Shown in pieces: positions 1 to 64,000 of a stretch of DNA of 64,000 nt. This DNA is from Massilia sp. Root335. GTDB taxonomy: Bacteria; Pseudomonadota; Gammaproteobacteria; Burkholderiales; Burkholderiaceae_D. The DNA is taken from NCBI RefSeq assembly GCF_001425685.1, contig NZ_LMCY01000044.1:62763-126762 (forward strand), read 5' to 3'. A model generated the notes under the pieces. The model was given only the letters and a program-made list of their open reading frames with translations. It searched no databases and was not told the origin of the DNA. A program made the translations under genes and the position numbers. Numbering within the stretch: position 1 is the stretch's first letter; the number at the start of each line of letters is the position of its first letter.

Positions 1-271
1 CGACCGCGGCCTGCACGCGCCGCTTGATCATCGCGTGGTCGACCGGCTCGTCCTCGCGCAAGGTCCAGACGCGGGCCGCGATCTGCGACTTCGCGTTATA
101 GGCCGCGCGCGCCAGGAACTGGCGCGACGACGTCTGCACGACCGCCGTGGCGCCGGGCTTGCTGCGTTCCTGCGGCCGCCCCTCGACCTTGTCGATGGCC
201 GAGAGGTAAATCCAGGGATCGCCGGACAGCAGGCTCTTTTCCTTGCCCTGTTTGATGGTGATGATGAGCAT
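1..271 (-). CDS. rlmI: 23S rRNA (cytosine-C5) methyltransferase RlmI, N-terminal fragment
   Basis: The first 90 codons of a gene that runs off the left edge of the window. The protein starts MLIITIKQGKEKSLLSGDPW, the typical opening of RlmI-type enzymes, which begin with a PUA RNA-binding domain followed by a SAM-dependent methyltransferase domain. Only the PUA part is visible, so the catalytic half cannot be checked. RlmI methylates C1962 of 23S rRNA in E. coli; another member of the same PUA-methyltransferase family remains possible. The ATG at 269-271 is chosen because the conserved family start falls there. Confidence 0.7.
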   Translation of the reverse strand, partial: MLIITIKQGKEKSLLSGDPWIYLSAIDKVEGRPQERSKPGATAVVQTSSRQFLARAAYNAKSQIAARVWTLREDEPVDHAMIKRRVQAAV

Positions 272-333
272 ATGCGGGCTTCGTTTTCAGGAGCCGAATG
301 ATACAGCAAGGCTGCCGGTTTCCGTTTGGCGCA

Positions 334-1023
334 CTACGCCACGTTCAATCCCAGCGCCCGCACCAGTTCCGCGGCCTGGCGCGCGGAGATCGTGGCGCCG
401 GCGAACTGCTTCGCGTTCGCGAGCTTCAGGCCGCCCAGGTCCGCCTCGCGCAAATCGGCCGCATCGAAGCGCGTGTCCTTGATGTGGGCATCGCGCAGGC
501 TGCACCCTTCTTCGAACACGGCGTCGCGGAAATCGCAGCCCGACAGGTCGGCGTCGGCGAAATCCAGGCCGCGCAACGTCGCCTTGCGGAACGACATGCG
601 GCGCAAGTCGGCGCCGACGAGCAGGCAATCCTCGAACGAGAGCCCCAGCTGGCTCACTTCCTCGAAGCGTGCGCCCGTCAGCTTGCAGGCGCGGAACGCC
701 ACGGACGCCAGCCTGGCGCGGCGCCAGCCGGCATTGTTCAGGTCACAGGCGTCGAAGCGCGCGTCGACCAGGTCGGCCGATTCGAAATCCGCATGGCCGC
801 CGCGGCAGCGCTGCCAACGCGTGCGCGCCAGGTTCGCGGCATACAACGACGTTCCGGCCAGCGCGCAGCGGGTGAACACGCAATCCTGCAGGTTCAGGCG
901 CGACAGGTCGGCGCCGGTCAGGTCGCAGTCTTCGAGGACGAGCAGCGTGTCGTCGGCCAGCAGCGCTTCGATGCGCGCGCGGCCGACGGATTCGCCGCTG
1001 AGGGTGATGGTGGTTCGGGACAT
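334..1023 (-). CDS. pentapeptide-repeat protein
   Basis: A 229-residue protein made almost entirely of five-residue repeats of the A(D/N)LXX type (for example CDLTGADLSRLNLQDCVF). Such repeats fold as a right-handed quadrilateral beta-helix. Length and a Cys/Phe-rich repeat core are reminiscent of the Qnr/Mfp DNA-gyrase-protecting subgroup, but no feature seen here proves that activity, so no resistance function is assigned. The start at 1021-1023 (MSRTTITLSGE) is preferred over an upstream in-frame Met because the extra residues look like untranslated leader. The gene stands alone between the converging end of rlmI and a GH43 gene. Confidence 0.85.
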   Translation of the reverse strand: MSRTTITLSGESVGRARIEALLADDTLLVLEDCDLTGADLSRLNLQDCVFTRCALAGTSLYAANLARTRWQRCRGGHADFESADLVDARFDACDLNNAGWRRARLASVAFRACKLTGARFEEVSQLGLSFEDCLLVGADLRRMSFRKATLRGLDFADADLSGCDFRDAVFEEGCSLRDAHIKDTRFDAADLREADLGGLKLANAKQFAGATISARQAAELVRALGLNVA

Positions 1024-1084
1024 GGCCGGCAGCATACACGCCCGCGCGGCCTTGCGCATCCCCGTTCGAAGCGGTCCCCGGTCC

Positions 1085-2605
1085 TTACTTGACGAAGGGC
1101 CAGCCGTCCGACGTGAAGCCGAGCGTGTTGATGCCCAGCGTCGCGCGGCCGCCGTTGTTGCCGTCGTAGTAGTGGTAGACGTAGGTCGGCGCGTTGTTGT
1201 TGCCGGCGTCGGTGAACACGCTGCCGCCGCCCGGGCCGATGATGTTGCCGTGGGTGCTGAGCAGGATGGTGCCGCCGCCCGCCGTCAGCGCCACGCCGCC
1301 ACGGTCCACGTACGGTCCGGTCACGCTGGTGGACCGGCCCACGATGGTGCGGTAGGTGCTGGTGGTGCCGTTGCAGCAGAGGTTAATCGGCGCGAAGTAA
1401 TAGTAGTAGCCGTTGTAGTAGTAGATGAACGGGCCTTCCTCGCCGGCCGACGGGTTGCCGCGTTGCGCCAGCGTGTAGACGGTGGTGTTGGTCGTCGATT
1501 GCAGGCCCGTGCTCGGGTTCAACTGCATCAGGTGGGTGCCGTCGCTCCACGAGCCCCATGCCATCCACCAGTTGCCGCTGGCGTCCTTGAACGGCGCCGG
1601 GTCGATCGCATTGTCGGTGGTTGCCCAGAAGCCGGAGGCAGGCTGCGTGGTGGTGCTGGTCCACGACCTGGTGACGAAGCCCTTGTCGGTCCACGGCCCT
1701 GCCGGCGACGAACTGGTGGCCACGCCGATCACGGCTTCCGCGCCGGTGCTGGGCAGGTAGGGAAGCGAATAGTACTGGTAATAGGTGCCGTTCGAAACCA
1801 GCATGCTGGGCGCCCAGACGTCCGTGTTGGCGCCGTTGTTCCATCCCTTCGGCGTCTGCAGTCCGCCCCAGGAACTGAAGTCCGGGCCGATCGACGGGCA
1901 GTTCGGCGCATAGCCGCCCATCTGCGCGCTGGTGCAACTGGTGTACATCGTGAAGTTGGTGCCGTCGGTCGACGTGGCCACCGTCTGGTGCGAACCGTAC
2001 AGCCAGTATTTGCCGCTGGTGTCGCGCAGCATGAACGGGTCATGCACGAAGATGCCGTTGCCGGCGACGGCGCGCGGCGCCGGATAGGGGCTGACCTGCG
2101 TATTCACCAGCTGCCACTCCTGGCACGTGCAGTTGGTCAGGCCCCACTGGTCGATGGTGGCCGCGGTCGACGTACTCGCCATGTACACTTCCAGGTACTT
2201 GCCGCTGTTGACGTTCTGGATCAGGAAGTTCCCGTCCGCGGCCTGGGTGACGGTCCACAGGTGATCGGACGTGCCGTTGTCGGACCACTGCACGATCTGC
2301 GCGCCGTCGGCGGTCGAGGCATTGGCCACGCCCAGCACCTGGTGCGTCAGCATGTTCTCGATGTTGTACTGCCCGTTCCCCATCGGCATGAAGTGCCACA
2401 GGTGGTCGGCCGTGCCGTTGTCGGTCCACTGGACCACTTTTGAACCCGCGGCCTGGCTGGCGCCGTCGATGCCGAGCACCAGGCCGCTGTTGACGTTCTT
2501 GATCTTGTACTGGACGCTCGTGTTGATGGTGATGGCGGCATGCGCCGAGAAAGCGATGCAGGCCAGGCCGGCCAGCATGGCGAGACAGGAATATAGACGT
2601 TTCAT
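1085..2605 (-). CDS. secreted GH43 arabinan endo-1,5-alpha-L-arabinosidase with ricin-type lectin domain
   Basis: A 506-residue secreted glycoside hydrolase. A signal peptide (about residues 1-23, MKRLYSCLAMLAGLACIAFS) is followed by a RicinB/CBM13-like carbohydrate-binding domain with repeated V-x-Q-W motifs, then a GH43 five-bladed propeller. The three family acids can be placed: Asp in HDPFMLRD (base), Asp in IDPAPFKD (pKa modulator) and Glu in GEEGPFIYY (acid). Closest known activity is endo-arabinanase, releasing arabino-oligosaccharides from pectin side chains; arabinofuranosidase or xylosidase activity cannot be excluded. The start at 2603-2605 is chosen because the signal peptide begins there. 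Confidence 0.88.
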   Translation of the reverse strand: MKRLYSCLAMLAGLACIAFSAHAAITINTSVQYKIKNVNSGLVLGIDGASQAAGSKVVQWTDNGTADHLWHFMPMGNGQYNIENMLTHQVLGVANASTADGAQIVQWSDNGTSDHLWTVTQAADGNFLIQNVNSGKYLEVYMASTSTAATIDQWGLTNCTCQEWQLVNTQVSPYPAPRAVAGNGIFVHDPFMLRDTSGKYWLYGSHQTVATSTDGTNFTMYTSCTSAQMGGYAPNCPSIGPDFSSWGGLQTPKGWNNGANTDVWAPSMLVSNGTYYQYYSLPYLPSTGAEAVIGVATSSSPAGPWTDKGFVTRSWTSTTTQPASGFWATTDNAIDPAPFKDASGNWWMAWGSWSDGTHLMQLNPSTGLQSTTNTTVYTLAQRGNPSAGEEGPFIYYYNGYYYYFAPINLCCNGTTSTYRTIVGRSTSVTGPYVDRGGVALTAGGGTILLSTHGNIIGPGGGSVFTDAGNNNAPTYVYHYYDGNNGGRATLGINTLGFTSDGWPFVK

Positions 2606-2848
2606 GGATACTCCGCTGAAAATCAGTCGAGTGCCGAAGCTGTCGGGAATGTCAGCGGAGCGAGAAAGTCGGACCGGCGCGCACGCACGCCGGGCATTGC
2701 CATGGTTTCCATATGATCTCCGTTGTCGTTTTAATAGTCCCCACACTACCGGCGGGTATTTACCGCAATTGCAGTCTACTTATCGACAACGGAACGCACC
2801 AATCGTATTTATGACGTTCGTAATACTAAATTCGATATCATGCGCAGG

Positions 2849-3175
2849 TCAGCGCGTCTCGACGCGCGCGGACGCGTGGATCGTGCAGCCGCGGTGCACA
2901 TTCTCCAGAAAGCGCAGCGCTTCTCCCAGCCGGCAGGCCGGCGGCAGCAGGCGGCCCAGCGCTTCGTCGTCGGCGATGCGGTCGACACCATAGGCGATGG
3001 CGCGCGAGATGTCGCGCGCCTCGCGGCCGTCGCTGTTGTACAGGGCGTCGTACACGCCCACCGCTTCCCACAGCGGCACGTAGCCGGGACTGATGCTGTC
3101 CTGGAAGGCGACGGACGGCGCCGCGTCCTCGTCCTGGGATATCAGCCGAAACACGAAACTCACGATCCACTCCAT
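2849..3175 (-). CDS. hypothetical protein, 108 residues
   Basis: A small soluble protein starting MEWIVSFVFRLISQDEDAAP at 3173-3175. It has no signal peptide, no membrane helix and one Cys near the end. The middle (VPLWEAVGVYDALYNSDGRE) suggests a compact alpha-helical domain. The family is not recognised. It lies downstream of glcF on the same strand with a 47-base gap, so it could be co-transcribed with glcDEF, but nothing in the sequence ties it to glycolate metabolism. Longer in-frame versions would overlap glcF and are not favoured. Confidence 0.6.
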   Translation of the reverse strand: MEWIVSFVFRLISQDEDAAPSVAFQDSISPGYVPLWEAVGVYDALYNSDGREARDISRAIAYGVDRIADDEALGRLLPPACRLGEALRFLENVHRGCTIHASARVETR

Positions 3176-3222
3176 CGATCTTCGAAACAGGGCGCCGATG
3201 CTACCACGGGACGGCGGCTTTT

Positions 3223-4452
3223 TCAGCCCGCCAGCGCGCGGTCGACGAGCTCGATCCAGTGCGTCACCGGCGTCGCCGTCCCCGACTGCAGGTGCGAGAT
3301 GCACCCCACGTTGGCCGACACGTATTCCTGCGCGCCCGTCGCCTCGAGATTGGCCAGCTTGCGGTCGCGCAGCGCGTGCGCGATCCCGGGATGCAGCACG
3401 GAATACGTGCCGGCCGAGCCGCAGCACAGATGGCTTTCCGCGCACAGCACGACGTCGACGCCGGCCGCGCGCAGCACGCCCTCGACCTTGCCGCGGATCT
3501 GCTGGCCGTGCTGCAGGGTGCACGGCGGGTGGAATGCGACGCGTTCATGGATGCGGCCCGCGAGCCGCGCCGCGATCTCGCCTTCGAAGTCGCACATCAC
3601 TTCCGACAGGTCCTTCGTCAGCGCCGCGATGCGCGCGGCCTTTGCCGCATACGCAGCGTCGTGCGCGAGCAGGTGGCCGTAATCCTTCACCGTCACGCCG
3701 CAGCCGGAGGCCGTCATCACGATAGCTTCCACCTGGCCGCTCTCGACATACGGCCACCACGCGTCGACGTTGCGGCGCATGTCGGCGCGCCCGCCGTCCT
3801 GGTCGTTCATGTGGAAACGCACGGCGCCGCAGCAGCCGGCGCGCGGCGCGGACAGCAGCTGGATGCCCAGCGCATCGAGCACGCGCGCCGTCGCCGCGTT
3901 GACGTTCGGCGCCATCGCCGGCTGCACGCACCCTTCCAGCACGAGCATCTTGCGGGCGTGCTCGCGCGTGGGCCGGCGGCCGGGCGCCCGCGCCCGCTGC
4001 AGCTTGTCCCGCAGCGTGGACGACAACAACGGGCGCACCATCTGCCCCGCCTTGAACGCGGGCTTGAAGAGATTCGGCCGCGGCAGGAATTCCTTCAAGG
4101 TCGTGCGCTTGACCTTGTCGGCGAACGGGCGCGGCACGCGTTCGTCGACGACCTTGCGGCCGATGTCGACGAGGCGTCCGTACTTCACGCCCGACGGGCA
4201 CGTGGTTTCGCAGTTGCGGCACGTGAGGCAGCGGTCCAGGTGCAGCTGCGTCTTGCGCGTGGGCGCCTCCCCTTCCAGCACCTGCTTGATCAGGTAGATG
4301 CGGCCGCGCGGGCCATCCAGCTCGTCGCCCAGCAGTTGATAGGTCGGACACGTGGCGGTGCAGAAGCCGCAGTGCACGCAGGCGCGCAGGATCGCGTCGG
4401 CTTCATCGCCCTCGCGCGTGCCCTTGATGAAATCGGCGAGATTCGTTTGCAT
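3223..4452 (-). CDS. glcF: glycolate oxidase iron-sulfur subunit GlcF
   Basis: A 409-residue Fe-S subunit of glycolate oxidase, which oxidises glycolate to glyoxylate and passes electrons to the respiratory chain. Two 4Fe-4S motifs are present near the N-terminus (CVHCGFCTATCP and CLTCRNCETTCP), followed by two Cys-rich CCG domains (GCCGAVRFH and HLCCGSAGTY). Length and architecture match GlcF. It is the third gene of glcD-glcE-glcF, starting 3 bases after the glcE stop, so translation is probably coupled. Confidence 0.95.
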   Translation of the reverse strand: MQTNLADFIKGTREGDEADAILRACVHCGFCTATCPTYQLLGDELDGPRGRIYLIKQVLEGEAPTRKTQLHLDRCLTCRNCETTCPSGVKYGRLVDIGRKVVDERVPRPFADKVKRTTLKEFLPRPNLFKPAFKAGQMVRPLLSSTLRDKLQRARAPGRRPTREHARKMLVLEGCVQPAMAPNVNAATARVLDALGIQLLSAPRAGCCGAVRFHMNDQDGGRADMRRNVDAWWPYVESGQVEAIVMTASGCGVTVKDYGHLLAHDAAYAAKAARIAALTKDLSEVMCDFEGEIAARLAGRIHERVAFHPPCTLQHGQQIRGKVEGVLRAAGVDVVLCAESHLCCGSAGTYSVLHPGIAHALRDRKLANLEATGAQEYVSANVGCISHLQSGTATPVTHWIELVDRALAG

Positions 4453-4455
4453 GGT

Positions 4456-5520
4456 CTATCCGTACATCCGGCCGGGGTTGAAGAGTCCGGCCGGATCGAA
4501 GCCGGCCTTCAGGCGTTCGTGAATGCGTGCGACGGCGGGCGCCAGCGGCTGGAACACGCCGACGCTTTTATCGCCGCCGCGCAGCAGCGTGGCATGGCCG
4601 CCCGCCGCGCTCACGGTCGCGCGGATGCGTTGCGCCGTGGCGGCATCGCCGGGCGCACGCAGCCAGCGCTGCGCCCCGCCCCACTCGATCAGCTGCGCGC
4701 TGCCCAGCACGATGGCGCCGACGGTCGACGGCACGGACAGCCTCCACAGCGGCAAATCGCCTTCAAAAAATGCGTGGCGCTGTTCGCGCAGGCTTGCCCA
4801 GAAGCGCGCGCAATCCGGCAGCACGGCCCCGCCCAGCGAACGGATGGCCGCATCGACGGCCGCATGCGCGCCGGACAGCCGCACCGTCAGCACGCCGTCG
4901 TGCCAGCAACTCGCGGACACCGGCAGCGGCTGGCCGGCCCATTCGTTCAGGCGGCGGATGGCGTCGATCTCGGTCACGCCGTCGAACACGAGCGTCGCTT
5001 CGCGCGGCGCGCGCGGCAGCACTTTCACGGACACGTCGAGCAGCAGCCCGAGCGTGCCGAGCGACCCGGCCAGCAGGCGCGAGACGTCGTAGCCGGCCAC
5101 GTTCTTCATCACCTGGCCGCCGAAGCGCAGCACGTCGCCCTTGCCGTCCAGGAGCGTGCAGCCGAGGACGAAGTCGCGCACGGCGCCGCTGCTCGCGCGG
5201 CGCGGTCCGGACAGGCCGGCCGCGATCGCGCCGCCCAGCGTGGCGTGCGCGCCGAAATGCGGCGGCTCGAACGCGAGCATCTGGCCGCGCTCCGCCAGCG
5301 CCGCTTCGATGGCGGCCAGCGGCGTGCCGCAGCGCGCCGTGATCACGAGTTCCGTCGGCTCGTAGTCGATGATGCCGGCGTACCCGCGCGTGTCGAGGAT
5401 GTCGCCCTCGAGCCGCTGTCCATACCAGTCCTTGGTGCCGCCGCCGCGGATACGGAGCGGGCGCTTGTCGCGCGCAGTCGTCCGCACGCGTTCCTGAAAC
5501 TGTTCGACGATATTCTGCAT
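4456..5520 (-). CDS. glcE: glycolate oxidase FAD-binding subunit GlcE
   Basis: A 354-residue FAD-binding subunit with a PCMH-type domain (RIRGGGTKDWYG near residue 25) and a short C-terminal domain ending in FDPAGLFNPGRMYG, as usual for GlcE. It works with GlcD and GlcF as one complex. The ATG at 5518-5520 lies 2 bases after the glcD stop. The reading frame stays open far upstream through glcD, but that extension is antisense-quality low-complexity sequence and is not part of the gene. Confidence 0.95.
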   Translation of the reverse strand: MQNIVEQFQERVRTTARDKRPLRIRGGGTKDWYGQRLEGDILDTRGYAGIIDYEPTELVITARCGTPLAAIEAALAERGQMLAFEPPHFGAHATLGGAIAAGLSGPRRASSGAVRDFVLGCTLLDGKGDVLRFGGQVMKNVAGYDVSRLLAGSLGTLGLLLDVSVKVLPRAPREATLVFDGVTEIDAIRRLNEWAGQPLPVSASCWHDGVLTVRLSGAHAAVDAAIRSLGGAVLPDCARFWASLREQRHAFFEGDLPLWRLSVPSTVGAIVLGSAQLIEWGGAQRWLRAPGDAATAQRIRATVSAAGGHATLLRGGDKSVGVFQPLAPAVARIHERLKAGFDPAGLFNPGRMYG

Positions 5521-5522
5521 GA

Positions 5523-7004
5523 TCAAAAACGCGGGAGGTGCGCGAACGGCAGTGCGCCGCCCGACACGCGCATGCCACCCAGTTCCGCGCAGCGGTTCAA
5601 CGTGGGAATGGCCTTGTTGGGATTGAGGAGCATGCGCGGATCGAAGGCGCGTTTCACCGTGAAGAACGCGGCGAGCTCCTGCGCGCCGAACTGCACGCAC
5701 ATCGAATCGATCTTTTCCACGCCGACGCCATGCTCGCCCGTGATGGTGCCGCCCACTTCCACGCACAGCGCGAGGATCGCGGCGCCGAAGGCTTCGGCCC
5801 GGTCGAGTTCTCCCGGCTGGTTGGCGTCGAACAGGATCAACGGGTGCATATTGCCGTCGCCCGCATGAAAGACGTTCGCGCAGCGCAGGCCGAACGTCGT
5901 CTCCATCTCTTCGATGCGCGCCAGCACGTGCGCGAGCTGCTTGCGCGGGATCGTCCCGTCCATGCAGTAGTAGTCGGGCGAGATGCGGCCCGCGGCCGGG
6001 AACGCGTTCTTGCGGCCGGACCAAAAGCGCAGCCGCTCCGCCTCGCTCTGCGACACCGTGATCGCGCTGGCCCCGGCCGCGCGCAAGACCTCCGTCATGC
6101 GCGCGATTTCTTCCGCCACTTCGGCCGCCGTGCCGTCCGCCTCGCACAGCAGGATCGCCGCGGCGTCGAGGTCGTAGCCGGCTTTCACGAACGGTTCGAC
6201 CATGCGCGACGACGTGCGATCCATCATCTCCAGGCCGGCCGGGATGATGCCGGCCGCGATCACGCTCGCCACCGCATTGCCGCCCGTCGCCACGTCGTCG
6301 AACGACGCCATGATCACCTGCGCCTGCGCCGGCTTCGGCACGAGTTTGACCGTGACTTCGGTGACGATCCCCAGCATGCCTTCGGAGCCGATGAACACGG
6401 CCAGCAGGTCGAGGCCGGGCGCATCGAGGGCGTCGCCACCGAGTTCGATGACGTCGCCTTCGATCGTGCAGACGCGCACGCGCAGCACGTTGTGCACGGT
6501 GAGTCCGTATTTCAGGCAGTGCACGCCGCCCGAGTTCTCGGCCACGTTGCCGCCGATCGTGCAGGCGATCTGCGACGACGGGTCGGGCGCGTAATACAGG
6601 TTGAACGGCGCGGCCGCTTCCGAGATGGCGAGGTTGCGCACGCCCGGCTGCACGACGGCCGTGCGCGCATAGGGTTCCACGCGCAGGATGCGGGAGAGGC
6701 GCGCCGTCGAGATCACGACGCCGTCCGCCAGCGGCTGCGCGCCGCCGGACAGGCCCGTGCCCGCGCCGCGCGGCACGATGGGCACGTCCAGGTCGCGGCA
6801 CACCTTGAGGATGGCGAGCACCTGCGCCTCGTCGTCGGGCAGGGTCACGACCATCGGCAACTGGCGGTAGGCGGCGAGGCCGTCGCATTCGTAGGGACGG
6901 GTGTCTTCGGGATCGGCGAGGACGGCGCGCGCCGGGAGCACGGCGCGCAGCGCGGCGGCGACGGCGCGCCTGCGCTCGGGGTCGACTGGAATCGAGGGAA
7001 TCAT
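5523..7004 (-). CDS. glcD: glycolate oxidase subunit GlcD
   Basis: A 493-residue FAD-linked oxidase, the catalytic subunit of glycolate oxidase. The FAD-binding type 4 domain carries PRGAGTGLSGGAQPLADG and NVAENSGGVHC; the C-terminal substrate domain carries HAGDGNMHPLILFD and TGEHGVG, with conserved His residues used in flavin/substrate binding. First gene of the glcDEF operon. It is transcribed divergently from the cobalamin adenosyltransferase gene across a 74-base gap that must hold both promoters. No glcC-type regulator is seen nearby. Confidence 0.95.
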   Translation of the reverse strand: MIPSIPVDPERRRAVAAALRAVLPARAVLADPEDTRPYECDGLAAYRQLPMVVTLPDDEAQVLAILKVCRDLDVPIVPRGAGTGLSGGAQPLADGVVISTARLSRILRVEPYARTAVVQPGVRNLAISEAAAPFNLYYAPDPSSQIACTIGGNVAENSGGVHCLKYGLTVHNVLRVRVCTIEGDVIELGGDALDAPGLDLLAVFIGSEGMLGIVTEVTVKLVPKPAQAQVIMASFDDVATGGNAVASVIAAGIIPAGLEMMDRTSSRMVEPFVKAGYDLDAAAILLCEADGTAAEVAEEIARMTEVLRAAGASAITVSQSEAERLRFWSGRKNAFPAAGRISPDYYCMDGTIPRKQLAHVLARIEEMETTFGLRCANVFHAGDGNMHPLILFDANQPGELDRAEAFGAAILALCVEVGGTITGEHGVGVEKIDSMCVQFGAQELAAFFTVKRAFDPRMLLNPNKAIPTLNRCAELGGMRVSGGALPFAHLPRF

Positions 7005-7078
7005 GGATCGATTGTAAGCACAATCCCCGCGATTTGGCGTATGCTCCGCCTATCTTTTTTCGTAGGCAGGATATAAGC

Positions 7079-7633
7079 ATGGGCAATCGACTTTCCAAGA
7101 TCGCGACCCGCACCGGCGACGACGGCAGCACCGGCCTGGGCGACGGCAGCCGCACCGGTAAAGACAGCGCGCGCATCGCGGCGCTGGGCGACGTCGACGA
7201 ACTGAATTCCTTCGTCGGCCTGCTGCTGTGCGAGGACATGCCGGGCGACCTGCGCGAGGAACTCGTCACGGTCCAGCACGACCTGTTCGACCTGGGCGGC
7301 GAGCTGTGCATCCCGGGCTACCAGCTGATCAAGATTGATCAGGTGGCGCGCCTGGACGCGCTGCTGGAAAAGTACAACGCCGACCTGCCCGTGCTGAAGG
7401 AATTCATCCTGCCGGCCGGCGCGCGCGCGGCGTCGCTCGCGCACGTGTGCCGCACGGTGTGCCGGCGCGCCGAGCGCAGCATCGTCGCGCTGGCGAAAGT
7501 CGAGACGATCAACGCGGCGCCGCGCCAGTACGTGAACCGCCTGTCGGACCTGATGTTCGTGCTGGCGCGCGTGCTGAACCGGCACGCGGGCGGCAGCGAC
7601 GTGCTGTGGCAGCACGAGCGCAAGCGCACCTGA
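7079..7633 (+). CDS. PduO-type cob(I)alamin adenosyltransferase
   Basis: A 184-residue cytoplasmic enzyme that transfers the adenosyl group of ATP to cob(I)alamin to make coenzyme B12. The N-terminal ATP-binding motif TRTGDDGSTGLGDGSR and the C-terminal CRRAERSIVAL/NRLSDLMFVLAR signature are those of the PduO/MMAB family. The start at 7079 (MGNRLSKIATRTGDD) matches the family; an earlier in-frame Met lacks conservation. The rhomboid gene follows after 10 bases and the oxygenase overlaps that, so the three may form one transcript. No cobalamin riboswitch was recognised upstream. Confidence 0.93.
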   Translation: MGNRLSKIATRTGDDGSTGLGDGSRTGKDSARIAALGDVDELNSFVGLLLCEDMPGDLREELVTVQHDLFDLGGELCIPGYQLIKIDQVARLDALLEKYNADLPVLKEFILPAGARAASLAHVCRTVCRRAERSIVALAKVETINAAPRQYVNRLSDLMFVLARVLNRHAGGSDVLWQHERKRT

Positions 7634-7643
7634 CGGAGCGCGG

Positions 7644-8681
7644 ATGACGGCAACCTTCGACGTCCGCTTCCACGCCGGCCGCGCCAACTGGCCGGCCAAT
7701 CCGTTCCACTTCCAGGGCAAGGGCGAGGTCGCCGTCGAGCCGGACTTCGTGCTCGTGCGCGGCAGCAGCCACCGCTCGTTCCGCTTCCCGGTGCGCGCGG
7801 AACACCGGCTGCGCGTGGTCGACATCGTCAACGTCCACACGGACGGTGAGGACGTGCACTTCCACGTGCTGGGCGTACGCGAGAACCTGGGCGTCGGGTT
7901 CAGCGCGCCGGACGCCGCGACGGCGCAGCGGATCGCCGCCCTGCTGCCGGCACGCCGCACCGAGGCCTTCGCCATCGCCCACGCGGAGCGCAACGACTTC
8001 CACGACCGGATCGATTACTGGAGCCCGTCCACACCCGTGCTGTGGACCCTGCTGGCGCTGAACATCGGCATCTACTTCCTCATGTGGCTCGTGCGCCGCA
8101 ACCTGCCGGGCGGCGCGATGGGATCGATGCTGGGCTGGGGCTGGAATTCGAACTACGACGCCGTGCTGCGCTCGATCCAGCTCGTCGACTGGGGCTCGAA
8201 CGTGGGCCGCCTGACCTTGAACGGGCAATGGTGGCGCCTCGTCACCTCGCTGTTCCTGCACGGGAGCATCCTGCACCTGGCATTCAACATGATCGCGCTG
8301 TGGCAGGTCGGCCAGCTGGTCGAGCGCCTGTTCGGCAGCCTGCGCTTCACCGCCCTGTACATGATCGCCGGCGTGTGCGGCAGCGTCGCCAGCGTGATGT
8401 GGAACGCGCACGTGAACAGCGTGGGCGCGTCCGGCGCGATCTTCGGCATCGTCGGCGGCCTGCTCGCCTTCATGCGGCGCGAGAACAGCGGCGTGCCGCC
8501 CACCGTCGTGCAGGACTTGCGCGGCTCGCTGCTGCCGTTCCTGGTGTTCAACCTGGCGGCGGGCTTCCTGTATCCCCATACGGACAACGCGGCGCACATC
8601 GGCGGCCTGGCCGGCGGCTGGCTCGCCGGCCACCTGCTGGCGCGCTCGCTGCACGTGCCGGCGGAGCGGAAAACGGCATGA
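7644..8681 (+). CDS. rhomboid-family intramembrane serine protease
   Basis: A 345-residue membrane protein. About 130 cytosolic residues precede six or so membrane helices, the first being VLWTLLALNIGIYFLMWLV. The rhomboid dyad is visible: Ser in GASGAIFGIVGG (near residue 263) and His in NAAHIGGLAGG (near residue 316), with the upstream HGSILHLAFNM loop that helps form the oxyanion hole. It should cleave single-span membrane proteins within the bilayer; the substrate is unknown. Its stop overlaps the next start (ATGA). Confidence 0.92.
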   Translation: MTATFDVRFHAGRANWPANPFHFQGKGEVAVEPDFVLVRGSSHRSFRFPVRAEHRLRVVDIVNVHTDGEDVHFHVLGVRENLGVGFSAPDAATAQRIAALLPARRTEAFAIAHAERNDFHDRIDYWSPSTPVLWTLLALNIGIYFLMWLVRRNLPGGAMGSMLGWGWNSNYDAVLRSIQLVDWGSNVGRLTLNGQWWRLVTSLFLHGSILHLAFNMIALWQVGQLVERLFGSLRFTALYMIAGVCGSVASVMWNAHVNSVGASGAIFGIVGGLLAFMRRENSGVPPTVVQDLRGSLLPFLVFNLAAGFLYPHTDNAAHIGGLAGGWLAGHLLARSLHVPAERKTA

Positions 8682-9373
8682 ATGACGACTTCATCGGCAT
8701 CTACGACGGCGCGCTGACGCCCGACCAGTGCGCGCACATCCTGGCGCGGTTCGAGGCCAGCGACAAGCACATGCGCGGCCGCACCGGCATGGGCGTGGAC
8801 ACGGCGAAGAAGGACAGCTGGGACATCACCATCAGCCAGTACAAGGAGTGGCACGACGTCTGCAACCTGATGACGACGGCCGTGCGGCGCCACCTGGCCG
8901 ATTACATGGACCGCTACCGCGCGCTGCTGCTGGGCGCCCTGGCGCCGACGGTGGCGCATCCCGCCACGGGCCGGCCGGTGGCGCTCGCGCTGGACAATTT
9001 CGACGAATGCGGCCGCCCGCACCTCGACGGGCTGATCCAGGCCATGTACCGCTGCGGCGCGATCAACCTGCAAAAATACCTGCGCGGCAGCGGCGGCTAC
9101 CACCACTGGCATTCCGAGATCTATCCGCAGAACGCCAGCTGCGACACGCTGCACCGCGTACTGCTGTTCCAGTTCTACCTGAACGACGTGGCGGAGGGCG
9201 GCGAGACCGAATTCCTGTACCAGCGCCGCAAGGTCGAGGCGCGCCAGGGCCGGCTGATCATCGCCCCGGCCGGTTTTACGCACACGCACAAGGGACACGT
9301 GGCGACGAGCGGCGACAAATACGTTGCCACGTCGTGGATCCTGTACCGCCGCGCCGAGGACTTGTTTTCGTAA
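8678..9373 (+). CDS. 2OG-Fe(II) oxygenase (prolyl 4-hydroxylase-like)
   Basis: A 231-residue cytoplasmic oxygenase. A double-stranded beta-helix core is suggested by LNDVAEGGETEFLY and GRLIIAPAGFTHTHKG, both typical of Fe(II)/2-oxoglutarate enzymes of the prolyl hydroxylase group. The proximal iron ligand motif appears as H-S-E in HHWHSEIYP rather than the usual H-x-D, with the distal His in THTHKG followed by a basic residue for 2OG. The start overlaps the rhomboid stop by 4 bases, indicating coupled translation. Substrate unknown. Confidence 0.8.
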   Translation: MNDDFIGIYDGALTPDQCAHILARFEASDKHMRGRTGMGVDTAKKDSWDITISQYKEWHDVCNLMTTAVRRHLADYMDRYRALLLGALAPTVAHPATGRPVALALDNFDECGRPHLDGLIQAMYRCGAINLQKYLRGSGGYHHWHSEIYPQNASCDTLHRVLLFQFYLNDVAEGGETEFLYQRRKVEARQGRLIIAPAGFTHTHKGHVATSGDKYVATSWILYRRAEDLFS

Positions 9374-9395
9374 CGTTATCGCGGTGCGTGCATTT

Positions 9396-9510
9396 GGTGG
9401 GCACAGGGTGCCCACCCTACGAAATCACAAGGCCGTAGGGTGGGCTCCCCGAGCCCGCCTTACGCATGCGGTTCGCGAACGTTTTGGTGGGCACGGGGTG
9501 CCCACCGGGC
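9396..9510. repeat. dispersed palindromic repeat, type A, cluster 1
   Basis: Three GC-rich palindromic units between two convergent genes: GGTGGGCAC-AGG-GTGCCCACC followed by CTACG (9396-9421), GTAGGGTGGGCT ... AGCCCGCCTTACG (9434-9463) and another GGTGGGCAC ... GTGCCCACC (9485-9507). The same unit recurs near 23.4, 59.8 and 61.2 kb in this window. Each unit can form a strong hairpin and may end both converging transcripts. Confidence 0.8.
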
Positions 9511-9519
9511 GTAAAGCGC

Positions 9520-11388
9520 TCAGTTGTTGTTGACGACGAGGCGCGGCTCGCCGATGCCGAAGCGTTCGCGGATCGACGTGCCGATCCCGTGCGCATCGAG
9601 GCCGACGGACGCCAGCAGCATGGCCGGGTCGCCGTGGTCGATGAAGCGGTCCGGCAGGCCCAGGATCAGCAGCGGCTTGACGATACCCTCGGCGGCCAGC
9701 GCCTCCGCCACGGCGGAACCGGCGCCGCCCATCGTGCAGCCCTCTTCCACCGTCACCAGGTAGTCGTGATCGCGCGCCAGCCGTTGCACGAGGTCGACGT
9801 CGAGCGGCTTCACGAAACGCATGTCGGCGACGGTCGCGTTCAGGCCTTCGGCGGCGCCGAGGCTCGCCGCCACCATCGAGCCGAACGCGAGGATCGCGAC
9901 GCCCTTGCCCTCGCGGCGGACGACGCCGCGGCCGATCTCGAGGACATCCAGCGCCGGGTCGATGGCCGCACCGACGCCGGCGCCGCGCGGGTAGCGCACG
10001 GCGGCCGGGCCTTCGTAGCGGTAGGCCGTCGTCAGCATCTTGCGGCATTCGTTTTCGTCCGACGGCGCCATCACGACCATGTTCGGGATGCAGCGCAGGT
10101 AGGCGATGTCGTAGTTGCCGGCGTGCGTGGCGCCGTCGGCGCCGACGAGGCCCGCGCGGTCCAGCGCGAACGTCACGTCCAGGTTCTGCAGCGCCACGTC
10201 GTGGATCAGCTGGTCGTAGCCTCGCTGCAGGAAGGTCGAGTAGATCGCGACGACCGGCTTCATGCCTTCCGTCGCGAGGCCGCCGGCGAACGTCACCGAG
10301 TGCTGCTCGGCGATGCCGACGTCGAAGTAGCGGTCGGGGTATTCCTGGTTGAAGCGCACCATGCCCGAGCCTTCGCGCATCGCCGGCGTGATGCCGACCA
10401 GGCGCTTGTCGACGGACGCCATGTCGCACAGCCAGTTGCCGAACACCTCGGTGTACGTGATCTTGGTGGCCTTGGCGGGCTTGATGCCTTCGCTCGGATT
10501 GAACTTGCCGGTGCCGTGGTACAGGATAGGCTCGGCCTCGGCCAGCTTGTAGCCCTGTCCCTTCTTCGTCACGACGTGCAGGAATTGCGGGCCCTTCAGG
10601 CGCTTGATGTTTTCCAGCGTCGGGATCAGCGAATCGAGGTCGTGGCCGTCGATGGGGCCGATGTAGTTGAAGCCGAATTCCTCGAACATGGTGGCCGGGA
10701 CGACCATGCCCTTCGCGTGCTCCTCGAGCTTCTTCGCCAGCTCCAGCATGGGCGCGGGCAGCATCGTCTTGCCGACGTTCTTGGCGGCAGCGTAGAACTG
10801 GCCCGACATCAGGCGCGCCAGGTAGCGGTTCAGCGCGCCGACCGGCGGCGAGATCGACATGTCGTTGTCGTTCAGGACGACGAGCAGGTCGACGTCGTCC
10901 TCGACGCCCGCATTGTTCAGGGCCTCGAACGCCATGCCGGCGGTCATGGAGCCGTCGCCGATGACGGCGATGGCCTTGCGCTTTTCGCCCTTGATCCTGG
11001 CCGCCTGCGCCATGCCGAGGGCCGCCGAGATCGACGTCGACGAGTGCGCCGTGCCGAAGGTGTCGTACGCGCTTTCGTCGCGCTTCGGGAAGCCGGACAG
11101 GCCGTTCAGCTGGCGCAGCGTGGGCATGCGCTCGCGCCGGCCCGTGAGGATCTTGTGCGAGTAGGTCTGGTGGCCGACGTCCCACACGATGCGGTCTTCC
11201 GGCGTGTTGAACACGTAATGCAGCGCGATCGTCAGCTCGACGGTGCCGAGGTTGGACGACAGGTGGCCGCCGGTCTTGGAGACCGAATCGAGCAGGAACT
11301 GGCGCAGCTCGTGCGCCAGCGGCGTGAGCTGGGTGCGCGGCAGCTTGCGCAGGTCGGCCGGGTCGTTGATGGTATCTAGCAGTTTCAT
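9520..11388 (-). CDS. dxs: 1-deoxy-D-xylulose-5-phosphate synthase
   Basis: A 622-residue thiamine-diphosphate enzyme that joins pyruvate and glyceraldehyde 3-phosphate, the first step of the MEP isoprenoid pathway. Visible motifs are the N-terminal [13 protein letters not shown], the ThDP-binding [20 protein letters not shown], and the central FVGIAEQH-type motif [17 protein letters not shown] with the catalytic Glu. Length is standard. It is the last gene of xseB-ispA-dxs; its start abuts the ispA stop with no gap. Confidence 0.97.
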
Positions 11389-12285
11389 TTATGCCTTCCG
11401 CTGCACGATCAGGTCCGCGATCTGGCGCAGCCGCAGTGCTTGTTCTCCGAACGGCGCCAGCGCGTCGTGCGCCTCCCGCCGCAATTGTTCGGCCAGCGCC
11501 CTGGACGGCTCCAGCCCCAGAATCGACACATAGGTCGGCTTGTTGTCGGCAGCATCCTTGCCGGCCGTCTTGCCCAGGGTGGCCGAGTCCTCGGTCGCAT
11601 CGAGGACGTCGTCCACGACCTGGAACGCGAGGCCGATCGCGCGCGAATACGCGGCGAGCGCTTCCAGCTCGTGCGGCGCGAGGTCGCGTCCCGCCAGGGC
11701 GCCCAGCAGCACGGACACGCGCAGCATGGCGCCGGTCTTGAGCTGGTGCATGCGCTCCAGTTGTTCGAGCGTGAGGCTGATGCCGACGCTGTCCAGGTCG
11801 ATCGCCTGCCCGCCGCACATGCCCGCGGAACCGGCCGCCTCGGCCAGCAGGCGCAGCATGGTCACCGTGCGCGCCGGCGGCACGGTGGCCGTCCCGGCCA
11901 GCACCTCGAAGGCCTGGGCCTGCAGCGCATCGCCCACGAGCAGCGCGGTCGCTTCGTCATACGCCACGTGCACGGTCGGTTTGCCGCGGCGCAGGGCGTC
12001 GTCGTCCATGCACGGCATGTCGTCGTGGACGAGCGAATAGGCGTGGATCATTTCGACGGCGCACGCTGCGCGCGCCAGCGCGTCAGGCTCCGCGCCGAAC
12101 AGCGCGCCGCTCGCGTGCACGAGCAGCGGGCGCACGCGCTTGCCGCCGCCCAGCACCGTGTAGCGCATCGCTTCGTGCAGCTTCGCCGGCACCCGGCTCG
12201 CCGCCGGCAGGAAGCGGTCGAGGGCGGCTTCGGCGTCGGCCTGCACGGCCTTCATCCAGGCCGGGAACTCCTGGGCGGCGCTCAT
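11389..12285 (-). CDS. ispA: (2E,6E)-farnesyl diphosphate synthase
   Basis: A 298-residue short-chain prenyltransferase that makes farnesyl diphosphate from IPP and DMAPP/GPP. The first aspartate-rich motif DDMPCMDDD and second DDVLDATED are present, with GGKRVRP and LKTGAML also typical. The insert of two residues in the first motif is the bacterial type II signature. The start at 12283-12285 (MSAAQEFPAW) overlaps the xseB stop by 4 bases; longer in-frame starts fall inside xseB. Confidence 0.96.
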   Translation of the reverse strand: MSAAQEFPAWMKAVQADAEAALDRFLPAASRVPAKLHEAMRYTVLGGGKRVRPLLVHASGALFGAEPDALARAACAVEMIHAYSLVHDDMPCMDDDALRRGKPTVHVAYDEATALLVGDALQAQAFEVLAGTATVPPARTVTMLRLLAEAAGSAGMCGGQAIDLDSVGISLTLEQLERMHQLKTGAMLRVSVLLGALAGRDLAPHELEALAAYSRAIGLAFQVVDDVLDATEDSATLGKTAGKDAADNKPTYVSILGLEPSRALAEQLRREAHDALAPFGEQALRLRQIADLIVQRKA

Positions 12286-12581
12286 ACGTCGTCCTCGCCG
12301 TCGGCGCTGAACGGTTTCAGCATCTCGCCTTCCAGCACCTTGACCTGGGATTCGACCTTTTCCAGCTGGGCGGCGCAATAGCGCACGAGCTCGGAACCGC
12401 GTGCATACGCGGCCACCGATGCTTCCAAGGGCAATTGCCCACTTTCCATTTGGGTCACGAGTTGGGCCAGTTCGGCCATCGCCTGCTCGAAGGATTCCGG
12501 CGGCTGCGCGGCCGGCGCTGCGGCGGCCGGCGCTCCGGCGGCCGGCGCTCCGGCGCTCTCCGCGTTTGTTTTATTTGGCAT
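12282..12581 (-). CDS. xseB: exodeoxyribonuclease VII small subunit
   Basis: A 99-residue protein. After an Ala/Pro-rich N-terminal tail of about 27 residues comes the conserved XseB helical hairpin, SFEQAMAELAQLVTQMESG and LPLEASVAAYARGSELVRYC. It assembles on the large subunit XseA, which is not in the window. First gene of the xseB-ispA-dxs operon, an arrangement common in proteobacteria. The start at 12579-12581 (MPNKTNAES) is preferred to an upstream Met. Confidence 0.92.
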   Translation of the reverse strand: MPNKTNAESAGAPAAGAPAAAAPAAQPPESFEQAMAELAQLVTQMESGQLPLEASVAAYARGSELVRYCAAQLEKVESQVKVLEGEMLKPFSADGEDDV

Positions 12582-12939
12582 AATGAGTTTGATCGATTCG
12601 GGGCGGGGCCGCACTACGCGCAACCTGTGCGCGGCGCGCCAGTCTAATCGCTTATTTTAAACAATCCTACTTCGACACGAACGGTGCGCCTGTCGCCGCC
12701 AACTTGCAAGCAAGGATACATTTTATCGCAAAGCGCCTCGGGATTCATGAAAACGATGCCGTTTAGGCAATTTTTGAACACCCACGTACCACAATCGCGA
12801 GCCGGTCCGGGACTGTAGAGCTCGTTACACGCTATAATCTCCGGTTCTGTCTCCGAAATACCGTATTCCGCTCTTTAAAAATACTGGTTCTCGGATTCTT
12901 TCTCTTCTTTGGCTGAATTCTTGGAAAAGGGGGGTTGGG
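12582..12939. promoter_or_regulatory. divergent intergenic region xseB / Rieske oxygenase
   Basis: 358 bases without a gene, holding promoters for the leftward xseB operon and the rightward oxygenase. It is markedly less GC-rich than its neighbours. A consensus -10 box TATAAT lies at 12833-12838 on the + strand, but no convincing -35 box sits at the right spacing. A strong purine-rich ribosome-binding stretch (AAAAGGGGGGTTGGG) ends just before the ATG at 12940. No operator or riboswitch was recognised. Confidence 0.5.
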
Positions 12940-14055
12940 ATGTCCGATCTGGCTACCCACGCCAAGCTGGCGCGTTCGCTCGCCCAGCTTCCGGTAAATG
13001 TCTACTTCGACGACGCGCTGCTGCAGCGCGAAATGCAGCAATTGTTTCTCAAGGGGCCCCGCTACGTCGGCCACGAGTTGATGGTGCCCGAGGCGGGCGA
13101 TTTCGCGACCCTGAAATCGGAGAACGAGGGCCGCATGCTGGTGCGCAATGCGCAAGGCATCGAATTGCTGTCGAACGTCTGCCGCCACCGCCAGGCGCTG
13201 ATGTTCAATGGCCGCGGCAACGCCAAGAACATCGTCTGTCCCCTGCACCGCTGGACCTACGATCTCAAGGGCGAACTGATCGGCGCGCCGCATTTCGCCG
13301 ACACGCCGTGCCTCAACCTGTCGAGGACGCCGCTGCAGAACTGGAACGGCCTGCTGTTCGAACAGAACGGCTACGACGTGATGGACAAGCTGGGCAAGCT
13401 GTCCGTCACGAAGGACCTGGATTTCTCGGGCTATATGTTCGACCACGTCGAGGTGCACGAGTGCGACTACAACTGGAAGACCTTCATCGAGGTCTACCTG
13501 GAGGATTACCACGTCGAGCCGTTCCACCCGGGCCTGGGCAACTTCGTCAGCTGCGACGACCTGCGCTGGGAATTCGGTCCGGACTTCAGCGTCCAGACCG
13601 TGGGCGTGCACCGCGGCCTGCAGAAGTCCGGCTCGCCGGCGTACAAGAAATGGCAGGAGCAGGTCCTCAAGTTCAACAACGGCCAGGCACCGAAATACGG
13701 CGCGATCTGGCTGACCCTGTATCCGAACATCATGGTCGAGTGGTATCCGAACGTGCTCGTCGTGTCGACCCTGTGGCCGCTGGGTCCGCAGAAGACGCGC
13801 AACGTCGTCGAGTTCTACTATCCGGAAGAATTCGTCCTGTTCGAGCGCGAATTCGTCGATGCCGAGCGCGCCGCCTACATGGAGACGTGCGTCGAGGACG
13901 ACGAGATCGCCCTGCGCATGGACGCCGGCCGCAAGGCGCTGATGGAACGCGGCGTCACCGAGGCGGGGCCGTACCAGTCGCCGATGGAAGACGGCATGCA
14001 GCACTTCCACGAATGGTATCGCGGCAAACTCGACAATATTCCTCCGGGGATGTAA
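12940..14055 (+). CDS. Rieske non-heme iron oxygenase, alpha-subunit type
   Basis: A 371-residue oxygenase subunit. The Rieske 2Fe-2S ligands are in CRHRQALMF and CPLHRWTYD (residues about 86-110). The catalytic domain contains the mononuclear iron motif DYHVEPFHPG near residue 190. Architecture fits choline monooxygenase-like and aromatic ring-hydroxylating alpha subunits. No beta subunit, ferredoxin or reductase is adjacent, so the electron donor is elsewhere and the substrate is unknown. A DMT exporter follows after 13 bases. Confidence 0.88.
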   Translation: MSDLATHAKLARSLAQLPVNVYFDDALLQREMQQLFLKGPRYVGHELMVPEAGDFATLKSENEGRMLVRNAQGIELLSNVCRHRQALMFNGRGNAKNIVCPLHRWTYDLKGELIGAPHFADTPCLNLSRTPLQNWNGLLFEQNGYDVMDKLGKLSVTKDLDFSGYMFDHVEVHECDYNWKTFIEVYLEDYHVEPFHPGLGNFVSCDDLRWEFGPDFSVQTVGVHRGLQKSGSPAYKKWQEQVLKFNNGQAPKYGAIWLTLYPNIMVEWYPNVLVVSTLWPLGPQKTRNVVEFYYPEEFVLFEREFVDAERAAYMETCVEDDEIALRMDAGRKALMERGVTEAGPYQSPMEDGMQHFHEWYRGKLDNIPPGM

Positions 14056-14068
14056 TGGTTGTTATCTG

Positions 14069-14980
14069 ATGGCTCCACTCTGGATGTTGTTCGCCAGCTT
14101 CCTGTTCGCCGCCATGGGCGCGTGCGTGAAGCTGGCCTCCGTGCTCTACTCGACGTCGGAAATCGTGATGTACCGGGGCTTCATCGGCGCCCTGCTGCTG
14201 CTGCCGATGATCCGTCTGCAGGGCGGTTCGTTCAGGACATCGTTCCCGAAAGAGCATCTCTGGCGCAGCGTCGTCGGCGTCGTCTCGCTGTGGCTGTGGT
14301 TCTACGCGATCGCCAAACTGCCGCTGGCGACCGCCGTCACCCTCAATTACATGGCGCCGATCTGGCTCGCCACGTATATGTTCTTCATCGGCTGGTGGCG
14401 CGGCAAGGGCTTGCCCGAATGGCCGCTGGCGCTCGCGATCACGATGAGCTTCGTCGGCGTGACGCTCGTGCTGCGCCCGGCCGTCGCGACCCATGAGTGG
14501 ATCGGCGGCGTCGTCGCCATCGCCTCGTCCGTGATCGCCGCCATGGCGTACATGCAGGTGCGGCGCCTCGGCCAGATGGGCGAGCCGGAATACCGCGTCG
14601 TGTTCTATTTTTCCGTCACGATGGGCGTTGCGGGCCTCGTCGGCTCGCTGCTGGGGAACGGCATGAGCACGTTCCGCCCGCAATCCCTGCACGGCATGGG
14701 CCTGCTGGCGGGGATCGCCGCCAGCGGCCTGATCGCCCAGATCGCCATGACGCGCGCCTACCGCATCGGCAAGGTGCTCGTCGTCGCCAACCTGCAGTAC
14801 ACGGGCATCATCTTTTCCAGCCTCTGGGGCATGGTGCTGTGGGGCGACGTGTTCGACTGGCACGTCTGGCTGGGCATGGGCGTGATCCTCCTCTCCGGGA
14901 TCGCCGCGACGTTCTACAATACGACGCGCACGGCGCGCGGCGCCGTCGTCAAGGAACTCGACCCCATCGTCACCGAATAA
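14069..14980 (+). CDS. DMT-superfamily transporter (EamA type)
   Basis: A 303-residue inner-membrane protein with about ten hydrophobic helices arranged as two EamA repeats (residues roughly 1-130 and 145-280). The first repeat begins MAPLWMLFASFLFAAMGACV. Family members export amino acids or other small metabolites; the substrate cannot be read from the sequence. It lies between the Rieske oxygenase (13 bases upstream) and the sulfurtransferase (9 bases downstream), so the three are probably co-transcribed. Confidence 0.9.
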   Translation: MAPLWMLFASFLFAAMGACVKLASVLYSTSEIVMYRGFIGALLLLPMIRLQGGSFRTSFPKEHLWRSVVGVVSLWLWFYAIAKLPLATAVTLNYMAPIWLATYMFFIGWWRGKGLPEWPLALAITMSFVGVTLVLRPAVATHEWIGGVVAIASSVIAAMAYMQVRRLGQMGEPEYRVVFYFSVTMGVAGLVGSLLGNGMSTFRPQSLHGMGLLAGIAASGLIAQIAMTRAYRIGKVLVVANLQYTGIIFSSLWGMVLWGDVFDWHVWLGMGVILLSGIAATFYNTTRTARGAVVKELDPIVTE

Positions 14981-14989
14981 AGGAGTGCC

Positions 14990-15853
14990 ATGTCCACCGA
15001 CACGACCCTGATCGAACCCGCCGCACTGGCAGCGCATGTCGCCGACCCGAACTGGGTGATCGTCGACTGCCGCCACGACCTCATGAACCTCGCCGCCGGC
15101 CGCGACGCCTGGGCGGCCGGCCACATCCCGGGCGCCGTCTTCGCCGACATGGAGACGGAACTGTCGGGCGCCAAGCGCGACGCGGCCGGGAACTTCCGCG
15201 GCCGCCATCCGCTGCCGGAAAAGGAGGCGTTCATCGAACTGCTGCGCGGCTGGGGCGTGAACGACGATTCCCAGGTCGTCGCGTACGACGCGCACGGCGG
15301 CATGTATGGCGCGCGCCTGTGGTGGATGCTGCGCTGGGTCGGCCACGGGGCCGTCGCCGTGCTGGATGGCGGCTTGAGCGCTTGGCAGGCGGCGAGGCAA
15401 CCCGTCGTCACCGATGCCCCGGCCCCGCGCGCCCGCGGCAGCATTTCCGCCCGACCGGCCCTCGTGACGACGGTCGACGTGGCCGCGGTCCTGCACAACG
15501 TGGAACACGGCGGCAAGACCATCGTCGACGCGCGCTCGCCGGACCGCTTCCGCGGCGAGAACGAGACGATCGACCCGGTCGGTGGCCATATCCCGGGCGC
15601 GAAGAACCGCTTCTTCAAGGACAACCTGCAGGCCGACGGCCGCTTCAAGGCGCCGGATCAGCTGAAGGCGGAGCTGGGGGTGGCGGTGGGCGATCCGAAG
15701 GACGCCATCATGCAATGCGGCTCCGGCGTGACCGCGTGCCACAACCTGCTGGCGCTGGAAGTGGCCGGACTGCGGGGTGCGGCGCTGTATCCGGGGTCGT
15801 GGAGCGAGTGGGCGGCGGACCCGAAGCGCGCGGTGGCGACAGGCCCCGCCTGA
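14990..15853 (+). CDS. sseA: 3-mercaptopyruvate sulfurtransferase (two rhodanese domains)
   Basis: A 287-residue sulfurtransferase with an inactive N-terminal and an active C-terminal rhodanese domain. The active-site loop is CGSGVTA (Cys near residue 243), the form seen in mercaptopyruvate sulfurtransferases rather than in thiosulfate-specific rhodaneses. It would move sulfur from 3-mercaptopyruvate to thiols or cyanide. A good ribosome-binding site (AAAGGAGTGCC) precedes the ATG. Confidence 0.9.
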   Translation: MSTDTTLIEPAALAAHVADPNWVIVDCRHDLMNLAAGRDAWAAGHIPGAVFADMETELSGAKRDAAGNFRGRHPLPEKEAFIELLRGWGVNDDSQVVAYDAHGGMYGARLWWMLRWVGHGAVAVLDGGLSAWQAARQPVVTDAPAPRARGSISARPALVTTVDVAAVLHNVEHGGKTIVDARSPDRFRGENETIDPVGGHIPGAKNRFFKDNLQADGRFKAPDQLKAELGVAVGDPKDAIMQCGSGVTACHNLLALEVAGLRGAALYPGSWSEWAADPKRAVATGPA

Positions 15854-15877
15854 TCATTTCGCAGCCCCGCCTGACGC

Positions 15878-15964
15878 GTCGTCCCCGCGCAGGCGGTACC
15901 CAATGTTGCGAGCGCTGCCGCTACGCATGAAACTTGGGCCCCTGCCTGCGCAGGGGCGACGTTC
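15878..15964. repeat. dispersed repeat type B, copy 1
   Basis: An 87-base element beginning CGTCGTCCCCGCGCAGGCGG and ending CCCCTGCCTGCGCAGGGGCGACG. The ends are inverted, so the whole can fold on itself. A near-identical second copy lies 85 bases downstream in the same orientation. It carries no coding region and looks like a small non-autonomous or REP/BIME-like element. Confidence 0.75.
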
Positions 15965-16048
15965 ATCAGTCGCGTGGCACCGTTTGGATACGGGCGCGGC
16001 CTGGTCATTCCGTCGTTCCTGCGTCACCCCGTCGTCCCCGTGTCCCCC

Positions 16049-16136
16049 CGTCGTCCCCGCGCAGGCGGGGACCCAATGTTGCGAGCGCTGCAGCTGCGCA
16101 TGAAACCTGGGGCCCCTGCCTGCGCAGGGGCGACGT
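16049..16136. repeat. dispersed repeat type B, copy 2
   Basis: The second direct copy of the type B element. It shares the inner segment ACCCAATGTTGCGAGCGCTG (copy 1: 15898-15917, here 16071-16090) and the terminal arms GTCCCCGCGCAGGCGGGGAC and GGCCCCTGCCTGCGCAGGGG. It ends 4 bases from the stop codon of the leftward 47-residue gene at 16140 and may serve as that gene's terminator. Confidence 0.75.
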
Positions 16137-16139
16137 TGT

Positions 16140-16283
16140 TCAGTGGCTGAAGTCGTACGGGGCGGGCAACACGTCCGCCAGGGTGAACAACACGACGGTC
16201 AACACCAGGGCCATGAGCACGTAGCCGAAACGCGCCGGCTTGTCGCGCAGTGCCACGACCAGTTGATTCAGCAGCCTTCCCAT
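16140..16283 (-). CDS. 47-residue single-pass membrane protein
   Basis: A very short gene with a strong ribosome-binding site (GGAGGCGAGC just upstream of the ATG at 16281-16283). The product begins MGRLLNQLVVALRDKPARFG and has one hydrophobic helix, YVLMALVLTVVLFTLADVL, after a basic N-terminal stretch, so the N-terminus is expected inside. No family is recognised. It sits between the type B repeats and the ZIP transporter on the same strand as the latter; a role linked to that transporter is only a guess. Confidence 0.6.
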   Translation of the reverse strand: MGRLLNQLVVALRDKPARFGYVLMALVLTVVLFTLADVLPAPYDFSH

Positions 16284-16374
16284 GCTCGCCTCCGTTCAGG
16301 TTACGGTTCAGCATAGGACGCAAGGAATCGCCGTGTCAACCGGCAGGCGCAGTGATCCTGCGGTGATCCGTATC

Positions 16375-17193
16375 TTAATGGCCGTGCGTCAGGAGCAAGA
16401 CGATGACGACGCCGAGCCCGATCAACAGCACCTGCGGAATGGAATCGCGCACGGTGGCGCGGCGCTGCATCTGCGGCATCAGGTCGCTCACGGCGATGTA
16501 GATGAAGCCGGACGACGCGAACACCAGCACGTAGGGAATCAGGTTGCTGGCGCGGTCCAGCGTCGCATAACCGAGCACGCCGCCCAGCACGGCCAGCAGG
16601 CTGCATAACAGATTGAACACGTAGGCGCGCACGCGCGAGAAACCGGCGTTCAGCAGCACGATGAAGTCGCCGATCTCCTGCGGGATCTCGTGGGCGATGA
16701 TGGCCACGCCCGTGACGATGCCCAGCTGCGGATTGGCCAGGAACGCCGCCGCGATCAGGATGCCGTCGGTGAAGTTGTGCATGCCGTCGCCGATCAGGAT
16801 CATCCAGCCGGCGCGTCCCGCCTGCATGGCGTCGTGGCCGTGGGCGTGATGGTGCCCGTCGCCCTCGTGGTGGTGCGAATGGCGCAGCAGGGCCACCTTC
16901 TCCAGCAGGAAGAACGCGAGCAGTCCGCCCAGCAGGGTGGCGAACAGCGCATGCGTGTCGGCCTTCGATTCGAACGCTTCCGGCAAGGCGTGCAGCAGCG
17001 AGGTCGACAGCATGATGCCGACCGACAGGCTGACCATGCGTTCGACGACTTTCGCCAGCAAGGCAAAGGAAAACACCGCGGCGGCCGTGATGCTGACCAC
17101 GCCCGCCAGGCCGGTGGCCAGCAGGATGGAGATGAGAATCGGGTCGATGTTGAAGCCTCTTGTTGTTCTTGGATGGTGTGCATACAGGCGCAC
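16375..17193 (-). CDS. ZIP-family divalent metal transporter
   Basis: A 272-residue inner-membrane protein with eight predicted helices. The metal-binding signatures of helices 4 and 5 are present (HNFTDG and HEIPQEIGD), and a His-rich cytosolic loop (HSHHHEGDGHHHAHGHD) lies between helices 3 and 4. ZIP proteins import Zn, Fe or Mn into the cytosol. The ATG at 17191-17193 is the only clear start, but its first 14 residues (MRLYAHHPRTTRGF) are unlike the usual family start, so the true start could be a nearby alternative codon. Confidence 0.9.
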   Translation of the reverse strand: MRLYAHHPRTTRGFNIDPILISILLATGLAGVVSITAAAVFSFALLAKVVERMVSLSVGIMLSTSLLHALPEAFESKADTHALFATLLGGLLAFFLLEKVALLRHSHHHEGDGHHHAHGHDAMQAGRAGWMILIGDGMHNFTDGILIAAAFLANPQLGIVTGVAIIAHEIPQEIGDFIVLLNAGFSRVRAYVFNLLCSLLAVLGGVLGYATLDRASNLIPYVLVFASSGFIYIAVSDLMPQMQRRATVRDSIPQVLLIGLGVVIVLLLTHGH

Positions 17194-17248
17194 GCATGCA
17201 CACCCAGCGGACGCAAACCGCTGATTGTACCTCCCCGGCGTGGCGGCG

Positions 17249-18064
17249 TCAGCCGACGCCGTGTTCGCGCAGCCAGGCCAGCGCGCGGGCGAAGCCGTCG
17301 CGGGCAGCCTTCGCGTTGTAGGTCGGGCGGTAGTCGGCGTGGAAGGCGTGGCCGGCGTCCGGGTAGACGACGATCGCGGAATCGCTCGTCCCCGCGCCCA
17401 GCGCGGCCGTCATTTTCTCGACCGTGGCGAGCGGGATGCCGGTGTCCTTCGCGCCGTACAGGCCGAGCACGGGCACGGTGAGCGCGGGCGCGACGTCGAT
17501 CGGATGGCGCGGCTGGCCGGGAGGATTCGGATCGGCCACCAGCTTGCCGTACCACGCCACGGCCGCCTTCACGCGCGGATTGTGCGCCGCGTACAGCCAC
17601 GTCATGCGCCCGCCCCAGCAAAAGCCGTTGATGCCGAGACGGTCGACGTCGCCGCCGTTCCGGCCGGCCCAGGCCACGCAGGCGTCGATGTCGCCCATCG
17701 CCTGGGCGTCCGGCACCTTGCGGACGATGCGCGCCATCAGCGTCGTGATGTCGGGGATGGTGGACGGGTCGCCCTGGCGCACGAAGAGATCCGGCGCCAG
17801 CGCCAGGTAGCCCTGCTTGGCGAAGCGGCGCGCCACGTCGGCGATGTGCTCGTGCAGGCCGAAGATTTCGGAGACGACGATCACCACCGGCAGCTTGTCC
17901 TGCCCGGCCGGACGGGCGTGGTAGACGGGCACTGCCTGGCCGTCGACCGCCAGGCTGGCCAGGCCGGCGACCAGGCCTTCGGTATCGGTGTGGATCACGG
18001 ACTGGGTTGCGATGGGCCGGGCGGCTGCCGCAAAACCATCGCCGGCGCTTGCGTTGTCGTTCAT
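17249..18064 (-). CDS. dienelactone hydrolase family protein
   Basis: A 271-residue alpha/beta hydrolase. The nucleophile is the Cys in GFCWGGRM, with the Asp in YGAKDTGIP and His in AGHAFHAD completing the triad, as in dienelactone hydrolase. The N-terminal 35 residues are an extra tail without a clear signal peptide. No aromatic catabolic genes surround it, so a general carboxymethylenebutenolidase-like hydrolase is the safest call. Confidence 0.88.
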   Translation of the reverse strand: MNDNASAGDGFAAAARPIATQSVIHTDTEGLVAGLASLAVDGQAVPVYHARPAGQDKLPVVIVVSEIFGLHEHIADVARRFAKQGYLALAPDLFVRQGDPSTIPDITTLMARIVRKVPDAQAMGDIDACVAWAGRNGGDVDRLGINGFCWGGRMTWLYAAHNPRVKAAVAWYGKLVADPNPPGQPRHPIDVAPALTVPVLGLYGAKDTGIPLATVEKMTAALGAGTSDSAIVVYPDAGHAFHADYRPTYNAKAARDGFARALAWLREHGVG

Positions 18065-18168
18065 TTCCTTCTTTCGTTCGCGGATGACTGGCCTGCCATG
18101 TTAGCAGCGCCATCGGCGATACGCTTGCCCGCCGTGCGGCACAGGCACGGCGGGCCCACCCCACCCTC

Positions 18169-20928
18169 TCAGTGAGCCTCTTCCCAGTTGCTGCCGACAC
18201 CCGTTTCGGCCACGAGCGGCACCTTGAGCGTGGCCACGCTGCCCATCAGTTCCGGCAGCTTCTGCTTGACCAGTTCGAGCTCGTCCTGCGGCACTTCCAG
18301 CACCAGTTCGTCGTGCACCTGCATCACCATGCGCGTTGCCAGGGCCTCTTTCTCGATCCAGTCCTGCACGGCGATCATCGCCAGCTTGATCAGGTCCGCG
18401 GCCGTGCCCTGCATCGGTGCATTGATCGCGGCGCGTTCGGCGCCGGCGCGGCGCGGGCCGTTCGGCGAATTGATCTCGGGGAGCCACAGGCGGCGGCCGA
18501 ACACGGTCTCGACATAGCCCCGCTCCTTGGCGAGCAGGCGGGTCTCGTCCATGTAGCGCTTGACGCCCGCGAAGCGCTGGAAGTAGCGCTCGATGTAGTT
18601 GCCGGCGGCGCCCCGCTCGATGCCGAGGTTCTGCGCGAGGCCGAAGGCGCTCATCCCGTAGATCAGGCCGAAGTTGATGACCTTCGCGTAGCGCCGCTGC
18701 TCGCTCCCCACCTCGTCCGGCGCCACGCCGAAGATCTCGGCGGCCGTGGCGCGGTGGATGTCCTCGCCGGCCGCGAACGCGCGCAGCATCGCCTCGTCTT
18801 CCGAGATGTGGGCCATGATGCGCAGCTCGATCTGCGAATAGTCGGCCGACACGATCACGCTGCCCGGCGGCGCGACGAACGCTTCGCGGATGCGGCGGCC
18901 CTCGCCCGTGCGCACGGGGATGTTCTGCAGGTTCGGATCGTTCGACGCGAGCCGGCCCGTGATGGCGACGGCCTGCGCGTAGTTCGTGTGCACGCGGCCG
19001 GTCTTCGGGTTGACCATCTTCGGCAGCTTGTCGGTGTACGTCGACTTCAGCTTCGACAGGCCGCGGTGCTCCAGCAGGATCTTCGGCAGCGGGTAATCTT
19101 CCGCCAGCTTCTGCAGCACCTCTTCGTCGGTCGACGGCGCGCCGGTCGCGGTCTTCTTGATCACCGGCAGCTGCAGCTTGCCGAAGAAGATCTCGCCGAT
19201 CTGCTTGGGCGACCCGAGGTTGAACGGGCCGCCGGCCAGTTCATACGCCTGCTGCTCCAGTTCCATGATGCGCGCCGCCAGCTGGTTCGACTGCGCCGCC
19301 AGTTTGTCGGCGTCGATCAGCACGCCGTTGCGCTCGATCTTCTGCAGCACGACGGACGTGGGCAGTTCGATCTTGCGGTAGATATGGTTCAGGCCCGCAT
19401 CGCTTTCCACGTGGCCGATCATCGCATGGTGCAGGCGCAGGGTGATGTCGGAATCTTCCGCCGCGTACTCGGTCGCGCGGCCGAGTTCCACCTGGTCGAA
19501 GCAGATCTGGTTCACGCCCTTGCCGCACACATCGACGAAGGGGATCGTCGTATAGCCCAGGTGGCGCAGCGCCATCGTGTCCATGTCGTGCGGCTTGTGC
19601 GATTCGAACACGTACGATTGCAGCAGCGTGTCGTGCACGATGCCGCGCAGTTTCACCCCGTGGTTTTCGAAGATGTGGCTGTCGTACTTGAGGTTCTGCC
19701 CCAGTTTCGGCTTGTCCGGGTTTTCCAGCCACGGCTTCATGCGCGCCAGGACTTCCTCGCGGTTCAGCTGCTCGGGCACGCCGGCGTAGCGGTGCGCGAG
19801 CGGGATGTACGCGCCCTTGCCCGCCTCGACGGACAGCGAGATGCCGACCATCTCCGCCGTCATCGGGTCGAGCGACGTCGTCTCGGTGTCGACCGACGTC
19901 AGCGGCGCCCTGTCGATCAGGTCCAGCCAGCGCTCGAACGCGTCCAGCGTCGTGACGGTCTCGTACTCGCCCTTGATGATCGGCATGCCCGGCTGGGTGC
20001 CGCCCGCGCCTTCCGGCGAATTGAGGGCGGGCGCCGGCGCGCCGGGGGCGCCGTACTTGGCCGCGTTGCCGGGGCCGATCTCGCGCAGCATGGTCTTGAA
20101 GCCGTAGCGCTGGAAGAAGTCGCGCAGCGCCTCCTTGTCCTCGGGGCGGCCGACGAGGGTTTCCTCGATCGACACGATGTGGCCCACGAGGTCGCAATCC
20201 GTCTTCACGGTGATCAGTTCGCGGCCTTTCGGCAGCCATTCGAGGGCGGCGCGCAGGTTCTCGCCGACGGCGCCCGTGATGCTGTGGGCGTTTTCGATCA
20301 CGCCGTCCAGCGAACCGTGCAGGGTCAGCCACTTGACGGCCGTCTTGGGGCCGCACTTGGTGACGCCGGGGACGTTGTCGACGGTGTCGCCGATGAGGGT
20401 CAGGTAGTCGATGATGCGGTTCGGGGCCACGCCGAATTTCGCCAGCACGCCCGCCTCGTCGAGCTTCTCGTTGCTCATCGTGTTGATCAGCATGACCTTG
20501 TCGTTCACGAGCTGGGCGAGGTCCTTGTCGCCGGTCGAGACGACGGTGGAAAGGCCGCGCGCCGTCGCCTGCGCCGCGAGGGTGCCGATGACGTCGTCCG
20601 CTTCGACGCCCTCGACCATCAGGATCGGCCACCCCATGTGACGCACCACTTCATGGATCGGCTCGATCTGCCTGGCCAGGTCTTCCGGCATCGACGCGCG
20701 CGTGGCCTTGTATTCCGGGTACAGGTCGTCGCGGAACGTCTTGCCCTTGGCGTCGAACACGCAGGCGATGTACGCGGCCGGGAAGTCCGCGCGCAGGCGG
20801 CGCAGCATGTTGACCATGCCGTGCATCGCGCCGGTCGGGTAGCCGTCCGGGCTGCGCAGGTCGGGCAGCGCGTGGAACGCACGATAGAGATAACTGGAAC
20901 CGTCGACGAGAAGCAGGGTATTGTCCAT
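18169..20928 (-). CDS. polA: DNA polymerase I
   Basis: A 919-residue polymerase with three domains: 5'-3' exonuclease (about 1-300), 3'-5' proofreading exonuclease (about 330-530) and polymerase (560-919). The proofreading acids are in DTETTSLDP and AAEDSDITLRLH, so proofreading should be active. Polymerase motif A is SADYSQIELRIMAH, the O helix is RRYAKVINFGLIYGMSAFG and motif C is VHDELVLEV. It fills gaps and removes RNA primers in replication and repair. It is divergent from the DUF2782-like gene. Confidence 0.98.
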   Translation of the reverse strand: MDNTLLLVDGSSYLYRAFHALPDLRSPDGYPTGAMHGMVNMLRRLRADFPAAYIACVFDAKGKTFRDDLYPEYKATRASMPEDLARQIEPIHEVVRHMGWPILMVEGVEADDVIGTLAAQATARGLSTVVSTGDKDLAQLVNDKVMLINTMSNEKLDEAGVLAKFGVAPNRIIDYLTLIGDTVDNVPGVTKCGPKTAVKWLTLHGSLDGVIENAHSITGAVGENLRAALEWLPKGRELITVKTDCDLVGHIVSIEETLVGRPEDKEALRDFFQRYGFKTMLREIGPGNAAKYGAPGAPAPALNSPEGAGGTQPGMPIIKGEYETVTTLDAFERWLDLIDRAPLTSVDTETTSLDPMTAEMVGISLSVEAGKGAYIPLAHRYAGVPEQLNREEVLARMKPWLENPDKPKLGQNLKYDSHIFENHGVKLRGIVHDTLLQSYVFESHKPHDMDTMALRHLGYTTIPFVDVCGKGVNQICFDQVELGRATEYAAEDSDITLRLHHAMIGHVESDAGLNHIYRKIELPTSVVLQKIERNGVLIDADKLAAQSNQLAARIMELEQQAYELAGGPFNLGSPKQIGEIFFGKLQLPVIKKTATGAPSTDEEVLQKLAEDYPLPKILLEHRGLSKLKSTYTDKLPKMVNPKTGRVHTNYAQAVAITGRLASNDPNLQNIPVRTGEGRRIREAFVAPPGSVIVSADYSQIELRIMAHISEDEAMLRAFAAGEDIHRATAAEIFGVAPDEVGSEQRRYAKVINFGLIYGMSAFGLAQNLGIERGAAGNYIERYFQRFAGVKRYMDETRLLAKERGYVETVFGRRLWLPEINSPNGPRRAGAERAAINAPMQGTAADLIKLAMIAVQDWIEKEALATRMVMQVHDELVLEVPQDELELVKQKLPELMGSVATLKVPLVAETGVGSNWEEAH

Positions 20929-21113
20929 AGGGCAGAATCGAGAGTGGGCCGCGGCGGCACGGCAAAACGTGCGCCATTATCGCAGAAACAGGGTAGAAAA
21001 AAGATAAGCCGGCAGAGCCGCCGGCCATGCCATCCAGATGAGGACGAAGCCACACTTTTCACAGGGAAGTGGCGCCGTTTGTTACAATGGACTAAACGAC
21101 AAAGGTGACCATC

Positions 21114-21557
21114 ATGCCGCGCATCCCTTCCCGCCTCGCCATTTTCGCGCTGTTCCTGGCTTCTCAAGCCGGATTGGCCGCGGCCCAGCAGTCGGCGACG
21201 CAGCCGACGCCCAGCCCGGCACCGCCGAAGCTCGAGCGCATCGAGCCGGGGAGCGACGTTCCCGCGACCAATATTCCGCCGAAACGCGGCACCCAGATCA
21301 AGGAAACGCGCGCCGGCGGCCAGGTCACCGAAGTCGAAGTCACCACGCCCGGTGGCAGCCATTACTACATGAAACCGAACACCCAGCCCGGCAACGCGCA
21401 GACGAATTCGATCCGCGCGCCGCAGTGGAAGGTGGGTGAGTTCGACCTGTCGGGCAAGCGGAAAGCCACGAGCGAATCCGGCACCAATGCCCCGACGACG
21501 GCCGACGCGCCGCCTCCTCCTCCCATGCCGGCTACCGCCGCGCCTGAGAAGAAGTAA
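21114..21557 (+). CDS. DUF2782-like periplasmic protein
   Basis: A 147-residue secreted protein: signal peptide ([20 protein letters not shown]), a Pro-rich linker, a small conserved core ([17 protein letters not shown] and [10 protein letters not shown]) and a Pro/Ala-rich tail. The core and its position between polA and thrB match the DUF2782 family of betaproteobacteria, whose function is unknown. The ATG at 21114 is preferred over a GTG at 21105 because AAAGGTGA then serves as ribosome-binding site. A TACAAT-like -10 box lies at 21083-21088. Confidence 0.7.
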
Positions 21558-21618
21558 CAAGCCGTCAACAGGACCGGCCACTCGCGTGGCCGCTACAGCG
21601 ACTTTTCTTTCCTACACA

Positions 21619-22578
21619 ATGGCAGTCTTCACCCCGGTCACGCTGGATGACCTCTCCCAGTGGATCAAGCAGTTTCCCCTTGGCAAAGCCGTCGCGCTCA
21701 AAGGTATCTCGAGCGGCATCGAAAACAGTAATTTCTTCCTGACGACGGAACGCGGCGAGTACGTCCTGACCCTCTTCGAGAACCTCGACTTCGAGCAACT
21801 GCCCTTCTACGTGCAGCTCATGCGCCACCTGGCCGAGCGCGGCATCCCCGTGCCGGCGCCCGTGCCGAACGAGGCGGGCGAGCTGGTGGTGGCGCTGCAC
21901 GGCAAGCCGGCGGCCATCGTCAGCAAGCTCGACGGCAGCTCGCAGATGGACCCGCAGCCGGTGCACTGCGCCGAAGTCGGCGCGATCCTGGCGCGGATGC
22001 ACCTGGCCGGCCGCGACTTCCCGCTGCACCAGCCGAATCTGCGCGGGCTGGACTGGTGGGTCGAGACGGTGCCCAAGGTCCTGCCCTGGCTGGCCGCGGA
22101 TACGGCCGCGCTGCTGCAAGCGGAGCTGGCATTCCAGCGCGACTTCGCGGCCGGCACCACGTATGCGCAATTGGAGCGCGGGCCCGTCCACGCCGACCTG
22201 TTCCGCAACAACGTGATGTTCGTCGGCGAGCGCCTGTCCGGCTGCTTCGATTTCTACTTTGCCGGCTGGGACACCTGGCTGTTCGACCTGGCCGTCACCG
22301 TCAACGACTGGTGCATCGACCTGGACAGCGGCCGCCTCGACGCGGCACGCGTCCTGGCCCTGACGCGCGCCTACCACGCCGTCCGTCCGTTCACGGCGGC
22401 CGAGCAGGCGGCGTGGTTGCCGATGTTGAGGGCGGCGGCGCTGCGCTTCTGGCTGTCGCGCCTGTACGACTTCTACCGTCCGCGCGAGGCCGAAATGCTG
22501 ACCCCGCACGATCCCACCCACTTCGAACGAGTCCTGCGCGAGCGCATCGCGACAGGCGCCCCCGACCTCACAGCATGA
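21619..22578 (+). CDS. thrB: homoserine kinase (APH-fold type)
   Basis: A 319-residue kinase that phosphorylates homoserine in threonine synthesis. It belongs to the aminoglycoside-phosphotransferase fold type used by many betaproteobacteria: catalytic loop [12 protein letters not shown] near residue 191 and metal-binding [10 protein letters not shown]. It starts [12 protein letters not shown] at 21619. The next gene overlaps its stop (ATGA), so the two are translationally coupled. Confidence 0.95.
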
Positions 22579-23342
22579 ACGATTTACCCGCACGTACCGG
22601 ATGGGAGTGGCTGAAACAAGGCATCGGCCTGTTCCGCAAACAGCCCGCAGCCCTGACGACGCTCCTCTTCGCCAACATCCTGTTCAGCATCGGCCTGTCG
22701 GCCGTGCCGTTCCTGGGTTCGGTACTTGCGGTCGTGCTGATTCCGTCGTTCTCGATGGCCTTCATGCAGGCTTGCCTGATGATCGAGAATGGCGACCGGG
22801 TCACCCCGGCCGTGCTGCTGACGGGCTTCCGCCAGCCGGCGCTGGCCGCGCTGTGCAAGCTCGGGCTCGTCTACCTGGGCGTGTCGCTGCTGATGATGGT
22901 GATCACGCGCCTGGCGATCCCGCCCGAGGTCCTCATGCAGATGATGCCCCGGCCCGACGCCAAGGCCCCGCCGGACATCCAGACGTCGCACATGCTGGCA
23001 CTGTTCGGCGTGTTCCTGATGGACGTGGCCGTGCTGGTGACGCTGTGCTTCGCCGCCCCGCTCACCTACTGGAAGCACATGGGGCCGGGCAAGGCGACGT
23101 TCTACAGCTTCTTCGCCGTCATCCGCACGGCGCGCCCGTTCCTCGTCCTGCTGGCGGCCTGGTTCGCCATTTTCTTTGGCGTGTGCATCGTCGCCGCCCT
23201 GCTGTTCGGCGACGCCGCGCTGGGACGGGTCGTGCTCATGTGGCTGATCTTCCTGTTCGTGCTGTTGCTGCAATGCGCGATGTATGCGGGGTATCGCACC
23301 ATCTTCGGCAAGCCGTACGACAAGGCGCCGCAGCCGGCGTGA
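22575..23342 (+). CDS. BPSS1780-like integral membrane protein
   Basis: A 255-residue inner-membrane protein with about six hydrophobic helices, for example [20 protein letters not shown] near the N-terminus and [20 protein letters not shown] near the C-terminus. It opens with a cytosolic [15 protein letters not shown] segment typical of the BPSS1780 family found next to thrB in Burkholderiales. Function unknown. Coupled to thrB by a 4-base overlap. Confidence 0.82.
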
Positions 23343-23345
23343 TGC

Positions 23346-23455
23346 CGGGCACGGGGTGCCTGCTTACACACGCCGACGTAGGGTGGGCGGCCTCCGCCCA
23401 CGCGGGCGTTCGCGCATCACATGCATCCGCGTGGGCACGGGGTGCCCACCCAACG
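23346..23455. repeat. dispersed palindromic repeat, type A, cluster 2
   Basis: Units GGGCACGGGGTGCCTGC, GTAGGGTGGGCGGCCTCCGC and GTGGGCACGGGGTGCCCACC fill the space between the convergent BPSS1780-like and uvrD genes. Same family as at 9.4, 59.8 and 61.2 kb. The hairpins may end both transcripts. Confidence 0.8.
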
Positions 23456-23462
23456 GCCAATT

Positions 23463-25781
23463 TTATCGGCCGACGCGCTCCAGCTTGGCCACCGACAGGT
23501 CGAGCACCTTCATCCCCGCCGCGCCGAAATTGATCTGCGCGCGCGCACTGCCCGCGCCACCCTCGATGTTGACGATCACGCCTTCGCCGAACCGCGCGTG
23601 ATTCACCGACTCGCCGATGCGCCATCCGGTCCCGTTGCCGCTGCTGGACTTTTGCGCGATCTGCTTGGCGATCTGGTTGTCGCTGCCGCCTTCGCGGAAA
23701 TCGGCGTCGTCCCAGGCCGTCGTCGACTTGCGGCCGGCGAACCAGTTCGTCTGCACGCGCGGCGTCAGCCATTTCAGCGCGTGTTCCGGCAGCTCGTCGA
23801 AGAAGCGCGACTTCATGTTGAAGCGCGTCTGGCCGTGCAGCATGCGCTGCTGCGTAAAACTCATGTACAGGCGCTGGCGCGCGCGCGTGATCGCCACGTA
23901 CATCAGCCGGCGTTCCTCGTCGACGCCATCCATCTCGCGCGCGCTGCTCTCGTGCGGGAACAGGCCCTCTTCCAGGCCCGTGATGAACACGGCGTCGAAT
24001 TCCAGGCCCTTGGCCGAGTGCACGGTCATGAGCTGCATCGCTTCCTGGCCGGCCTGCGCCTGGGCGTCGCCCGCTTCCAGCGACGCGTGCGCGAGGAAGG
24101 CGGACAGCGGCGACATCACGGTCGACAGCGGCGCGTCCGCGTCGAGCACGTCGATGCCGTCGCCGTCCACGATCGCCGTGCCGCTCGCGGCCAGCGCCTG
24201 CGGGCCGAGATGGGCCGGCGCCTGCGTGCCGAAACCTTCTTCCTGCACGAACTGGGTGGCGGCGCCGACCATCTGCTGCAAGTTCTCGATGCGCTCCTGG
24301 CCCTCTTTTTCGTTGGCGTAGTGCGCCAGCAGCGTGCTGCGCTCGAGCACGACGCGCACCATCTCCGGCAGCGGCAGTTGCTGGGTCTCGAAGCGCGCGC
24401 TCTCGATCAGCTTGACGAAGTTGCCGAGCGCCGTGCCGGCCTTGCCCGTCATGTAAGGCACGGCCGCGTACAGCGACACGCGATAGCTTTCCGCCGCCAT
24501 CTGCAACTGCTCGATCGAACGGGCGCCGATGCCGCGCGTCGGAAAATTCACGACGCGCATGAACGCGGAATCGTTGTGCGGGTTGTCCATCAGCTGCAGG
24601 TACGCGATGGCGTGCTTGACCTCGGCGCGCTGGAAGTAGCGCAGGCCGCCGTACACGGTGTACGGCAGGCCGGCCGCGAACAGCGCGTGCTCGATCACGC
24701 GGCTCTGGGCGTTGGAGCGGTACAGCACGGCGATCTCGCTCTTGGAGACGCCTTCCGCCATCAGGCTCTTGGCCTCGTCGATGATCCACTGCGCCTCTTC
24801 GAGGTCGGACGACGCTTCGTAGATGCGCACCGGCTCGCCCTGGCCCGCGTCCGTGCGCAGGTTCTTGCCGAGGCGTTTCGCGTTGTTCGAAATGAGGTGG
24901 TTGGCGCTGTCGAGGATGTTGCCGTGCGAGCGGTAGTTCTGCTCCAGCTTGATCAGGTTTTTCACTTCGAAGTCGCGCTCGAACGCCTGCATGTTGCCGA
25001 CATTGGCGCCGCGGAACGCGTAGATGCTCTGGTCGTCGTCGCCGACGGCGAAGATGGCGCCGCCGCGCTGCTCGCCGTGGCCGGCCAGCAGCTTCAGCAG
25101 GTTGTATTGCAGGTCGTTGGTGTCCTGGAACTCGTCGACGAGGATGTGGCGGAAGCGCATCTGGTAATGCTGGCGCAGCGGGTGGTTGCGCTGCAGCAGT
25201 TCGTACGAGCGCAGCAGCAGCTCGGCGAAGTCGACGACGCCTTCGCGCTGGCATTGCTGGTCATAGAAATCGTACAGCTCGGCCATGCGCTTTTGCACAT
25301 GGTCGTACGCCTCGACGTCGTGCGCGCGCTGGCCGCGGTCCTTGGCGTTGTTGATGAAGTACATCAGGTCCTTGGCCGGGTACTTCTCGTCGTCCACGTT
25401 CAGCGCCTTGAGCATGCGCTTGATCATCGACAGCTGGTCCTGCGAATCGAGGATCTGGAACGTCTGCGGCAACGCGGCGTCGCGGTGGTGCGTGCGCAGC
25501 AGGCGGTTGCACAGGCCGTGGAACGTGCCGATCCACATGCCGCGCGTGTTCACCGGCAGCATCGCCGAAAGGCGCGTGAGCATCTCCTTGGCGGCCTTGT
25601 TCGTAAAGGTCACGGCCATGAGGCCGGCCGGGGACACCTGCCCCGTCTGGATCAGCCAGGCGATGCGGGTCGTCAGCACCCGCGTCTTGCCGGACCCGGC
25701 GCCCGCGAGAATGAGGGCGCTCTGGGACGGCAGCGTGACGGCGGCCAGTTGTTCGGGATTCAGGTTGTCGAGGAGATTCAT
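23463..25781 (-). CDS. uvrD: UvrD/Rep-family DNA helicase (helicase II)
   Basis: A 772-residue superfamily 1A helicase that unwinds DNA in mismatch and nucleotide excision repair. The Walker A is AGAGSGKTRVLTTRIAWL near residue 30, the DEXX-box is VDEFQDTNDLQYNLL, and motif V/VI include TVHSAKGLEFDAVF and VAITRARQRLYMSF. The C-terminus has the RNAP-binding-like module (VNHARFGEGVIVNIEG). A near-consensus LexA box lies 53-72 bases upstream of the ATG, so the gene is expected to be SOS-induced. Confidence 0.96.
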   Translation of the reverse strand: MNLLDNLNPEQLAAVTLPSQSALILAGAGSGKTRVLTTRIAWLIQTGQVSPAGLMAVTFTNKAAKEMLTRLSAMLPVNTRGMWIGTFHGLCNRLLRTHHRDAALPQTFQILDSQDQLSMIKRMLKALNVDDEKYPAKDLMYFINNAKDRGQRAHDVEAYDHVQKRMAELYDFYDQQCQREGVVDFAELLLRSYELLQRNHPLRQHYQMRFRHILVDEFQDTNDLQYNLLKLLAGHGEQRGGAIFAVGDDDQSIYAFRGANVGNMQAFERDFEVKNLIKLEQNYRSHGNILDSANHLISNNAKRLGKNLRTDAGQGEPVRIYEASSDLEEAQWIIDEAKSLMAEGVSKSEIAVLYRSNAQSRVIEHALFAAGLPYTVYGGLRYFQRAEVKHAIAYLQLMDNPHNDSAFMRVVNFPTRGIGARSIEQLQMAAESYRVSLYAAVPYMTGKAGTALGNFVKLIESARFETQQLPLPEMVRVVLERSTLLAHYANEKEGQERIENLQQMVGAATQFVQEEGFGTQAPAHLGPQALAASGTAIVDGDGIDVLDADAPLSTVMSPLSAFLAHASLEAGDAQAQAGQEAMQLMTVHSAKGLEFDAVFITGLEEGLFPHESSAREMDGVDEERRLMYVAITRARQRLYMSFTQQRMLHGQTRFNMKSRFFDELPEHALKWLTPRVQTNWFAGRKSTTAWDDADFREGGSDNQIAKQIAQKSSSGNGTGWRIGESVNHARFGEGVIVNIEGGAGSARAQINFGAAGMKVLDLSVAKLERVGR

Positions 25782-25833
25782 GCGGGCATTATAACGTCGC
25801 GACCCGCCCTCGGCATCGCCGCGGCGGCATTTT

Positions 25834-25853
25834 TACTGATGATATATACAGTA
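25834..25853. promoter_or_regulatory. LexA (SOS) box upstream of uvrD
   Basis: TACTGATGATATATACAGTA, a 20-base site with perfect TACTG/CAGTA arms and an AT-rich centre, very close to the gammaproteobacterial/betaproteobacterial LexA consensus TACTG-N10-CAGTA. It lies in the promoter region of leftward uvrD (start 25781) and could also affect the rightward SRPBCC gene (start 26040). Confidence 0.85.
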
Positions 25854-26039
25854 TCACAACATCGTCGCCACCGAAACATGACTGCGCCCGCAATGTTGCC
25901 ACACGGCTCGCGGGCGCCATGATGATCTCTTTTCACGTAATTTTGACGACAGATGGGGTTTTTCATCGGTCCCGCCTTTGTCAGGCGTGGACCACTTTTG
26001 TGTATCGCAAGCGAACGCTCTTGGCATAAGGAGGTAAAA

Positions 26040-26582
26040 ATGCTGAACCGTGTAGTGACGGTCGCCGCGCTGGCCGTCGGCGGCATGATGCTGTCGAAAA
26101 AAATGAAGGGTAATAAATCGGGCATGGGCTCGTCGATTCTCGAAACGATCGAGGTCAACGTCCCCGTGCGCACCGCCTACAATCAGTGGACCCAGTTCGA
26201 GGACTTCCCGCAGTTCATGGGCAGCGTCCATGAAGTCCGTCAACTGGACGACAAGCGCCTGCACTGGAAGGCCAATGTGGCCGGCGAAGACAAGGAATGG
26301 GATGCCGAGATCACGGAGCAGATTCCGGACAAGCGCATCGCCTGGCGCAGCACCAGCGGCGTGCCGAACGGCGGCGTCGTGACCTTCCACAAGCTGTCCG
26401 ACGACGTCACCCGCATCACGCTGCAGATGGATTACCAGCCGGAAGGACCGGCCGAGAAGATCGGCGACGCCCTCGGCGCGGTGCGCCTGGAAGCCCGCGG
26501 CAACCTGCAGAAGTTCAAGGACCTGCTCGAGAAACGCGGCAAGGAAACGGGCGCCTGGCGCGGCAGCATCTCGCAGCACTGA
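26040..26582 (+). CDS. SRPBCC-family protein (polyketide cyclase/dehydrase type)
   Basis: A 180-residue protein: a short hydrophobic N-terminal segment (VVTVAALAVGGMML) that may anchor it in the membrane, then a START-like SRPBCC domain from about residue 35 (AYNQWTQFEDFPQFMGSVHE, then W-rich strands and a final long helix). Such domains bind hydrophobic ligands. A near-perfect Shine-Dalgarno (AAGGAGGT) precedes the ATG. Similar proteins are often stress-related, but the ligand is unknown. Confidence 0.82.
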   Translation: MLNRVVTVAALAVGGMMLSKKMKGNKSGMGSSILETIEVNVPVRTAYNQWTQFEDFPQFMGSVHEVRQLDDKRLHWKANVAGEDKEWDAEITEQIPDKRIAWRSTSGVPNGGVVTFHKLSDDVTRITLQMDYQPEGPAEKIGDALGAVRLEARGNLQKFKDLLEKRGKETGAWRGSISQH

Positions 26583-26602
26583 AGGTCCCGCCGCCTGTAT
26601 GG

Positions 26603-26629
26603 ACGCCGCCCGTGAGGCGGCGTTTTTTT
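26603..26629 (+). terminator. rho-independent terminator after SRPBCC gene
   Basis: Stem ACGCCGCC / GGCGGCGT (26603-26610 and 26616-26623) with a 5-base loop, followed directly by a run of T. Confidence 0.9.
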
Positions 26630-26714
26630 CGGAAGCGGGCGTTGCTGTGACGCGACCCTGGGTGCGTTACCGAACATGCTGCATGGGTGGGCGGGGAGTA
26701 GGATGAAACCCTGA

Positions 26715-26734
26715 CGGCATATCGGAATATGCCG
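26715..26734. promoter_or_regulatory. 20-base palindrome upstream of the hemerythrin gene
   Basis: CGGCATAT-CGGA-ATATGCCG, an 8-base perfect inverted repeat with a 4-base spacer, 24 bases before the hemerythrin start and overlapping the likely 5' UTR. No T-run follows, so it is more likely an operator or mRNA hairpin than a terminator. Regulator unknown. Confidence 0.4.
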
Positions 26735-26758
26735 GGCAACCCGTTGAGGAGAGTACCC

Positions 26759-27271
26759 ATGGCAACCACAGACGACCCTGCACGGCCGGAACCGCATGCC
26801 GCGTTCCCTGCCGACAATCCGGTCCAGGCCCTGCTGCGCGACCACGACCTGGTCCGCAAGCTCGCGGACAAATACCAGAACACGCAAAGCGCCGACGTCA
26901 GGAAGCAGGCGGCGACCCAGCTGATCCAGGCCATCCACATGCACTCGCGCCTCGAGGAAGGCGTTTTCTATCCCGGCGTACGCCGCGTCGACCCGAACCT
27001 GATCGCCCGCTTCGAGGAAGACCACCTCGCCGTCGACGACCTGCTGGCCACGCTGCAAGGCATGTCGTTGGACGAGGCCCGCGCCGAGCCATTGGTACAC
27101 GAACTCATCGATGCGGTCCTGAGCCATATCCGCCAGGAGGAAACGCAGCTGTTCCCCGAACTCAAGCAGGCGGCACTCGACCTGACGTCGATCGGGCTGG
27201 AGATGCAGGCGTTCGAAGCGAATCTCGTGCACATGCAGGCGCAGCTCAGTGACCGGGCCGCGCAACACTGA
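26759..27271 (+). CDS. hemerythrin HHE domain protein
   Basis: A 170-residue four-helix-bundle protein. The di-iron ligands of the HHE cation-binding domain can be placed: His in RDHDLVRKL, HMHSRLEEGVFYP, FEEDHLAVDDLL and HIRQEETQLFPEL. Such proteins bind oxygen or NO or protect Fe-S clusters. It is a single-gene unit with the ribosome-binding site GAGGAGAG upstream. Confidence 0.9.
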   Translation: MATTDDPARPEPHAAFPADNPVQALLRDHDLVRKLADKYQNTQSADVRKQAATQLIQAIHMHSRLEEGVFYPGVRRVDPNLIARFEEDHLAVDDLLATLQGMSLDEARAEPLVHELIDAVLSHIRQEETQLFPELKQAALDLTSIGLEMQAFEANLVHMQAQLSDRAAQH

Positions 27272-27329
27272 ACGCGGCTTGATCGGAATGGGGATTGGCC
27301 GGTCATTGGCCGATTCCCTCCACGGTCTG

Positions 27330-27808
27330 TCAAATGCAGGATGACGTGGGCAGACGCTTTACGTTCGGCATGGCTTCCGCCCGCAGCCAGGACAGGAATT
27401 TTATCAATTCACGTTCCCCGCCACGCCGTTGCAACCTCACCGTCAGCAAACGTCGCAGTCCATGTTCACTGTATCCGAACTGTCTGATGGCTGGAATGAT
27501 CGCATGATGCGCGACCAACAGACGCTTCTCGCTCGCAGTCACTGGTGGCACGATAAATTTGCGCACATCTGCCTCGACGATCCACACCGTACCGTCGCCC
27601 TCTTGATGGCCGGGATGACGTTCACGAGATCGTGAGAAAAATGCTTTGCGCCGGCGACGCCCCAGAAAAGCACGGCCACCGGCACTGCCTCGACGAAGTA
27701 TTTGCGGAGTGCCATATAGATCAATACACCCAGTGCGCAGAAACAAACGAAGCGCGCAAGAGGATGAGCCATCGGGGATTGTGCAGTCGTGTCGAACATG
27801 CCAAGCAA
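27330..27808 (-). pseudogene. small membrane protein gene, probably frameshifted
   Basis: Two overlapping leftward frames read together as one protein. The first (from the ATG at 27806-27808) gives MLGMFDTTAQSPMAHPLARF, then two hydrophobic helices (FVCFCALGVLIYMAL and VPVAVLFWGVAGAKHF) ending near VNVIPAIK around 27600. The second frame continues with a plausible soluble tail (DGTVWIVEADVRKFIVPPV to PNVKRLPTSSCI at 27330). Joining them needs one frameshift near 27600. No family recognised. It sits at the edge of the island beside a decayed IS66, consistent with ongoing gene loss. It might instead be two spurious frames. Confidence 0.35.
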
Positions 27809-27865
27809 ATGAAGCGGTCAGGGCTCTACGCCGTTTTCAGTGAAAACAGGAGGCCGGGCGCGCGG

Positions 27866-28100
27866 TGGCGCCGCTCGAGGACGAGATGGTGCGCGAGATT
27901 GAGCAGGCGAGCTTGCTACATGCCAACGAAACGCAATGGAAGGAAGGTGGACAGTTGCCTTGGCTGTGGGTGTGTGGTTGATACGGCGTGCACGGCAAGC
28001 GCGGCCTGGCGATGATGGAAACGCATGGCGTTCTGCTGCGCCACATCGGCGCTGGTGCACGACTGCTGGGCGCTGCGCATGGATCGGCTCTGGAAAGTCG
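27866..28100 (+). mobile_element. IS66-family transposase remnant
   Basis: A degraded stretch that, read in shifted frames, keeps IS66 (TnpC-like) signatures: PLEDEMVREIEQASLLHANE with the following TQWKEGGQLPWLWV (family form LHADET...LWVY), then LAMMETHGVLLRH, and in another frame ALVHDCWALR (family form LVHDCWA). Stops and frameshifts interrupt it and both ends are missing, so it is inactive. Confidence 0.65.
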
Positions 28101-28173
28101 TCTTTTGTTTAGAACGTCTACCCTAGCCGGCGGTTGAAGGCTGCGGCGATCTTTTCAACACCTTGTCAAAAAT

Positions 28174-28368
28174 TCATTTTCTCTTCTTGAAATAATCAAT
28201 TTCGGTCAATAGTTGCTGCAAGTGCATTCCAAACAAAATTCCGATAAAAATCGAAAGATAACTGGAAGATGGCGTATTAAAAAGCATAAATATCAGGCAC
28301 AGCAAAATAATTGTGCTGATCGAAATCAATCCGACTTTCTGTTTAATAAACGTCATGGTTTCATTCAT
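28174..28368 (-). CDS. small two-helix membrane protein, candidate microcin immunity protein
   Basis: A 64-residue protein with two hydrophobic helices (VGLISISTIILLCLIFMLF and SYLSIFIGILFGMHL) and a charged C-terminus (EIDYFKKRK). It lies directly downstream of, and on the same strand as, the microcin-like precursor at 28435. Size, topology and position resemble known class II microcin immunity proteins such as MchI. The base composition is AT-rich, unlike the core chromosome. The function is inferred from context only. Confidence 0.5.
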   Translation of the reverse strand: MNETMTFIKQKVGLISISTIILLCLIFMLFNTPSSSYLSIFIGILFGMHLQQLLTEIDYFKKRK

Positions 28369-28398
28369 TTAAACATTGGAAATCAAAACAATATACGC

Positions 28399-28414
28399 AT
28401 ACGCATATGCGTAT
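28399..28414. repeat. 16-base perfect palindrome between precursor and immunity gene
   Basis: ATACGCATATGCGTAT, preceded by a partial repeat (ATACGC at 28393-28398). It lies between the microcin-like gene (ends 28435) and its downstream neighbour. It could be an operator or a processing hairpin; no T-run follows. Confidence 0.4.
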
Positions 28415-28434
28415 ATTGAAACTACTACTATTCT

Positions 28435-28662
28435 TTAACCGAACAAGAAACTGCCGGCGGCGTAGCCAAATCCGAGGCATGCCCCAAACGTACGCGCCCC
28501 CAAAGCCCATCCAAGAGCACCGTCCGTTGCAACAATCGCCCCAACACCGCCAGCGCATGACGCTCCGGCAGCGACCGTTGGAACAGCATACTTCCAATCA
28601 ACTCCACCGGCAACGTCGGCGACTTCAGAAGGGGTGAGTTCGATAAATTGTACGGTAGACAT
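28435..28662 (-). CDS. microcin/class II bacteriocin-like precursor 1 (double-glycine leader)
   Basis: A 75-residue peptide. The leader MSTVQFIELTPSEVADVAGG ends in Gly-Gly and has the E-L-x-x-x-E-V-x-x-V-x-GG pattern cut by C39 peptidase domains. The predicted core of 55 residues is Gly/Ala-rich with two Cys that could form a disulfide, and ends GYAAGSFLFG. A C39 ABC exporter is encoded 4 kb away. Only 16 bases of ordinary sequence separate the start from the decayed IS5, so the native promoter may be gone. Antibacterial activity is inferred, not shown. Confidence 0.65.
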   Translation of the reverse strand: MSTVQFIELTPSEVADVAGGVDWKYAVPTVAAGASCAGGVGAIVATDGALGWALGARTFGACLGFGYAAGSFLFG

Positions 28663-28677
28663 AATTTTCTATAATGA

Positions 28678-29430
28678 GTTCAGCGCTGGTAGCAGCGCTG
28701 CTGCCGTGCTACCCCAAGGGCGAAGGGCGAGGCCGTTCGCCCGTTGGTCTGGAGCGGATGCTGCGCATGTACATCGCGCAGCAGTGCTTCGGCTTGTCGG
28801 ACGAGGGCATCGACGATGCGATCTACGACAGCCAGGCCATTCGCGGTTTTGTCGGCATCGACCTGACGCACGAGTCGGCTCCGGCCGCGACGACGCTGCT
28901 CAAGCAAGAACCACGACGAAGAGCGCGATCCGGAAATGCACCAGTCCAAGAAGGGCAAGAACTGGTTCTTCGGGATGAAGGCCCATATCGGCGTTGATGC
29001 CAGGTCTGGCCTCACGCACACGCTTGTGACCACTGCGGGCAACGTGTCCGACGTCACGCAAACCCACAATCTGCTGCATGGCGCCGAAACGATGGTGTTT
29101 GGTGACGCCGGCTACCAGGGTGCCGAGAAGCGCCCGGAGAACACGGGCAAGGCGGTTACCTGGCATATCGCGATGAAGCGCGGTTTGCGCAAGGCCATGA
29201 AGAAGAATCCGCTGGGCCGCGCCAAGGAAAAGCTGGAGAAGGCCAAGGCTAGCGTGCGCTCCAAGGTCGAGCATCCGTTTCACGTGCTGAAGAACCTGGT
29301 CAGGCAGCACAAGGCGCGTTACCGTGGCTTGGCGAAGAACACCGCACAGCTCCATTCCTTGTTCGCATTCGCCAATCTGGTGCTGGCCGGCCGGACATTT
29401 GGAAGTGCCCGCGCCCGAACTCCGTCCTGA
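28678..29430 (+). pseudogene. IS5-family transposase, truncated and internally deleted
   Basis: The 5' part reads ALLPCYPKGEGRGRSPVGLE, RMLRMYIAQQCFGLSDEGID and ESAPAATTLLKQ; the 3' part from 28936 reads MHQSKKGKNWFFGMKAHIGV, GYQGAEKRPENTGK and KVEHPFHVLKNLVRQHKARY. These are the N- and C-terminal regions of an IS5-group DDE transposase. The normal start and the central part with the first catalytic Asp are missing, and the two pieces are in different frames. Clear terminal inverted repeats were not found. Inactive. Confidence 0.85.
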
Positions 29431-29822
29431 AGCGGAGAATGCGTGCTGCGGCAGGCCAAAACCCGTCTGCTGGCCCAGCACACGCGTGAAAAACAGCTGA
29501 TTTCGACCATCGTGACGTTCGACGCTGGTTTTGTCGCGTCGAATCGGCCGCACAACCTATTTGTTCAGCGTTTCCCTAGATTCACTATTTTGAGATTGGC
29601 CGAGTTGACGCTCAAACTGATGGGTTGGAGGATGAGTTGCGAGGATATGGCTCTCCTTCGCCCTTGATTAACTATAATAGTTCCGATCTTGTTTGATACT
29701 GCGAGAATTTTTAATCCGAAAGATAAATTGATTGAACCAATAAAATTCCGCCAGATAATTAACTCGTTTTTTCAGGCATTCAGGCCAGTGCAAAGCATAA
29801 CTTAACTTTTAGGATTGAAAAA
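29431..29822. other. gene-free stretch with a UDP-xylose synthase gene fragment
   Basis: 392 bases. Around 29578-29630 the sequence reads [17 protein letters not shown], closely matching [18 protein letters not shown] of the UDP-xylose synthase gene at 43235-44191; the DNA ATTGGCCGAGTTGACGCTCA is identical in both (here from 29595, there from 43996). The rest, from about 29660, is AT-rich and presumably holds the promoter of precursor 2; no clear -35/-10 pair was chosen. Confidence 0.6.
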
Positions 29823-30014
29823 ATGAGAGAAATTAGCGATGTTGAAGTTCAAGCGGCTCCTGACGGAATGAGCGTAGGCGATGGCTTGGCGGCTATCGGC
29901 ATTTGCCTAGGCGCAGCATCGATTATGGCAGCGTCCCCGATTGTTGCGGGCGTTGCTTCAGGCGCAATGATGGTCTATGCTGGCGTTGACATTGCCATGA
30001 ACACGTTCGGCTAA
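29823..30014 (+). CDS. microcin-like precursor 2 (MREI-type leader)
   Basis: A 63-residue peptide whose first 15 residues, MREISDVEVQAAPDG, resemble the 15-residue MREI... leaders of microcins H47 and E492, although the usual Gly-Gly or Gly-Ala cleavage pair is replaced by Asp-Gly. The core is Gly/Ala/Met-rich and hydrophobic (LAAIGICLGAASIMAASPIV), compatible with membrane insertion, and ends AMNTFG. A 12-base hairpin and a tiny membrane protein follow. If the unusual junction is not cut, the peptide would not mature. Confidence 0.6.
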   Translation: MREISDVEVQAAPDGMSVGDGLAAIGICLGAASIMAASPIVAGVASGAMMVYAGVDIAMNTFG

Positions 30015-30021
30015 TAACATA

Positions 30022-30053
30022 TTTATGGCACGCTTTTAATGGCGTGCCATAAA
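30022..30053 (+). other. strong hairpin between precursor 2 and its neighbour
   Basis: A perfect 12-base stem (TTTATGGCACGC at 30022-30033 with GCGTGCCATAAA at 30042-30053) and 8-base loop. There is no downstream T-run, so it may be a leaky terminator or an mRNA-stabilising hairpin giving more precursor than immunity transcript. Confidence 0.55.
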
Positions 30054-30073
30054 ATCTCGTTGGAGAGTGCAGT

Positions 30074-30223
30074 ATGCAGAAATCGAAAAAAATTAAGTGG
30101 CTATCGGTCGGTGCTGGTGTACTTTTTATTGCGGCAGGGGTCGCCAACGGGGCTAATACGTTCTATGCGATTGGCGGAATGTTTCTTGTCCTAGGGTTTG
30201 TCCCTTTGATAAAAGCAAAATAA
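30074..30223 (+). CDS. 49-residue membrane protein, candidate immunity protein 2
   Basis: A very short gene: MQKSKKIKWLSVGAGVLFIA is a basic start leading into a first helix, and YAIGGMFLVLGFVPLIKAK gives a second helix and a basic tail. The ribosome-binding site is GGAGAG, 8 bases before the ATG. It follows precursor 2 after 59 bases on the same strand and precedes a terminator, so the two form a likely toxin-immunity pair. No homologue recognised. Confidence 0.5.
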   Translation: MQKSKKIKWLSVGAGVLFIAAGVANGANTFYAIGGMFLVLGFVPLIKAK

Positions 30224-30290
30224 TGCCGGGTGGCCCCAAGAACCAACTGCGAAACTGAAGCGAGCGGACTGGCGCCTGTACATCCCGCGA

Positions 30291-30325
30291 CGAGGCCAGT
30301 ACAACCTCAAGCGCCTCGTTTTTTT
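30291..30325 (+). terminator. rho-independent terminator after candidate immunity gene 2
   Basis: Stem CGAGGC / GCCTCG (30291-30296, 30313-30318) followed by seven T. The 16-base loop is long, so strength is uncertain. Confidence 0.55.
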
Positions 30326-30438
30326 GACATCGACGTGAACGCGTCGCGATCAAATTTTTCGTAAAGTAAAGCCACTTCCTCAAGCAAAATATCTGCATAA
30401 AATGCAAACGCTCCTCCGATAGCCGCGCGCCCCCCTCA

Positions 30439-31032
30439 TCAACACGACAATAGCGTGTCATCCCGCAAACCACTTTTGCGCACGATCCGGGCAGGTACGC
30501 CCACCACGGTGACATCCGCCGGAACGCTTTTCACGACAACCGCGTTGGCGCCAATCTTCGCGTTATCTCCTACTGTCACGCCGCCGATGACTTTTGCACC
30601 GGAGCATATGGTGACATGATCGCCGACGATCGGGCAGTCTGTTTCGTTCGAGTAGCCAACGGTCACTTGCTGATTGATCCAGCAATACGCGCCGATCGAT
30701 TTGGCGGCGACGATCGTTGCAAAACCATGCTGGATAAACAGTCCCGGCCCGATTGACTGCGCGGCCAGAAACAAGGTATCCATACGCCGGCAGAAGACAT
30801 GCAGGATGATCGAGAGATTCCCGACCCGGTAATAATAGAGGTTGCGAAATTCAGGATAAAACGTCATGAGGAACAGGAACCGGTAATACAGGCCGTCCGG
30901 CTTCCCCTTCATGAGGATATCCGCCCAGCGGCCGATATCCGCATTTATATCCTCGCGCCTGCGCAACACAAACAGGGTCAACACATGCGGAACCAGCCTG
31001 ATCGAACTCAAGAATAAAATTAGAAAACTCAT
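30439..31032 (-). CDS. left-handed beta-helix acyltransferase (serine acetyltransferase-like)
   Basis: A 197-residue enzyme with an N-terminal helical part and a C-terminal hexapeptide-repeat beta-helix (IGPGLFIQHGFATIVAAKSI, then VGDHVTICSGAKVIGGVTVG). His in IQHGFA is the expected catalytic region. It resembles CysE-type and sugar O-acetyltransferases often found in polysaccharide loci. It faces away from the exporter operon. Acetylation of a sugar on the product is possible, but a simple metabolic role cannot be excluded. Confidence 0.8.
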   Translation of the reverse strand: MSFLILFLSSIRLVPHVLTLFVLRRREDINADIGRWADILMKGKPDGLYYRFLFLMTFYPEFRNLYYYRVGNLSIILHVFCRRMDTLFLAAQSIGPGLFIQHGFATIVAAKSIGAYCWINQQVTVGYSNETDCPIVGDHVTICSGAKVIGGVTVGDNAKIGANAVVVKSVPADVTVVGVPARIVRKSGLRDDTLLSC

Positions 31033-31491
31033 GTCAACAGCAATCCCGCGGAACTTGCATTAGCCGGCAAACGTCTCCGTGCCGAGCGCGCATCGAACAT
31101 TGCACATCCCCGCGCCGGTCCGGCGGACTCCGGCAAATCAACCGGATTTTCGCGGCTAGTCTACAGAACAAACCACCGGATATTCTATCCAATTCTATCC
31201 CGGCTTTTAATTTCGCACCCGGTCAGATTCATCGCCGGAATCGTGATAATTCGAGAGTTTTTTCCCTCGATTCAGGTGGTAACATCGATTTCCGTAAAGA
31301 AAACAAGTCCAAATCGGACGATCGAATAGAGCCTGCCATTTCTCTCTCCAAGAATTGAAAACACGGCGCACAACTGCATGAAACAAGCGTGAAATTGAAA
31401 TGAAATACGCAATCACCCGCGCATCGACTTGCGAACTTGCTTTATCAATTCCTTATCCAGGCCGCTGCGCACGGTAACGCAAAGATTTCAC
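31033..31491. promoter_or_regulatory. divergent intergenic region upstream of the exporter operon
   Basis: 459 bases without a convincing gene; a leftward frame at 31207-31416 has no ribosome-binding site or conserved features. The stretch should hold promoters for the acyltransferase and for the HlyD/ABC operon. A short direct repeat ATTCTATCC-AATTCTATCC lies near 31181-31199. No consensus promoter was assigned. Confidence 0.4.
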
Positions 31492-32760
31492 ATGACTATT
31501 AGGCAGTTGTATCGCACCGAGGCCTTGAATGCGCGGCAGATCAAATGGCTCGGTGATATCGTCCTGGTGCGGCCGGTTTCATTCGCCTTCCTTTGCCTGG
31601 TTGCCGGCCTGGCCGCAGCCATGGTGTTGACGTTCCTGTGTCTAGGCACTTACACGAAGCGCGCCACCGTAACCGGGCAATTGGTTCCCGATCTGGGCCT
31701 GGTCAAGGTCTACGTGCCGCAATTCGGCATCGTCGTGAAAAAAAATGTCGTCGAAGGCCAGTCCGTCAAACGGGGGGACGTCCTGTACGTGCTCTCGAGC
31801 GAGCGGCATAGCGATACGCAAGGCGGCGTGCAGGCGACGATCAGCCATCAGGTCATCGCCCGTCAGGATTCCCTGAAGGAGGCGCTGGAAAAGACGCGCA
31901 GGCTGAATGAAGACGAACGTGTCGCGCTCCTCAAGCGAATCGATGGCCTCGAGTCGGAGCTGGCGAAAATCGACAGCCAGATTGCGGGACAGGCGAGCCG
32001 CGTCAAATTGGCCGACGACGCCGTCGTGCGCATGCGGGAACTCGCGTCGCAAAACTTCATTTCCAAGGAACAGTTGCAACAACGTCAGGCCGACCTGCTC
32101 GACCAGCGCGCGCGCGTGCAATCGCTCGAGCGCGACCGCATCAGCATCGGCCGGGACCTGACGAGCCAGAAAAGCGACCTGGCCAGCATGCCGTTGCGCC
32201 ACCAGAATCAGATTGCCCAGATCGAACGCGACATCGCAAGCCTCGGACAGGAACTGACCGAGAGCGAGGCCAAGCGCCGCCTGGAAATCACGGCGCCGGA
32301 AGCCGGCGTCGCCACCGCGGTCACGGCCGAAGTCGGGCAGATGGTCGACGGGAGCAAGCCCCTGGTCAGCATCGTCCCCGCGGGGGCGACATTGCAGGCG
32401 TACCTGTACGCGCCCAGCCGGGCCATCGGTTTCGTCAAGGCGGGCGATAAGGTGCTGATGCGTTACCAGCCCTACCCCTATCAGAAATTCGGACAGGCCC
32501 AAGGCACCGTCGCCTTTGTCTCGAAAGTCGCGCTGTCCGGCAGCGAACTGGCGGGCATGAACGGAGCGACCGACCAGGCGAACGGTGGCGAGCCGCTGTA
32601 CCGGATCACCGTCAACCTGTCGGCCCAGACGATCAACGCCTATGGCCGCCCGCAGCCGCTGCAAGCCGGGATGCTGCTCGACGCTGACATCCTGCAGGAA
32701 AAGCGCCGTCTCTACGAATGGGTGCTCGAGCCCCTGTACAGCCTCAGCGGCAAACTGTGA
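31492..32760 (+). CDS. HlyD/CvaA-type membrane fusion protein
   Basis: A 422-residue periplasmic adaptor of a type I exporter. One N-terminal helix (FAFLCLVAGLAAAMVLTFLC) anchors it in the inner membrane; a lipoyl-like half motif (VVEGQSVKRGDVLYVL) precedes a long coiled coil (about residues 120-260), then the second half (ITAPEAGVATAVTAEVGQMV) and a beta-barrel. It links the ABC exporter to a TolC-like channel encoded elsewhere. The ATG at 31492 is chosen; an upstream TTG is less likely. The exporter gene follows after 11 bases. Confidence 0.9.
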   Translation: MTIRQLYRTEALNARQIKWLGDIVLVRPVSFAFLCLVAGLAAAMVLTFLCLGTYTKRATVTGQLVPDLGLVKVYVPQFGIVVKKNVVEGQSVKRGDVLYVLSSERHSDTQGGVQATISHQVIARQDSLKEALEKTRRLNEDERVALLKRIDGLESELAKIDSQIAGQASRVKLADDAVVRMRELASQNFISKEQLQQRQADLLDQRARVQSLERDRISIGRDLTSQKSDLASMPLRHQNQIAQIERDIASLGQELTESEAKRRLEITAPEAGVATAVTAEVGQMVDGSKPLVSIVPAGATLQAYLYAPSRAIGFVKAGDKVLMRYQPYPYQKFGQAQGTVAFVSKVALSGSELAGMNGATDQANGGEPLYRITVNLSAQTINAYGRPQPLQAGMLLDADILQEKRRLYEWVLEPLYSLSGKL

Positions 32761-32771
32761 TCGGATCCGGC

Positions 32772-34919
32772 ATGCGTTTCCTCGACGACATCAACTTCGG
32801 CTTCGGTTCCAGGCTGCCGTCGATCCTGCAAACCCAGGCGACCGAATGCGGGTTGGCGTGTCTCGGCATGGTCGCGGGCTACCATGGACACCATATCGAC
32901 CTGGCCACCCTGCGCCAGCAATTTTCGATCTCGCTCAAGGGCGCCACGCTGGCGCACCTGCTCAAGATTGCGAAACGGTTGAATCTGGAATCGCGCCCGC
33001 TGAAGCTGGATCTCGATGAGTTGGACAGGCTGAAACTGCCCTGCATCCTGCACTGGAATTTCAACCACTTCGTCGTATTGAAGGAAGTCGGCGCCAAAAA
33101 AGTAACGATCCACGATCCCGCCGTCGGCGCACGGGAGATTTCGCGGGAAACGTTGTCCGAATCGTTCACCGGTGTTGCCCTCGAACTGTGGCCAAGCTCG
33201 GACTTCAAGCCCCAGGAACAGCGCCAATCGATCAAGTTACGCAGCCTGATGGGGCGCGTCACGGGCCTCGCGCGCTCGTTCTCCCAGATCCTGATCCTCG
33301 CCCTGTCGCTCGAAGTCTTTGCGCTGGTCAGTCCATTCTTCCTGCAATGGGTGCTCGACAACGTGATCGTATCGGGCGATCGCGACCTGCTGACGACGCT
33401 GGCCCTCGGCTTCGGCCTGCTGATGCTCATGCAGCAGGCCGTCGGCTCGCTGCGCTCCTGGGTCATCATGTACATGGCGACCACGCTGAACGTGCAGTGG
33501 CGCGCCAACGTGTTCACCCACCTGATCCGCCTGCCGGTGGAGTATTTCGAAAAACGCCACCTCGGCGACATCGTTTCCCGCTTCGGCACGGTCGACCAGA
33601 TCCAGCACACGCTGACGACTTCCTTCCTCGAGGCGATCCTCGACGGCGTCATGTCGCTCGTGACGCTGGTCGTGATGTTCATTTACAGCCCGCTCCTGGG
33701 CTGGATCGCCGTCGGGACCATGACACTGTACGCGCTGGTGCGCTGGGTCTGGTACGGCCCCCTGCTCAAGGCAACCGAAGAGCAGATCGTCCACGCCGCA
33801 AAACAGCAGAGCCATTTCCTGGAAACGGTACGGGGCGTCAAGGCCATCAAGCTGTTCCAGCGCCAGGACGAACGCCGCGCCAGCTGGCTGACGCTGCTGG
33901 TGGACCAGATCAACGCCGACGTCCGCACGCAAAAACTGCAATTGCTGTACCGGTTCCTCAACGGCCTGCTGTTCGGCGTCGAGAACATCCTGATCGTCTG
34001 GCTCGGCGCCAAGATGGTGCTGGCCGGCGATTTCAGCGTGGGCGTGCTGATGGCGTTCAACGCCTACAAGGGCCAGTTCGACACCCGCGTCGGTTCGCTG
34101 ATCGACAAGTTCACCGAGGTCAAGATGCTGAAATTGCAGGGCGAGCGACTGGCCGACATCGTCCTGACGGCGCCTGAAGACCTGCAGGGCACGCAGATGC
34201 TGGACACCCCCGCACTCGAACCCGTCATCGAGGTCGACAACCTGCGTTACCGCTATGCCGAACAGGAGCCCTATGTGCTCGATGGCGTCACGTTCAGGAT
34301 CACGGCCGGCGAATCGGTGGCGCTCGTCGGTGCGTCGGGTTGCGGCAAAAGCACGTTGATGAACGTCCTGCTGGGCATCCTGCCGGCAACCGAAGGCCAG
34401 ATCACCATCGGCGGCGTCAAGCTCCAGCAGGTCGGTCTCGAGACCCTGCGCCAGATGGTGGGCACCGTGTTGCAGGACGACGTGCTGTTCGCCGGATCGA
34501 TCGCGGACAACATCAGCTTCTTCGATCCGCAGGCCGACCAGAAATGGGTCGAGGAATGCGCGCGGCTGGCCGCCATCGGCCATGAAATCGCCGCCATGCC
34601 GATGGGTTTCAACACGCTGGTCGGCGACATGGGCACGGTGCTGTCGGGCGGTCAGAAACAACGGGTATTGCTGGCACGTGCCCTGTACAAGCGGCCCAGC
34701 ATCCTGTTCCTCGACGAGGCCACCAGCCACCTGGACATCGCCAAGGAACACGAAGTGAACACCGCCGTGAAGGCCCTGAACATCACCCGGATCATCATTG
34801 CGCACCGCCCGGAAACGATCGCGTCGGCACATCGTGTAATCGCACTCCACGCAGGAAAAGTCGTGCAGGATTCGCTCGTGTCCGACCTCTACCAGCAAGC
34901 CCAACAACAAGTCGCGTGA
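32772..34919 (+). CDS. C39 peptidase-containing ABC exporter (CvaB/MchF type)
   Basis: A 715-residue exporter that cleaves double-glycine leaders and exports the peptide. The N-terminal C39 domain keeps its triad: Cys in QATECGLACLGM, His in WNFNHFVVL, Asp in IHDPAVG. A six-helix membrane domain follows (about 160-430). The ATPase domain has Walker A GASGCGKST, signature LSGGQKQR, Walker B ILFLDEATSHLD and the His switch IIAHRPE. Full length, no defects. Start MRFLDDINFGF at 32772 matches the family. It is the natural partner of the three precursors. Confidence 0.95.
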   Translation: MRFLDDINFGFGSRLPSILQTQATECGLACLGMVAGYHGHHIDLATLRQQFSISLKGATLAHLLKIAKRLNLESRPLKLDLDELDRLKLPCILHWNFNHFVVLKEVGAKKVTIHDPAVGAREISRETLSESFTGVALELWPSSDFKPQEQRQSIKLRSLMGRVTGLARSFSQILILALSLEVFALVSPFFLQWVLDNVIVSGDRDLLTTLALGFGLLMLMQQAVGSLRSWVIMYMATTLNVQWRANVFTHLIRLPVEYFEKRHLGDIVSRFGTVDQIQHTLTTSFLEAILDGVMSLVTLVVMFIYSPLLGWIAVGTMTLYALVRWVWYGPLLKATEEQIVHAAKQQSHFLETVRGVKAIKLFQRQDERRASWLTLLVDQINADVRTQKLQLLYRFLNGLLFGVENILIVWLGAKMVLAGDFSVGVLMAFNAYKGQFDTRVGSLIDKFTEVKMLKLQGERLADIVLTAPEDLQGTQMLDTPALEPVIEVDNLRYRYAEQEPYVLDGVTFRITAGESVALVGASGCGKSTLMNVLLGILPATEGQITIGGVKLQQVGLETLRQMVGTVLQDDVLFAGSIADNISFFDPQADQKWVEECARLAAIGHEIAAMPMGFNTLVGDMGTVLSGGQKQRVLLARALYKRPSILFLDEATSHLDIAKEHEVNTAVKALNITRIIIAHRPETIASAHRVIALHAGKVVQDSLVSDLYQQAQQQVA

Positions 34920-34939
34920 ACGAGGGACGAAGAAGACTT

Positions 34940-36706
34940 ATGCTCGACATTAACGATTTCCCGGAGAACCTGGTTGAGTACGACTGCGTCCGCATCCGCG
35001 ATACGCGCACCGTCTGGCTCAACGCCGCCTCGATGGAAAGCCTCGCGGCGGTACTCGATGCGGGCGCGCCGGATACGAACTTCGCGCGGTATTTCTCGTA
35101 TGTGTCCAAGTCCAACCGCTGCTTTGGCGAAGCCGAACTGGACCAGCACGACCGGCGCATGTATCTCGCCGAGCGGTACGGCGGCCGCGGCGTGGGCGAC
35201 AACGGTGGTGGCGGGCGGGTAGGGAATATCGGACCATTCCAGGCCAAGGGCGTCGGGCCGAATCCCCTGGCGCGCGGCAGCTCGACCTGGCATTCGTACG
35301 GTTCCCTGAACCTGATCGATGCCGCCTACGAGGCGATCTACTCCACCGTGCTCGATGGCATACTCCCTCTGGGCTGCGCGAAGATTCACGGCATCATCCA
35401 TACCTCGCAAGGCGGGGCGCTGCAGTCGCTGAACGCGGCAACGAAGGATGCCGAGCTGTTGCCGACGTCCGGCGCCATCCTCGTCCGGGAGCGGACCCTG
35501 CGGCCCGCCCACTTCATGCATGCGGACCTTTTCGCTCCGCCGAAGCCGGCCGGCCTGATGCGCGAGCCCCAGCGGATCCGGGCGGTGCACCGGCGCCTCA
35601 AGACCCGGTTCGAAAGCCACGACCACTTCATCCAGTTCCTCGGGAAGTTCATTCTGTCGTCCGCCAAGCAGTTCGGTTTTGCCCGCGCGGCGCGCATCGC
35701 GCATGGCGGCGTCACGCCATCGAACGTCTGCCTGGACGGCCGCTGGATCGACCTGACCGAAGCCCGCTTCCTAAGCGGCGGAAAGAATTTCCGCGGCCTG
35801 ACGACCTTCTACGACGAACCCCAGGTCATTACCGAAGTCGTCACGCAGTTGATGTACGTATTCGGCAAAAGCAACGTCTCCCGCTTCAACGTGGAGCCTC
35901 TGCTGAACTACTTCCAGAAGACGTTCGACAGCTGTTTCGCCTATTATTCGCTGGAGATCCTGGGCGTGCCCGACGCGAATCTCAGCGCCATCGCCGAGAG
36001 CGAAGACGGGAAAGCATTCGCGAAAGCCTATTCCAGCATCGTCCTGCAGGGCAAGCGGCCGGTGGCCGACTTGCCCGCCGGCCTGGATCGCGACGATCCC
36101 GTCATCGCCTTCATGCGCCTAGCCTATCTCTCGCTGGCGGACATCGAGGCGTCCCTGCCGAAGCTGGGTGCGCTCCTGCGCTGTCCGCCCGCGGATGCGC
36201 TTCCGGTCGCCACGGCCTTCCGCAACCTCTTCCGCCGCGCGATCGCGCCACAGGACGAGGACGTCGCGCCGGAAGCATTCCGCAGCCAGGCCATCGCCTC
36301 GGCGGTCAAGGCGTTGCGGTGGGCCTGCCTGTCCTCCTACTTCTACCGGGACAGGATCGCCTCGCACCTCTACCATGTCACGGCCAATAAGGATCTTTCC
36401 GATCTCGGCGCCTTCATCCAGGAATGCGTCGACCAGTCCACATGGATCTTCGCCAAAGCCTGCAGCGGTGACGTCACGATCCTGGAAACGAAAGAAGTCC
36501 GCATCGGCTTCGACCAGGCGCGATCCGTCTATACCGCGACGGCCGGCGGCGAACGCACGTTCCAGCGCTACGAGGATTGCCTCGCCTTCATCCATGCGTG
36601 CCACCCGGACCTGCGCCTGAGCGACGCGTTCGATCCATTCCCCTACCTTGAAGGCCTCGCCGCCGTCCTCGCCAACCTGGAGCGCATGCCATGCAGATCC
36701 GCCTGA
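34940..36706 (+). CDS. SelO-like pseudokinase protein, MchC/MceJ-like position
   Basis: A 588-residue cytoplasmic protein. Residues 80-135 and 250-280 follow the layout of SelO (YdiU) protein adenylyltransferases: GDNGGGGRVG and QAKGVGPNPLARG (Lys103), Glu131, Arg183 in LVRERT, then HGGVTPSNVCLDGRWIDLTE with Asn262 and Asp271. The residue before Asn262 is Ser where SelO has Asp. The gene order beside a C39 exporter and a HlyC-like gene recalls MchC/MceJ, needed to modify microcins H47 and E492. The ATG at 34940 is preferred to a GTG at 34916. Function inferred. Confidence 0.55.
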   Translation: MLDINDFPENLVEYDCVRIRDTRTVWLNAASMESLAAVLDAGAPDTNFARYFSYVSKSNRCFGEAELDQHDRRMYLAERYGGRGVGDNGGGGRVGNIGPFQAKGVGPNPLARGSSTWHSYGSLNLIDAAYEAIYSTVLDGILPLGCAKIHGIIHTSQGGALQSLNAATKDAELLPTSGAILVRERTLRPAHFMHADLFAPPKPAGLMREPQRIRAVHRRLKTRFESHDHFIQFLGKFILSSAKQFGFARAARIAHGGVTPSNVCLDGRWIDLTEARFLSGGKNFRGLTTFYDEPQVITEVVTQLMYVFGKSNVSRFNVEPLLNYFQKTFDSCFAYYSLEILGVPDANLSAIAESEDGKAFAKAYSSIVLQGKRPVADLPAGLDRDDPVIAFMRLAYLSLADIEASLPKLGALLRCPPADALPVATAFRNLFRRAIAPQDEDVAPEAFRSQAIASAVKALRWACLSSYFYRDRIASHLYHVTANKDLSDLGAFIQECVDQSTWIFAKACSGDVTILETKEVRIGFDQARSVYTATAGGERTFQRYEDCLAFIHACHPDLRLSDAFDPFPYLEGLAAVLANLERMPCRSA

Positions 36707-37860
36707 TGCGCGAGCCCCGCGTCCTGTTCGTCAGCTATGAATTCGGTCCGCAGGTATCGGGCGGCATCGCGCGCGTGATCAATGGCCTCAGCGCCGCCCT
36801 GATCGGCAAGGTCGACTTCGACGTCTTCCTGTTGCAATGGCGCGTCGAGATCGACAATTTTTCCGGCGACCTCTATCGCAACGGCGTGGACAGGCGGTGT
36901 TATTTCGGCCACTACATCGACACGATACGCGACCTCATCAGGCTGAACGGCTACAACATCGTGCACGTCATGCACGCAGGCGAGCACACCTACGAGATCG
37001 TGAAATGCCTGCGGGACGAGGCCGTCGACGTCGTGTTCAGCCTGCACTCGATCATGAAGCACGACCAGTCCATCCGCAAGGCATCGGAAAAAGACCTGTT
37101 TCATGAAGACTTCCTTCTCAAGAACAGCGATCACGTCCACCTGCTGAGCGAGACGGCCCGGCAATGGGTCGCCGCGGCCTATCCGGATTTTCGCCCGAAC
37201 GGGGACTTCCATATCATTCCGAATGCGATCGGGTGCCCGGCCGGGCGCACGCGAATCGCACCGCGCGGGCGGACCGTGCTGTGCATGTCGCGCTGGAGCC
37301 ATGGCAAAGGCCTCGAATACCTGCTGGACGCCATTCCCCATGTGCTGGCGGCCCTGCCGGACGTGCGCTTCGTGCTGGCGGGCAGGAAGGAAAGCAGCTG
37401 GGAGTACGACGTCGCGAGCTATGTGAAAAAAATCGACGAAAAGATCAGCCGCGTCGCAGATCACGTGGAGGTACTCGGCTGGATCGACGACGCGCAGAAG
37501 GACCAGCTGTGCGCACGGGCCGACGTGGTGGTCATGCCCAGCGAAGTGGAGTACTTCCCCTACGCGATCCTGGAACCGGCCGCGGAAGGCATTCCCGTCG
37601 TGGCGAGCCGCATTTCCGGCAGCCGCGAGATCCTCGAGGAAGGACGGGACTGCCTCATGTACGACACGACGGACGTTCTCCAGCTCGCGGAACAGATCGT
37701 GACCGTGCTCGGCAATCCGGACCTGGCCGACCGGCTCGCCGCCAATGCCCATGCGCGCGTTTCGACCGAATACACATGGGACAGGATCAGCAGCATGTAC
37801 CGGGAGCTGTATGTCCGCGTGCTGAATTCCGGCCAGAGCGCCTGGCGCGCCGTCGCATGA
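36691..37860 (+). CDS. GT4-family glycosyltransferase
   Basis: A 389-residue GT-B fold glycosyltransferase. The N-terminal domain starts RVLFVSYEFGPQVSGGIARV, with the glycine-rich GGIARV loop; the C-terminal donor-binding domain has SRWSHGKGLEYLLDAI and the EX7E motif region EYFPYAILEPAAEGIPVVAS. The donor sugar is unknown. Its start overlaps the end of the SelO-like gene by 16 bases, so it is part of the same operon. Confidence 0.9.
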   Translation: MQIRLMREPRVLFVSYEFGPQVSGGIARVINGLSAALIGKVDFDVFLLQWRVEIDNFSGDLYRNGVDRRCYFGHYIDTIRDLIRLNGYNIVHVMHAGEHTYEIVKCLRDEAVDVVFSLHSIMKHDQSIRKASEKDLFHEDFLLKNSDHVHLLSETARQWVAAAYPDFRPNGDFHIIPNAIGCPAGRTRIAPRGRTVLCMSRWSHGKGLEYLLDAIPHVLAALPDVRFVLAGRKESSWEYDVASYVKKIDEKISRVADHVEVLGWIDDAQKDQLCARADVVVMPSEVEYFPYAILEPAAEGIPVVASRISGSREILEEGRDCLMYDTTDVLQLAEQIVTVLGNPDLADRLAANAHARVSTEYTWDRISSMYRELYVRVLNSGQSAWRAVA

Positions 37861-39743
37861 AGTACTGCCTGGTCAACAGCGGTCTTGCCTCCCGCCCCGG
37901 TCTGCCGGTCGGCGTCGAACAATGGGTCGACGCGCTCGGCGGCGAACTGGTCGCGCCCGCCGCCCTCGCTACGCCGGCCGCGTGCGCACGCTACGACGTC
38001 ATCCATATCGTCTGCTGCCCGCAGAACGACCGGCTGATCGCCGATGTCCGCAACCGGCTGGGCGGGAACGGCAAGACCAGAGTGATCCTGTCCCTGCGCA
38101 GTATGTTTGACGCACGCCCGGAGACGCACGAACACGGGGCCCTGGTCGCGGCGTGTGCCCACGCCGACCTGCTCGTCGCCGGCGATCACGCGACCGTGCT
38201 GCATTACGAACGCATGACCGGACGGCGCGTCCACGCACTTCCCGACCCGGCCGACCTGCGCCGGCTCTACGCGGAGGCTGGCGCGTCCGGGCCGAAACTC
38301 GACAGGATCGCCTTCGTCATGCCGCGCGAACGCTTCGACGCGCACGGCCCAGGTTTCCTGGGGCGCGACGTCGAATTGTTCTGCGACGACTTCCGGAGCA
38401 CGCCCGCCCTGCTCGCCCGTCTCGGCCAGTTTGCCTTCATCTGCTTCGACGCCGATCTCGAAGGCCATGACGCGGAATTGATCTACCTGGCTGCCCGGGG
38501 CTGCGCCGTCATCGGCGGCGGCCGCGCCGAAGTCAACAAGCGCTGCTTCGCGCTCAGCGCCCACCTCGCGCCCGACGCCACGCTGAAAACCCTGCGCTGG
38601 TTGCTGGACGACGAAGACGCGAAACGCTACGCGCTCGAATGCGCCGCCGACAAGCTCGAATACTACAATCACGGCAACAGCCGGAACCGCTTGATGGCCC
38701 TGCTCGCGGCCACCGGCCTGCCGGATACGCGCGATCCCGGCGCGGAGTCCGTCCTGGCAGGCGACGCGGACCGGATCGTCTACCTGGATGCGATACGTCA
38801 CGTTTCCGGCCCGGTCCATGTCACCTACGGCAGCAATGAATTCGTGGTGGTCTGCCTGGTCAGGAACGGCGCGGAATACCTGCCGTCTTTCCTGCGTCAT
38901 TACCGCCGTATCGGCGCAACGCATTTCTATTTCGTCGACAACGAATCCACGGACGTCACACGCTCCATCCTGGCGGACCAGCCTGACGTCACCGTGTACA
39001 GGACGGCACTCCAGCACAGGAAATTCGAAAGCGAGATCCGCCGGGCGATCATCGAGAAGCACTGCGCGTCCCGGTGGTGCATGTGCGTCGACATCGACGA
39101 GCTGTTCGAGTTTCCGGGCTCCGGCACCCTCACGATGCGCAGTTTCCTCGATTACCTGAACGCGCACGGGTTCACGTCGGTCGTGGCCTACATGCTGGAC
39201 ATGTTTGCGGCCGACGCGCACACCGCCGGTGTTTATCTCGAGGACGCCTACCCGAATTTCGACCTGAGCGACGTCAGCAAAGGCGATTACTACGCCGGAT
39301 TCGAGGCGTTCTGCGACCACAACGTACTGCCTTGCCCCGAGATCGGCAATTACTATGGCGGCGTGCGGCAACACCATATCCGGTCCGGCGAATCGAGATT
39401 CCTGCTGACGAAGCATCCCCTGATGTTCATCGACCACCACATCGAAGCCGTGACGATGCCCCACTTCTGCAACAAGTCCCGGGTCGCCGATGTGACCTGC
39501 CTGCTGAAGCACTACAAGCTCACGGCCTCGCTCAAGGAGCGCATCGAGGAAGGAATCAGGACGGACAGCTTCTCGTTCATCATCAAGGACCAGATCGCCG
39601 CCTATCTCTCCCTGTCGGGCAACGGGCCGGTTGACCGGGCCGGCCGCCCATCCGGCGTCTACACGGACGTCGGGCGCCTGGTGGAGAGCGGTTTTCTGTA
39701 CACATCGGATCGCTACCAGGCCTACGTGGACGCATCGTCATGA
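37857..39743 (+). CDS. two-domain glycosyltransferase (GT-B-like plus GT2/GT92-like)
   Basis: A 628-residue fusion. Residues 1 to about 310 look like a degenerate GT4-type domain (MKYCLVNSGLASRPGLPVGV, then ELIYLAARGCAVIGGGRAE). From about 330 a GT2/GT92-like domain follows (VVVCLVRNGAEYLPSFLRHY, FYFVDNESTD) with the metal-binding DxD in CMCVDIDELFEF near residue 412. Acceptor and donor unknown. It overlaps the previous stop (ATGA) and the next start, so translation is coupled. Confidence 0.8.
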   Translation: MKYCLVNSGLASRPGLPVGVEQWVDALGGELVAPAALATPAACARYDVIHIVCCPQNDRLIADVRNRLGGNGKTRVILSLRSMFDARPETHEHGALVAACAHADLLVAGDHATVLHYERMTGRRVHALPDPADLRRLYAEAGASGPKLDRIAFVMPRERFDAHGPGFLGRDVELFCDDFRSTPALLARLGQFAFICFDADLEGHDAELIYLAARGCAVIGGGRAEVNKRCFALSAHLAPDATLKTLRWLLDDEDAKRYALECAADKLEYYNHGNSRNRLMALLAATGLPDTRDPGAESVLAGDADRIVYLDAIRHVSGPVHVTYGSNEFVVVCLVRNGAEYLPSFLRHYRRIGATHFYFVDNESTDVTRSILADQPDVTVYRTALQHRKFESEIRRAIIEKHCASRWCMCVDIDELFEFPGSGTLTMRSFLDYLNAHGFTSVVAYMLDMFAADAHTAGVYLEDAYPNFDLSDVSKGDYYAGFEAFCDHNVLPCPEIGNYYGGVRQHHIRSGESRFLLTKHPLMFIDHHIEAVTMPHFCNKSRVADVTCLLKHYKLTASLKERIEEGIRTDSFSFIIKDQIAAYLSLSGNGPVDRAGRPSGVYTDVGRLVESGFLYTSDRYQAYVDASS

Positions 39744-40855
39744 AATACAGTGTTGTCATCCCCACTTACAACAACAGGGACAACCTGATCAATTCCCTGG
39801 AAGCGCTCGTGCGCCTCGACTACCCGGGCCATTGTTTCGAAGTGATCGTGGTCGACGACGGGTCGTCCGATGGATTGATCGCGGCCATCGCGGGTTTCCG
39901 GCACCGGCTCGGCCTGAGGACCGTCCGGCTGGAACGCGACGATCACTCCTGCCGTTCCCGGGCGAGGAATCACGGATGGAAGATCGCCCTCGGCAAATAT
40001 GTGGTCTTCATCGATTCGGACATGATCGTCAAACCCGATTACCTGAAGCAGCTCGACAGGTATTTCGCCGGCGCGGACGACTGCATGGTGATCGGCACCC
40101 GCATCCATTCCCCGGCCAGGGTGCACGTGCGCAGTATTGCCGATGGATCGCTGTTCGAGACAGTCCGCTTCGCAGCGGACGCCATTCCGTCGCTGGATTA
40201 CCGCTACCTGGCGTTCTCGGCGCAATCGTTCAACGGCAGGGCGCTGCCCGATGCGTGGCTGCACGCCTACTCCTGCAATCTGGCGATACCGAAGCGCTGG
40301 TTGTCGGCCAGCGCCGGCTTCGACGAAAACATCGTCGACTGGGGCCTGGAAGATGTCGAACTCGCGTACCGGCTCTACAAGCTCGGCATCCACATCGAGA
40401 TCAATCCCTACCTGGAGGCGATTCACCAGAATCCCGGCCACAGGGACGACGTCGCCATTGGCCAGGCGCGCCTGGAAGGCTATCTCGGCAACATCCACTA
40501 TTTCCTGAGCCGCCATCCCGGCGCACTCGCCCACCACGCCGATCCGGTCGACGTCCTGGTCGAGGGACATCGCTATCGTGAACTGGTGCCCGGCGCGACC
40601 GATTTATGCGTCGACAACTTCGAAGACGACTGTCCGGCCGAATTGGCGCTCGACCTGATCCGCATGGGTGAAGGCCGGCACGACCGGATCATCCTGTTCG
40701 ATTACGCGAGCGCGTCCAACCTGGACGTGCACGTTCAAAAATTGCATTCCCCGGCATGCCCCATCCTGTACTTTCCGATGACGAGAAAGGTGGATGTAGC
40801 CGCCATGATGCATTACATCAGCGCCATGCGCGCCAAGACTGCGGCGCTCGCGTAA
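39740..40855 (+). CDS. GT2-family glycosyltransferase
   Basis: A 371-residue GT-A fold enzyme. It begins MKYSVVIPTYNNRDNLINSL, with VIVVDDGSSDG (UDP-sugar binding) and FIDSDMIVKPDY (DxD-like). The acceptor-side motif WGLEDVELAYRL resembles polypeptide N-acetylgalactosaminyltransferases and chondroitin-type enzymes. A peptide acceptor would fit the microcin context but is not proven. Starts 4 bases before the previous stop. Confidence 0.88.
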   Translation: MKYSVVIPTYNNRDNLINSLEALVRLDYPGHCFEVIVVDDGSSDGLIAAIAGFRHRLGLRTVRLERDDHSCRSRARNHGWKIALGKYVVFIDSDMIVKPDYLKQLDRYFAGADDCMVIGTRIHSPARVHVRSIADGSLFETVRFAADAIPSLDYRYLAFSAQSFNGRALPDAWLHAYSCNLAIPKRWLSASAGFDENIVDWGLEDVELAYRLYKLGIHIEINPYLEAIHQNPGHRDDVAIGQARLEGYLGNIHYFLSRHPGALAHHADPVDVLVEGHRYRELVPGATDLCVDNFEDDCPAELALDLIRMGEGRHDRIILFDYASASNLDVHVQKLHSPACPILYFPMTRKVDVAAMMHYISAMRAKTAALA

Positions 40856-40886
40856 GCGCCGCGCATCGACAAGACGAGACCAAGCC

Positions 40887-41306
40887 ATGTACCCAGTCCC
40901 ACCTCCCGAATTCGGCATCGCATTGGAACTGATCAGCCGCCTGAACACGCCGCTCAATCCGCCGCTGCTGGGCAGTCTCCGGAACGCGGCATACGCCGGG
41001 ACGCTGACGATCCTGCGCAGCGCGAAGAACGACCCCGTCGGCTTCGTCTGCTGGGCGGGCGTCAACAAGGACAGCGTACGGATCGCGGATCAGTTCAACC
41101 TCTTTCCCTCGCATTTCTGGGAATTCAAGGAGGGCAGGATCGCATTGGTGCTCTTCGTGTTCTTCGCGTACCCCTTCAACGAAGAGGCGCGCACCGCATT
41201 CACGGCGTTCCTGAACTCGCGCCGCGCGGTCTACTTCACGAAAAAGAACAGGAAGCGCCTGGCGATCCGGACATCCAGGGGTTTCAGGTACGCCAAAGTC
41301 AACTAA
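40887..41306 (+). CDS. HlyC-like toxin-activating acyltransferase homologue lacking the catalytic His
   Basis: A 139-residue protein aligning with RTX-toxin acyltransferases: PVGFVCWAGVNKDSVRI (family PVAYCSWANLS), FKEGRIALVLFVFFAYPFNE and RLAIRTSRGFRYAKVN (family IRVDPKTHVGKV). In the microcin E492/H47 clusters the HlyC-like MceI/MchD works with MceJ/MchC to attach the modification, so the role here may be similar. The N-terminal His essential in HlyC has no counterpart; the only His is residue 76, and the catalytic Asp region is also altered. Confidence 0.65.
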   Translation: MYPVPPPEFGIALELISRLNTPLNPPLLGSLRNAAYAGTLTILRSAKNDPVGFVCWAGVNKDSVRIADQFNLFPSHFWEFKEGRIALVLFVFFAYPFNEEARTAFTAFLNSRRAVYFTKKNRKRLAIRTSRGFRYAKVN

Positions 41307-41342
41307 GCGCACGGAACGACATTGAACCGATCCGACTACGAC

Positions 41343-42353
41343 ATGAAACTCTCCTTCGTCATGCCCTTCACCTTGCGGGAACCGTTGACCGGCGCTTCCT
41401 GCTGGAGAAGCGAAGTGAACGAGGATTGCGTGGCACGCTTCACGCTGTTCCTGCGCTCCTTCCTGCATATGTTCCGGCAGGACGACCTGTGCGAGTTCAT
41501 CGTCGTGTGCCCTGCCGGCCAATGCGCGGCGGTGCGCGACATCATGTCGACCGCGACATGCGACCCGCGCTATATCGTGGTTGCGGAATCCGACGTCGCC
41601 CCCGGCGTCGACGCGATATTGAAAGCGGATGCGGAGGGGCGCGGCGGGTGGTATGCGCAGCAAATCGTCAAGCTGGCCGCGCATCGGATCGTCAAGACGC
41701 CGCATTATGTTGTCCTGGACAGCGACCTGGTTTGCATCCGCCCCTGCGGCCATGCCAGCTTTATCGCAGGAGGCCGCCTGCTGCTCAACGTCGAATCCGT
41801 CGAGGATTATGCGCGGCTCTATACCGGCGGCTTCGCCAGCAAGGAAATCGGCATCAAGAGCGAACGGCGCGTGCAATCGCTGCGCATCCTCGGCAGGGAT
41901 ACCGGGAACGCGAATCATGCAACGTTCTACGGCGAAACGCCCGTCATACTTTCCGCGCCCCACGTGGCGTCCATGCTGCGGGACCTCGAGCGCAGCCATG
42001 GCAAGGATTGGACCACCGTACTGACCGAACAATGCGGCTGGACGGAATACGGCTTGTATTTCGGTTACCTGGATGCCCTCGGCCTCACGGATACGGTGTA
42101 TCGCCCGGCCGGCAGTGACGCGATCCTGAGCCTGGAAAAATCGGTCTGGCAGGAGACGTCCAATTACCGCTCCGTGCGCGCCTACGACTACGCGCACTTT
42201 TTTTGCGACGACCGGGGCTACTTCGTCGCTATCCAGTCGTGGATTCCCAAAACGTCCTGGTTGCCACCGCGCTACGGGTCGAGGCTCGAATTTTATCGCG
42301 ACATGGAGCAATGGATCATGGGGCAAACCAGCAAAACCTTGAATATTAATTAA
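41343..42353 (+). CDS. DUF6492-type putative glycosyltransferase
   Basis: A 336-residue protein starting MKLSFVMPFTLREPL. GWYAQQIVKLAAHRIVKTPH and YVVLDSDLVCIRP (DxD-like) match the DUF6492 family, GT-A-like proteins of sugar loci. The CGWTEYGLYFGYL helix is also typical. A TTG at 41322 with a weak ribosome-binding site could add seven residues. The donor and acceptor are unknown. It continues the operon, with only 3 bases to the next gene. Confidence 0.7.
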   Translation: MKLSFVMPFTLREPLTGASCWRSEVNEDCVARFTLFLRSFLHMFRQDDLCEFIVVCPAGQCAAVRDIMSTATCDPRYIVVAESDVAPGVDAILKADAEGRGGWYAQQIVKLAAHRIVKTPHYVVLDSDLVCIRPCGHASFIAGGRLLLNVESVEDYARLYTGGFASKEIGIKSERRVQSLRILGRDTGNANHATFYGETPVILSAPHVASMLRDLERSHGKDWTTVLTEQCGWTEYGLYFGYLDALGLTDTVYRPAGSDAILSLEKSVWQETSNYRSVRAYDYAHFFCDDRGYFVAIQSWIPKTSWLPPRYGSRLEFYRDMEQWIMGQTSKTLNIN

Positions 42354-42356
42354 ATC

Positions 42357-43238
42357 ATGGACGACATCAAAATCGCACGCGGCGTATATTTTCTCGCCAA
42401 TAACCGGGTCTTCGAACAGGTGATCGCATTCCTGCGAAGCTTTCGTACCCACAACCCCACGATTCCCTTGTGCCTGATTCCTTTCGACAGCGACTTCGAC
42501 AGGATAGCCGCGCTCAAGGATACGTATTCCTTTTCCATCTTCGACGATCCCGCCCTGCTCGCCAGTTGCGATGCCATCAGCGAGAAATTCCACGGCCGCG
42601 TGATCGGCGCCTACCGCAAACTCGTCGCGTGGGAAGGCAAGTTCGAAACCTTCGCGTATATCGATGTCGATACCGTCGTGCTTGATTCGGTGGATTTCGC
42701 ATTCGATCACCTGAAGTACGGCCCTTACATGGCGTCGCACTCGAACATCGAGGCTATCCGGCGCTGGGTATGGAAAGACAACGTCCATGCAACCCATCTG
42801 CTGACGCCACCCCAGATCGCCTACGCGGCCAATACGGGTTTCTTTGTCAGCGTACGCGGCCTGTTCCCCATGAAGCACGCTCTGGCAAAAGTCAATGCGG
42901 CGTTGGAACTCAAGGACTGCATGGAACTGCATTGCATGGAGCAGCCTTTCCTGAATTACCTCGTCGTCACCTCCGGCTATTCCTATGCGAGCCTCCTGAC
43001 GCTGCGCTTGATGGGCATTGCCCCGACAGCGAAGCTGGAATGGTGGGGAGGACAAGAAGGGGCAACGGTAGATAACGGAAAACTCTACCCGCCCGGCGGC
43101 GAGCCGATCTTCCTGGTGCATTGGGCGGGCATCTGGCAGGAAGCCAGCGCATCCGGCAAGAGCCTTCCTTACCAGGCATTGTGGGACTTCTACCGCCGTC
43201 CGGAAATCCCGGCCGATATTTTCACGACAAATCCATGA
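42357..43238 (+). CDS. GT8-like putative glycosyltransferase
   Basis: A 293-residue GT-A-like protein. [20 protein letters not shown] opens the nucleotide-binding fold and [16 protein letters not shown] gives a DxD motif. The C-terminal part has HWAGIWQ, similar to the His-containing metal site of GT8 enzymes. The exact family is uncertain. It starts 3 bases after the previous stop and overlaps the next start (ATGA). Confidence 0.65.
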
Positions 43239-44191
43239 AGCCCATGCACACCATGGAAAGAATCCTCGTAACGGGAGGGGCCGGGTTCCTCGGAAGCCAT
43301 TTATGCGATCGCCTGGTCGCAAGCGGCGCCGATGTTCTGTGTGTCGATAACTTATTTACCGGCAGTAAAGCGAACATCGCCCATCTGATCGGCAAGCCCA
43401 CATTCGAATTGATGCGGCATGACGTGACCTTTCCACTATACGTGGAAGTGGACAAGATCTATAACCTGGCTTGTCCAGCCAGCCCGGTGCACTATCAGCA
43501 CGATCCGGTGCAGACCACGAAGACCAGCGTACACGGCGCAATCAACATGCTGGGACTGGCCAAGCGCGTCAAGGCACGCATCCTGCAGGCGTCGACGAGC
43601 GAAGTTTACGGCGATCCCGAAGTGCATCCGCAGCCGGAGGACTATCTCGGACGCGTCAATCCGATCGGTATCCGTTCCTGTTACGACGAGGGCAAGCGCT
43701 GCGCCGAGACGTTGTTCTTCGATTACTGGCGCCAACACGAACTGCGCATCAAGGTCATCCGCATTTTCAATACCTATGGACCGCGCATGCACCCGAACGA
43801 CGGGCGCGTGGTGAGCAATTTCATCGTGCAGGCCTTGCAGGGTAAAGACATCACCCTGTATGGCGATGGCCAGCAGACCAGGAGCTTCTGCTATGTCGAC
43901 GACCTGATCGACGCGATGGTCGCCATGATGGAGACCCGCGACCACATTACCGGCCCATTCAACGTCGGGAATCCCTTCGAATTCACCATGCTGGAATTGG
44001 CCGAGTTGACGCTCAAGCTGACCGGTTCGAAATCCAGGCTGACGTTTCTGCCATTACCTCAGGACGATCCGCGGCGGCGCAAACCGGATATCGGAGCAGC
44101 GAGGGAAATGCTGGGCTGGAAACCCAAGGTCGGGCTGGAAGATGGGCTCCGGGAAACCGTGAATTACTTCAAGCGGACACTCCTGGTTTAA
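43235..44191 (+). CDS. UDP-glucuronate decarboxylase (UDP-xylose synthase)
   Basis: A 318-residue SDR enzyme that converts UDP-glucuronate to UDP-xylose. NAD-binding motif [16 protein letters not shown]; substrate and catalytic residues in [19 protein letters not shown] and [11 protein letters not shown] (here the Tyr of YxxxK is in CYDEGKR); [15 protein letters not shown] and [10 protein letters not shown] are typical of UXS. It would supply UDP-xylose to the upstream glycosyltransferases. The ATG at 43235 overlaps the previous stop; ATG 43244 or 43253 are alternatives. Last gene of the operon. Confidence 0.9.
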
Positions 44192-44290
44192 GACAACTCG
44201 CCAGGCCAGCCATCTGGCGCCGGTATCAGTTGTTAAGCCAAGAAAGCTGTTTTATTTTTTTGTAAGCGCCATAAAAAATACACAAGGTCG

Positions 44291-44330
44291 CGGATAAACT
44301 TTGATAAATTTTGATAGATTCTGATGGGTT
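44291..44330 (+). repeat. four tandem 10-base GATA-like repeats
   Basis: Units CGGATAAACT, TTGATAAATT, TTGATAGATT and CTGATGGGTT follow each other with an exact 10-base period, close to one DNA turn. A 7-base inverted repeat TCGCGGA / TCCGCGA (44288-44294, 44332-44338) flanks them. Likely a binding array for a transcription regulator or a bent-DNA element. Confidence 0.5.
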
Positions 44331-44374
44331 GTCCGCGAGCCTCAGGCGCGTAATGTGATGTTTTGATATATTTG

Positions 44375-44401
44375 GCGAATATTTTCCGCAAAAATATTCG
44401 C
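44375..44401. repeat. 11-base inverted repeat upstream of precursor 3
   Basis: GCGAATATTTT (44375-44385) and AAAATATTCGC (44391-44401) around CCGCA. A symmetric AT-rich site about 130 bases before the precursor start; a possible operator. Confidence 0.5.
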
Positions 44402-44533
44402 GCATATGGAATTCCTGGTCGAATTAGACTGCATGAATTCAGGATTGATTAACTTAATCGAGTTGACATGGGTTTTAAATAATGAGATTATTTATTGCCG
44501 CGACAAAGCGGCATTTCAATTTTGGAGAGAAAA

Positions 44534-44737
44534 ATGCAAGATCTGAGCTTTGATGAAATTTCAATGGTTTGTGGCGCTGATCGTGGAGACGCTACTGCAG
44601 GCGGAGCGGTTGCTGGAGCAGTCTTCGGTGGCGCAGCGGCTGGCGCAGAATACGGTGTTTGGGGCGGAGCGGGCGGCGTGATTGCCGGGGCAATCATTGG
44701 TGGCGCTATCGGCTACATCGCCTATTCCATGGGCTAA
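44534..44737 (+). CDS. microcin/colicin V-like precursor 3 (Gly-Ala leader)
   Basis: A 67-residue peptide. The 15-residue leader MQDLSFDEISMVCGA has the L-x-x-x-E-(I/L)-x-x-V-x-G-(G/A) pattern of colicin V and class IIb microcins and ends Gly-Ala like the H47 and E492 leaders. The 52-residue core is strongly Gly/Ala-rich with glycine-zipper segments (GVIAGAIIGGAIGYIAY) and ends YSMG. An upstream in-frame Met at 44495 would spoil the leader. A rho-independent terminator follows directly, so it is probably a single-gene transcript. Confidence 0.72.
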   Translation: MQDLSFDEISMVCGADRGDATAGGAVAGAVFGGAAAGAEYGVWGGAGGVIAGAIIGGAIGYIAYSMG

Positions 44738-44746
44738 TAGATTCAC

Positions 44747-44774
44747 CGGCCCGTCTCGTTTGACGGGCCGTTTT
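44747..44774 (+). terminator. rho-independent terminator after precursor 3
   Basis: Stem CGGCCCGTC / GACGGGCCG (44747-44755, 44762-44770) with a 6-base loop and four T. Confidence 0.88.
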
Positions 44775-45204
44775 CAGCTTTAATTTAGCAAGACAATGTC
44801 TTTTAATGTGCGCAGCAGACATTAAATAACTTATTGATGTTTTTTGGCTTGGCTGCCTCTGAATTCGCTATGGCAACTTGAAATTTTCGAAAAGAGAAAT
44901 CTCAATACTGATCGTAATAATTTATCGTGCAGCCTGTAGCGGCGGCAGCGGATTTTTTATAGAATGACATGGAAAAATGGCTTATTCCAGGCGCATGCCA
45001 AATAGCCGCTGCGAAGAATATGGGTTAGGTTGCCATTATTACCACAGCAATGGATCGATGGCGACGTCGTGTTTGGATGAAGCTGTTTAGTGACCTACAT
45101 GCACAGATTCTTCCTCCCCTGTATTGTTATGCCTGAAATTATTCGGCGCGCCCGGATTTTTGGCGCGAAAAATGTAAGCTTAATTTGGTCTACAGGAGAA
45201 TTTA
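44775..45204. other. AT-rich gene-free stretch between precursor 3 and a small membrane gene
   Basis: 430 bases with no supported gene. It contains short inverted repeats such as ATTTTTGGCGCGAAAAAT (45157-45174), shortly before the ribosome-binding site of the next gene. No transposon end or RNA gene was recognised. Confidence 0.4.
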
Positions 45205-45378
45205 ATGCCAGCCTCTAACAATTCGAGGAATCGCAATTTCATCGGCGTTGGCATATCCCTCGGAACGGGAGTTGGCGCTGCAGTTGGCATTATTACTGGC
45301 CATCTCGCACTGGGTATCAGCTCTGGAGTTGCAATTGGCTTTGTTATCGGTGTTTTGCTGTCAAAGCGACGTCGATGA
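45205..45378 (+). CDS. 57-residue glycine-zipper membrane protein, possible immunity protein 3
   Basis: A short gene with a clear ribosome-binding site (AGGAG, 8 bases before the ATG). After a polar start (MPASNNSRNRNFIG) come two glycine-rich helices (GTGVGAAVGIITGHL and GVAIGFVIGVLL) and a basic end KRRR. It is the nearest downstream gene to precursor 3, 467 bases away, so an immunity role is possible but weaker than for the other two. Similar small glycine-zipper proteins of unknown role exist widely. Confidence 0.5.
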   Translation: MPASNNSRNRNFIGVGISLGTGVGAAVGIITGHLALGISSGVAIGFVIGVLLSKRRR

Positions 45379-45454
45379 CGGTCTTCGTTTCCTAATCTGG
45401 ACTTCCCCGTGGACTCAATCCACCCAAGTTGCTGACTGCAAGACGGTCGCCGTC

Positions 45455-45512
45455 ACGTGATGACTCAATGAGGTACTACGCTTGATCGCCCATGCTGGCG
45501 GCTTCCTGGCAT
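45455..45512 (+). mobile_element. possible IS4-family transposase scar
   Basis: One frame reads LNEVLRLIAHAGGFLA then a stop, resembling the C-terminal LGGFLGRK region of IS4-type transposases. Only a few tens of bases remain, so the assignment is weak. Confidence 0.25.
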
Positions 45513-45552
45513 GAAACGGCTCAACGTACTTCAAGAAACATGAACTGATCGC

Positions 45553-46659
45553 CTATCTCCAGTCCACTGGTTTCAAATCCGTGCACTCAGCAGAGTGGCG
45601 CACCGCTCGACGAGATCCCGATTCGAGCAATTCGTCCAACAAGTCAATCTGCGTCGCAACCTGGATCTCATGTCTCGCCGCATGGGCCAATGCCGCGTCG
45701 GAAAGACGCTGCCATTCCCGCTGGTCGCGCCATAGCAGGTCGAGTGCATCGTTCCATACGGACAGCGGAGCGTCCGGAGGCAGGCGGATGCCTCCCGGGC
45801 CGATGGACTCGCTCAGTCCGCCGATTTCGCTGCCGATGACCGGGATGCCGCTGCATTGCGCTTCCGACGCCACCATGCCCCACGCTTCTTCCGCCTGGCT
45901 CGGAACCAGCAGCACGCGGGTATTGCGGTAGATCTTCCTGGGGTCGAGCACGGACCGGTGCCATTCGATATTCCCCGATGCCAGGGCCTGTTTCTTTATG
46001 CTCGTTAAATCAACGGACCAGGATTCGTAGAAGGCGAAGGGAATGTCCTTGCGCGCCTGCGCCATTGCCAGAGCGAGCGGCCCGCCTTTCGATTCGTAGG
46101 GGTTGACCAGGACGACCCTGGTGCCGGCCGCGGGAACTCTGCACCGCTGCGGATCGATGGGTGGCCGGACGATCGTCGACGGCAATCCGAACGTGTCGTA
46201 CAGGCGCTTCGCCGTGAACCTGGAGTTCGTGACGAAGCGCGCGCCCTCGAGCGTCCTGAGGTCGCCATGGCCGGGAAACCAGACGTCCTTCACCGAATAG
46301 ATGACCTCGATCCCCATCCGGATGGCTTGCCGGCATAGCGCCACGGATCCCGATCCGGTGCCGGCGGCAAACAAGACATCGGGCCTGAAACGCGAAGCCG
46401 CCTCCTGCAGCCCCTGTTCGATATCCGTGCCCCGGAAGCAGGGATAACCCATGTGGTGGTCGACCGGAAAGGCCTGGCGCAGGACACGACCCGCGACCTT
46501 GTTGCGCAATCCCGTCCACCCCGCGTCCTTCAGCGTCGCCAGCACCGCGACCGCGTGCCCTCGTTGCTGCAGGCCTGTCGCGAAGTGGTGCAGGGACCAC
46601 TCGGAACCGCCTACCGATTGAGGAAGATAGCCACCGTTGATGGCGAAGAGGATTCTCAT
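45553..46659 (-). CDS. GT4-family glycosyltransferase
   Basis: A 368-residue GT-B glycosyltransferase: MRILFAINGGYLPQSVGGSE with the GGSE acceptor loop, VVLVNPYESKGGPLALAMA and the EX7E region EEAWGMVASEAQCSGIPVIG. It lies at the right edge of the island on the opposite strand to the exporter operon. Its GC content is closer to the core genome. It may belong to the same sugar pathway or to an unrelated polysaccharide. Confidence 0.87.
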   Translation of the reverse strand: MRILFAINGGYLPQSVGGSEWSLHHFATGLQQRGHAVAVLATLKDAGWTGLRNKVAGRVLRQAFPVDHHMGYPCFRGTDIEQGLQEAASRFRPDVLFAAGTGSGSVALCRQAIRMGIEVIYSVKDVWFPGHGDLRTLEGARFVTNSRFTAKRLYDTFGLPSTIVRPPIDPQRCRVPAAGTRVVLVNPYESKGGPLALAMAQARKDIPFAFYESWSVDLTSIKKQALASGNIEWHRSVLDPRKIYRNTRVLLVPSQAEEAWGMVASEAQCSGIPVIGSEIGGLSESIGPGGIRLPPDAPLSVWNDALDLLWRDQREWQRLSDAALAHAARHEIQVATQIDLLDELLESGSRRAVRHSAECTDLKPVDWR

Positions 46660-46704
46660 GTCAGCGTGGCGCAGTCCCGATTACGTCCATCCGGCGGGTC
46701 CGGC

Positions 46705-48795
46705 TCACCACACCCTGCACCGTTTCTCCTTCACCATCGGCTGCCCCGCCTTGCACTGGAACGCCTGCTGGAACTGCGGCATGTTCACCATCAGCCCGTT
46801 GACGCGGTAGCGGCCCGGCGAGTGCGGGTCCGTCATCGCGCTCACGCGCAGGTTTTCCGGGCGATCGTTTTCGCAAGCCCATTGCGCGTAGCCGACAAAG
46901 AAGCGCTGCTCCGGCGTCAATCCGTCACGCAGCGGCTGCGGCTGGGCTTTCTGCGGCATGCTCGCCATCTCCGTCTGCCACGCCATCCAGCCGAGGATCA
47001 AGCCGCCCAGGTCGGCGACGTCCTCGCCCAGGGTGAGCTTGCTGTTGATCTTGATGTCGTCCACCACCGTGTACTTGGCGTACTGGTCGACGACGCACTG
47101 GGCCCGCTCCTCGAAGGCCTTGGCATCCTTCTTCGTCCACCAGTCCTTGAGGTTGCCGTTGGCGTCGAACTGGCGCCCCTCGTCGTCGAAGGCGTGGGTC
47201 AGCTCGTGGCCGATGGTGCCGCCCGTGTTGCCGTAGTTGGGCGCGTCGTCCATCTTCGGGTCGAACAGCGGCGGCTGCAGCACGCCGGCCGGGAAGTTGA
47301 TGTCGTTCATCTGCGGATCGAAGTACGCGTTCACCGTCGGCGGCGTCATGCCCCATTCCGTGCGGTCGAGCGGCTTGCCGATCTTGGCCAGCTGGCGGCG
47401 CGCCTCGAACTCGTTGCCGCGTTCGACGTTGCCGGCGAAGTCGCCCGGCTTGACGACGTAGGCGCCATAGTCGCGCCACTTGTCCGGGTAGCCGATCTTG
47501 TTGACGATCGCGGCCAGTTTCTTTTGCGCCTGCTGCTTCGTCTCCGCGCTCATCCAGTCGAGTTCGTCGATGTCCCGCTTCATCGCGTCTTCGATCTGGC
47601 GCGTCATGTGCAGCGCCTTTTCCTTGAGCTCCGGGGAAAACGCGCGGCTGACGAATTCCTGGCCCAGCGCCTCGCCCAGCTGATGGTCGACGAGGGCCAC
47701 GCAGCGCTTCCAGCGCGGTTGCTGCTGCTGCACGCCGCGCAGGGTCTTGCTGAAGAAATCGAAGTGTTCGTTGTCGAAATTCGACGCCAGCAGCGGCGAC
47801 ATATTGCGCGCCACGTGCCAGCGCAGGTAGGTGCGCGTGGCATCGACGTCGCTCGTCTTCCACATCTTGCCGAGCGCCTTGAAGAACGCGGGTTCCGTGA
47901 CGTTGAACGTCGTCAGGTTCCCCTCCCCCAGTTCGTCCAGGTAGGCGTGCCAGTCGAAGGCCGGCGTCAACGCCTGCAGGCCTTTGACATCGACCTTGTG
48001 GAACAGTTTATACGGATCGCGTTTGTCCACGGACGACAGCGACGCCTGCGCGAGCGCCGTCTCCATCTGCATCACGCGCGCGGCGTTGCGCTGCGCCTGG
48101 GCGGGCGCGTCGCCCAGCAGCTTGAACGTGTTGGCGATGTGGGTCACGTACTTGGCGCGGATCTCTTTCGACTTGGCGTCCGTCTTGAGATAGGAATCGC
48201 GGTCCGGCAGGCCGAGGCCGCCGGCGAACGCGAACGCGATCACGCGCGAGGAATCCGCGAAATCCTGGCTCGACGAGAAGCCGAAGAACAGGCCCGGATC
48301 GGCCAGCGCCAGTTGCAGGCGCGCCAGCACGCGCGGCAGGTCGCGGTTCGAATGCAGCTGCGCGATCGCGTCGAAATACGGCTTCAGCGGCGCGGCGCCG
48401 CGCGCATCGATGGCCTTCTCGTCCATGCAGGCGCCGAAGTAATCGCCGATCTTTTGCTGGTTCGCGTTGCGGCCGTCCTGGCGCTTCGACAGGTCTTCGA
48501 GGATGCCCCACAGGTAGCGGCGGTTGTCCAGCGCCAGCTTGCCGTACACCGACCAGCGTGCCTGGTCGGCCGGGATCGGGTTGTTCTTGATCCAGCCGCC
48601 GCAGGCATATTGGTAAAAGTCGACGCAGGGGTCGGCCTTGCGGTCCATCGCGTTCACGTCCAGGCCCGGCGTGTACGGGAATGCGGTGGCGGGACGCTCG
48701 GCAGCCGGCGCAGCCGCGGGTGGGTGGTCCTGGGCGGCGGCGGCGAAGGTCGTGCCGGCCAGGGCCAGGAGAAGTGCGAGGCGGACTGGGCGCAT
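46705..48795 (-). CDS. M13-family zinc metallopeptidase (neprilysin/PepO-like)
   Basis: A 696-residue secreted endopeptidase. Signal peptide MRPVRLALLLALAGTTFAAA, an N-terminal helical domain, the zinc motif GHELTHAFDDEG (HExxH) and the third ligand Glu in GEDVADLGGL; NAYFDPQMNDINFPAG is the substrate-binding stretch. Ends in CRVW, the C-terminal motif typical of the family. It should degrade small peptides in the periplasm. Confidence 0.95.
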   Translation of the reverse strand: MRPVRLALLLALAGTTFAAAAQDHPPAAAPAAERPATAFPYTPGLDVNAMDRKADPCVDFYQYACGGWIKNNPIPADQARWSVYGKLALDNRRYLWGILEDLSKRQDGRNANQQKIGDYFGACMDEKAIDARGAAPLKPYFDAIAQLHSNRDLPRVLARLQLALADPGLFFGFSSSQDFADSSRVIAFAFAGGLGLPDRDSYLKTDAKSKEIRAKYVTHIANTFKLLGDAPAQAQRNAARVMQMETALAQASLSSVDKRDPYKLFHKVDVKGLQALTPAFDWHAYLDELGEGNLTTFNVTEPAFFKALGKMWKTSDVDATRTYLRWHVARNMSPLLASNFDNEHFDFFSKTLRGVQQQQPRWKRCVALVDHQLGEALGQEFVSRAFSPELKEKALHMTRQIEDAMKRDIDELDWMSAETKQQAQKKLAAIVNKIGYPDKWRDYGAYVVKPGDFAGNVERGNEFEARRQLAKIGKPLDRTEWGMTPPTVNAYFDPQMNDINFPAGVLQPPLFDPKMDDAPNYGNTGGTIGHELTHAFDDEGRQFDANGNLKDWWTKKDAKAFEERAQCVVDQYAKYTVVDDIKINSKLTLGEDVADLGGLILGWMAWQTEMASMPQKAQPQPLRDGLTPEQRFFVGYAQWACENDRPENLRVSAMTDPHSPGRYRVNGLMVNMPQFQQAFQCKAGQPMVKEKRCRVW

Positions 48796-48912
48796 GCGGT
48801 ATCCGAATTAATAAAACGTTAAAACGGCATCGTGCCACACTGGAATCGGCACAGCAATATATGCATGTCGATGTATCGTCCGCGGCCGAATACGGTTCGG
48901 CATCCCATCAAT

Positions 48913-48949
48913 AAAAACGGCATATATTCCGTTTCCGAAATACATGCCG
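48913..48949 (-). terminator. terminator of the outer-membrane protein gene
   Basis: Read leftward: imperfect stem CGGCATGTATT ... AATATATGCCG followed by a T-run (A-run at 48913-48917 on the + strand). Confidence 0.7.
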
Positions 48950-48987
48950 CTCGTAATCACCGCCGGATAATCCGCCCGGCGCGTCGA

Positions 48988-49482
48988 TCAGAATTTGAAA
49001 ACGATACCGACGCCGTAATTGGTCGAATCGCTGGACGGTTTCTGCGCTTCCACACGACCGGAAATGGTCGGGGTGAAGTTGTAATTCAGGCCGACGCCAT
49101 ACAGGGCGCCGTTGGTGTCGTCACCGTACCTGGCGCCGCCGTACGACGCTTCGGCGCGCAGCGAGTTGTAGCCGAGGCGGCCGTAGATGTCGAATTGCGG
49201 GGTCAGCGGGTAGGAACCGACGACGGAGACATGGGTCTGCTTGGCGGTCACCTCGACGGGGCCGAAGTCCCAGCTGCCCAGTTGGCGATAGCCCAGCTCG
49301 ACGGCGACGAAGCGGTTGAAGCCGTAGCCCAGGAAGCCGCCGACGCCGGTTTTGCTGTCGTCGAGGTTGTCGATCTTGGTCGAGCCGACGTCCAGGCCGG
49401 CGTAATAGCCGGTCGGTGCCGCGGCGAACGACGACGATGCCGCCAGCGCCAGCGTGGCGGCGATTGCGAATTTCTTGAACAT
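48988..49482 (-). CDS. outer-membrane beta-barrel protein
   Basis: A 164-residue protein: signal peptide (MFKKFAIAATLALAASSSFA) followed by alternating aromatic/polar strands (GYYAGLDVGSTKI, FVAVELGYRQLGSWDFG) and a C-terminal Phe (GIVFKF) recognised by the BAM machinery. This is the eight-stranded OmpA/OmpX-like barrel type. Function unknown; may be a minor porin or stress barrel. The start at 49480-49482 is chosen from the signal peptide. Confidence 0.85.
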   Translation of the reverse strand: MFKKFAIAATLALAASSSFAAAPTGYYAGLDVGSTKIDNLDDSKTGVGGFLGYGFNRFVAVELGYRQLGSWDFGPVEVTAKQTHVSVVGSYPLTPQFDIYGRLGYNSLRAEASYGGARYGDDTNGALYGVGLNYNFTPTISGRVEAQKPSSDSTNYGVGIVFKF

Positions 49483-49589
49483 ATTATTTCCGATCTCTTT
49501 ATCTTGATTTATTTCCGCAATGGCCAAAGCGCGATCGCGGGCCGGAAATTATACAAGAAACAATATATTCGCACGCCGATATGACACAT

Positions 49590-49620
49590 ATGCCCGCAGC
49601 GCTTGCGGCGCCGCGGGCAT
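49590..49620. other. GC-rich hairpin downstream of frmA
   Basis: ATGCCCGC / GCGGGCAT arms around a GC-rich loop, 7 bases after the frmA stop. No T-run, so only a possible transcript end. Confidence 0.35.
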
Positions 49621-49627
49621 GGCAGGA

Positions 49628-50734
49628 TCAGTAGACGACGACGGAGCGGATCGACTCGCCCTTCTTCATGAGGTCGAAGCCCTCGTTGATCCGGTCGAGC
49701 GGCAGGTGGTGGGTAATCAGATCGTCGATGTTGATCTTGTTTTCCATGTACCAGTCGACGATCTTCGGCACGTCCGTGCGGCCGCGCGCGCCGCCGAACG
49801 CGGAACCTTTCCACACGCGGCCCGTGACCAGCTGGAACGGACGGGTCGCGATCTCCTTGCCCGCTTCCGCCACGCCGATGATGATCGATTGGCCCCAGCC
49901 CTTGTGGCAGCACTCCAGCGCCTGGCGCATGGTCTGGACGTTGCCGATGCATTCGAAACTGTAGTCGGCGCCGCCGTCCGTCAGCTGGACGATCGTGTCG
50001 ACGACGTTCTCGACGTTCTTCGGATTGACGAAATGGGTCATGCCGAACTTGCGCGCCATGTCTTCGCGGCCGGGGTTGAGGTCCACGCCGATGATCTTGT
50101 CGGCGCCGACCATCTTCGCCGCCTGGATCACGTTCAGGCCGATGCCGCCCAGGCCGAACACGACGACGTTCGCGCCCGCCTCGACCTTCGCCGTGAAGAT
50201 GACGGCGCCGATGCCCGTCGTCACGCCGCAGCCGATATAGCAGATCTTGTCGAACGGCGCATCGGAGCGGACTTTCGCCAGCGCGATTTCCGGCACCACG
50301 ATGTAGTTCGAGAAGGTCGACGTCCCCATGTAGTGATAGATCGGCTTGCCGTCCAGCGAGAAGCGCGAGGTCGCATCCGGCATCAGGCCGCGGCCCTGCG
50401 TGCTGCGGATCGCCTGGCACAGATTGGTCTTTTGCGACAGGCAGAATTTGCACTGGCGGCATTCCGGCGTGTACAGCGGGATGACGTGGTCGTCCTTGCG
50501 CAGGCTCGTGACGCCCGGCCCGACGTCGACGACGACGCCGGCGCCTTCATGGCCCAGGATAGCGGGAAAGATCCCTTCCGGATCGGCGCCGGACAACGTG
50601 TAGTAATCGGTATGGCAGATGCCTGTCGCCTTGACTTCGACCAGCACCTCGCCCGCTTTCGGGCCCTCGAGCTCGACTTCCTCGATCGTCAGCGGTTTCC
50701 CTGCCTGCCATGCGATCGCTGCCTTGGTTTTCAT
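49628..50734 (-). CDS. frmA: S-(hydroxymethyl)glutathione dehydrogenase (class III alcohol dehydrogenase)
   Basis: A 368-residue zinc enzyme that oxidises the formaldehyde-glutathione adduct. Catalytic zinc ligands in ATGICHTDYYTLSG and GHEGAGVV, structural zinc Cys in CRQCKFCLSQKTNLC, and the NAD fold VVFGLGGIGLNVIQAAK. Start at 50732-50734 (MKTKAAIAWQAGKP) matches the family. No frmB (formylglutathione hydrolase) or frmR lies beside it. Confidence 0.95.
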   Translation of the reverse strand: MKTKAAIAWQAGKPLTIEEVELEGPKAGEVLVEVKATGICHTDYYTLSGADPEGIFPAILGHEGAGVVVDVGPGVTSLRKDDHVIPLYTPECRQCKFCLSQKTNLCQAIRSTQGRGLMPDATSRFSLDGKPIYHYMGTSTFSNYIVVPEIALAKVRSDAPFDKICYIGCGVTTGIGAVIFTAKVEAGANVVVFGLGGIGLNVIQAAKMVGADKIIGVDLNPGREDMARKFGMTHFVNPKNVENVVDTIVQLTDGGADYSFECIGNVQTMRQALECCHKGWGQSIIIGVAEAGKEIATRPFQLVTGRVWKGSAFGGARGRTDVPKIVDWYMENKINIDDLITHHLPLDRINEGFDLMKKGESIRSVVVY

Positions 50735-50797
50735 GTTTTCTATCCCCGGAAAATGATGCAAGAAAGTTTGCCATGATACCAAGCCAGGGGCGGAACG

Positions 50798-51442
50798 TTA
50801 TTTACCTTTCAGCCGCCCCGCGAACGCCCCATGCAGGCTGTTGAGCAATTCCTCGGCAGCGACGAGCTGTTCCGCGACTTCGTTGACCTTGCGCCGGGTC
50901 GAACGGGCGTGGTCGCGCAGCACTTCGAAGGCCGTGTTGCGGTCGGTCTGGAAGCGCGTCATCAGGAGGCCCACGGCCAGGCTCGTCTCCCGGCCCGCCG
51001 CCAGCGCGGCGTTCAGGTTCGCTTCGGTGCGGCGCAGCTGGCGGATCTCGTCGGCGCGCGCGAGCGCGGATTCGAAGGACGGCAACAGGCGCGCGGCGTC
51101 GACCGGCTTGACGACAAAGCCGACGGCGCCGTGGCTGGCGGCCTGGCGGGCCGTCTCGGCATCGTCCACCGACGACAGGAACATGAAGGCGACCGATGTG
51201 TGTTCCTTGAGACGCAGCGCCAGCTCGAGGCCGGACATGCCGGGCATGCTGATGTCCAGCAGCGCCAGCGCGATGTCGGCTTCGCGTTCGGCGACGCGCT
51301 GCAGCGCCTCCGCGGCCGAAGCGGCTTTCACGGTGTCGTAGCCGGCATGGTCCAGCACGGTCGCCAGGTAGTCGAGCAGGATCGGATCGTCGTCGACGAC
51401 CAGGATCAGACGGCGGGGAGGCACAGGCGCGCTCATTGTCAT
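50798..51442 (-). CDS. response regulator with ANTAR RNA-binding domain
   Basis: A 214-residue two-domain regulator. Receiver domain (about 1-130): acidic pocket VVDDDP, phospho-acceptor Asp in LLDISMPGMSG and Lys in FVVKPVD. C-terminal ANTAR-like domain (about 150-205: LAVGLLMTRFQTDRNTAFEV, LRDHARSTRRKVNEVAEQLV), which binds RNA hairpins and blocks terminators. No sensor kinase is adjacent. The ATG at 51440-51442 or the one two codons later may be used. Confidence 0.85.
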   Translation of the reverse strand: MTMSAPVPPRRLILVVDDDPILLDYLATVLDHAGYDTVKAASAAEALQRVAEREADIALALLDISMPGMSGLELALRLKEHTSVAFMFLSSVDDAETARQAASHGAVGFVVKPVDAARLLPSFESALARADEIRQLRRTEANLNAALAAGRETSLAVGLLMTRFQTDRNTAFEVLRDHARSTRRKVNEVAEQLVAAEELLNSLHGAFAGRLKGK

Positions 51443-51773
51443 GGTTCTCGCAGCGATGTGGGTGAACGCGCCCGCTGCGGCGCAAACGGTCGCACGGCGC
51501 CGAGGCGCGGCAAAAATATAGCACGTTGACAAGCCGGCTCGTCAATCGAATTCAATCGTTCTGCGCCAGCGCAACATGCGTGCGACACGAGCGCAACAGC
51601 GGGCGCGCACGATTGAAAACTAATTGCATATGTATAAGTTCTCAAAATAAACTGATTCGCGCTGCCCGATACGGGTAGCGCGATGTATCGGCTGTTAGAG
51701 GAGTACTACCACAAGCTCGCGGCCCACAAGGCTAGCGGCGATAACGATACCCTAATCAACGGAGAAAACACCG
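51443..51773. promoter_or_regulatory. intergenic region upstream of the subtilase
   Basis: 331 bases without a supported gene. A hairpin GCGCTGCCCG / CGGGTAGCGC (51659-51668, 51672-51681) lies in the probable 5' UTR of the protease, and AACGGAGAA (51757-51765) is its ribosome-binding site. An ORF from 51683 runs out of frame into the protease and is not supported. Confidence 0.4.
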
Positions 51774-53348
51774 ATGAATCAGAAGCAAACTCGCGCATCA
51801 ATGATGGTTCCCGCCCTCGGGCTGTGCGTGGCGGCCCTTGCCGTCGCGTTCGCAGGCAGTGCATCGGCCGCGCCCGACACCACCCGCGTGATCGTCGCCT
51901 TCAAGCCGGGCTCGGCTGCCAACGTCAAATCCGCCGTCGCGGCCGCAAGGGGAGCGGTCAAGCAGGAAATCTTCAACATGAACGCGATGGCCATCGAAGT
52001 GCCGACGGCCGCGCTGCAGGGCCTGCAGCACAACCCGAACGTCGAGTACGTCGAGGAAGACGTGATCCGCAAGCCGTTCTCGCTGACGACGCCCTCCACC
52101 GGCGTGCCGTACACGAGCGGCCAGCTGGTCCCGTACGGCATCAAGCTCGTGCAGGCCGACCAGCTCGCGGACGCGAACACGAGCAACCGCAAGATCTGCA
52201 TCATCGACTCCGGCGTCGACTTCAGCCATGAAGACCTGAAGGACAACGGCGCCAACGTCACCGGCGAATACGATTCCGGCACCGGCTGGTGGTACACCGA
52301 CGAGACCCATCACGGCACCCACGTGTTCGGCACCATCGCGGGCGTCAACAACGGCCTGGGCGTGGTCGGCGTGAATCCGAACAAGCAGCTCAAGCTGCAC
52401 ATCGTGAAAGTCTTCGGCGCGGACGGCGCGTGGACGTACTCGTCGACCCTGGCCAACGCGGCCAACAAGTGCGGCGCGGCGGGCGCGAACGTCATCACGA
52501 TGTCGCTGGGCGGCGGCGCGCGCAGCATCACCGAGCAGCGCGCGTTCGACAACCTGCAGACCAAGGGCGTGCTCTCCATCGCGGCGGCCGGCAACGACGG
52601 CAACTCGACGACGTCGTACCCGGCCGGCTATGCCAGCGTGATGTCGGTGGCGGCCGTGGACGAGAACAAGGTCGTCGCCTCGTTCTCGCAGTACAACAAG
52701 GACGTCGAGATCGCCGGTCCGGGCGTCTCCGTGCTGTCCACCGTCCCGATGGGCACCGGCGTCGACACGGCGCTGACGGTCGGCTCGACCAACTACGCGT
52801 CGTCGGCGATGGAAGGCTCGCCCGTCAAGACCGCCACCGCGCCGCTGGCCGACTTCGGCATCGGCGACACGGTCAACACGGCCGTCTCCGGCAAGATCTG
52901 CCTGATCCAGCGCGGCACGAACGACTTCGCGACCAAGGTCACCAACTGCCAGAACAGCGGCGGCGTGGGCGCCATCGTCTACAACAACGTGGCCGGCAGC
53001 TTCGGCGGCACGCTGGGCACGACCGTGACGACGATCCCCTCGCTGACCGCGTCCGACACGGACGGCGCCGCGATGAAGGCCCAGCTGGGGCAGACCGCGA
53101 CGGTGGCCCTGAAGGCGTCGAACTACGCCTACTTCGACGGCACGTCGATGGCCACGCCGCACGTATCGGCCGTCGCCGCGCTGGTGTGGAGCTACTTCCC
53201 GACCTGCACGGGTTCCCAGATCCGCACGTCGCTGGACAACAGCGCGCTCGACCTGGGCACGGCCGGCCGCGACACCAAGTACGGCTACGGCCTGGTGCAG
53301 GCGAAGGCCGCGTACGATCGCATCAAGTCGCTGGGTTGCGGTAAATAA
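51774..53348 (+). CDS. secreted S8 subtilisin-like protease with PA domain
   Basis: A 524-residue secreted serine protease: signal peptide (about 1-35, ending AGSASA), I9 inhibitor prodomain ([20 protein letters not shown] to YVEEDVI), then the catalytic domain with Asp in [10 protein letters not shown], His in [12 protein letters not shown] and Ser in [12 protein letters not shown] protease-associated (PA) insert ([13 protein letters not shown] to [10 protein letters not shown]) sits between His and Ser. Family members digest extracellular protein. Followed by a strong terminator. Confidence 0.95.
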
Positions 53349-53371
53349 TCGGTCGTTTCGCGGCACGACAA

Positions 53372-53396
53372 AGAGGCGCCACGAGCGCCTCTTTTT
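53372..53396 (+). terminator. rho-independent terminator after the subtilase gene
   Basis: Stem AGAGGCGC / GCGCCTCT (53372-53379, 53385-53392) with a 5-base loop, then TTTT. Confidence 0.9.
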
Positions 53397-53472
53397 CGTT
53401 TACGGCCGCGTCACGCTTTACGCCGTCATCTATAATGGTCGTTTTCGCAAATACATCCACCTCAGCCACATC

Positions 53473-56271
53473 ATGGAATTAGCCAAGTCTTTCGAGCCAG
53501 CCGACATCGAACAATTCTGGCGCACGGAATGGGAACAGCGCGGTTATTTCGCCGCCTCCATGGACGACGCCAAGCCGTCGTTCAGCATCCAGCTGCCGCC
53601 GCCGAACGTGACGGGCACCCTGCACATGGGGCACGCCTTCAATCAGACCGTCATGGATGGCCTGACGCGCTACTACCGCATGCGTGGCTTTAACACGGCG
53701 TGGATCCCGGGCACCGACCACGCCGGCATCGCCACGCAGATCGTCGTGGAGCGCCAGCTCGACGCGCAGAAAGTCTCGCGCCACGACCTCGGCCGCGAAG
53801 CCTTCGTCGAGAAGGTGTGGGAGTGGAAGGAAAAATCGGGCAGCACCATCACGGGCCAGATGCGCCGCCTGGGCGCGTCCGCCGACTGGGCCCGCGAATA
53901 CTTCACGATGGACGAGCCGCGCAGCAAGACCGTCACCGAAGTCTTCGTGCGCCTGTTCGAGCAGGGCCTGATCTACCGCGGCAAGCGCCTCGTCAACTGG
54001 GACCCGGTGCTGGGCACGGCCGTCTCCGACCTGGAAGTGGTGTCGGAAGAAGAAGACGGCTCGATGTGGTACATCCAGTATCCGCTGGCGGACGGCAGCG
54101 GCCACCTGACGGTCGCGACGACGCGTCCGGAAACGATGCTGGGGGACGTCGCCGTCGCCGTCGACCCGACCGACGAACGCTACACGCACCTGCACGGCAA
54201 GATGCTGAAACTGCCGCTCGTCGGTCGCGAGATCCCGGTCATCGCCGACACCTACGTCGACAAGGCGTTCGGCACGGGCTGCGTGAAGATCACGCCCGCG
54301 CACGACTTCAACGACTACGCCGTCGGCCAGCGCCACAACCTGGCGCTGCTGTCGATCATGACGCTCGACGCCAGGATCACCGACGACGCACCGGAAGCCT
54401 ACCGCGGCCTCGACCGCTTCGACGCGCGCAAGAAGATCGTCGCCGACCTCGAAGCGCAAGGCCTGCTGGAACAGGTCAAACCGCACAAGCTGCAGGTGCC
54501 GCGCGGCGACCGCACGGGTGTCATCATCGAGCCGATGCTGACCGACCAGTGGTTCGTCGCGATGAGCAAGCCGGCACCGGAAGGCACGCACAATCCGGGC
54601 AAGTCGATCACCGACGTGGCGCTGGACAAGGTCGCGAGCGGCGAAATCAAGTTCGTCCCGGAGAACTGGACGACCACGTACAACCAGTGGCTGAACAACA
54701 TCCAGGACTGGTGCATCTCGCGCCAGCTGTGGTGGGGCCACCGCATCCCCGCCTGGTACGGTCCGAACGGCGAAGTCGTTGTCGCCCGCGACGAAGAAGA
54801 GGCACGGCAGAAGGCGGCCGCTAGCGGCGTCCAGGGTGAACTGAAACGCGACGACGACGTGCTCGACACGTGGTTCTCGTCCGCGCTCGTCCCGTTCTCG
54901 ACGGTCGGCTGGCCGGAACAGACGAAGGACATGGACCTGTTCCTGCCCTCCTCCGTGCTGGTCACCGGCTTCGACATCATCTTCTTCTGGGTCGCGCGCA
55001 TGGTCATGATGACGGCGCACTTCACCGGCAACGTCCCGTTCAAGACCGTGTACGTGCACGGTCTCGTGCGCGATTCGTCGGGCCAGAAGATGTCGAAATC
55101 GAAGGGCAACACGCTCGACCCGATCGACCTGATCGACGGCATCGACGTCGAGTCGCTCGTCACCAAGCGCACGACGGGCCTGATGAATCCGAAGGCCGCC
55201 GAGAAGATCGCGAAGGCGACGCGCAAGGAATTCCCGGACGGGATCGCGGCGTTCGGCACCGACGCCGTGCGCTTCACGATGGCGAGCTATGCCTCCCTCG
55301 GCCGCAACATCAACTTCGACCTGGGCCGCTGCGAAGGCTACCGCAACTTCTGCAACAAGCTGTGGAACGCCACCCGCTTCGTGCTGATGAACACGGAAGG
55401 CAAGGACTGCGGCAAGCCGGACGCCGCCGACTATTCCCCGGCCGACCGCTGGATCGTCTCGCGCCTGAACCGCGTCGAGCTGGACGTGGCGAAGGGCTTC
55501 GAGGACTACCGCTTCGACAACATCGCCAATTCGATCTACAGCTTCGTGTGGGACGAGTACTGCGACTGGTACCTGGAGCTCGCCAAGGTGCAGGTCCAGC
55601 AAGGCACCGAGGCGCAACAGCGCGCCACCCGCCACACGCTGCTGCGCGTGCTGGAAGTCGTGCTGCGTCTCGCGCACCCGATCATCCCGTTCGTCACCGA
55701 GGCCTTGTGGCAGGCCGTGGCGCCGCTGGCAGGCAAAACCGGCGACACCATCATGCTGCAACCGTACCCGATCGCCAACGAAGCGCTGATCGATGCGGAT
55801 GCGGAAGCCTGGATGGAGCAGTTCAAGAAGGTCACCGACGCCACCCGCAACCTGCGCGGCGAAATGAAGCTGTCGCCGTCCGTGCGCGTGCCGCTGATCG
55901 TCGAGCCGGCGAACGATGCCGACCGCGCGGCTGCCCAGGGCTTCGCGCCGTACGTCGCCCTGCTGGCCAAGTTGTCCGAGGTGCAGATCGTCGACGCGCT
56001 GCCGGATTCGCCTGCCGCCGTCGCCATCGTCGGCACGACCAAGCTGATGCTGAAGGTCGAGATCGACGTCGGCGCCGAGCGCGAGCGCCTGAAAAAGGAA
56101 ATCGCGCGCATCGAAGGCGAGATCGGCAAGGCCAACGGCAAGCTGTCCAGCGAAAGCTTCGTCGCGCGCGCGCCCGCGGCCGTCGTCGCCCAGGAACGCG
56201 AGCGCCTGGAAAACTTCAGCGCCACGCTGTCCAAGCTGAACGAGCAGTTCGCCAAGCTGCCGCCGGCCTGA
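53473..56271 (+). CDS. valS: valyl-tRNA synthetase
   Basis: A 932-residue class I synthetase that charges tRNA-Val. HIGH motif in [13 protein letters not shown], the editing (CP1) domain with [20 protein letters not shown] motif in [11 protein letters not shown], the anticodon-binding domain and a C-terminal coiled coil (about 870-932). Full length. A TATAAT -10 box lies at 53431-53436. Confidence 0.98.
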
Positions 56272-56308
56272 TGCCGCAAGGCCCACGCTGACGCAGTCCG
56301 CGAAACAA

Positions 56309-56337
56309 TGCGCCGGTTCACGCCGGCGCATTTTTTT
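56309..56337 (+). terminator. rho-independent terminator after valS
   Basis: Stem TGCGCCGG / CCGGCGCA (56309-56316, 56323-56330) with a 6-base loop and seven T. Confidence 0.92.
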
Positions 56338-56357
56338 CACCCGCATTCGATCAACCC

Positions 56358-56894
56358 ATGAACAACACGTCGCACTTTCCCCAACTGGCCACCTACAACC
56401 AGTGGATGAACCGGAAGCTGTACGACGCGGCGGCCGCCCTGCCGGCGGACCGGCTGCACGAAGACCGGGGCGCGTTCTTCGGTTCGGTGTTCGGCACGCT
56501 CAACCACCTCGTGATCGCGGACCTCATCTGGTTCAAGCGCATCGCCGCCAACCTGCCCGGCTTCGCATCGCTGCGATGCCTGGACGATTTGCCGCGACCG
56601 GCGTCCCTCGACCAGCGCCTGTGCGCCACCCTGCCCGAGCTGGACGGCCTGCGGACCAGGCTGGACGCGGCCATCATCGCGTTCTGCGACGAAGTCCGGC
56701 CGTCCCAGCTGGAAGGGCCGTTCGAATACACGTCCACGAAAGGCGTCACGAGCAGGAAGCGGCTGGGCGACGTCCTCCTGCACGTGTTCAATCACCAGAC
56801 GCATCACCGGGGCCAGGCGACGACGCTGTTCTCGCAGATGGGCGTCGACGTCGGCGTGACCGACCTCCTGCTGCTGGTGCCGAACGTGGACTGA
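56358..56894 (+). CDS. DinB-family protein
   Basis: A 178-residue four-helix-bundle protein. Metal-binding His residues are in LNHLVIADLIW and the C-terminal HVFNHQTHHRGQ, the DinB/YfiT signature. Family members include metal-dependent thiol transferases and hydrolases; no specific function can be given. It converges with the PEP-CTERM gene, whose frame overlaps its last 91 bases on the other strand. Confidence 0.9.
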   Translation: MNNTSHFPQLATYNQWMNRKLYDAAAALPADRLHEDRGAFFGSVFGTLNHLVIADLIWFKRIAANLPGFASLRCLDDLPRPASLDQRLCATLPELDGLRTRLDAAIIAFCDEVRPSQLEGPFEYTSTKGVTSRKRLGDVLLHVFNHQTHHRGQATTLFSQMGVDVGVTDLLLLVPNVD

Positions 56895-57463
56895 CGCGCA
56901 CGGCGCGCGCGCAGCAGCAGCCCGGCCAGTCCCAGGCCCAGCATCGCGGCCTGCGCCGGTTCGGGCGCCGGCGAAATATTCGTCACGATATTGTCGATTT
57001 GCCCCCACTGCTCGTCCGGCGTGCTCAAGTCGCCAGGATTGTTCATATACCAGTTGACGTAACCAACGTGCTGGAACGCCGGCGACAAGGTAAACGTCGC
57101 CAGCGGCTGGTCGCCCAGGATCGTGAATGTGGCGCCCGCATCGCTGACGAAGACGGAATCGCCGCCGTCATAGTCGAAGCCGAGGAAGTCGAAGGTGCCG
57201 CCGTCCACCCGACGGATCTGGTAAGGCGACGAGCCCTCGCGGCTGTGCAGCCACAGCGAGCTCCCACCGTTATGCAGGTGGCCGCCGGGATACAGCGACG
57301 TGATGACGAAGCCCGATTCCGTGTACGAATCCGGGTAAGGTCCGTCGTCCCCGAACTGGTCGAAGGTGAGCGTCACCGTCTCGGCCGCAGCACCGGCGAT
57401 GCCGCAGGCACAGCAGGCCGCGGCGATACAGTGTTTCATCCAGCCATGTTGCGTCATGCTCAT
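56804..57463 (-). CDS. PEP-CTERM sorting-signal protein
   Basis: A 219-residue exported protein: signal peptide (MSMTQHGWMKHCIAAACCAC), a beta-rich extracellular domain (TLTFDQFGDDGPY, GGTFDFLGFDYDGGDSVFV) and the sorting tail PAPEPAQAAMLGLGLAGLLL followed by RARRAR. The PEP motif with a membrane helix and basic end is the target of exosortase. The frame then continues 26 residues (QSTFGTSSRR to VVAWPR) past the normal end of such proteins, into sequence antisense to dinB. Confidence 0.82.
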   Translation of the reverse strand: MSMTQHGWMKHCIAAACCACGIAGAAAETVTLTFDQFGDDGPYPDSYTESGFVITSLYPGGHLHNGGSSLWLHSREGSSPYQIRRVDGGTFDFLGFDYDGGDSVFVSDAGATFTILGDQPLATFTLSPAFQHVGYVNWYMNNPGDLSTPDEQWGQIDNIVTNISPAPEPAQAAMLGLGLAGLLLRARRARQSTFGTSSRRSVTPTSTPICENSVVAWPR

Positions 57464-57673
57464 GGTATCCCCCGGGACTCGTTGGCAGCGGACGACGGCC
57501 GTCCTCGCAACCAGTGTAAGGATGGGCTGCGCCGACCAATTGATGCATATCGCATAAGCTGGATCGCGCCGGCGCATTTTTTGTCGTGACAGAGGCGCTC
57601 CACGGTTTACCGCACGACCGTGCAGTTTGCTACACTGGCAGAGCAAATACCGACAATCCAATAAGGAGACACC

Positions 57674-58129
57674 ATGCGCCCCCTGATCCACGCCGCCGCC
57701 CTCGCGGCCTTTGCCACCGTCTTCGCCGCGCCCTTGGCCTGGGCCCAGGATGCCTCGCCGGTCGGGCTGTGGAAGACCATCGACGACGCCTCCGGCAAGC
57801 CGACCGCGCTGATCCGCATCACGGAGAGCCAGGGCGAATTACGGGGCAGGATCGAAAAACTGTTCCGCACCCCGGAGGAAGAGCAGAATCCGAAATGCTC
57901 GCTGTGCCAGGGCGCGCGCAAGGACCAGCCGATCGTCGGCATGACGATCGTTTCCGGCCTCAGGAAGGACGGCGACGAATATACCGGCGGCGAGATCCTC
58001 GATCCCAAGGACGGCAAGGTGTACAAGAGCAAGCTGAGCGTGCACGAAGGCGGCAGGAAGCTCGAAGTGCGGGGCTATGTCGGCGTGCCGATGTTCGGGC
58101 GCTCGCAGGTCTGGCTGCGCCAGGAATAA
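57674..58129 (+). CDS. DUF2147 domain periplasmic protein
   Basis: A 151-residue secreted protein. Signal peptide (LIHAAALAAFATVFAAPLAW), then the DUF2147 beta-barrel-like domain: VGLWKTIDDASGKPTALIRI, PKCSLCQGARKDQPIVGM with a Cys pair, GGEILDPKDGKVYKSKL and the terminal VPMFGRSQVWLR. Family function unknown. Ribosome-binding site AAGGAGAC precedes the ATG. Confidence 0.92.
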   Translation: MRPLIHAAALAAFATVFAAPLAWAQDASPVGLWKTIDDASGKPTALIRITESQGELRGRIEKLFRTPEEEQNPKCSLCQGARKDQPIVGMTIVSGLRKDGDEYTGGEILDPKDGKVYKSKLSVHEGGRKLEVRGYVGVPMFGRSQVWLRQE

Positions 58130-58270
58130 CGACGATTGTAAATACGAAGTTTGCGCATCGTGCGCGCCATAACCGGAGGCGTTATGCTAATCTGGTCGAT
58201 GTTTCATTCATCACACATGGCGCTGCATGACTTATCGATTTGCAATTTCGGACCGCGCGGAGACAGTACG

Positions 58271-58678
58271 ATGATCTTCCTGCGGCTTCTGTCTTTTTTG
58301 ATTGCCATCGTCATCCCGGTGGTGCCGGCGCTGGTGCTGTCCGACGACAGCACCCGCGGCATGCCCGGCTGGCCCGTGCTTGGCGGACTGTTCGGCCTGA
58401 GCCTGATTTCCGGGAGCTTCCTGTACATCGCCCTGCTGGCGCCCCGCATGCGGCGCTCCATCGCCCTGCGCGCGCTGGGCGGTCTCCTGCTGATGCTGCC
58501 GGCAGCGGTCGGCGGCGGCGTGCTGTGGCAGCGCAGCGAAGCGGAAATGCTGTGGTGCGGCGGCCTGCTGCTCGCGGCCTCCGTGCTGATGTTCATCAGT
58601 TTCGTCTTCCCCGCCACCCCGGACCGCCGCCAGCGCCCGATGCGCAAGCGCGACCGCCAGGAGCCGGCGCTGCCCTGA
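58271..58678 (+). CDS. small integral membrane protein, unknown function
   Basis: A 135-residue protein with four hydrophobic helices (LLSFLIAIVIPVVPALVL; LGGLFGLSLISGSFLYIALL; ALGGLLLMLPAAVGGGVLW; GLLLAASVLMFISFVF) and a basic C-terminal tail (RRQRPMRKRDRQ). The start at 58271 gives the usual short N-terminus; longer in-frame starts add non-hydrophobic residues. No family recognised. Confidence 0.6.
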   Translation: MIFLRLLSFLIAIVIPVVPALVLSDDSTRGMPGWPVLGGLFGLSLISGSFLYIALLAPRMRRSIALRALGGLLLMLPAAVGGGVLWQRSEAEMLWCGGLLLAASVLMFISFVFPATPDRRQRPMRKRDRQEPALP

Positions 58679-58705
58679 CCCGCGCCGTCATTTATTTCGC
58701 TACAA

Positions 58706-59773
58706 CTAGACCGGGGGCAGGTTGTCCCATAGATCGCCCGTCGGGCTGATGCGCGGCGCGGCGATGCCGAAATGGCGGTAGGCCAGCGGCGTCGCGATGC
58801 GGCCGCGCGGCGTGCGCTGCAGATAACCCTGCTGGATCAGATAGGGTTCCAGCACGTCCTCGATGGTGTCCGCCGCTTCGCCGATGGCGGCGGCCAGGTT
58901 CCCGATGCCGACCGGCCCGCCGGAGAACTTGAACAGCACCGCCTCCAGCAACTTCCTGTCCATCACGTCGAACCCGACCGTGTCCACGTCCAGCATGCGC
59001 AGCGCGCGGTCGGCCATGTCCTTGGTGATCTCGCCATTGCCCTTCACTTCCGCATAATCGCGCACGCGGCGCAGCAGGCGGTTGGCGATACGCGGGGTGC
59101 CCCGTGCGCGCTGGGCCACTTCGCGCGCGCCGTCCTGGTCGATCGGCGCTTCCAGCAGCGCGGCGCTGCGCGTGACGATCTTGGTCAATTCGTCGACGTT
59201 GTAGAACTCCAGCCGGGCGACGATGCCGAAGCGGTCGCGCAGCGGATTCGTCAGCATGCCGGCACGCGTCGTCGCGCCGACGAGCGTAAACGGCTGCAGG
59301 TCGAGCTTCACGGACCGCGCGGCCGGGCCTTCGCCGATCATGATGTCGATCTGATAGTCTTCCAGCGCCGGATACAGGATTTCCTCGACAACCGGCGACA
59401 GACGGTGGATCTCGTCGATGAACAGGACGTCGTTCGCTTCCAGGTTCGTCAGCAGCGCGGCCAGGTCGCCGGGGCGCTCCAGCACCGGGCCGGACGTCTG
59501 GCGCAGGTTGACGCCCATCTCGCGCGCGATGATGTGGGCGAGCGTCGTCTTGCCGAGGCCCGGCGGACCGAACAGCAGCGTGTGGTCGAGCGCCTCGCGG
59601 CGCTTTCTTGCCGCGTGGATGAAGATCTCGAGCTGGTCGCGGATCTTTTCCTGGCCGACGTATTCGTCCAGATGCTTGGGGCGCAACGCGCGCTCGATCG
59701 CCTCCTCGTTGGGCGAGGCCGGCGCCGCGTCGATGATGCGCTGCTCGGTGAAATTGTCGGTCTGGATGCTCAT
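58706..59773 (-). CDS. ruvB: Holliday junction branch migration ATPase RuvB
   Basis: A 355-residue AAA+ motor that drives branch migration with RuvA. Walker [16 protein letters not shown], Walker [10 protein letters not shown], sensor 1 GATTRAG, and the C-terminal DNA-binding winged helix ([20 protein letters not shown]). Standard length. Unusually, it is separated from ruvA by 137 bases containing type A repeats. Confidence 0.98.
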
Positions 59774-59801
59774 TACGTTATCTTAAATGGTGCCGGCGTT
59801 A

Positions 59802-59902
59802 CGTAGGGTGGGCGGCCTCCGCCCACACATTCGACCGGTGGGCACGGGGTGCCCACCCTACGCAATACGGGAACGCCCGTTGGGTGGACACCGGTGCCCA
59901 CC
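59802..59902. repeat. dispersed palindromic repeat, type A, cluster 3 (between ruvA and ruvB)
   Basis: Units GTAGGGTGGGCGGCCTCCGC, GGTGGGCACGGGGTGCCCAC and GGGTGGACACCGGTGCCCAC. Located inside the leftward ruvC-ruvA-ruvB run, so these hairpins lie in the expected transcript and could lower ruvB expression. Confidence 0.8.
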
Positions 59903-59910
59903 ATGCCCGT

Positions 59911-60489
59911 TCATGCCTTCGAGAGCGCCTTCAACGCCAGCTTGATGCCGTCGGACACACCGGTCCCGGCCGGCATGTTCTTGATCGCGATCAGGGCTTC
60001 CTTGTCAGAATACCCCAAAGCCAGCAGCGCATTGAGCACGTCTGCCTGGGCGTCGTCGTGCGGCGTGCGGGCCACGGCGCCGATGTCGGCCCCCAGTTTG
60101 CCCTTCAGTTCCAGCAACAGGCGCTCGGCCGTCTTCTTGCCGATGCCCGGCACCTTGATCAGGCGGCCCGCTTCCTGCAAGGTCACGGCCTGGGCGAGGT
60201 CGGCCACCGTCATCCCGGACAGGATGGACAATGCCGTGCGCGCGCCGACGCCGGTGATCTTGATCAGCTGGCGGAACACGGCGCGCTCGTTCGACGACCC
60301 GAAGCCGAACAGCAGGTGCGCATCCTCGCGCACGACGTAGTGCGTGAAGAGCGTCACCTTCTCGCCCGTGTGCGGCAGGTTGTAGAACGTGCTCATCGGC
60401 ACATCGACTTCATAGCCGACACCCTGGCAATCGACGAGCACTTGCGGCGGGTTCTTTTCCAGCAGGACTCCGGAGAGACGACCGATCAT
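59911..60489 (-). CDS. ruvA: Holliday junction DNA-binding protein RuvA
   Basis: A 192-residue junction-binding protein. OB-fold start [20 protein letters not shown], helix-hairpin-helix motifs ([18 protein letters not shown] and [16 protein letters not shown]) and the flexible C-terminal domain that contacts RuvB ([16 protein letters not shown]). 16 bases downstream of ruvC. Confidence 0.98.
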
Positions 60490-60505
60490 GGTGACCTTTC
60501 AATAG

Positions 60506-61051
60506 TTAGACGAGGCGGCCGCGCTTCATGTGCAGCGTCGGCTTTTTCGGATTGGCCGGCGCGAGCGCGCCCATCAATGCCAGCGCATCGTGACTGTTGG
60601 CATGGCAGATGGCAATGCCGAGCGCATCGGCGGCGTCCGAGCCCGGCAGGCCCGGCAGCTTGAGCAGGCGCGCGACCATCTCCTGCACCTGGGCCTTGAC
60701 GGCCTTGCCGGTGCCGACGACGGCCTGCTTGACCTGCGTGGGCGTGTATTCCGCCACCTCGAGGTCGGCGCCGACGAGGGCCGTGATCGCGGCGCCGCGC
60801 GCCTGGCCGAGCAGCAGGGTCGACTGCGGATTGACGTTGACGAAGACTTTTTCGATGGCCGCGCAGGCCGGCTGGTAGGTGGCGACGATTTCGCTGACGC
60901 CGGTCAGGATGACTTTCAGACGCGGCGGCAACGCGCCTTCGCTGCCGGTCTTGATGGTGCCGGACGCGATGTAGCGCAGCCGGTTGCCTTGCTTTTCAAT
61001 GACCCCGAATCCTGTCGTGCGCAGGCCGGGGTCGATGCCGAGAATAATCAT
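60506..61051 (-). CDS. ruvC: Holliday junction resolvase RuvC
   Basis: A 181-residue endonuclease that cuts Holliday junctions. Catalytic Asp in [13 protein letters not shown], Glu in AIEKVFVN, Glu in [15 protein letters not shown] and the C-terminal Asp pair in [15 protein letters not shown]. First of ruvC-ruvA-ruvB, downstream of purH. Confidence 0.98.
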
Positions 61052-61128
61052 TATCGAATGTTATACCGGCGAGGGTGTTTCGTGGGAAAAATACTGTGCA
61101 AAAACACAGGTCAACAGCAAAAACACAT

Positions 61129-61262
61129 CGTGGGCTCGGGGAGCCCACCCTACCGATACTGTCGACATTGACGGGATACCGTAGGGTGGGCGGCCTCCGC
61201 CCACGCGGGACGTTCGCGTTGTGCCGGCGTCACGCGTGGGCACGGGGCGCCCACCCTACGTT
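61129..61262. repeat. dispersed palindromic repeat, type A, cluster 4 (between purH and ruvC)
   Basis: Units GTGGGCTCGGGGAGCCCACC, GTAGGGTGGGCGGCCTCCGC and GTGGGCACGGGGCGCCCACC. Between purH and ruvC, so it may separate the two transcription units. Confidence 0.8.
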
Positions 61263-61277
61263 CGCGCATCGTTTACA

Positions 61278-62864
61278 TCAATGACGGAAGTGACGCGTCC
61301 CAGTATAGAGCATGACCACGCCACGTTCATCCGCCGCGTCGATCACTTCCTGGTCGCGCATCGAGCCGCCCGGATGGATCACGCAGGTCGCGCCCGCATC
61401 GACGACGACGTCGAGACCGTCGCGGAACGGGAAGAACGCGTCCGATGCCACGGCCGAGCCCGCCAGCGACAGGCCGGCGTTCTGGGCCTTGATCGACGCG
61501 ATGCGCGCCGAATCGATGCGGCTCATCTGGCCCGCGCCCACGCCCAGCGTCATGCCGCCGGCGCAGAACACGATCGCGTTCGATTTCACGAACTTGGCGA
61601 CGCGCCACGCGAACATCAGGTCCTGCAGCTGCTGCGGGGTCGGCTGCTTCTTCGTCACGACGCGCAAGTCATCGATGCCGACGTTCTTGGCGTCCGGCGA
61701 TTGCACGAGCAGGCCGCCGCCCACGCGCTTGACGTCGTAGACGTTCAGGCCGTCACCGAGGGCGATTTCCAGCAGGCGCACGTTCTGCTTGGCGGACATG
61801 ATCTGCAGCGCTTCGGCCGTGAAGGCCGGGGCGATCAGGACTTCCACGAACAGCTTGGCGACCGCTTCCGCCGCCGGGCCGTCGACCGGGACGTTGAAGG
61901 CGATGATGCCGCCGAAGGCCGACGTCGGGTCGGTCTTGAGGGCGCGCTGGTAGGCGTCCAGGGCGTCGGCGCCGATGGCCACGCCGCACGGGTTGGCGTG
62001 CTTGATGATCACGCAGCCGGCCGGCAGGTTGAAGCCACCCAGCGACTTGACGCATTCCCACGCGGCATCCGCGTCGGCGATGTTGTTGTACGACAGCTCT
62101 TTACCCTGCAGTTGGCGGTAGTTGGCCAGGCTGCCGGCGGCCGGCACGAGGTCGCGGTAGAACGCGGCCGTCTGGTGCGGGTTTTCGCCGTAGCGCATGT
62201 CCTGGACTTTTTCGAAGTGCAGGTTCAGCGTCTGCGGGTAGGCGGCGCGGTTCGTGTGATCCTTGTCCGGGCCGAGGCTGGTCAGGTAGTTCGTGATGGC
62301 GGCGTCGTATTGCGCCGTGTGCGCGAAGACTTTCTTGGCCAGGCGGAATTTCGTCTCGTAGCCCACACTGCCGGCCGCCTCGCCGGTGCCTTTCATCTCC
62401 GCCAGCACCGGACCGTAGTCGGCCGGATCGACGATGACGACGACGTCGCGGTGGTTCTTGGCCGCCGAGCGCAGCATGGTCGGCCCGCCGATGTCGATGT
62501 TCTCGATCGCGTCTTCCAGCGAGCACTGTTCCTTGGCGACGGTCGCCTGGAACGGATACAGGTTGACCACCACCATGTCAATCTCCGGAATGCCGTGCTC
62601 TTCCAGCTTGGCAACGTGTTCCGGGAAGTCGCGGCGAGCCAGGATGCCGCCGTGGACCTTCGGATGCAGCGTCTTCACGCGGCCATCGAGCATTTCCGGG
62701 AAGCCCGTGTAGTCGGCGACTTCGGTCACCGGCACACCATTGTCCTGCAGCAGTTTGGCGGTGCCGCCGGTGGACAGGATGTTCACGCCGAGGGCGGACA
62801 GCGCGCGCGCGAAATCGAGGACGCCGGTTTTGTCGGAAACGGAGATGAGTGCTTGTTTGATCAT
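61278..62864 (-). CDS. purH: bifunctional AICAR formyltransferase/IMP cyclohydrolase
   Basis: A 528-residue enzyme catalysing the last two steps of IMP synthesis. N-terminal MGS-like cyclohydrolase domain ([31 protein letters not shown]) and the C-terminal AICARFT domain ([11 protein letters not shown], with the catalytic Lys-His pair). Start at 62862-62864. It lies downstream of fis on the same strand. Confidence 0.97.
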
Positions 62865-62959
62865 GGGAGTGGCCTGTTGAAAAAAATCTGGACGGGCTCG
62901 CGCACGCCGGACAAAGGGCCCGACGCACGCCTGCACGCCCCGGCCCCTCCGCCGGCGGC

Positions 62960-63193
62960 TTACAGCAGCCCGTGCTCCTGCAATTTCTTGCGCAACGTAT
63001 TGCGATTAATGCCCAGCATCTGGGCAGCATGCGACTGATTGCCTTCCGCCCGCGTCATGACGACTTGCAGGATCGGCTTTTCGACGGTCAGAAGCATCAT
63101 GTCGTAGATGTTCGACGGTTTTTGCTCGCCCAGGTCGTTGAAATAGTCTTCGAGGCTTTTTTGAACGACTTCCTGGATACTTTCTTTACTCAT
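62960..63193 (-). CDS. fis: Fis-family DNA-binding protein
   Basis: A 77-residue nucleoid protein. The C-terminal helix-turn-helix is [20 protein letters not shown]; the N-terminal part ([19 protein letters not shown]) is shorter than in E. coli Fis, as usual in betaproteobacteria. Located between dusB and purH, the conserved betaproteobacterial position. Confidence 0.95.
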
Positions 63194-63268
63194 GTTGCTG
63201 CTTCATCCTGGTTGAATGCTGCTTGTGGCAGCGTTTGTCTCCGAAGTTCTTATTATTTTGACTATCTT

Positions 63269-64000
63269 TTAGGCGGCAATCGCAGCATCTGCATGCGCGG
63301 GCCGGTATTGTAACCGCTCGCCATACCGGTGTTGCGATTTAAAAAATTCATCGACGGCGGCCAATTGTTCGGCCGTCGATTCCATCCGGTTCATGCGCTG
63401 GCGGAATTCTTCGCCGCCGGGCAAGTCCTCGACATACCAGCCGATATGCTTGCGCGCCGTGCGTACGCCCAGGTATTCGCCATAGAAGGCGTAGTGGGCC
63501 GGCAAGTGTTCGTTCATCAGTTCGCGCACCTCGTCCACCAGCGGCGCCGGCAGGTAGTCGCCCGTGCGCAGGAAGTAATCGATTTCGCGGCAGATCCAGG
63601 GACGCCCCTGGGCGGCGCGGCCGATCATGACGGCATCGGCCCCCGTATAGTCGAGCACGAACTTCGCCTTGTCCGGCGTCGTGATGTCGCCGTTGGCCAC
63701 GACGGGAATCCCGACGGCGGCCTTGACGGCGGCGATGGTGTCGTATTCCGCGTCGCCCTTGTAGCCGTCGGCGCGGGTGCGGCCGTGCAGGGTCAGCATG
63801 GCGATGCCGGCTTGCTCGGCCATTCGGGCAATGGTCAGCGCGTTCTTGTTTTCGCGGTCCCAGCCGGTGCGGAATTTCAGGGTGACGGGCACGTCGACGG
63901 CGTTCACGACGGCGTCCAGGATGCGCTGCACGAGGTCTTCATGCTGCAGCAGCGCCGAGCCGCACCAGTTGTTGCACACCTTCTTGACGGGGCACCCCAT
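63269..64000 (-). CDS. dusB: tRNA-dihydrouridine synthase B, 3' part
   Basis: Codons for 243 residues are visible; the gene continues beyond the right edge. FMN-dependent reduction of uridine in tRNA. Catalytic Cys in MGCPVKKVCNN, phosphate-binding VVANGDITTPDKA and MIGRAAQGRPWICREI, and the C-terminal helical domain (RTARKHIGWYVEDLPGGEEF). The neighbouring fis gene supports DusB rather than other Dus types. The N-terminus cannot be judged. Confidence 0.93.
   Translation of the reverse strand: MGCPVKKVCNNWCGSALLQHEDLVQRILDAVVNAVDVPVTLKFRTGWDRENKNALTIARMAEQAGIAMLTLHGRTRADGYKGDAEYDTIAAVKAAVGIPVVANGDITTPDKAKFVLDYTGADAVMIGRAAQGRPWICREIDYFLRTGDYLPAPLVDEVRELMNEHLPAHYAFYGEYLGVRTARKHIGWYVEDLPGGEEFRQRMNRMESTAEQLAAVDEFFKSQHRYGERLQYRPAHADAAIAA

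Follow-up and report, generated by a model that had tools for sequence, protein, structure and literature searches.

A microcin-type gene cluster of Massilia in which MchC and MchD homologues may join peptides to a glycan

What could an MchC/MchD-type pair attach to a peptide when its own cluster holds a set of sugar genes? In E. coli and Klebsiella, a pair of this type joins the peptide to glucosylated enterobactin. The question is raised by a locus of Massilia sp. Root335, a genus that agrees with the betaproteobacterial host proposed from the sequence, within a 64,000-nucleotide stretch of DNA (the window). The precise function of MceI/MceJ and the MchC/MchD homologues is termed unknown in a passage of a 2020 review (PMC7472721). 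Clusters that retain MchC/MchD while a sugar module takes the partner's place uncouple the ligase from siderophore chemistry, and offer a direct route to the true acceptor of the pair. A search of open-licence PMC papers brought up no earlier account of MchC/MchD genes combined with a sugar module in either Massilia or Duganella.

Organisation of the locus

The genes lie at the positions given in the preliminary description (Table 1). From the HlyD adaptor onwards, the spacing is 11 bp to the C39 exporter, 23 bp to mchC, -16 bp to the GT4 gene, -4 bp to GTx628, -4 bp to the GT2 gene, 31 bp to mchD, 15 bp to the DUF6492 gene, 3 bp to the Npun_R2821-type gene (Npun) and -4 bp to the UDP-xylose synthase gene (UXS). 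The transposase remnant, with a DDE_Tnp_1 match (E=2.5e-29) over 28936-29427, is presumably of the IS5 type. No tRNA genes were found in the window.

Table 1. Features of the microcin-type locus (positions in the window)
Feature	Position	Strand	Remark
Putative immunity protein for A, 64 aa, hydrophobic	28174..28368	-	66 bp downstream of A, same strand
Microcin-type precursor A, 75 aa	28435..28662	-	Leader end ELTPSEVADVAGG, tail SFLFG
Broken transposase, two ORFs	28674..29430	+	Separates precursor A from the remaining genes
Precursor B, 63 aa	29823..30014	+	Atypical leader MREISDVEVQAAPDG, tail MNTFG
Putative immunity protein for B, 49 aa	30074..30223	+	59 bp from precursor B
CysE/WcaB-type hexapeptide acetyltransferase	30439..31032	-	Hexapep E=4.7e-8
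HlyD-type membrane-fusion adaptor	31492..32760	+	Family match
ABC exporter, N-terminal C39 leader peptidase	32772..34919	+	C39 E=1.8e-41
MchC-family protein, SelO fold, 587 aa	34943..36706	+	Sequence/profile similarity to E. coli MchC
GT4 glycosyltransferase	36691..37860	+	E=9.3e-28
GTx628, 628 aa, GT2_4/GT92 glycosyltransferase domain	37857..39743	+	PF13704 E=1.2e-24
GT2 glycosyltransferase	39740..40855	+	E=1.8e-23
MchD-family protein, HlyC fold, 139 aa	40887..41306	+	Iterated profile and fold
DUF6492 protein	41322..42353	+	E=1.8e-49; conserved in L009, L010
Npun_R2821-type protein	42357..43238	+	117.7 bits, below its 250-bit cut-off
UDP-glucuronate decarboxylase (UDP-xylose synthase, UXS)	43235..44191	+	E=2.3e-125 to human UXS1 2b69
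Precursor C, 67 aa	44534..44737	+	Leader MQDLSFDEISMVCGA, tail YSMG
Putative immunity protein for C, 57 aa	45205..45378	+	467 bp downstream of C

Precursors, small membrane ORFs and exporter

Three leaders of the microcin or colicin V type had been proposed. Precursors A and C match the strict double-Gly pattern; B, with a leader terminating in APDG instead of GG/GA, fails it and fits only loosely. Over 100 runs, Markov-1 sequence gave an average of 0.04 strict-leader ORFs per 17.5 kb and never more than one in a run; none was found in the window outside the cluster. Among the related loci, L045, L046, L048, L049 and L050 gave no leader matches, being chosen for their C39/mchC genes and thus not neutral controls, while the M. 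pinisoli locus (L012) gave no strict match and one match to a looser pattern.

A set of 5.8 billion proteins contained a single relative of precursor A, differing in one residue. The NCBIfam scan of seven precursors and three membrane ORFs gave nothing above cut-off; L010 9768-9890 came closest, scoring 20.4 bits with TIGR03949, a class IIb bacteriocin model whose cut-off is 21.5. Gly is the C-terminal residue in 7 of 11 peptides, whereas it makes up 17.7% of the core residues (binomial tail 9e-4), a count to be taken as a lead and not as a test, coming from few, partly related peptides picked by leader and cluster.

The preliminary description placed a two-helix membrane protein near each precursor. 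A hydropathy scan (19-residue window, threshold 1.6) found two hydrophobic segments in the ORF beside C, and one each in those beside A (residues 12-30) and B, so the statement holds in part. The HlyD adaptor and the C39 exporter were both recovered by family matches. The broad signs of a class II microcin (GG/GA leader, C39 exporter, nearby membrane ORF) are all present for A and C, B departing from them in its DG leader end.

Class IIb siderophore microcins are defined more narrowly, by a Ser-rich C terminus ending in Ser (PMC11634061, in the passage giving the requirement) and further by a GG/GA-terminated leader no longer than 15 residues, fewer than two Cys and a membrane ORF at no more than 200 bp. 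The leader of A takes 20 residues and ends in GG, and that of C ends in GG/GA within the first 15. A has two Cys, B one and C one, located in its leader. Among the last 12 residues, Ser occurs once in A, not at all in B and once in C, each of which ends in Gly, compared with six in E. coli MchB and seven in McmA. A mining study that requires such a tail, as does the one of 2024 in that passage, would miss the window peptides.

MchC and MchD homologues

Scanning of the SelO-like ORF against Pfam and NCBIfam gave no match at E<=1. It is nevertheless significantly similar to E. coli MchC, has a SelO-type fold and is adjoined by an MchD/HlyC-type gene and the C39 exporter. Its residues K102, E130, N261 and D270 align with SelO residues. 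Identity with the housekeeping SelO was considered and rejected, as a separate SelO is encoded in the same genome.

The HlyC-like ORF stays below the 25-bit curated cut-off of Pfam HlyC PF02794 (E=0.048, 14 bits). Direct comparison with MchD gave 13.9 bits and an hhalign probability of 8.9, and profile A2 had a single irrelevant match among PDB sequences (E=0.26). Although these one-step tests failed, a chance match was rejected on the strength of the iterated profile, which links the protein to E. coli MchD, and of its HlyC-type fold. The proposed kinship of both genes with MchC/MchD is upheld, profile similarity having been found. The window protein lacks the Asp of E. coli MchD, which most aligned relatives keep, and because of this its catalysis may, judging from sequence, differ from theirs.

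The sugar module and the proposed product

The preliminary assignment of a UDP-xylose synthase is confirmed by strong similarity to UDP-glucuronate decarboxylases; the protein is 87, 70 and 72% identical to its counterparts in L008, L009 and L010. Four or five glycosyltransferase-type genes had also been listed. Family matches support GT4, GTx628 (PF13704/GT92) and GT2, while the DUF6492 and Npun_R2821-type proteins are each probably glycosyltransferases as well. The acetyltransferase gene, absent from the preliminary description, is matched in both Duganella clusters by homologues of 66% identity.

We consider it somewhat probable that the locus is a class II microcin-type cluster in which MchC/MchD join the C-terminal carboxylate of a precursor to a cluster-made glycan, not to glucosylated enterobactin. 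UXS, an enzyme well supported by sequence, would convert UDP-glucuronate to UDP-xylose. GT4, GTx628, GT2, DUF6492 and Npun would assemble a glycan of few units, to which the CysE-like protein might add acetyl groups. By analogy with MceIJ, MchC, which keeps the SelO nucleotide-site residues, would activate the terminal carboxyl of the peptide (often that of Gly) with ATP, and together with MchD would transfer it to a sugar hydroxyl. As the gene families suggest, the C39 exporter and HlyD, with an assumed TolC-type channel, would remove the leader and export the product. At the target cell, the glycan might then mediate uptake or binding or determine specificity, and immunity may come from the small membrane proteins.

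Linkage of sugar genes to mchC

Relatives of GTx628 were found in 6 of 136 genomes, with mchC adjacent in all six (a weak relative in L013 is excluded), and those of Npun in four, near mchC each time. Neither was found away from mchC in the 136 genomes; for these two sugar genes at least, conservation in relatives without precursor or exporter, which would have told against the proposal, was not seen. Both are lacking in 10 of the 17 genomes with an mchC match (two genera), which counts against the glycan model. Glycosyltransferase-type neighbours occur at 10 of 28 mchC loci (L008, L009, L010, L013, L015, L016, L017, L023, L030, L032), a count made on partly scanned ORFs and with no background rate, in which L013 and L030 rest on phmmer only and for which the whole-genome linkage counts serve as the control. 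In three genomes the gene set is kept despite reshuffling.

Such linkage bears on the idea that the sugar genes serve polysaccharide production, for the cell surface or for secretion, and lie near the microcin by chance, or provide immunity through a surface change. The glycosyltransferase and acetyltransferase do give EPS-type profile matches, but the reading frames overlap from mchC into the sugar genes, the set has survived reshuffling, GTx628 and Npun were met only with mchC in the 136 genomes, and no operon gene matches polymerase or flippase families. We regard this idea as highly improbable.

Glycosyltransferases are repeatedly found beside C39 exporters and precursors, as would also be expected if they modified precursor side chains (Ser, Thr, Tyr, Asn) as in glycocins, with MchC/MchD making a separate change; enterocin F4-9, a glycocin, bears O-linked side-chain sugars according to an excerpt of its description. 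This appears rather unlikely, given that GTx628 relatives track mchC and that the known MchC/MchD reaction, in the excerpt describing it, links the C terminus of the peptide to a glycosylated group.

The strict sugar-module model is weakened by two loci. The MchC and MchD of L012 (49 and 50% identical) are encoded next to genes for a lantibiotic dehydratase and an MFS protein, with none of the window's sugar genes beside them. M. rhizosphaerae (L008) carries UXS and Npun, but its whole genome lacks a relative of GTx628, and neither HlyD nor C39 was found on the stretch examined, the contig of which ends 1.5 kb beyond mchC. In L014, the mchC-mchD pair is followed by a 2572-aa NRPS, which is in line with a partner that is a small molecule (a siderophore or another metabolite) made elsewhere in the genome, the cluster adding a longer sugar linker. 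Siderophore genes may indeed sit outside the cluster, as the enterobactin genes of E. coli do. However, in three of the four genomes searched, the IroB matches were only partial (26-41% identity) and lay on contigs other than the cluster's. Five glycosyltransferase-type genes seem more than a linker would need, and the window precursors have no Ser-rich tail like that of siderophore microcins; we hold such a partner to be unlikely.

Returning to a cluster-made glycan, we tentatively speculate, at somewhat less than even chances, that MchC/MchD act generally as a ligase between peptide C termini and sugars, of which siderophore microcins are just one use, and that here an oligosaccharide, probably with xylose, is esterified to the C-terminal Gly and replaces the iron carrier in entry or binding, the exported peptide thus belonging to a new class. 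Should a glycan indeed take the place of the siderophore, the Trojan-horse route of microcins would extend beyond iron uptake, and C-terminal glycoconjugates of ribosomal peptides would become accessible.

Comparison with known systems

The cluster resembles those of the class IIb siderophore microcins H47, M and E492 (mchBCDEF, mcmA; mceCDGHIJ) in its short leaders of broadly CvaC type, small membrane ORFs 59 to 467 bp from the precursors, HlyD and C39 exporter, and MchC and MchD homologues. It differs in its hosts, Massilia and Duganella, in precursors without a Ser-rich tail ending in Ser, and in that several sugar genes, UDP-xylose synthase among them, stand in place of an IroB relative; no IroB-type C-glucosyltransferase match exists on the cluster's contig, in agreement, as far as IroB is concerned, with the earlier statement that the cluster has no siderophore gene. 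The window MchC is similar in sequence to SelO/YdiU protein adenylyltransferases by profile only, and the genome has its own separate SelO. Unlike the HlyC/ApxC toxin-activating acyltransferases, the window MchD falls below the Pfam HlyC cut-off, lacks the E. coli MchD Asp and is encoded beside mchC and a microcin exporter. With glycocins the locus shares exported bacteriocin-type peptides and dedicated glycosyltransferases, but glycocin sugars are carried on side chains, and the window cluster has MchC/MchD.

Organisation of the locus

Ten genes transcribed in the same direction, with intergenic gaps of -16 to +31 bp, form the operon at the centre of the locus. It is flanked by three small precursor-like genes (A, B and C), each with one small hydrophobic ORF, as well as by a CysE/WcaB-type acetyltransferase gene and a broken transposase. 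The preliminary description of the precursors and the operon is confirmed. The source genome comprises 7.1 Mb in 71 contigs. The G+C fraction before and after the locus is 0.66 and 0.65, whereas 28-32 kb has 0.53, 42-46 kb has 0.54 and the operon middle has 0.63; this pattern fits acquired DNA.

Features of the window and of related loci
Feature	Location	Coordinates
HlyD, C39 ABC exporter, SelO-like protein (MchC, 587 aa), GT4, GTx628 (628 aa, GT2_4/GT92 domain), GT2, HlyC-like protein (MchD, 139 aa), DUF6492, Npun_R2821-type protein (Npun), UDP-xylose synthase	window	31492-44191
GT4 glycosyltransferase gene, immediately outside the cluster, opposite strand	window	45553-46659 (-)
Peptidase M13 gene, next	window	46705-48795
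Second MchC/MchD cluster, same genome	L044 and L045	G000:C4:108000-127500 and C4:127501-140000
Fourth MchC gene of the genome, MchD neighbour, then DUF6625 gene	L046 (G000:C16:58000-77000)	9253-12958
Lantibiotic dehydratase, MutS-like ATPase, MchC, MchD, MFS gene in one run	L012, Massilia pinisoli	5158-13573
MchC-MchD pair, then 2572-aa NRPS	L014, Thalassocella MAG	4330-14403
Single 1098-aa ORF uniting MchC- and MchD-type parts	L034, Albitalea terrae	2076-5372

Precursor peptides

Precursors A and C match a strict double-glycine leader pattern, and B fits it only loosely. By chance, 0.04 strict-pattern ORFs are expected per 17.5 kb (Markov-1 sequence, 100 runs). None occurs in the remainder of the window or in five other stretches of the same genome (L045, L046, L048, L049 and L050), although these were picked because they carry C39 or mchC genes, which makes them a non-neutral sample. 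The sister clusters of Duganella radicis (L009), Duganella sp. 1411 (L010) and Massilia rhizosphaerae (L008) hold one, five and one strict matches, and one more leader-bearing ORF was spotted by eye in L008. Of the 11 leader-bearing peptides encoded by the four clusters that have sugar genes, seven carry a C-terminal Gly, always directly preceded by F, Y or M; the last residues of the other four are A, S, T and L. A search of 5.8 billion proteins returned a single relative of precursor A, differing at one residue.

Sugar genes and mchC

Both Duganella clusters (L009, L010) retain all ten operon genes plus the acetyltransferase in a changed order: in one, the UDP-xylose synthase and Npun genes precede hlyD, and in the other they separate GTx628 from GT2. 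In whole-genome searches, GTx628 relatives were found in 1 of 62 Massilia and 5 of 74 Duganella-genus genomes, with an mchC match 1.2 to 4.5 kb away in all six cases, three of which adjoin distant mchC types. Npun was found in two genomes of each set, within 5.7 kb of mchC in 4/4. mchC matches themselves occur in 5 Massilia and 12 Duganella-genus genomes, 10 of these 17 lacking both GTx628 and Npun. The sugar module accompanies mchC, whereas the converse fails.

The preliminary description held that sugar genes kept in relatives without precursor or exporter would speak against it. Since GTx628 and Npun always lie near mchC across the 136 genomes, this was not seen for these two genes, with a caveat for L008, where neither HlyD nor C39 appears on the stretch examined and the contig stops 1.5 kb past the mchC match.

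Other partners of MchC/MchD

Some loci do not fit the glycan reading. The Massilia pinisoli MchC and MchD are 49% and 50% identical to the window pair, and their neighbours are genes for a C39 exporter, an MFS protein and a lantibiotic dehydratase (PF04738, E=6e-81). Over the 21.7 kb examined there, no counterpart of the window's sugar genes is present, and Npun and GTx628 are absent genome-wide; GTx628 is also absent from genomes G025 and G027 (the latter of the same genus). The M. pinisoli run is possibly a new dehydrated-peptide system employing the pair, and a peptide-NRP conjugate is a possible product of L014. Radical SAM genes lie near the pair in L013 and L030. As the pair stands beside lantibiotic dehydratase, NRPS or radical SAM genes, it operates in peptide systems of several kinds; the glycan reading is confined to the sub-group of pairs with sugar genes.

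In the second Root335 cluster, MchC- and MchD-type genes are each present twice, together with C39 exporters, a GT4 gene and a gene of the alpha-amylase family; a precursor-like gene there encodes 126 aa that include a Ser/Gly-rich stretch. Duganella sacchari (L030) likewise has MchC, MchD, C39, amylase-family and GT4 genes together. In Catenovulum and Gayadomonas (L016, L017), multiple small Gly/Ala-rich ORFs with leaders, lying on both strands, surround one MchC/MchD pair and a GT2 gene.

DUF6625 neighbours the pair in L046, lies downstream of it in L011 and is fused to MchC in the metagenome protein P0011; it may therefore be part of the same chemistry. The Albitalea terrae fusion is in line with MchC and MchD acting as one enzyme.

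Proposed maturation

Sequence comparison shows C39-type export, membership of the MchC and MchD families, a UDP-xylose synthase and three glycosyltransferase domains above cut-offs; DUF6492 and Npun are putative glycosyltransferases. The earlier interpretation is supported in part: for MchC/MchD kinship, export and the tie of two of the sugar genes to mchC. The attached glycan is conjectural. The glycan would be assembled ahead of joining to the peptide; MchC would activate the peptide's terminal carboxylate using ATP, MchD would finish the transfer onto a sugar hydroxyl, and the product may kill competitors. The main argument for a C-terminal rather than a side-chain glycan is that the reaction known for MchC/MchD already uses a sugar-bearing partner. 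As a natural experiment on MchC/MchD recognition, the locus is of clear interest.

Comparison with siderophore microcins

According to two reviews (PMC7472721; PMC7680869), enterobactin is glucosylated by MceC/MchA/McmL and joined by MceIJ/MchCD to a Ser/Gly-rich C terminus, the exact role of the pair being unestablished. A 2024 survey (PMC11634061) defines class IIb by a C terminus that is rich in Ser and has Ser as its last residue, by <2 Cys, by a leader that lies within 15 residues and finishes in GG/GA, and by a membrane ORF no more than 200 bp away; new members are described there from seven further Enterobacteriaceae species. The last 12 residues contain 6 Ser in E. coli MchB and 7 in McmA, compared with 0-1 in the window peptides. 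IroB searches of four genomes gave matches in three, all partial (26-41% identical) and on contigs other than the cluster's, and none on the cluster contig. On a Pantoea plasmid, a clear IroB relative (5e-177) does adjoin mchC-mchD-hlyD-C39, which is the layout of a siderophore-type cluster. By these comparisons, with Ser-poor tails and no IroB in the cluster, the locus is not a class IIb siderophore microcin; it falls within the MchC/MchD maturation group and, taken broadly, among the class II microcins.
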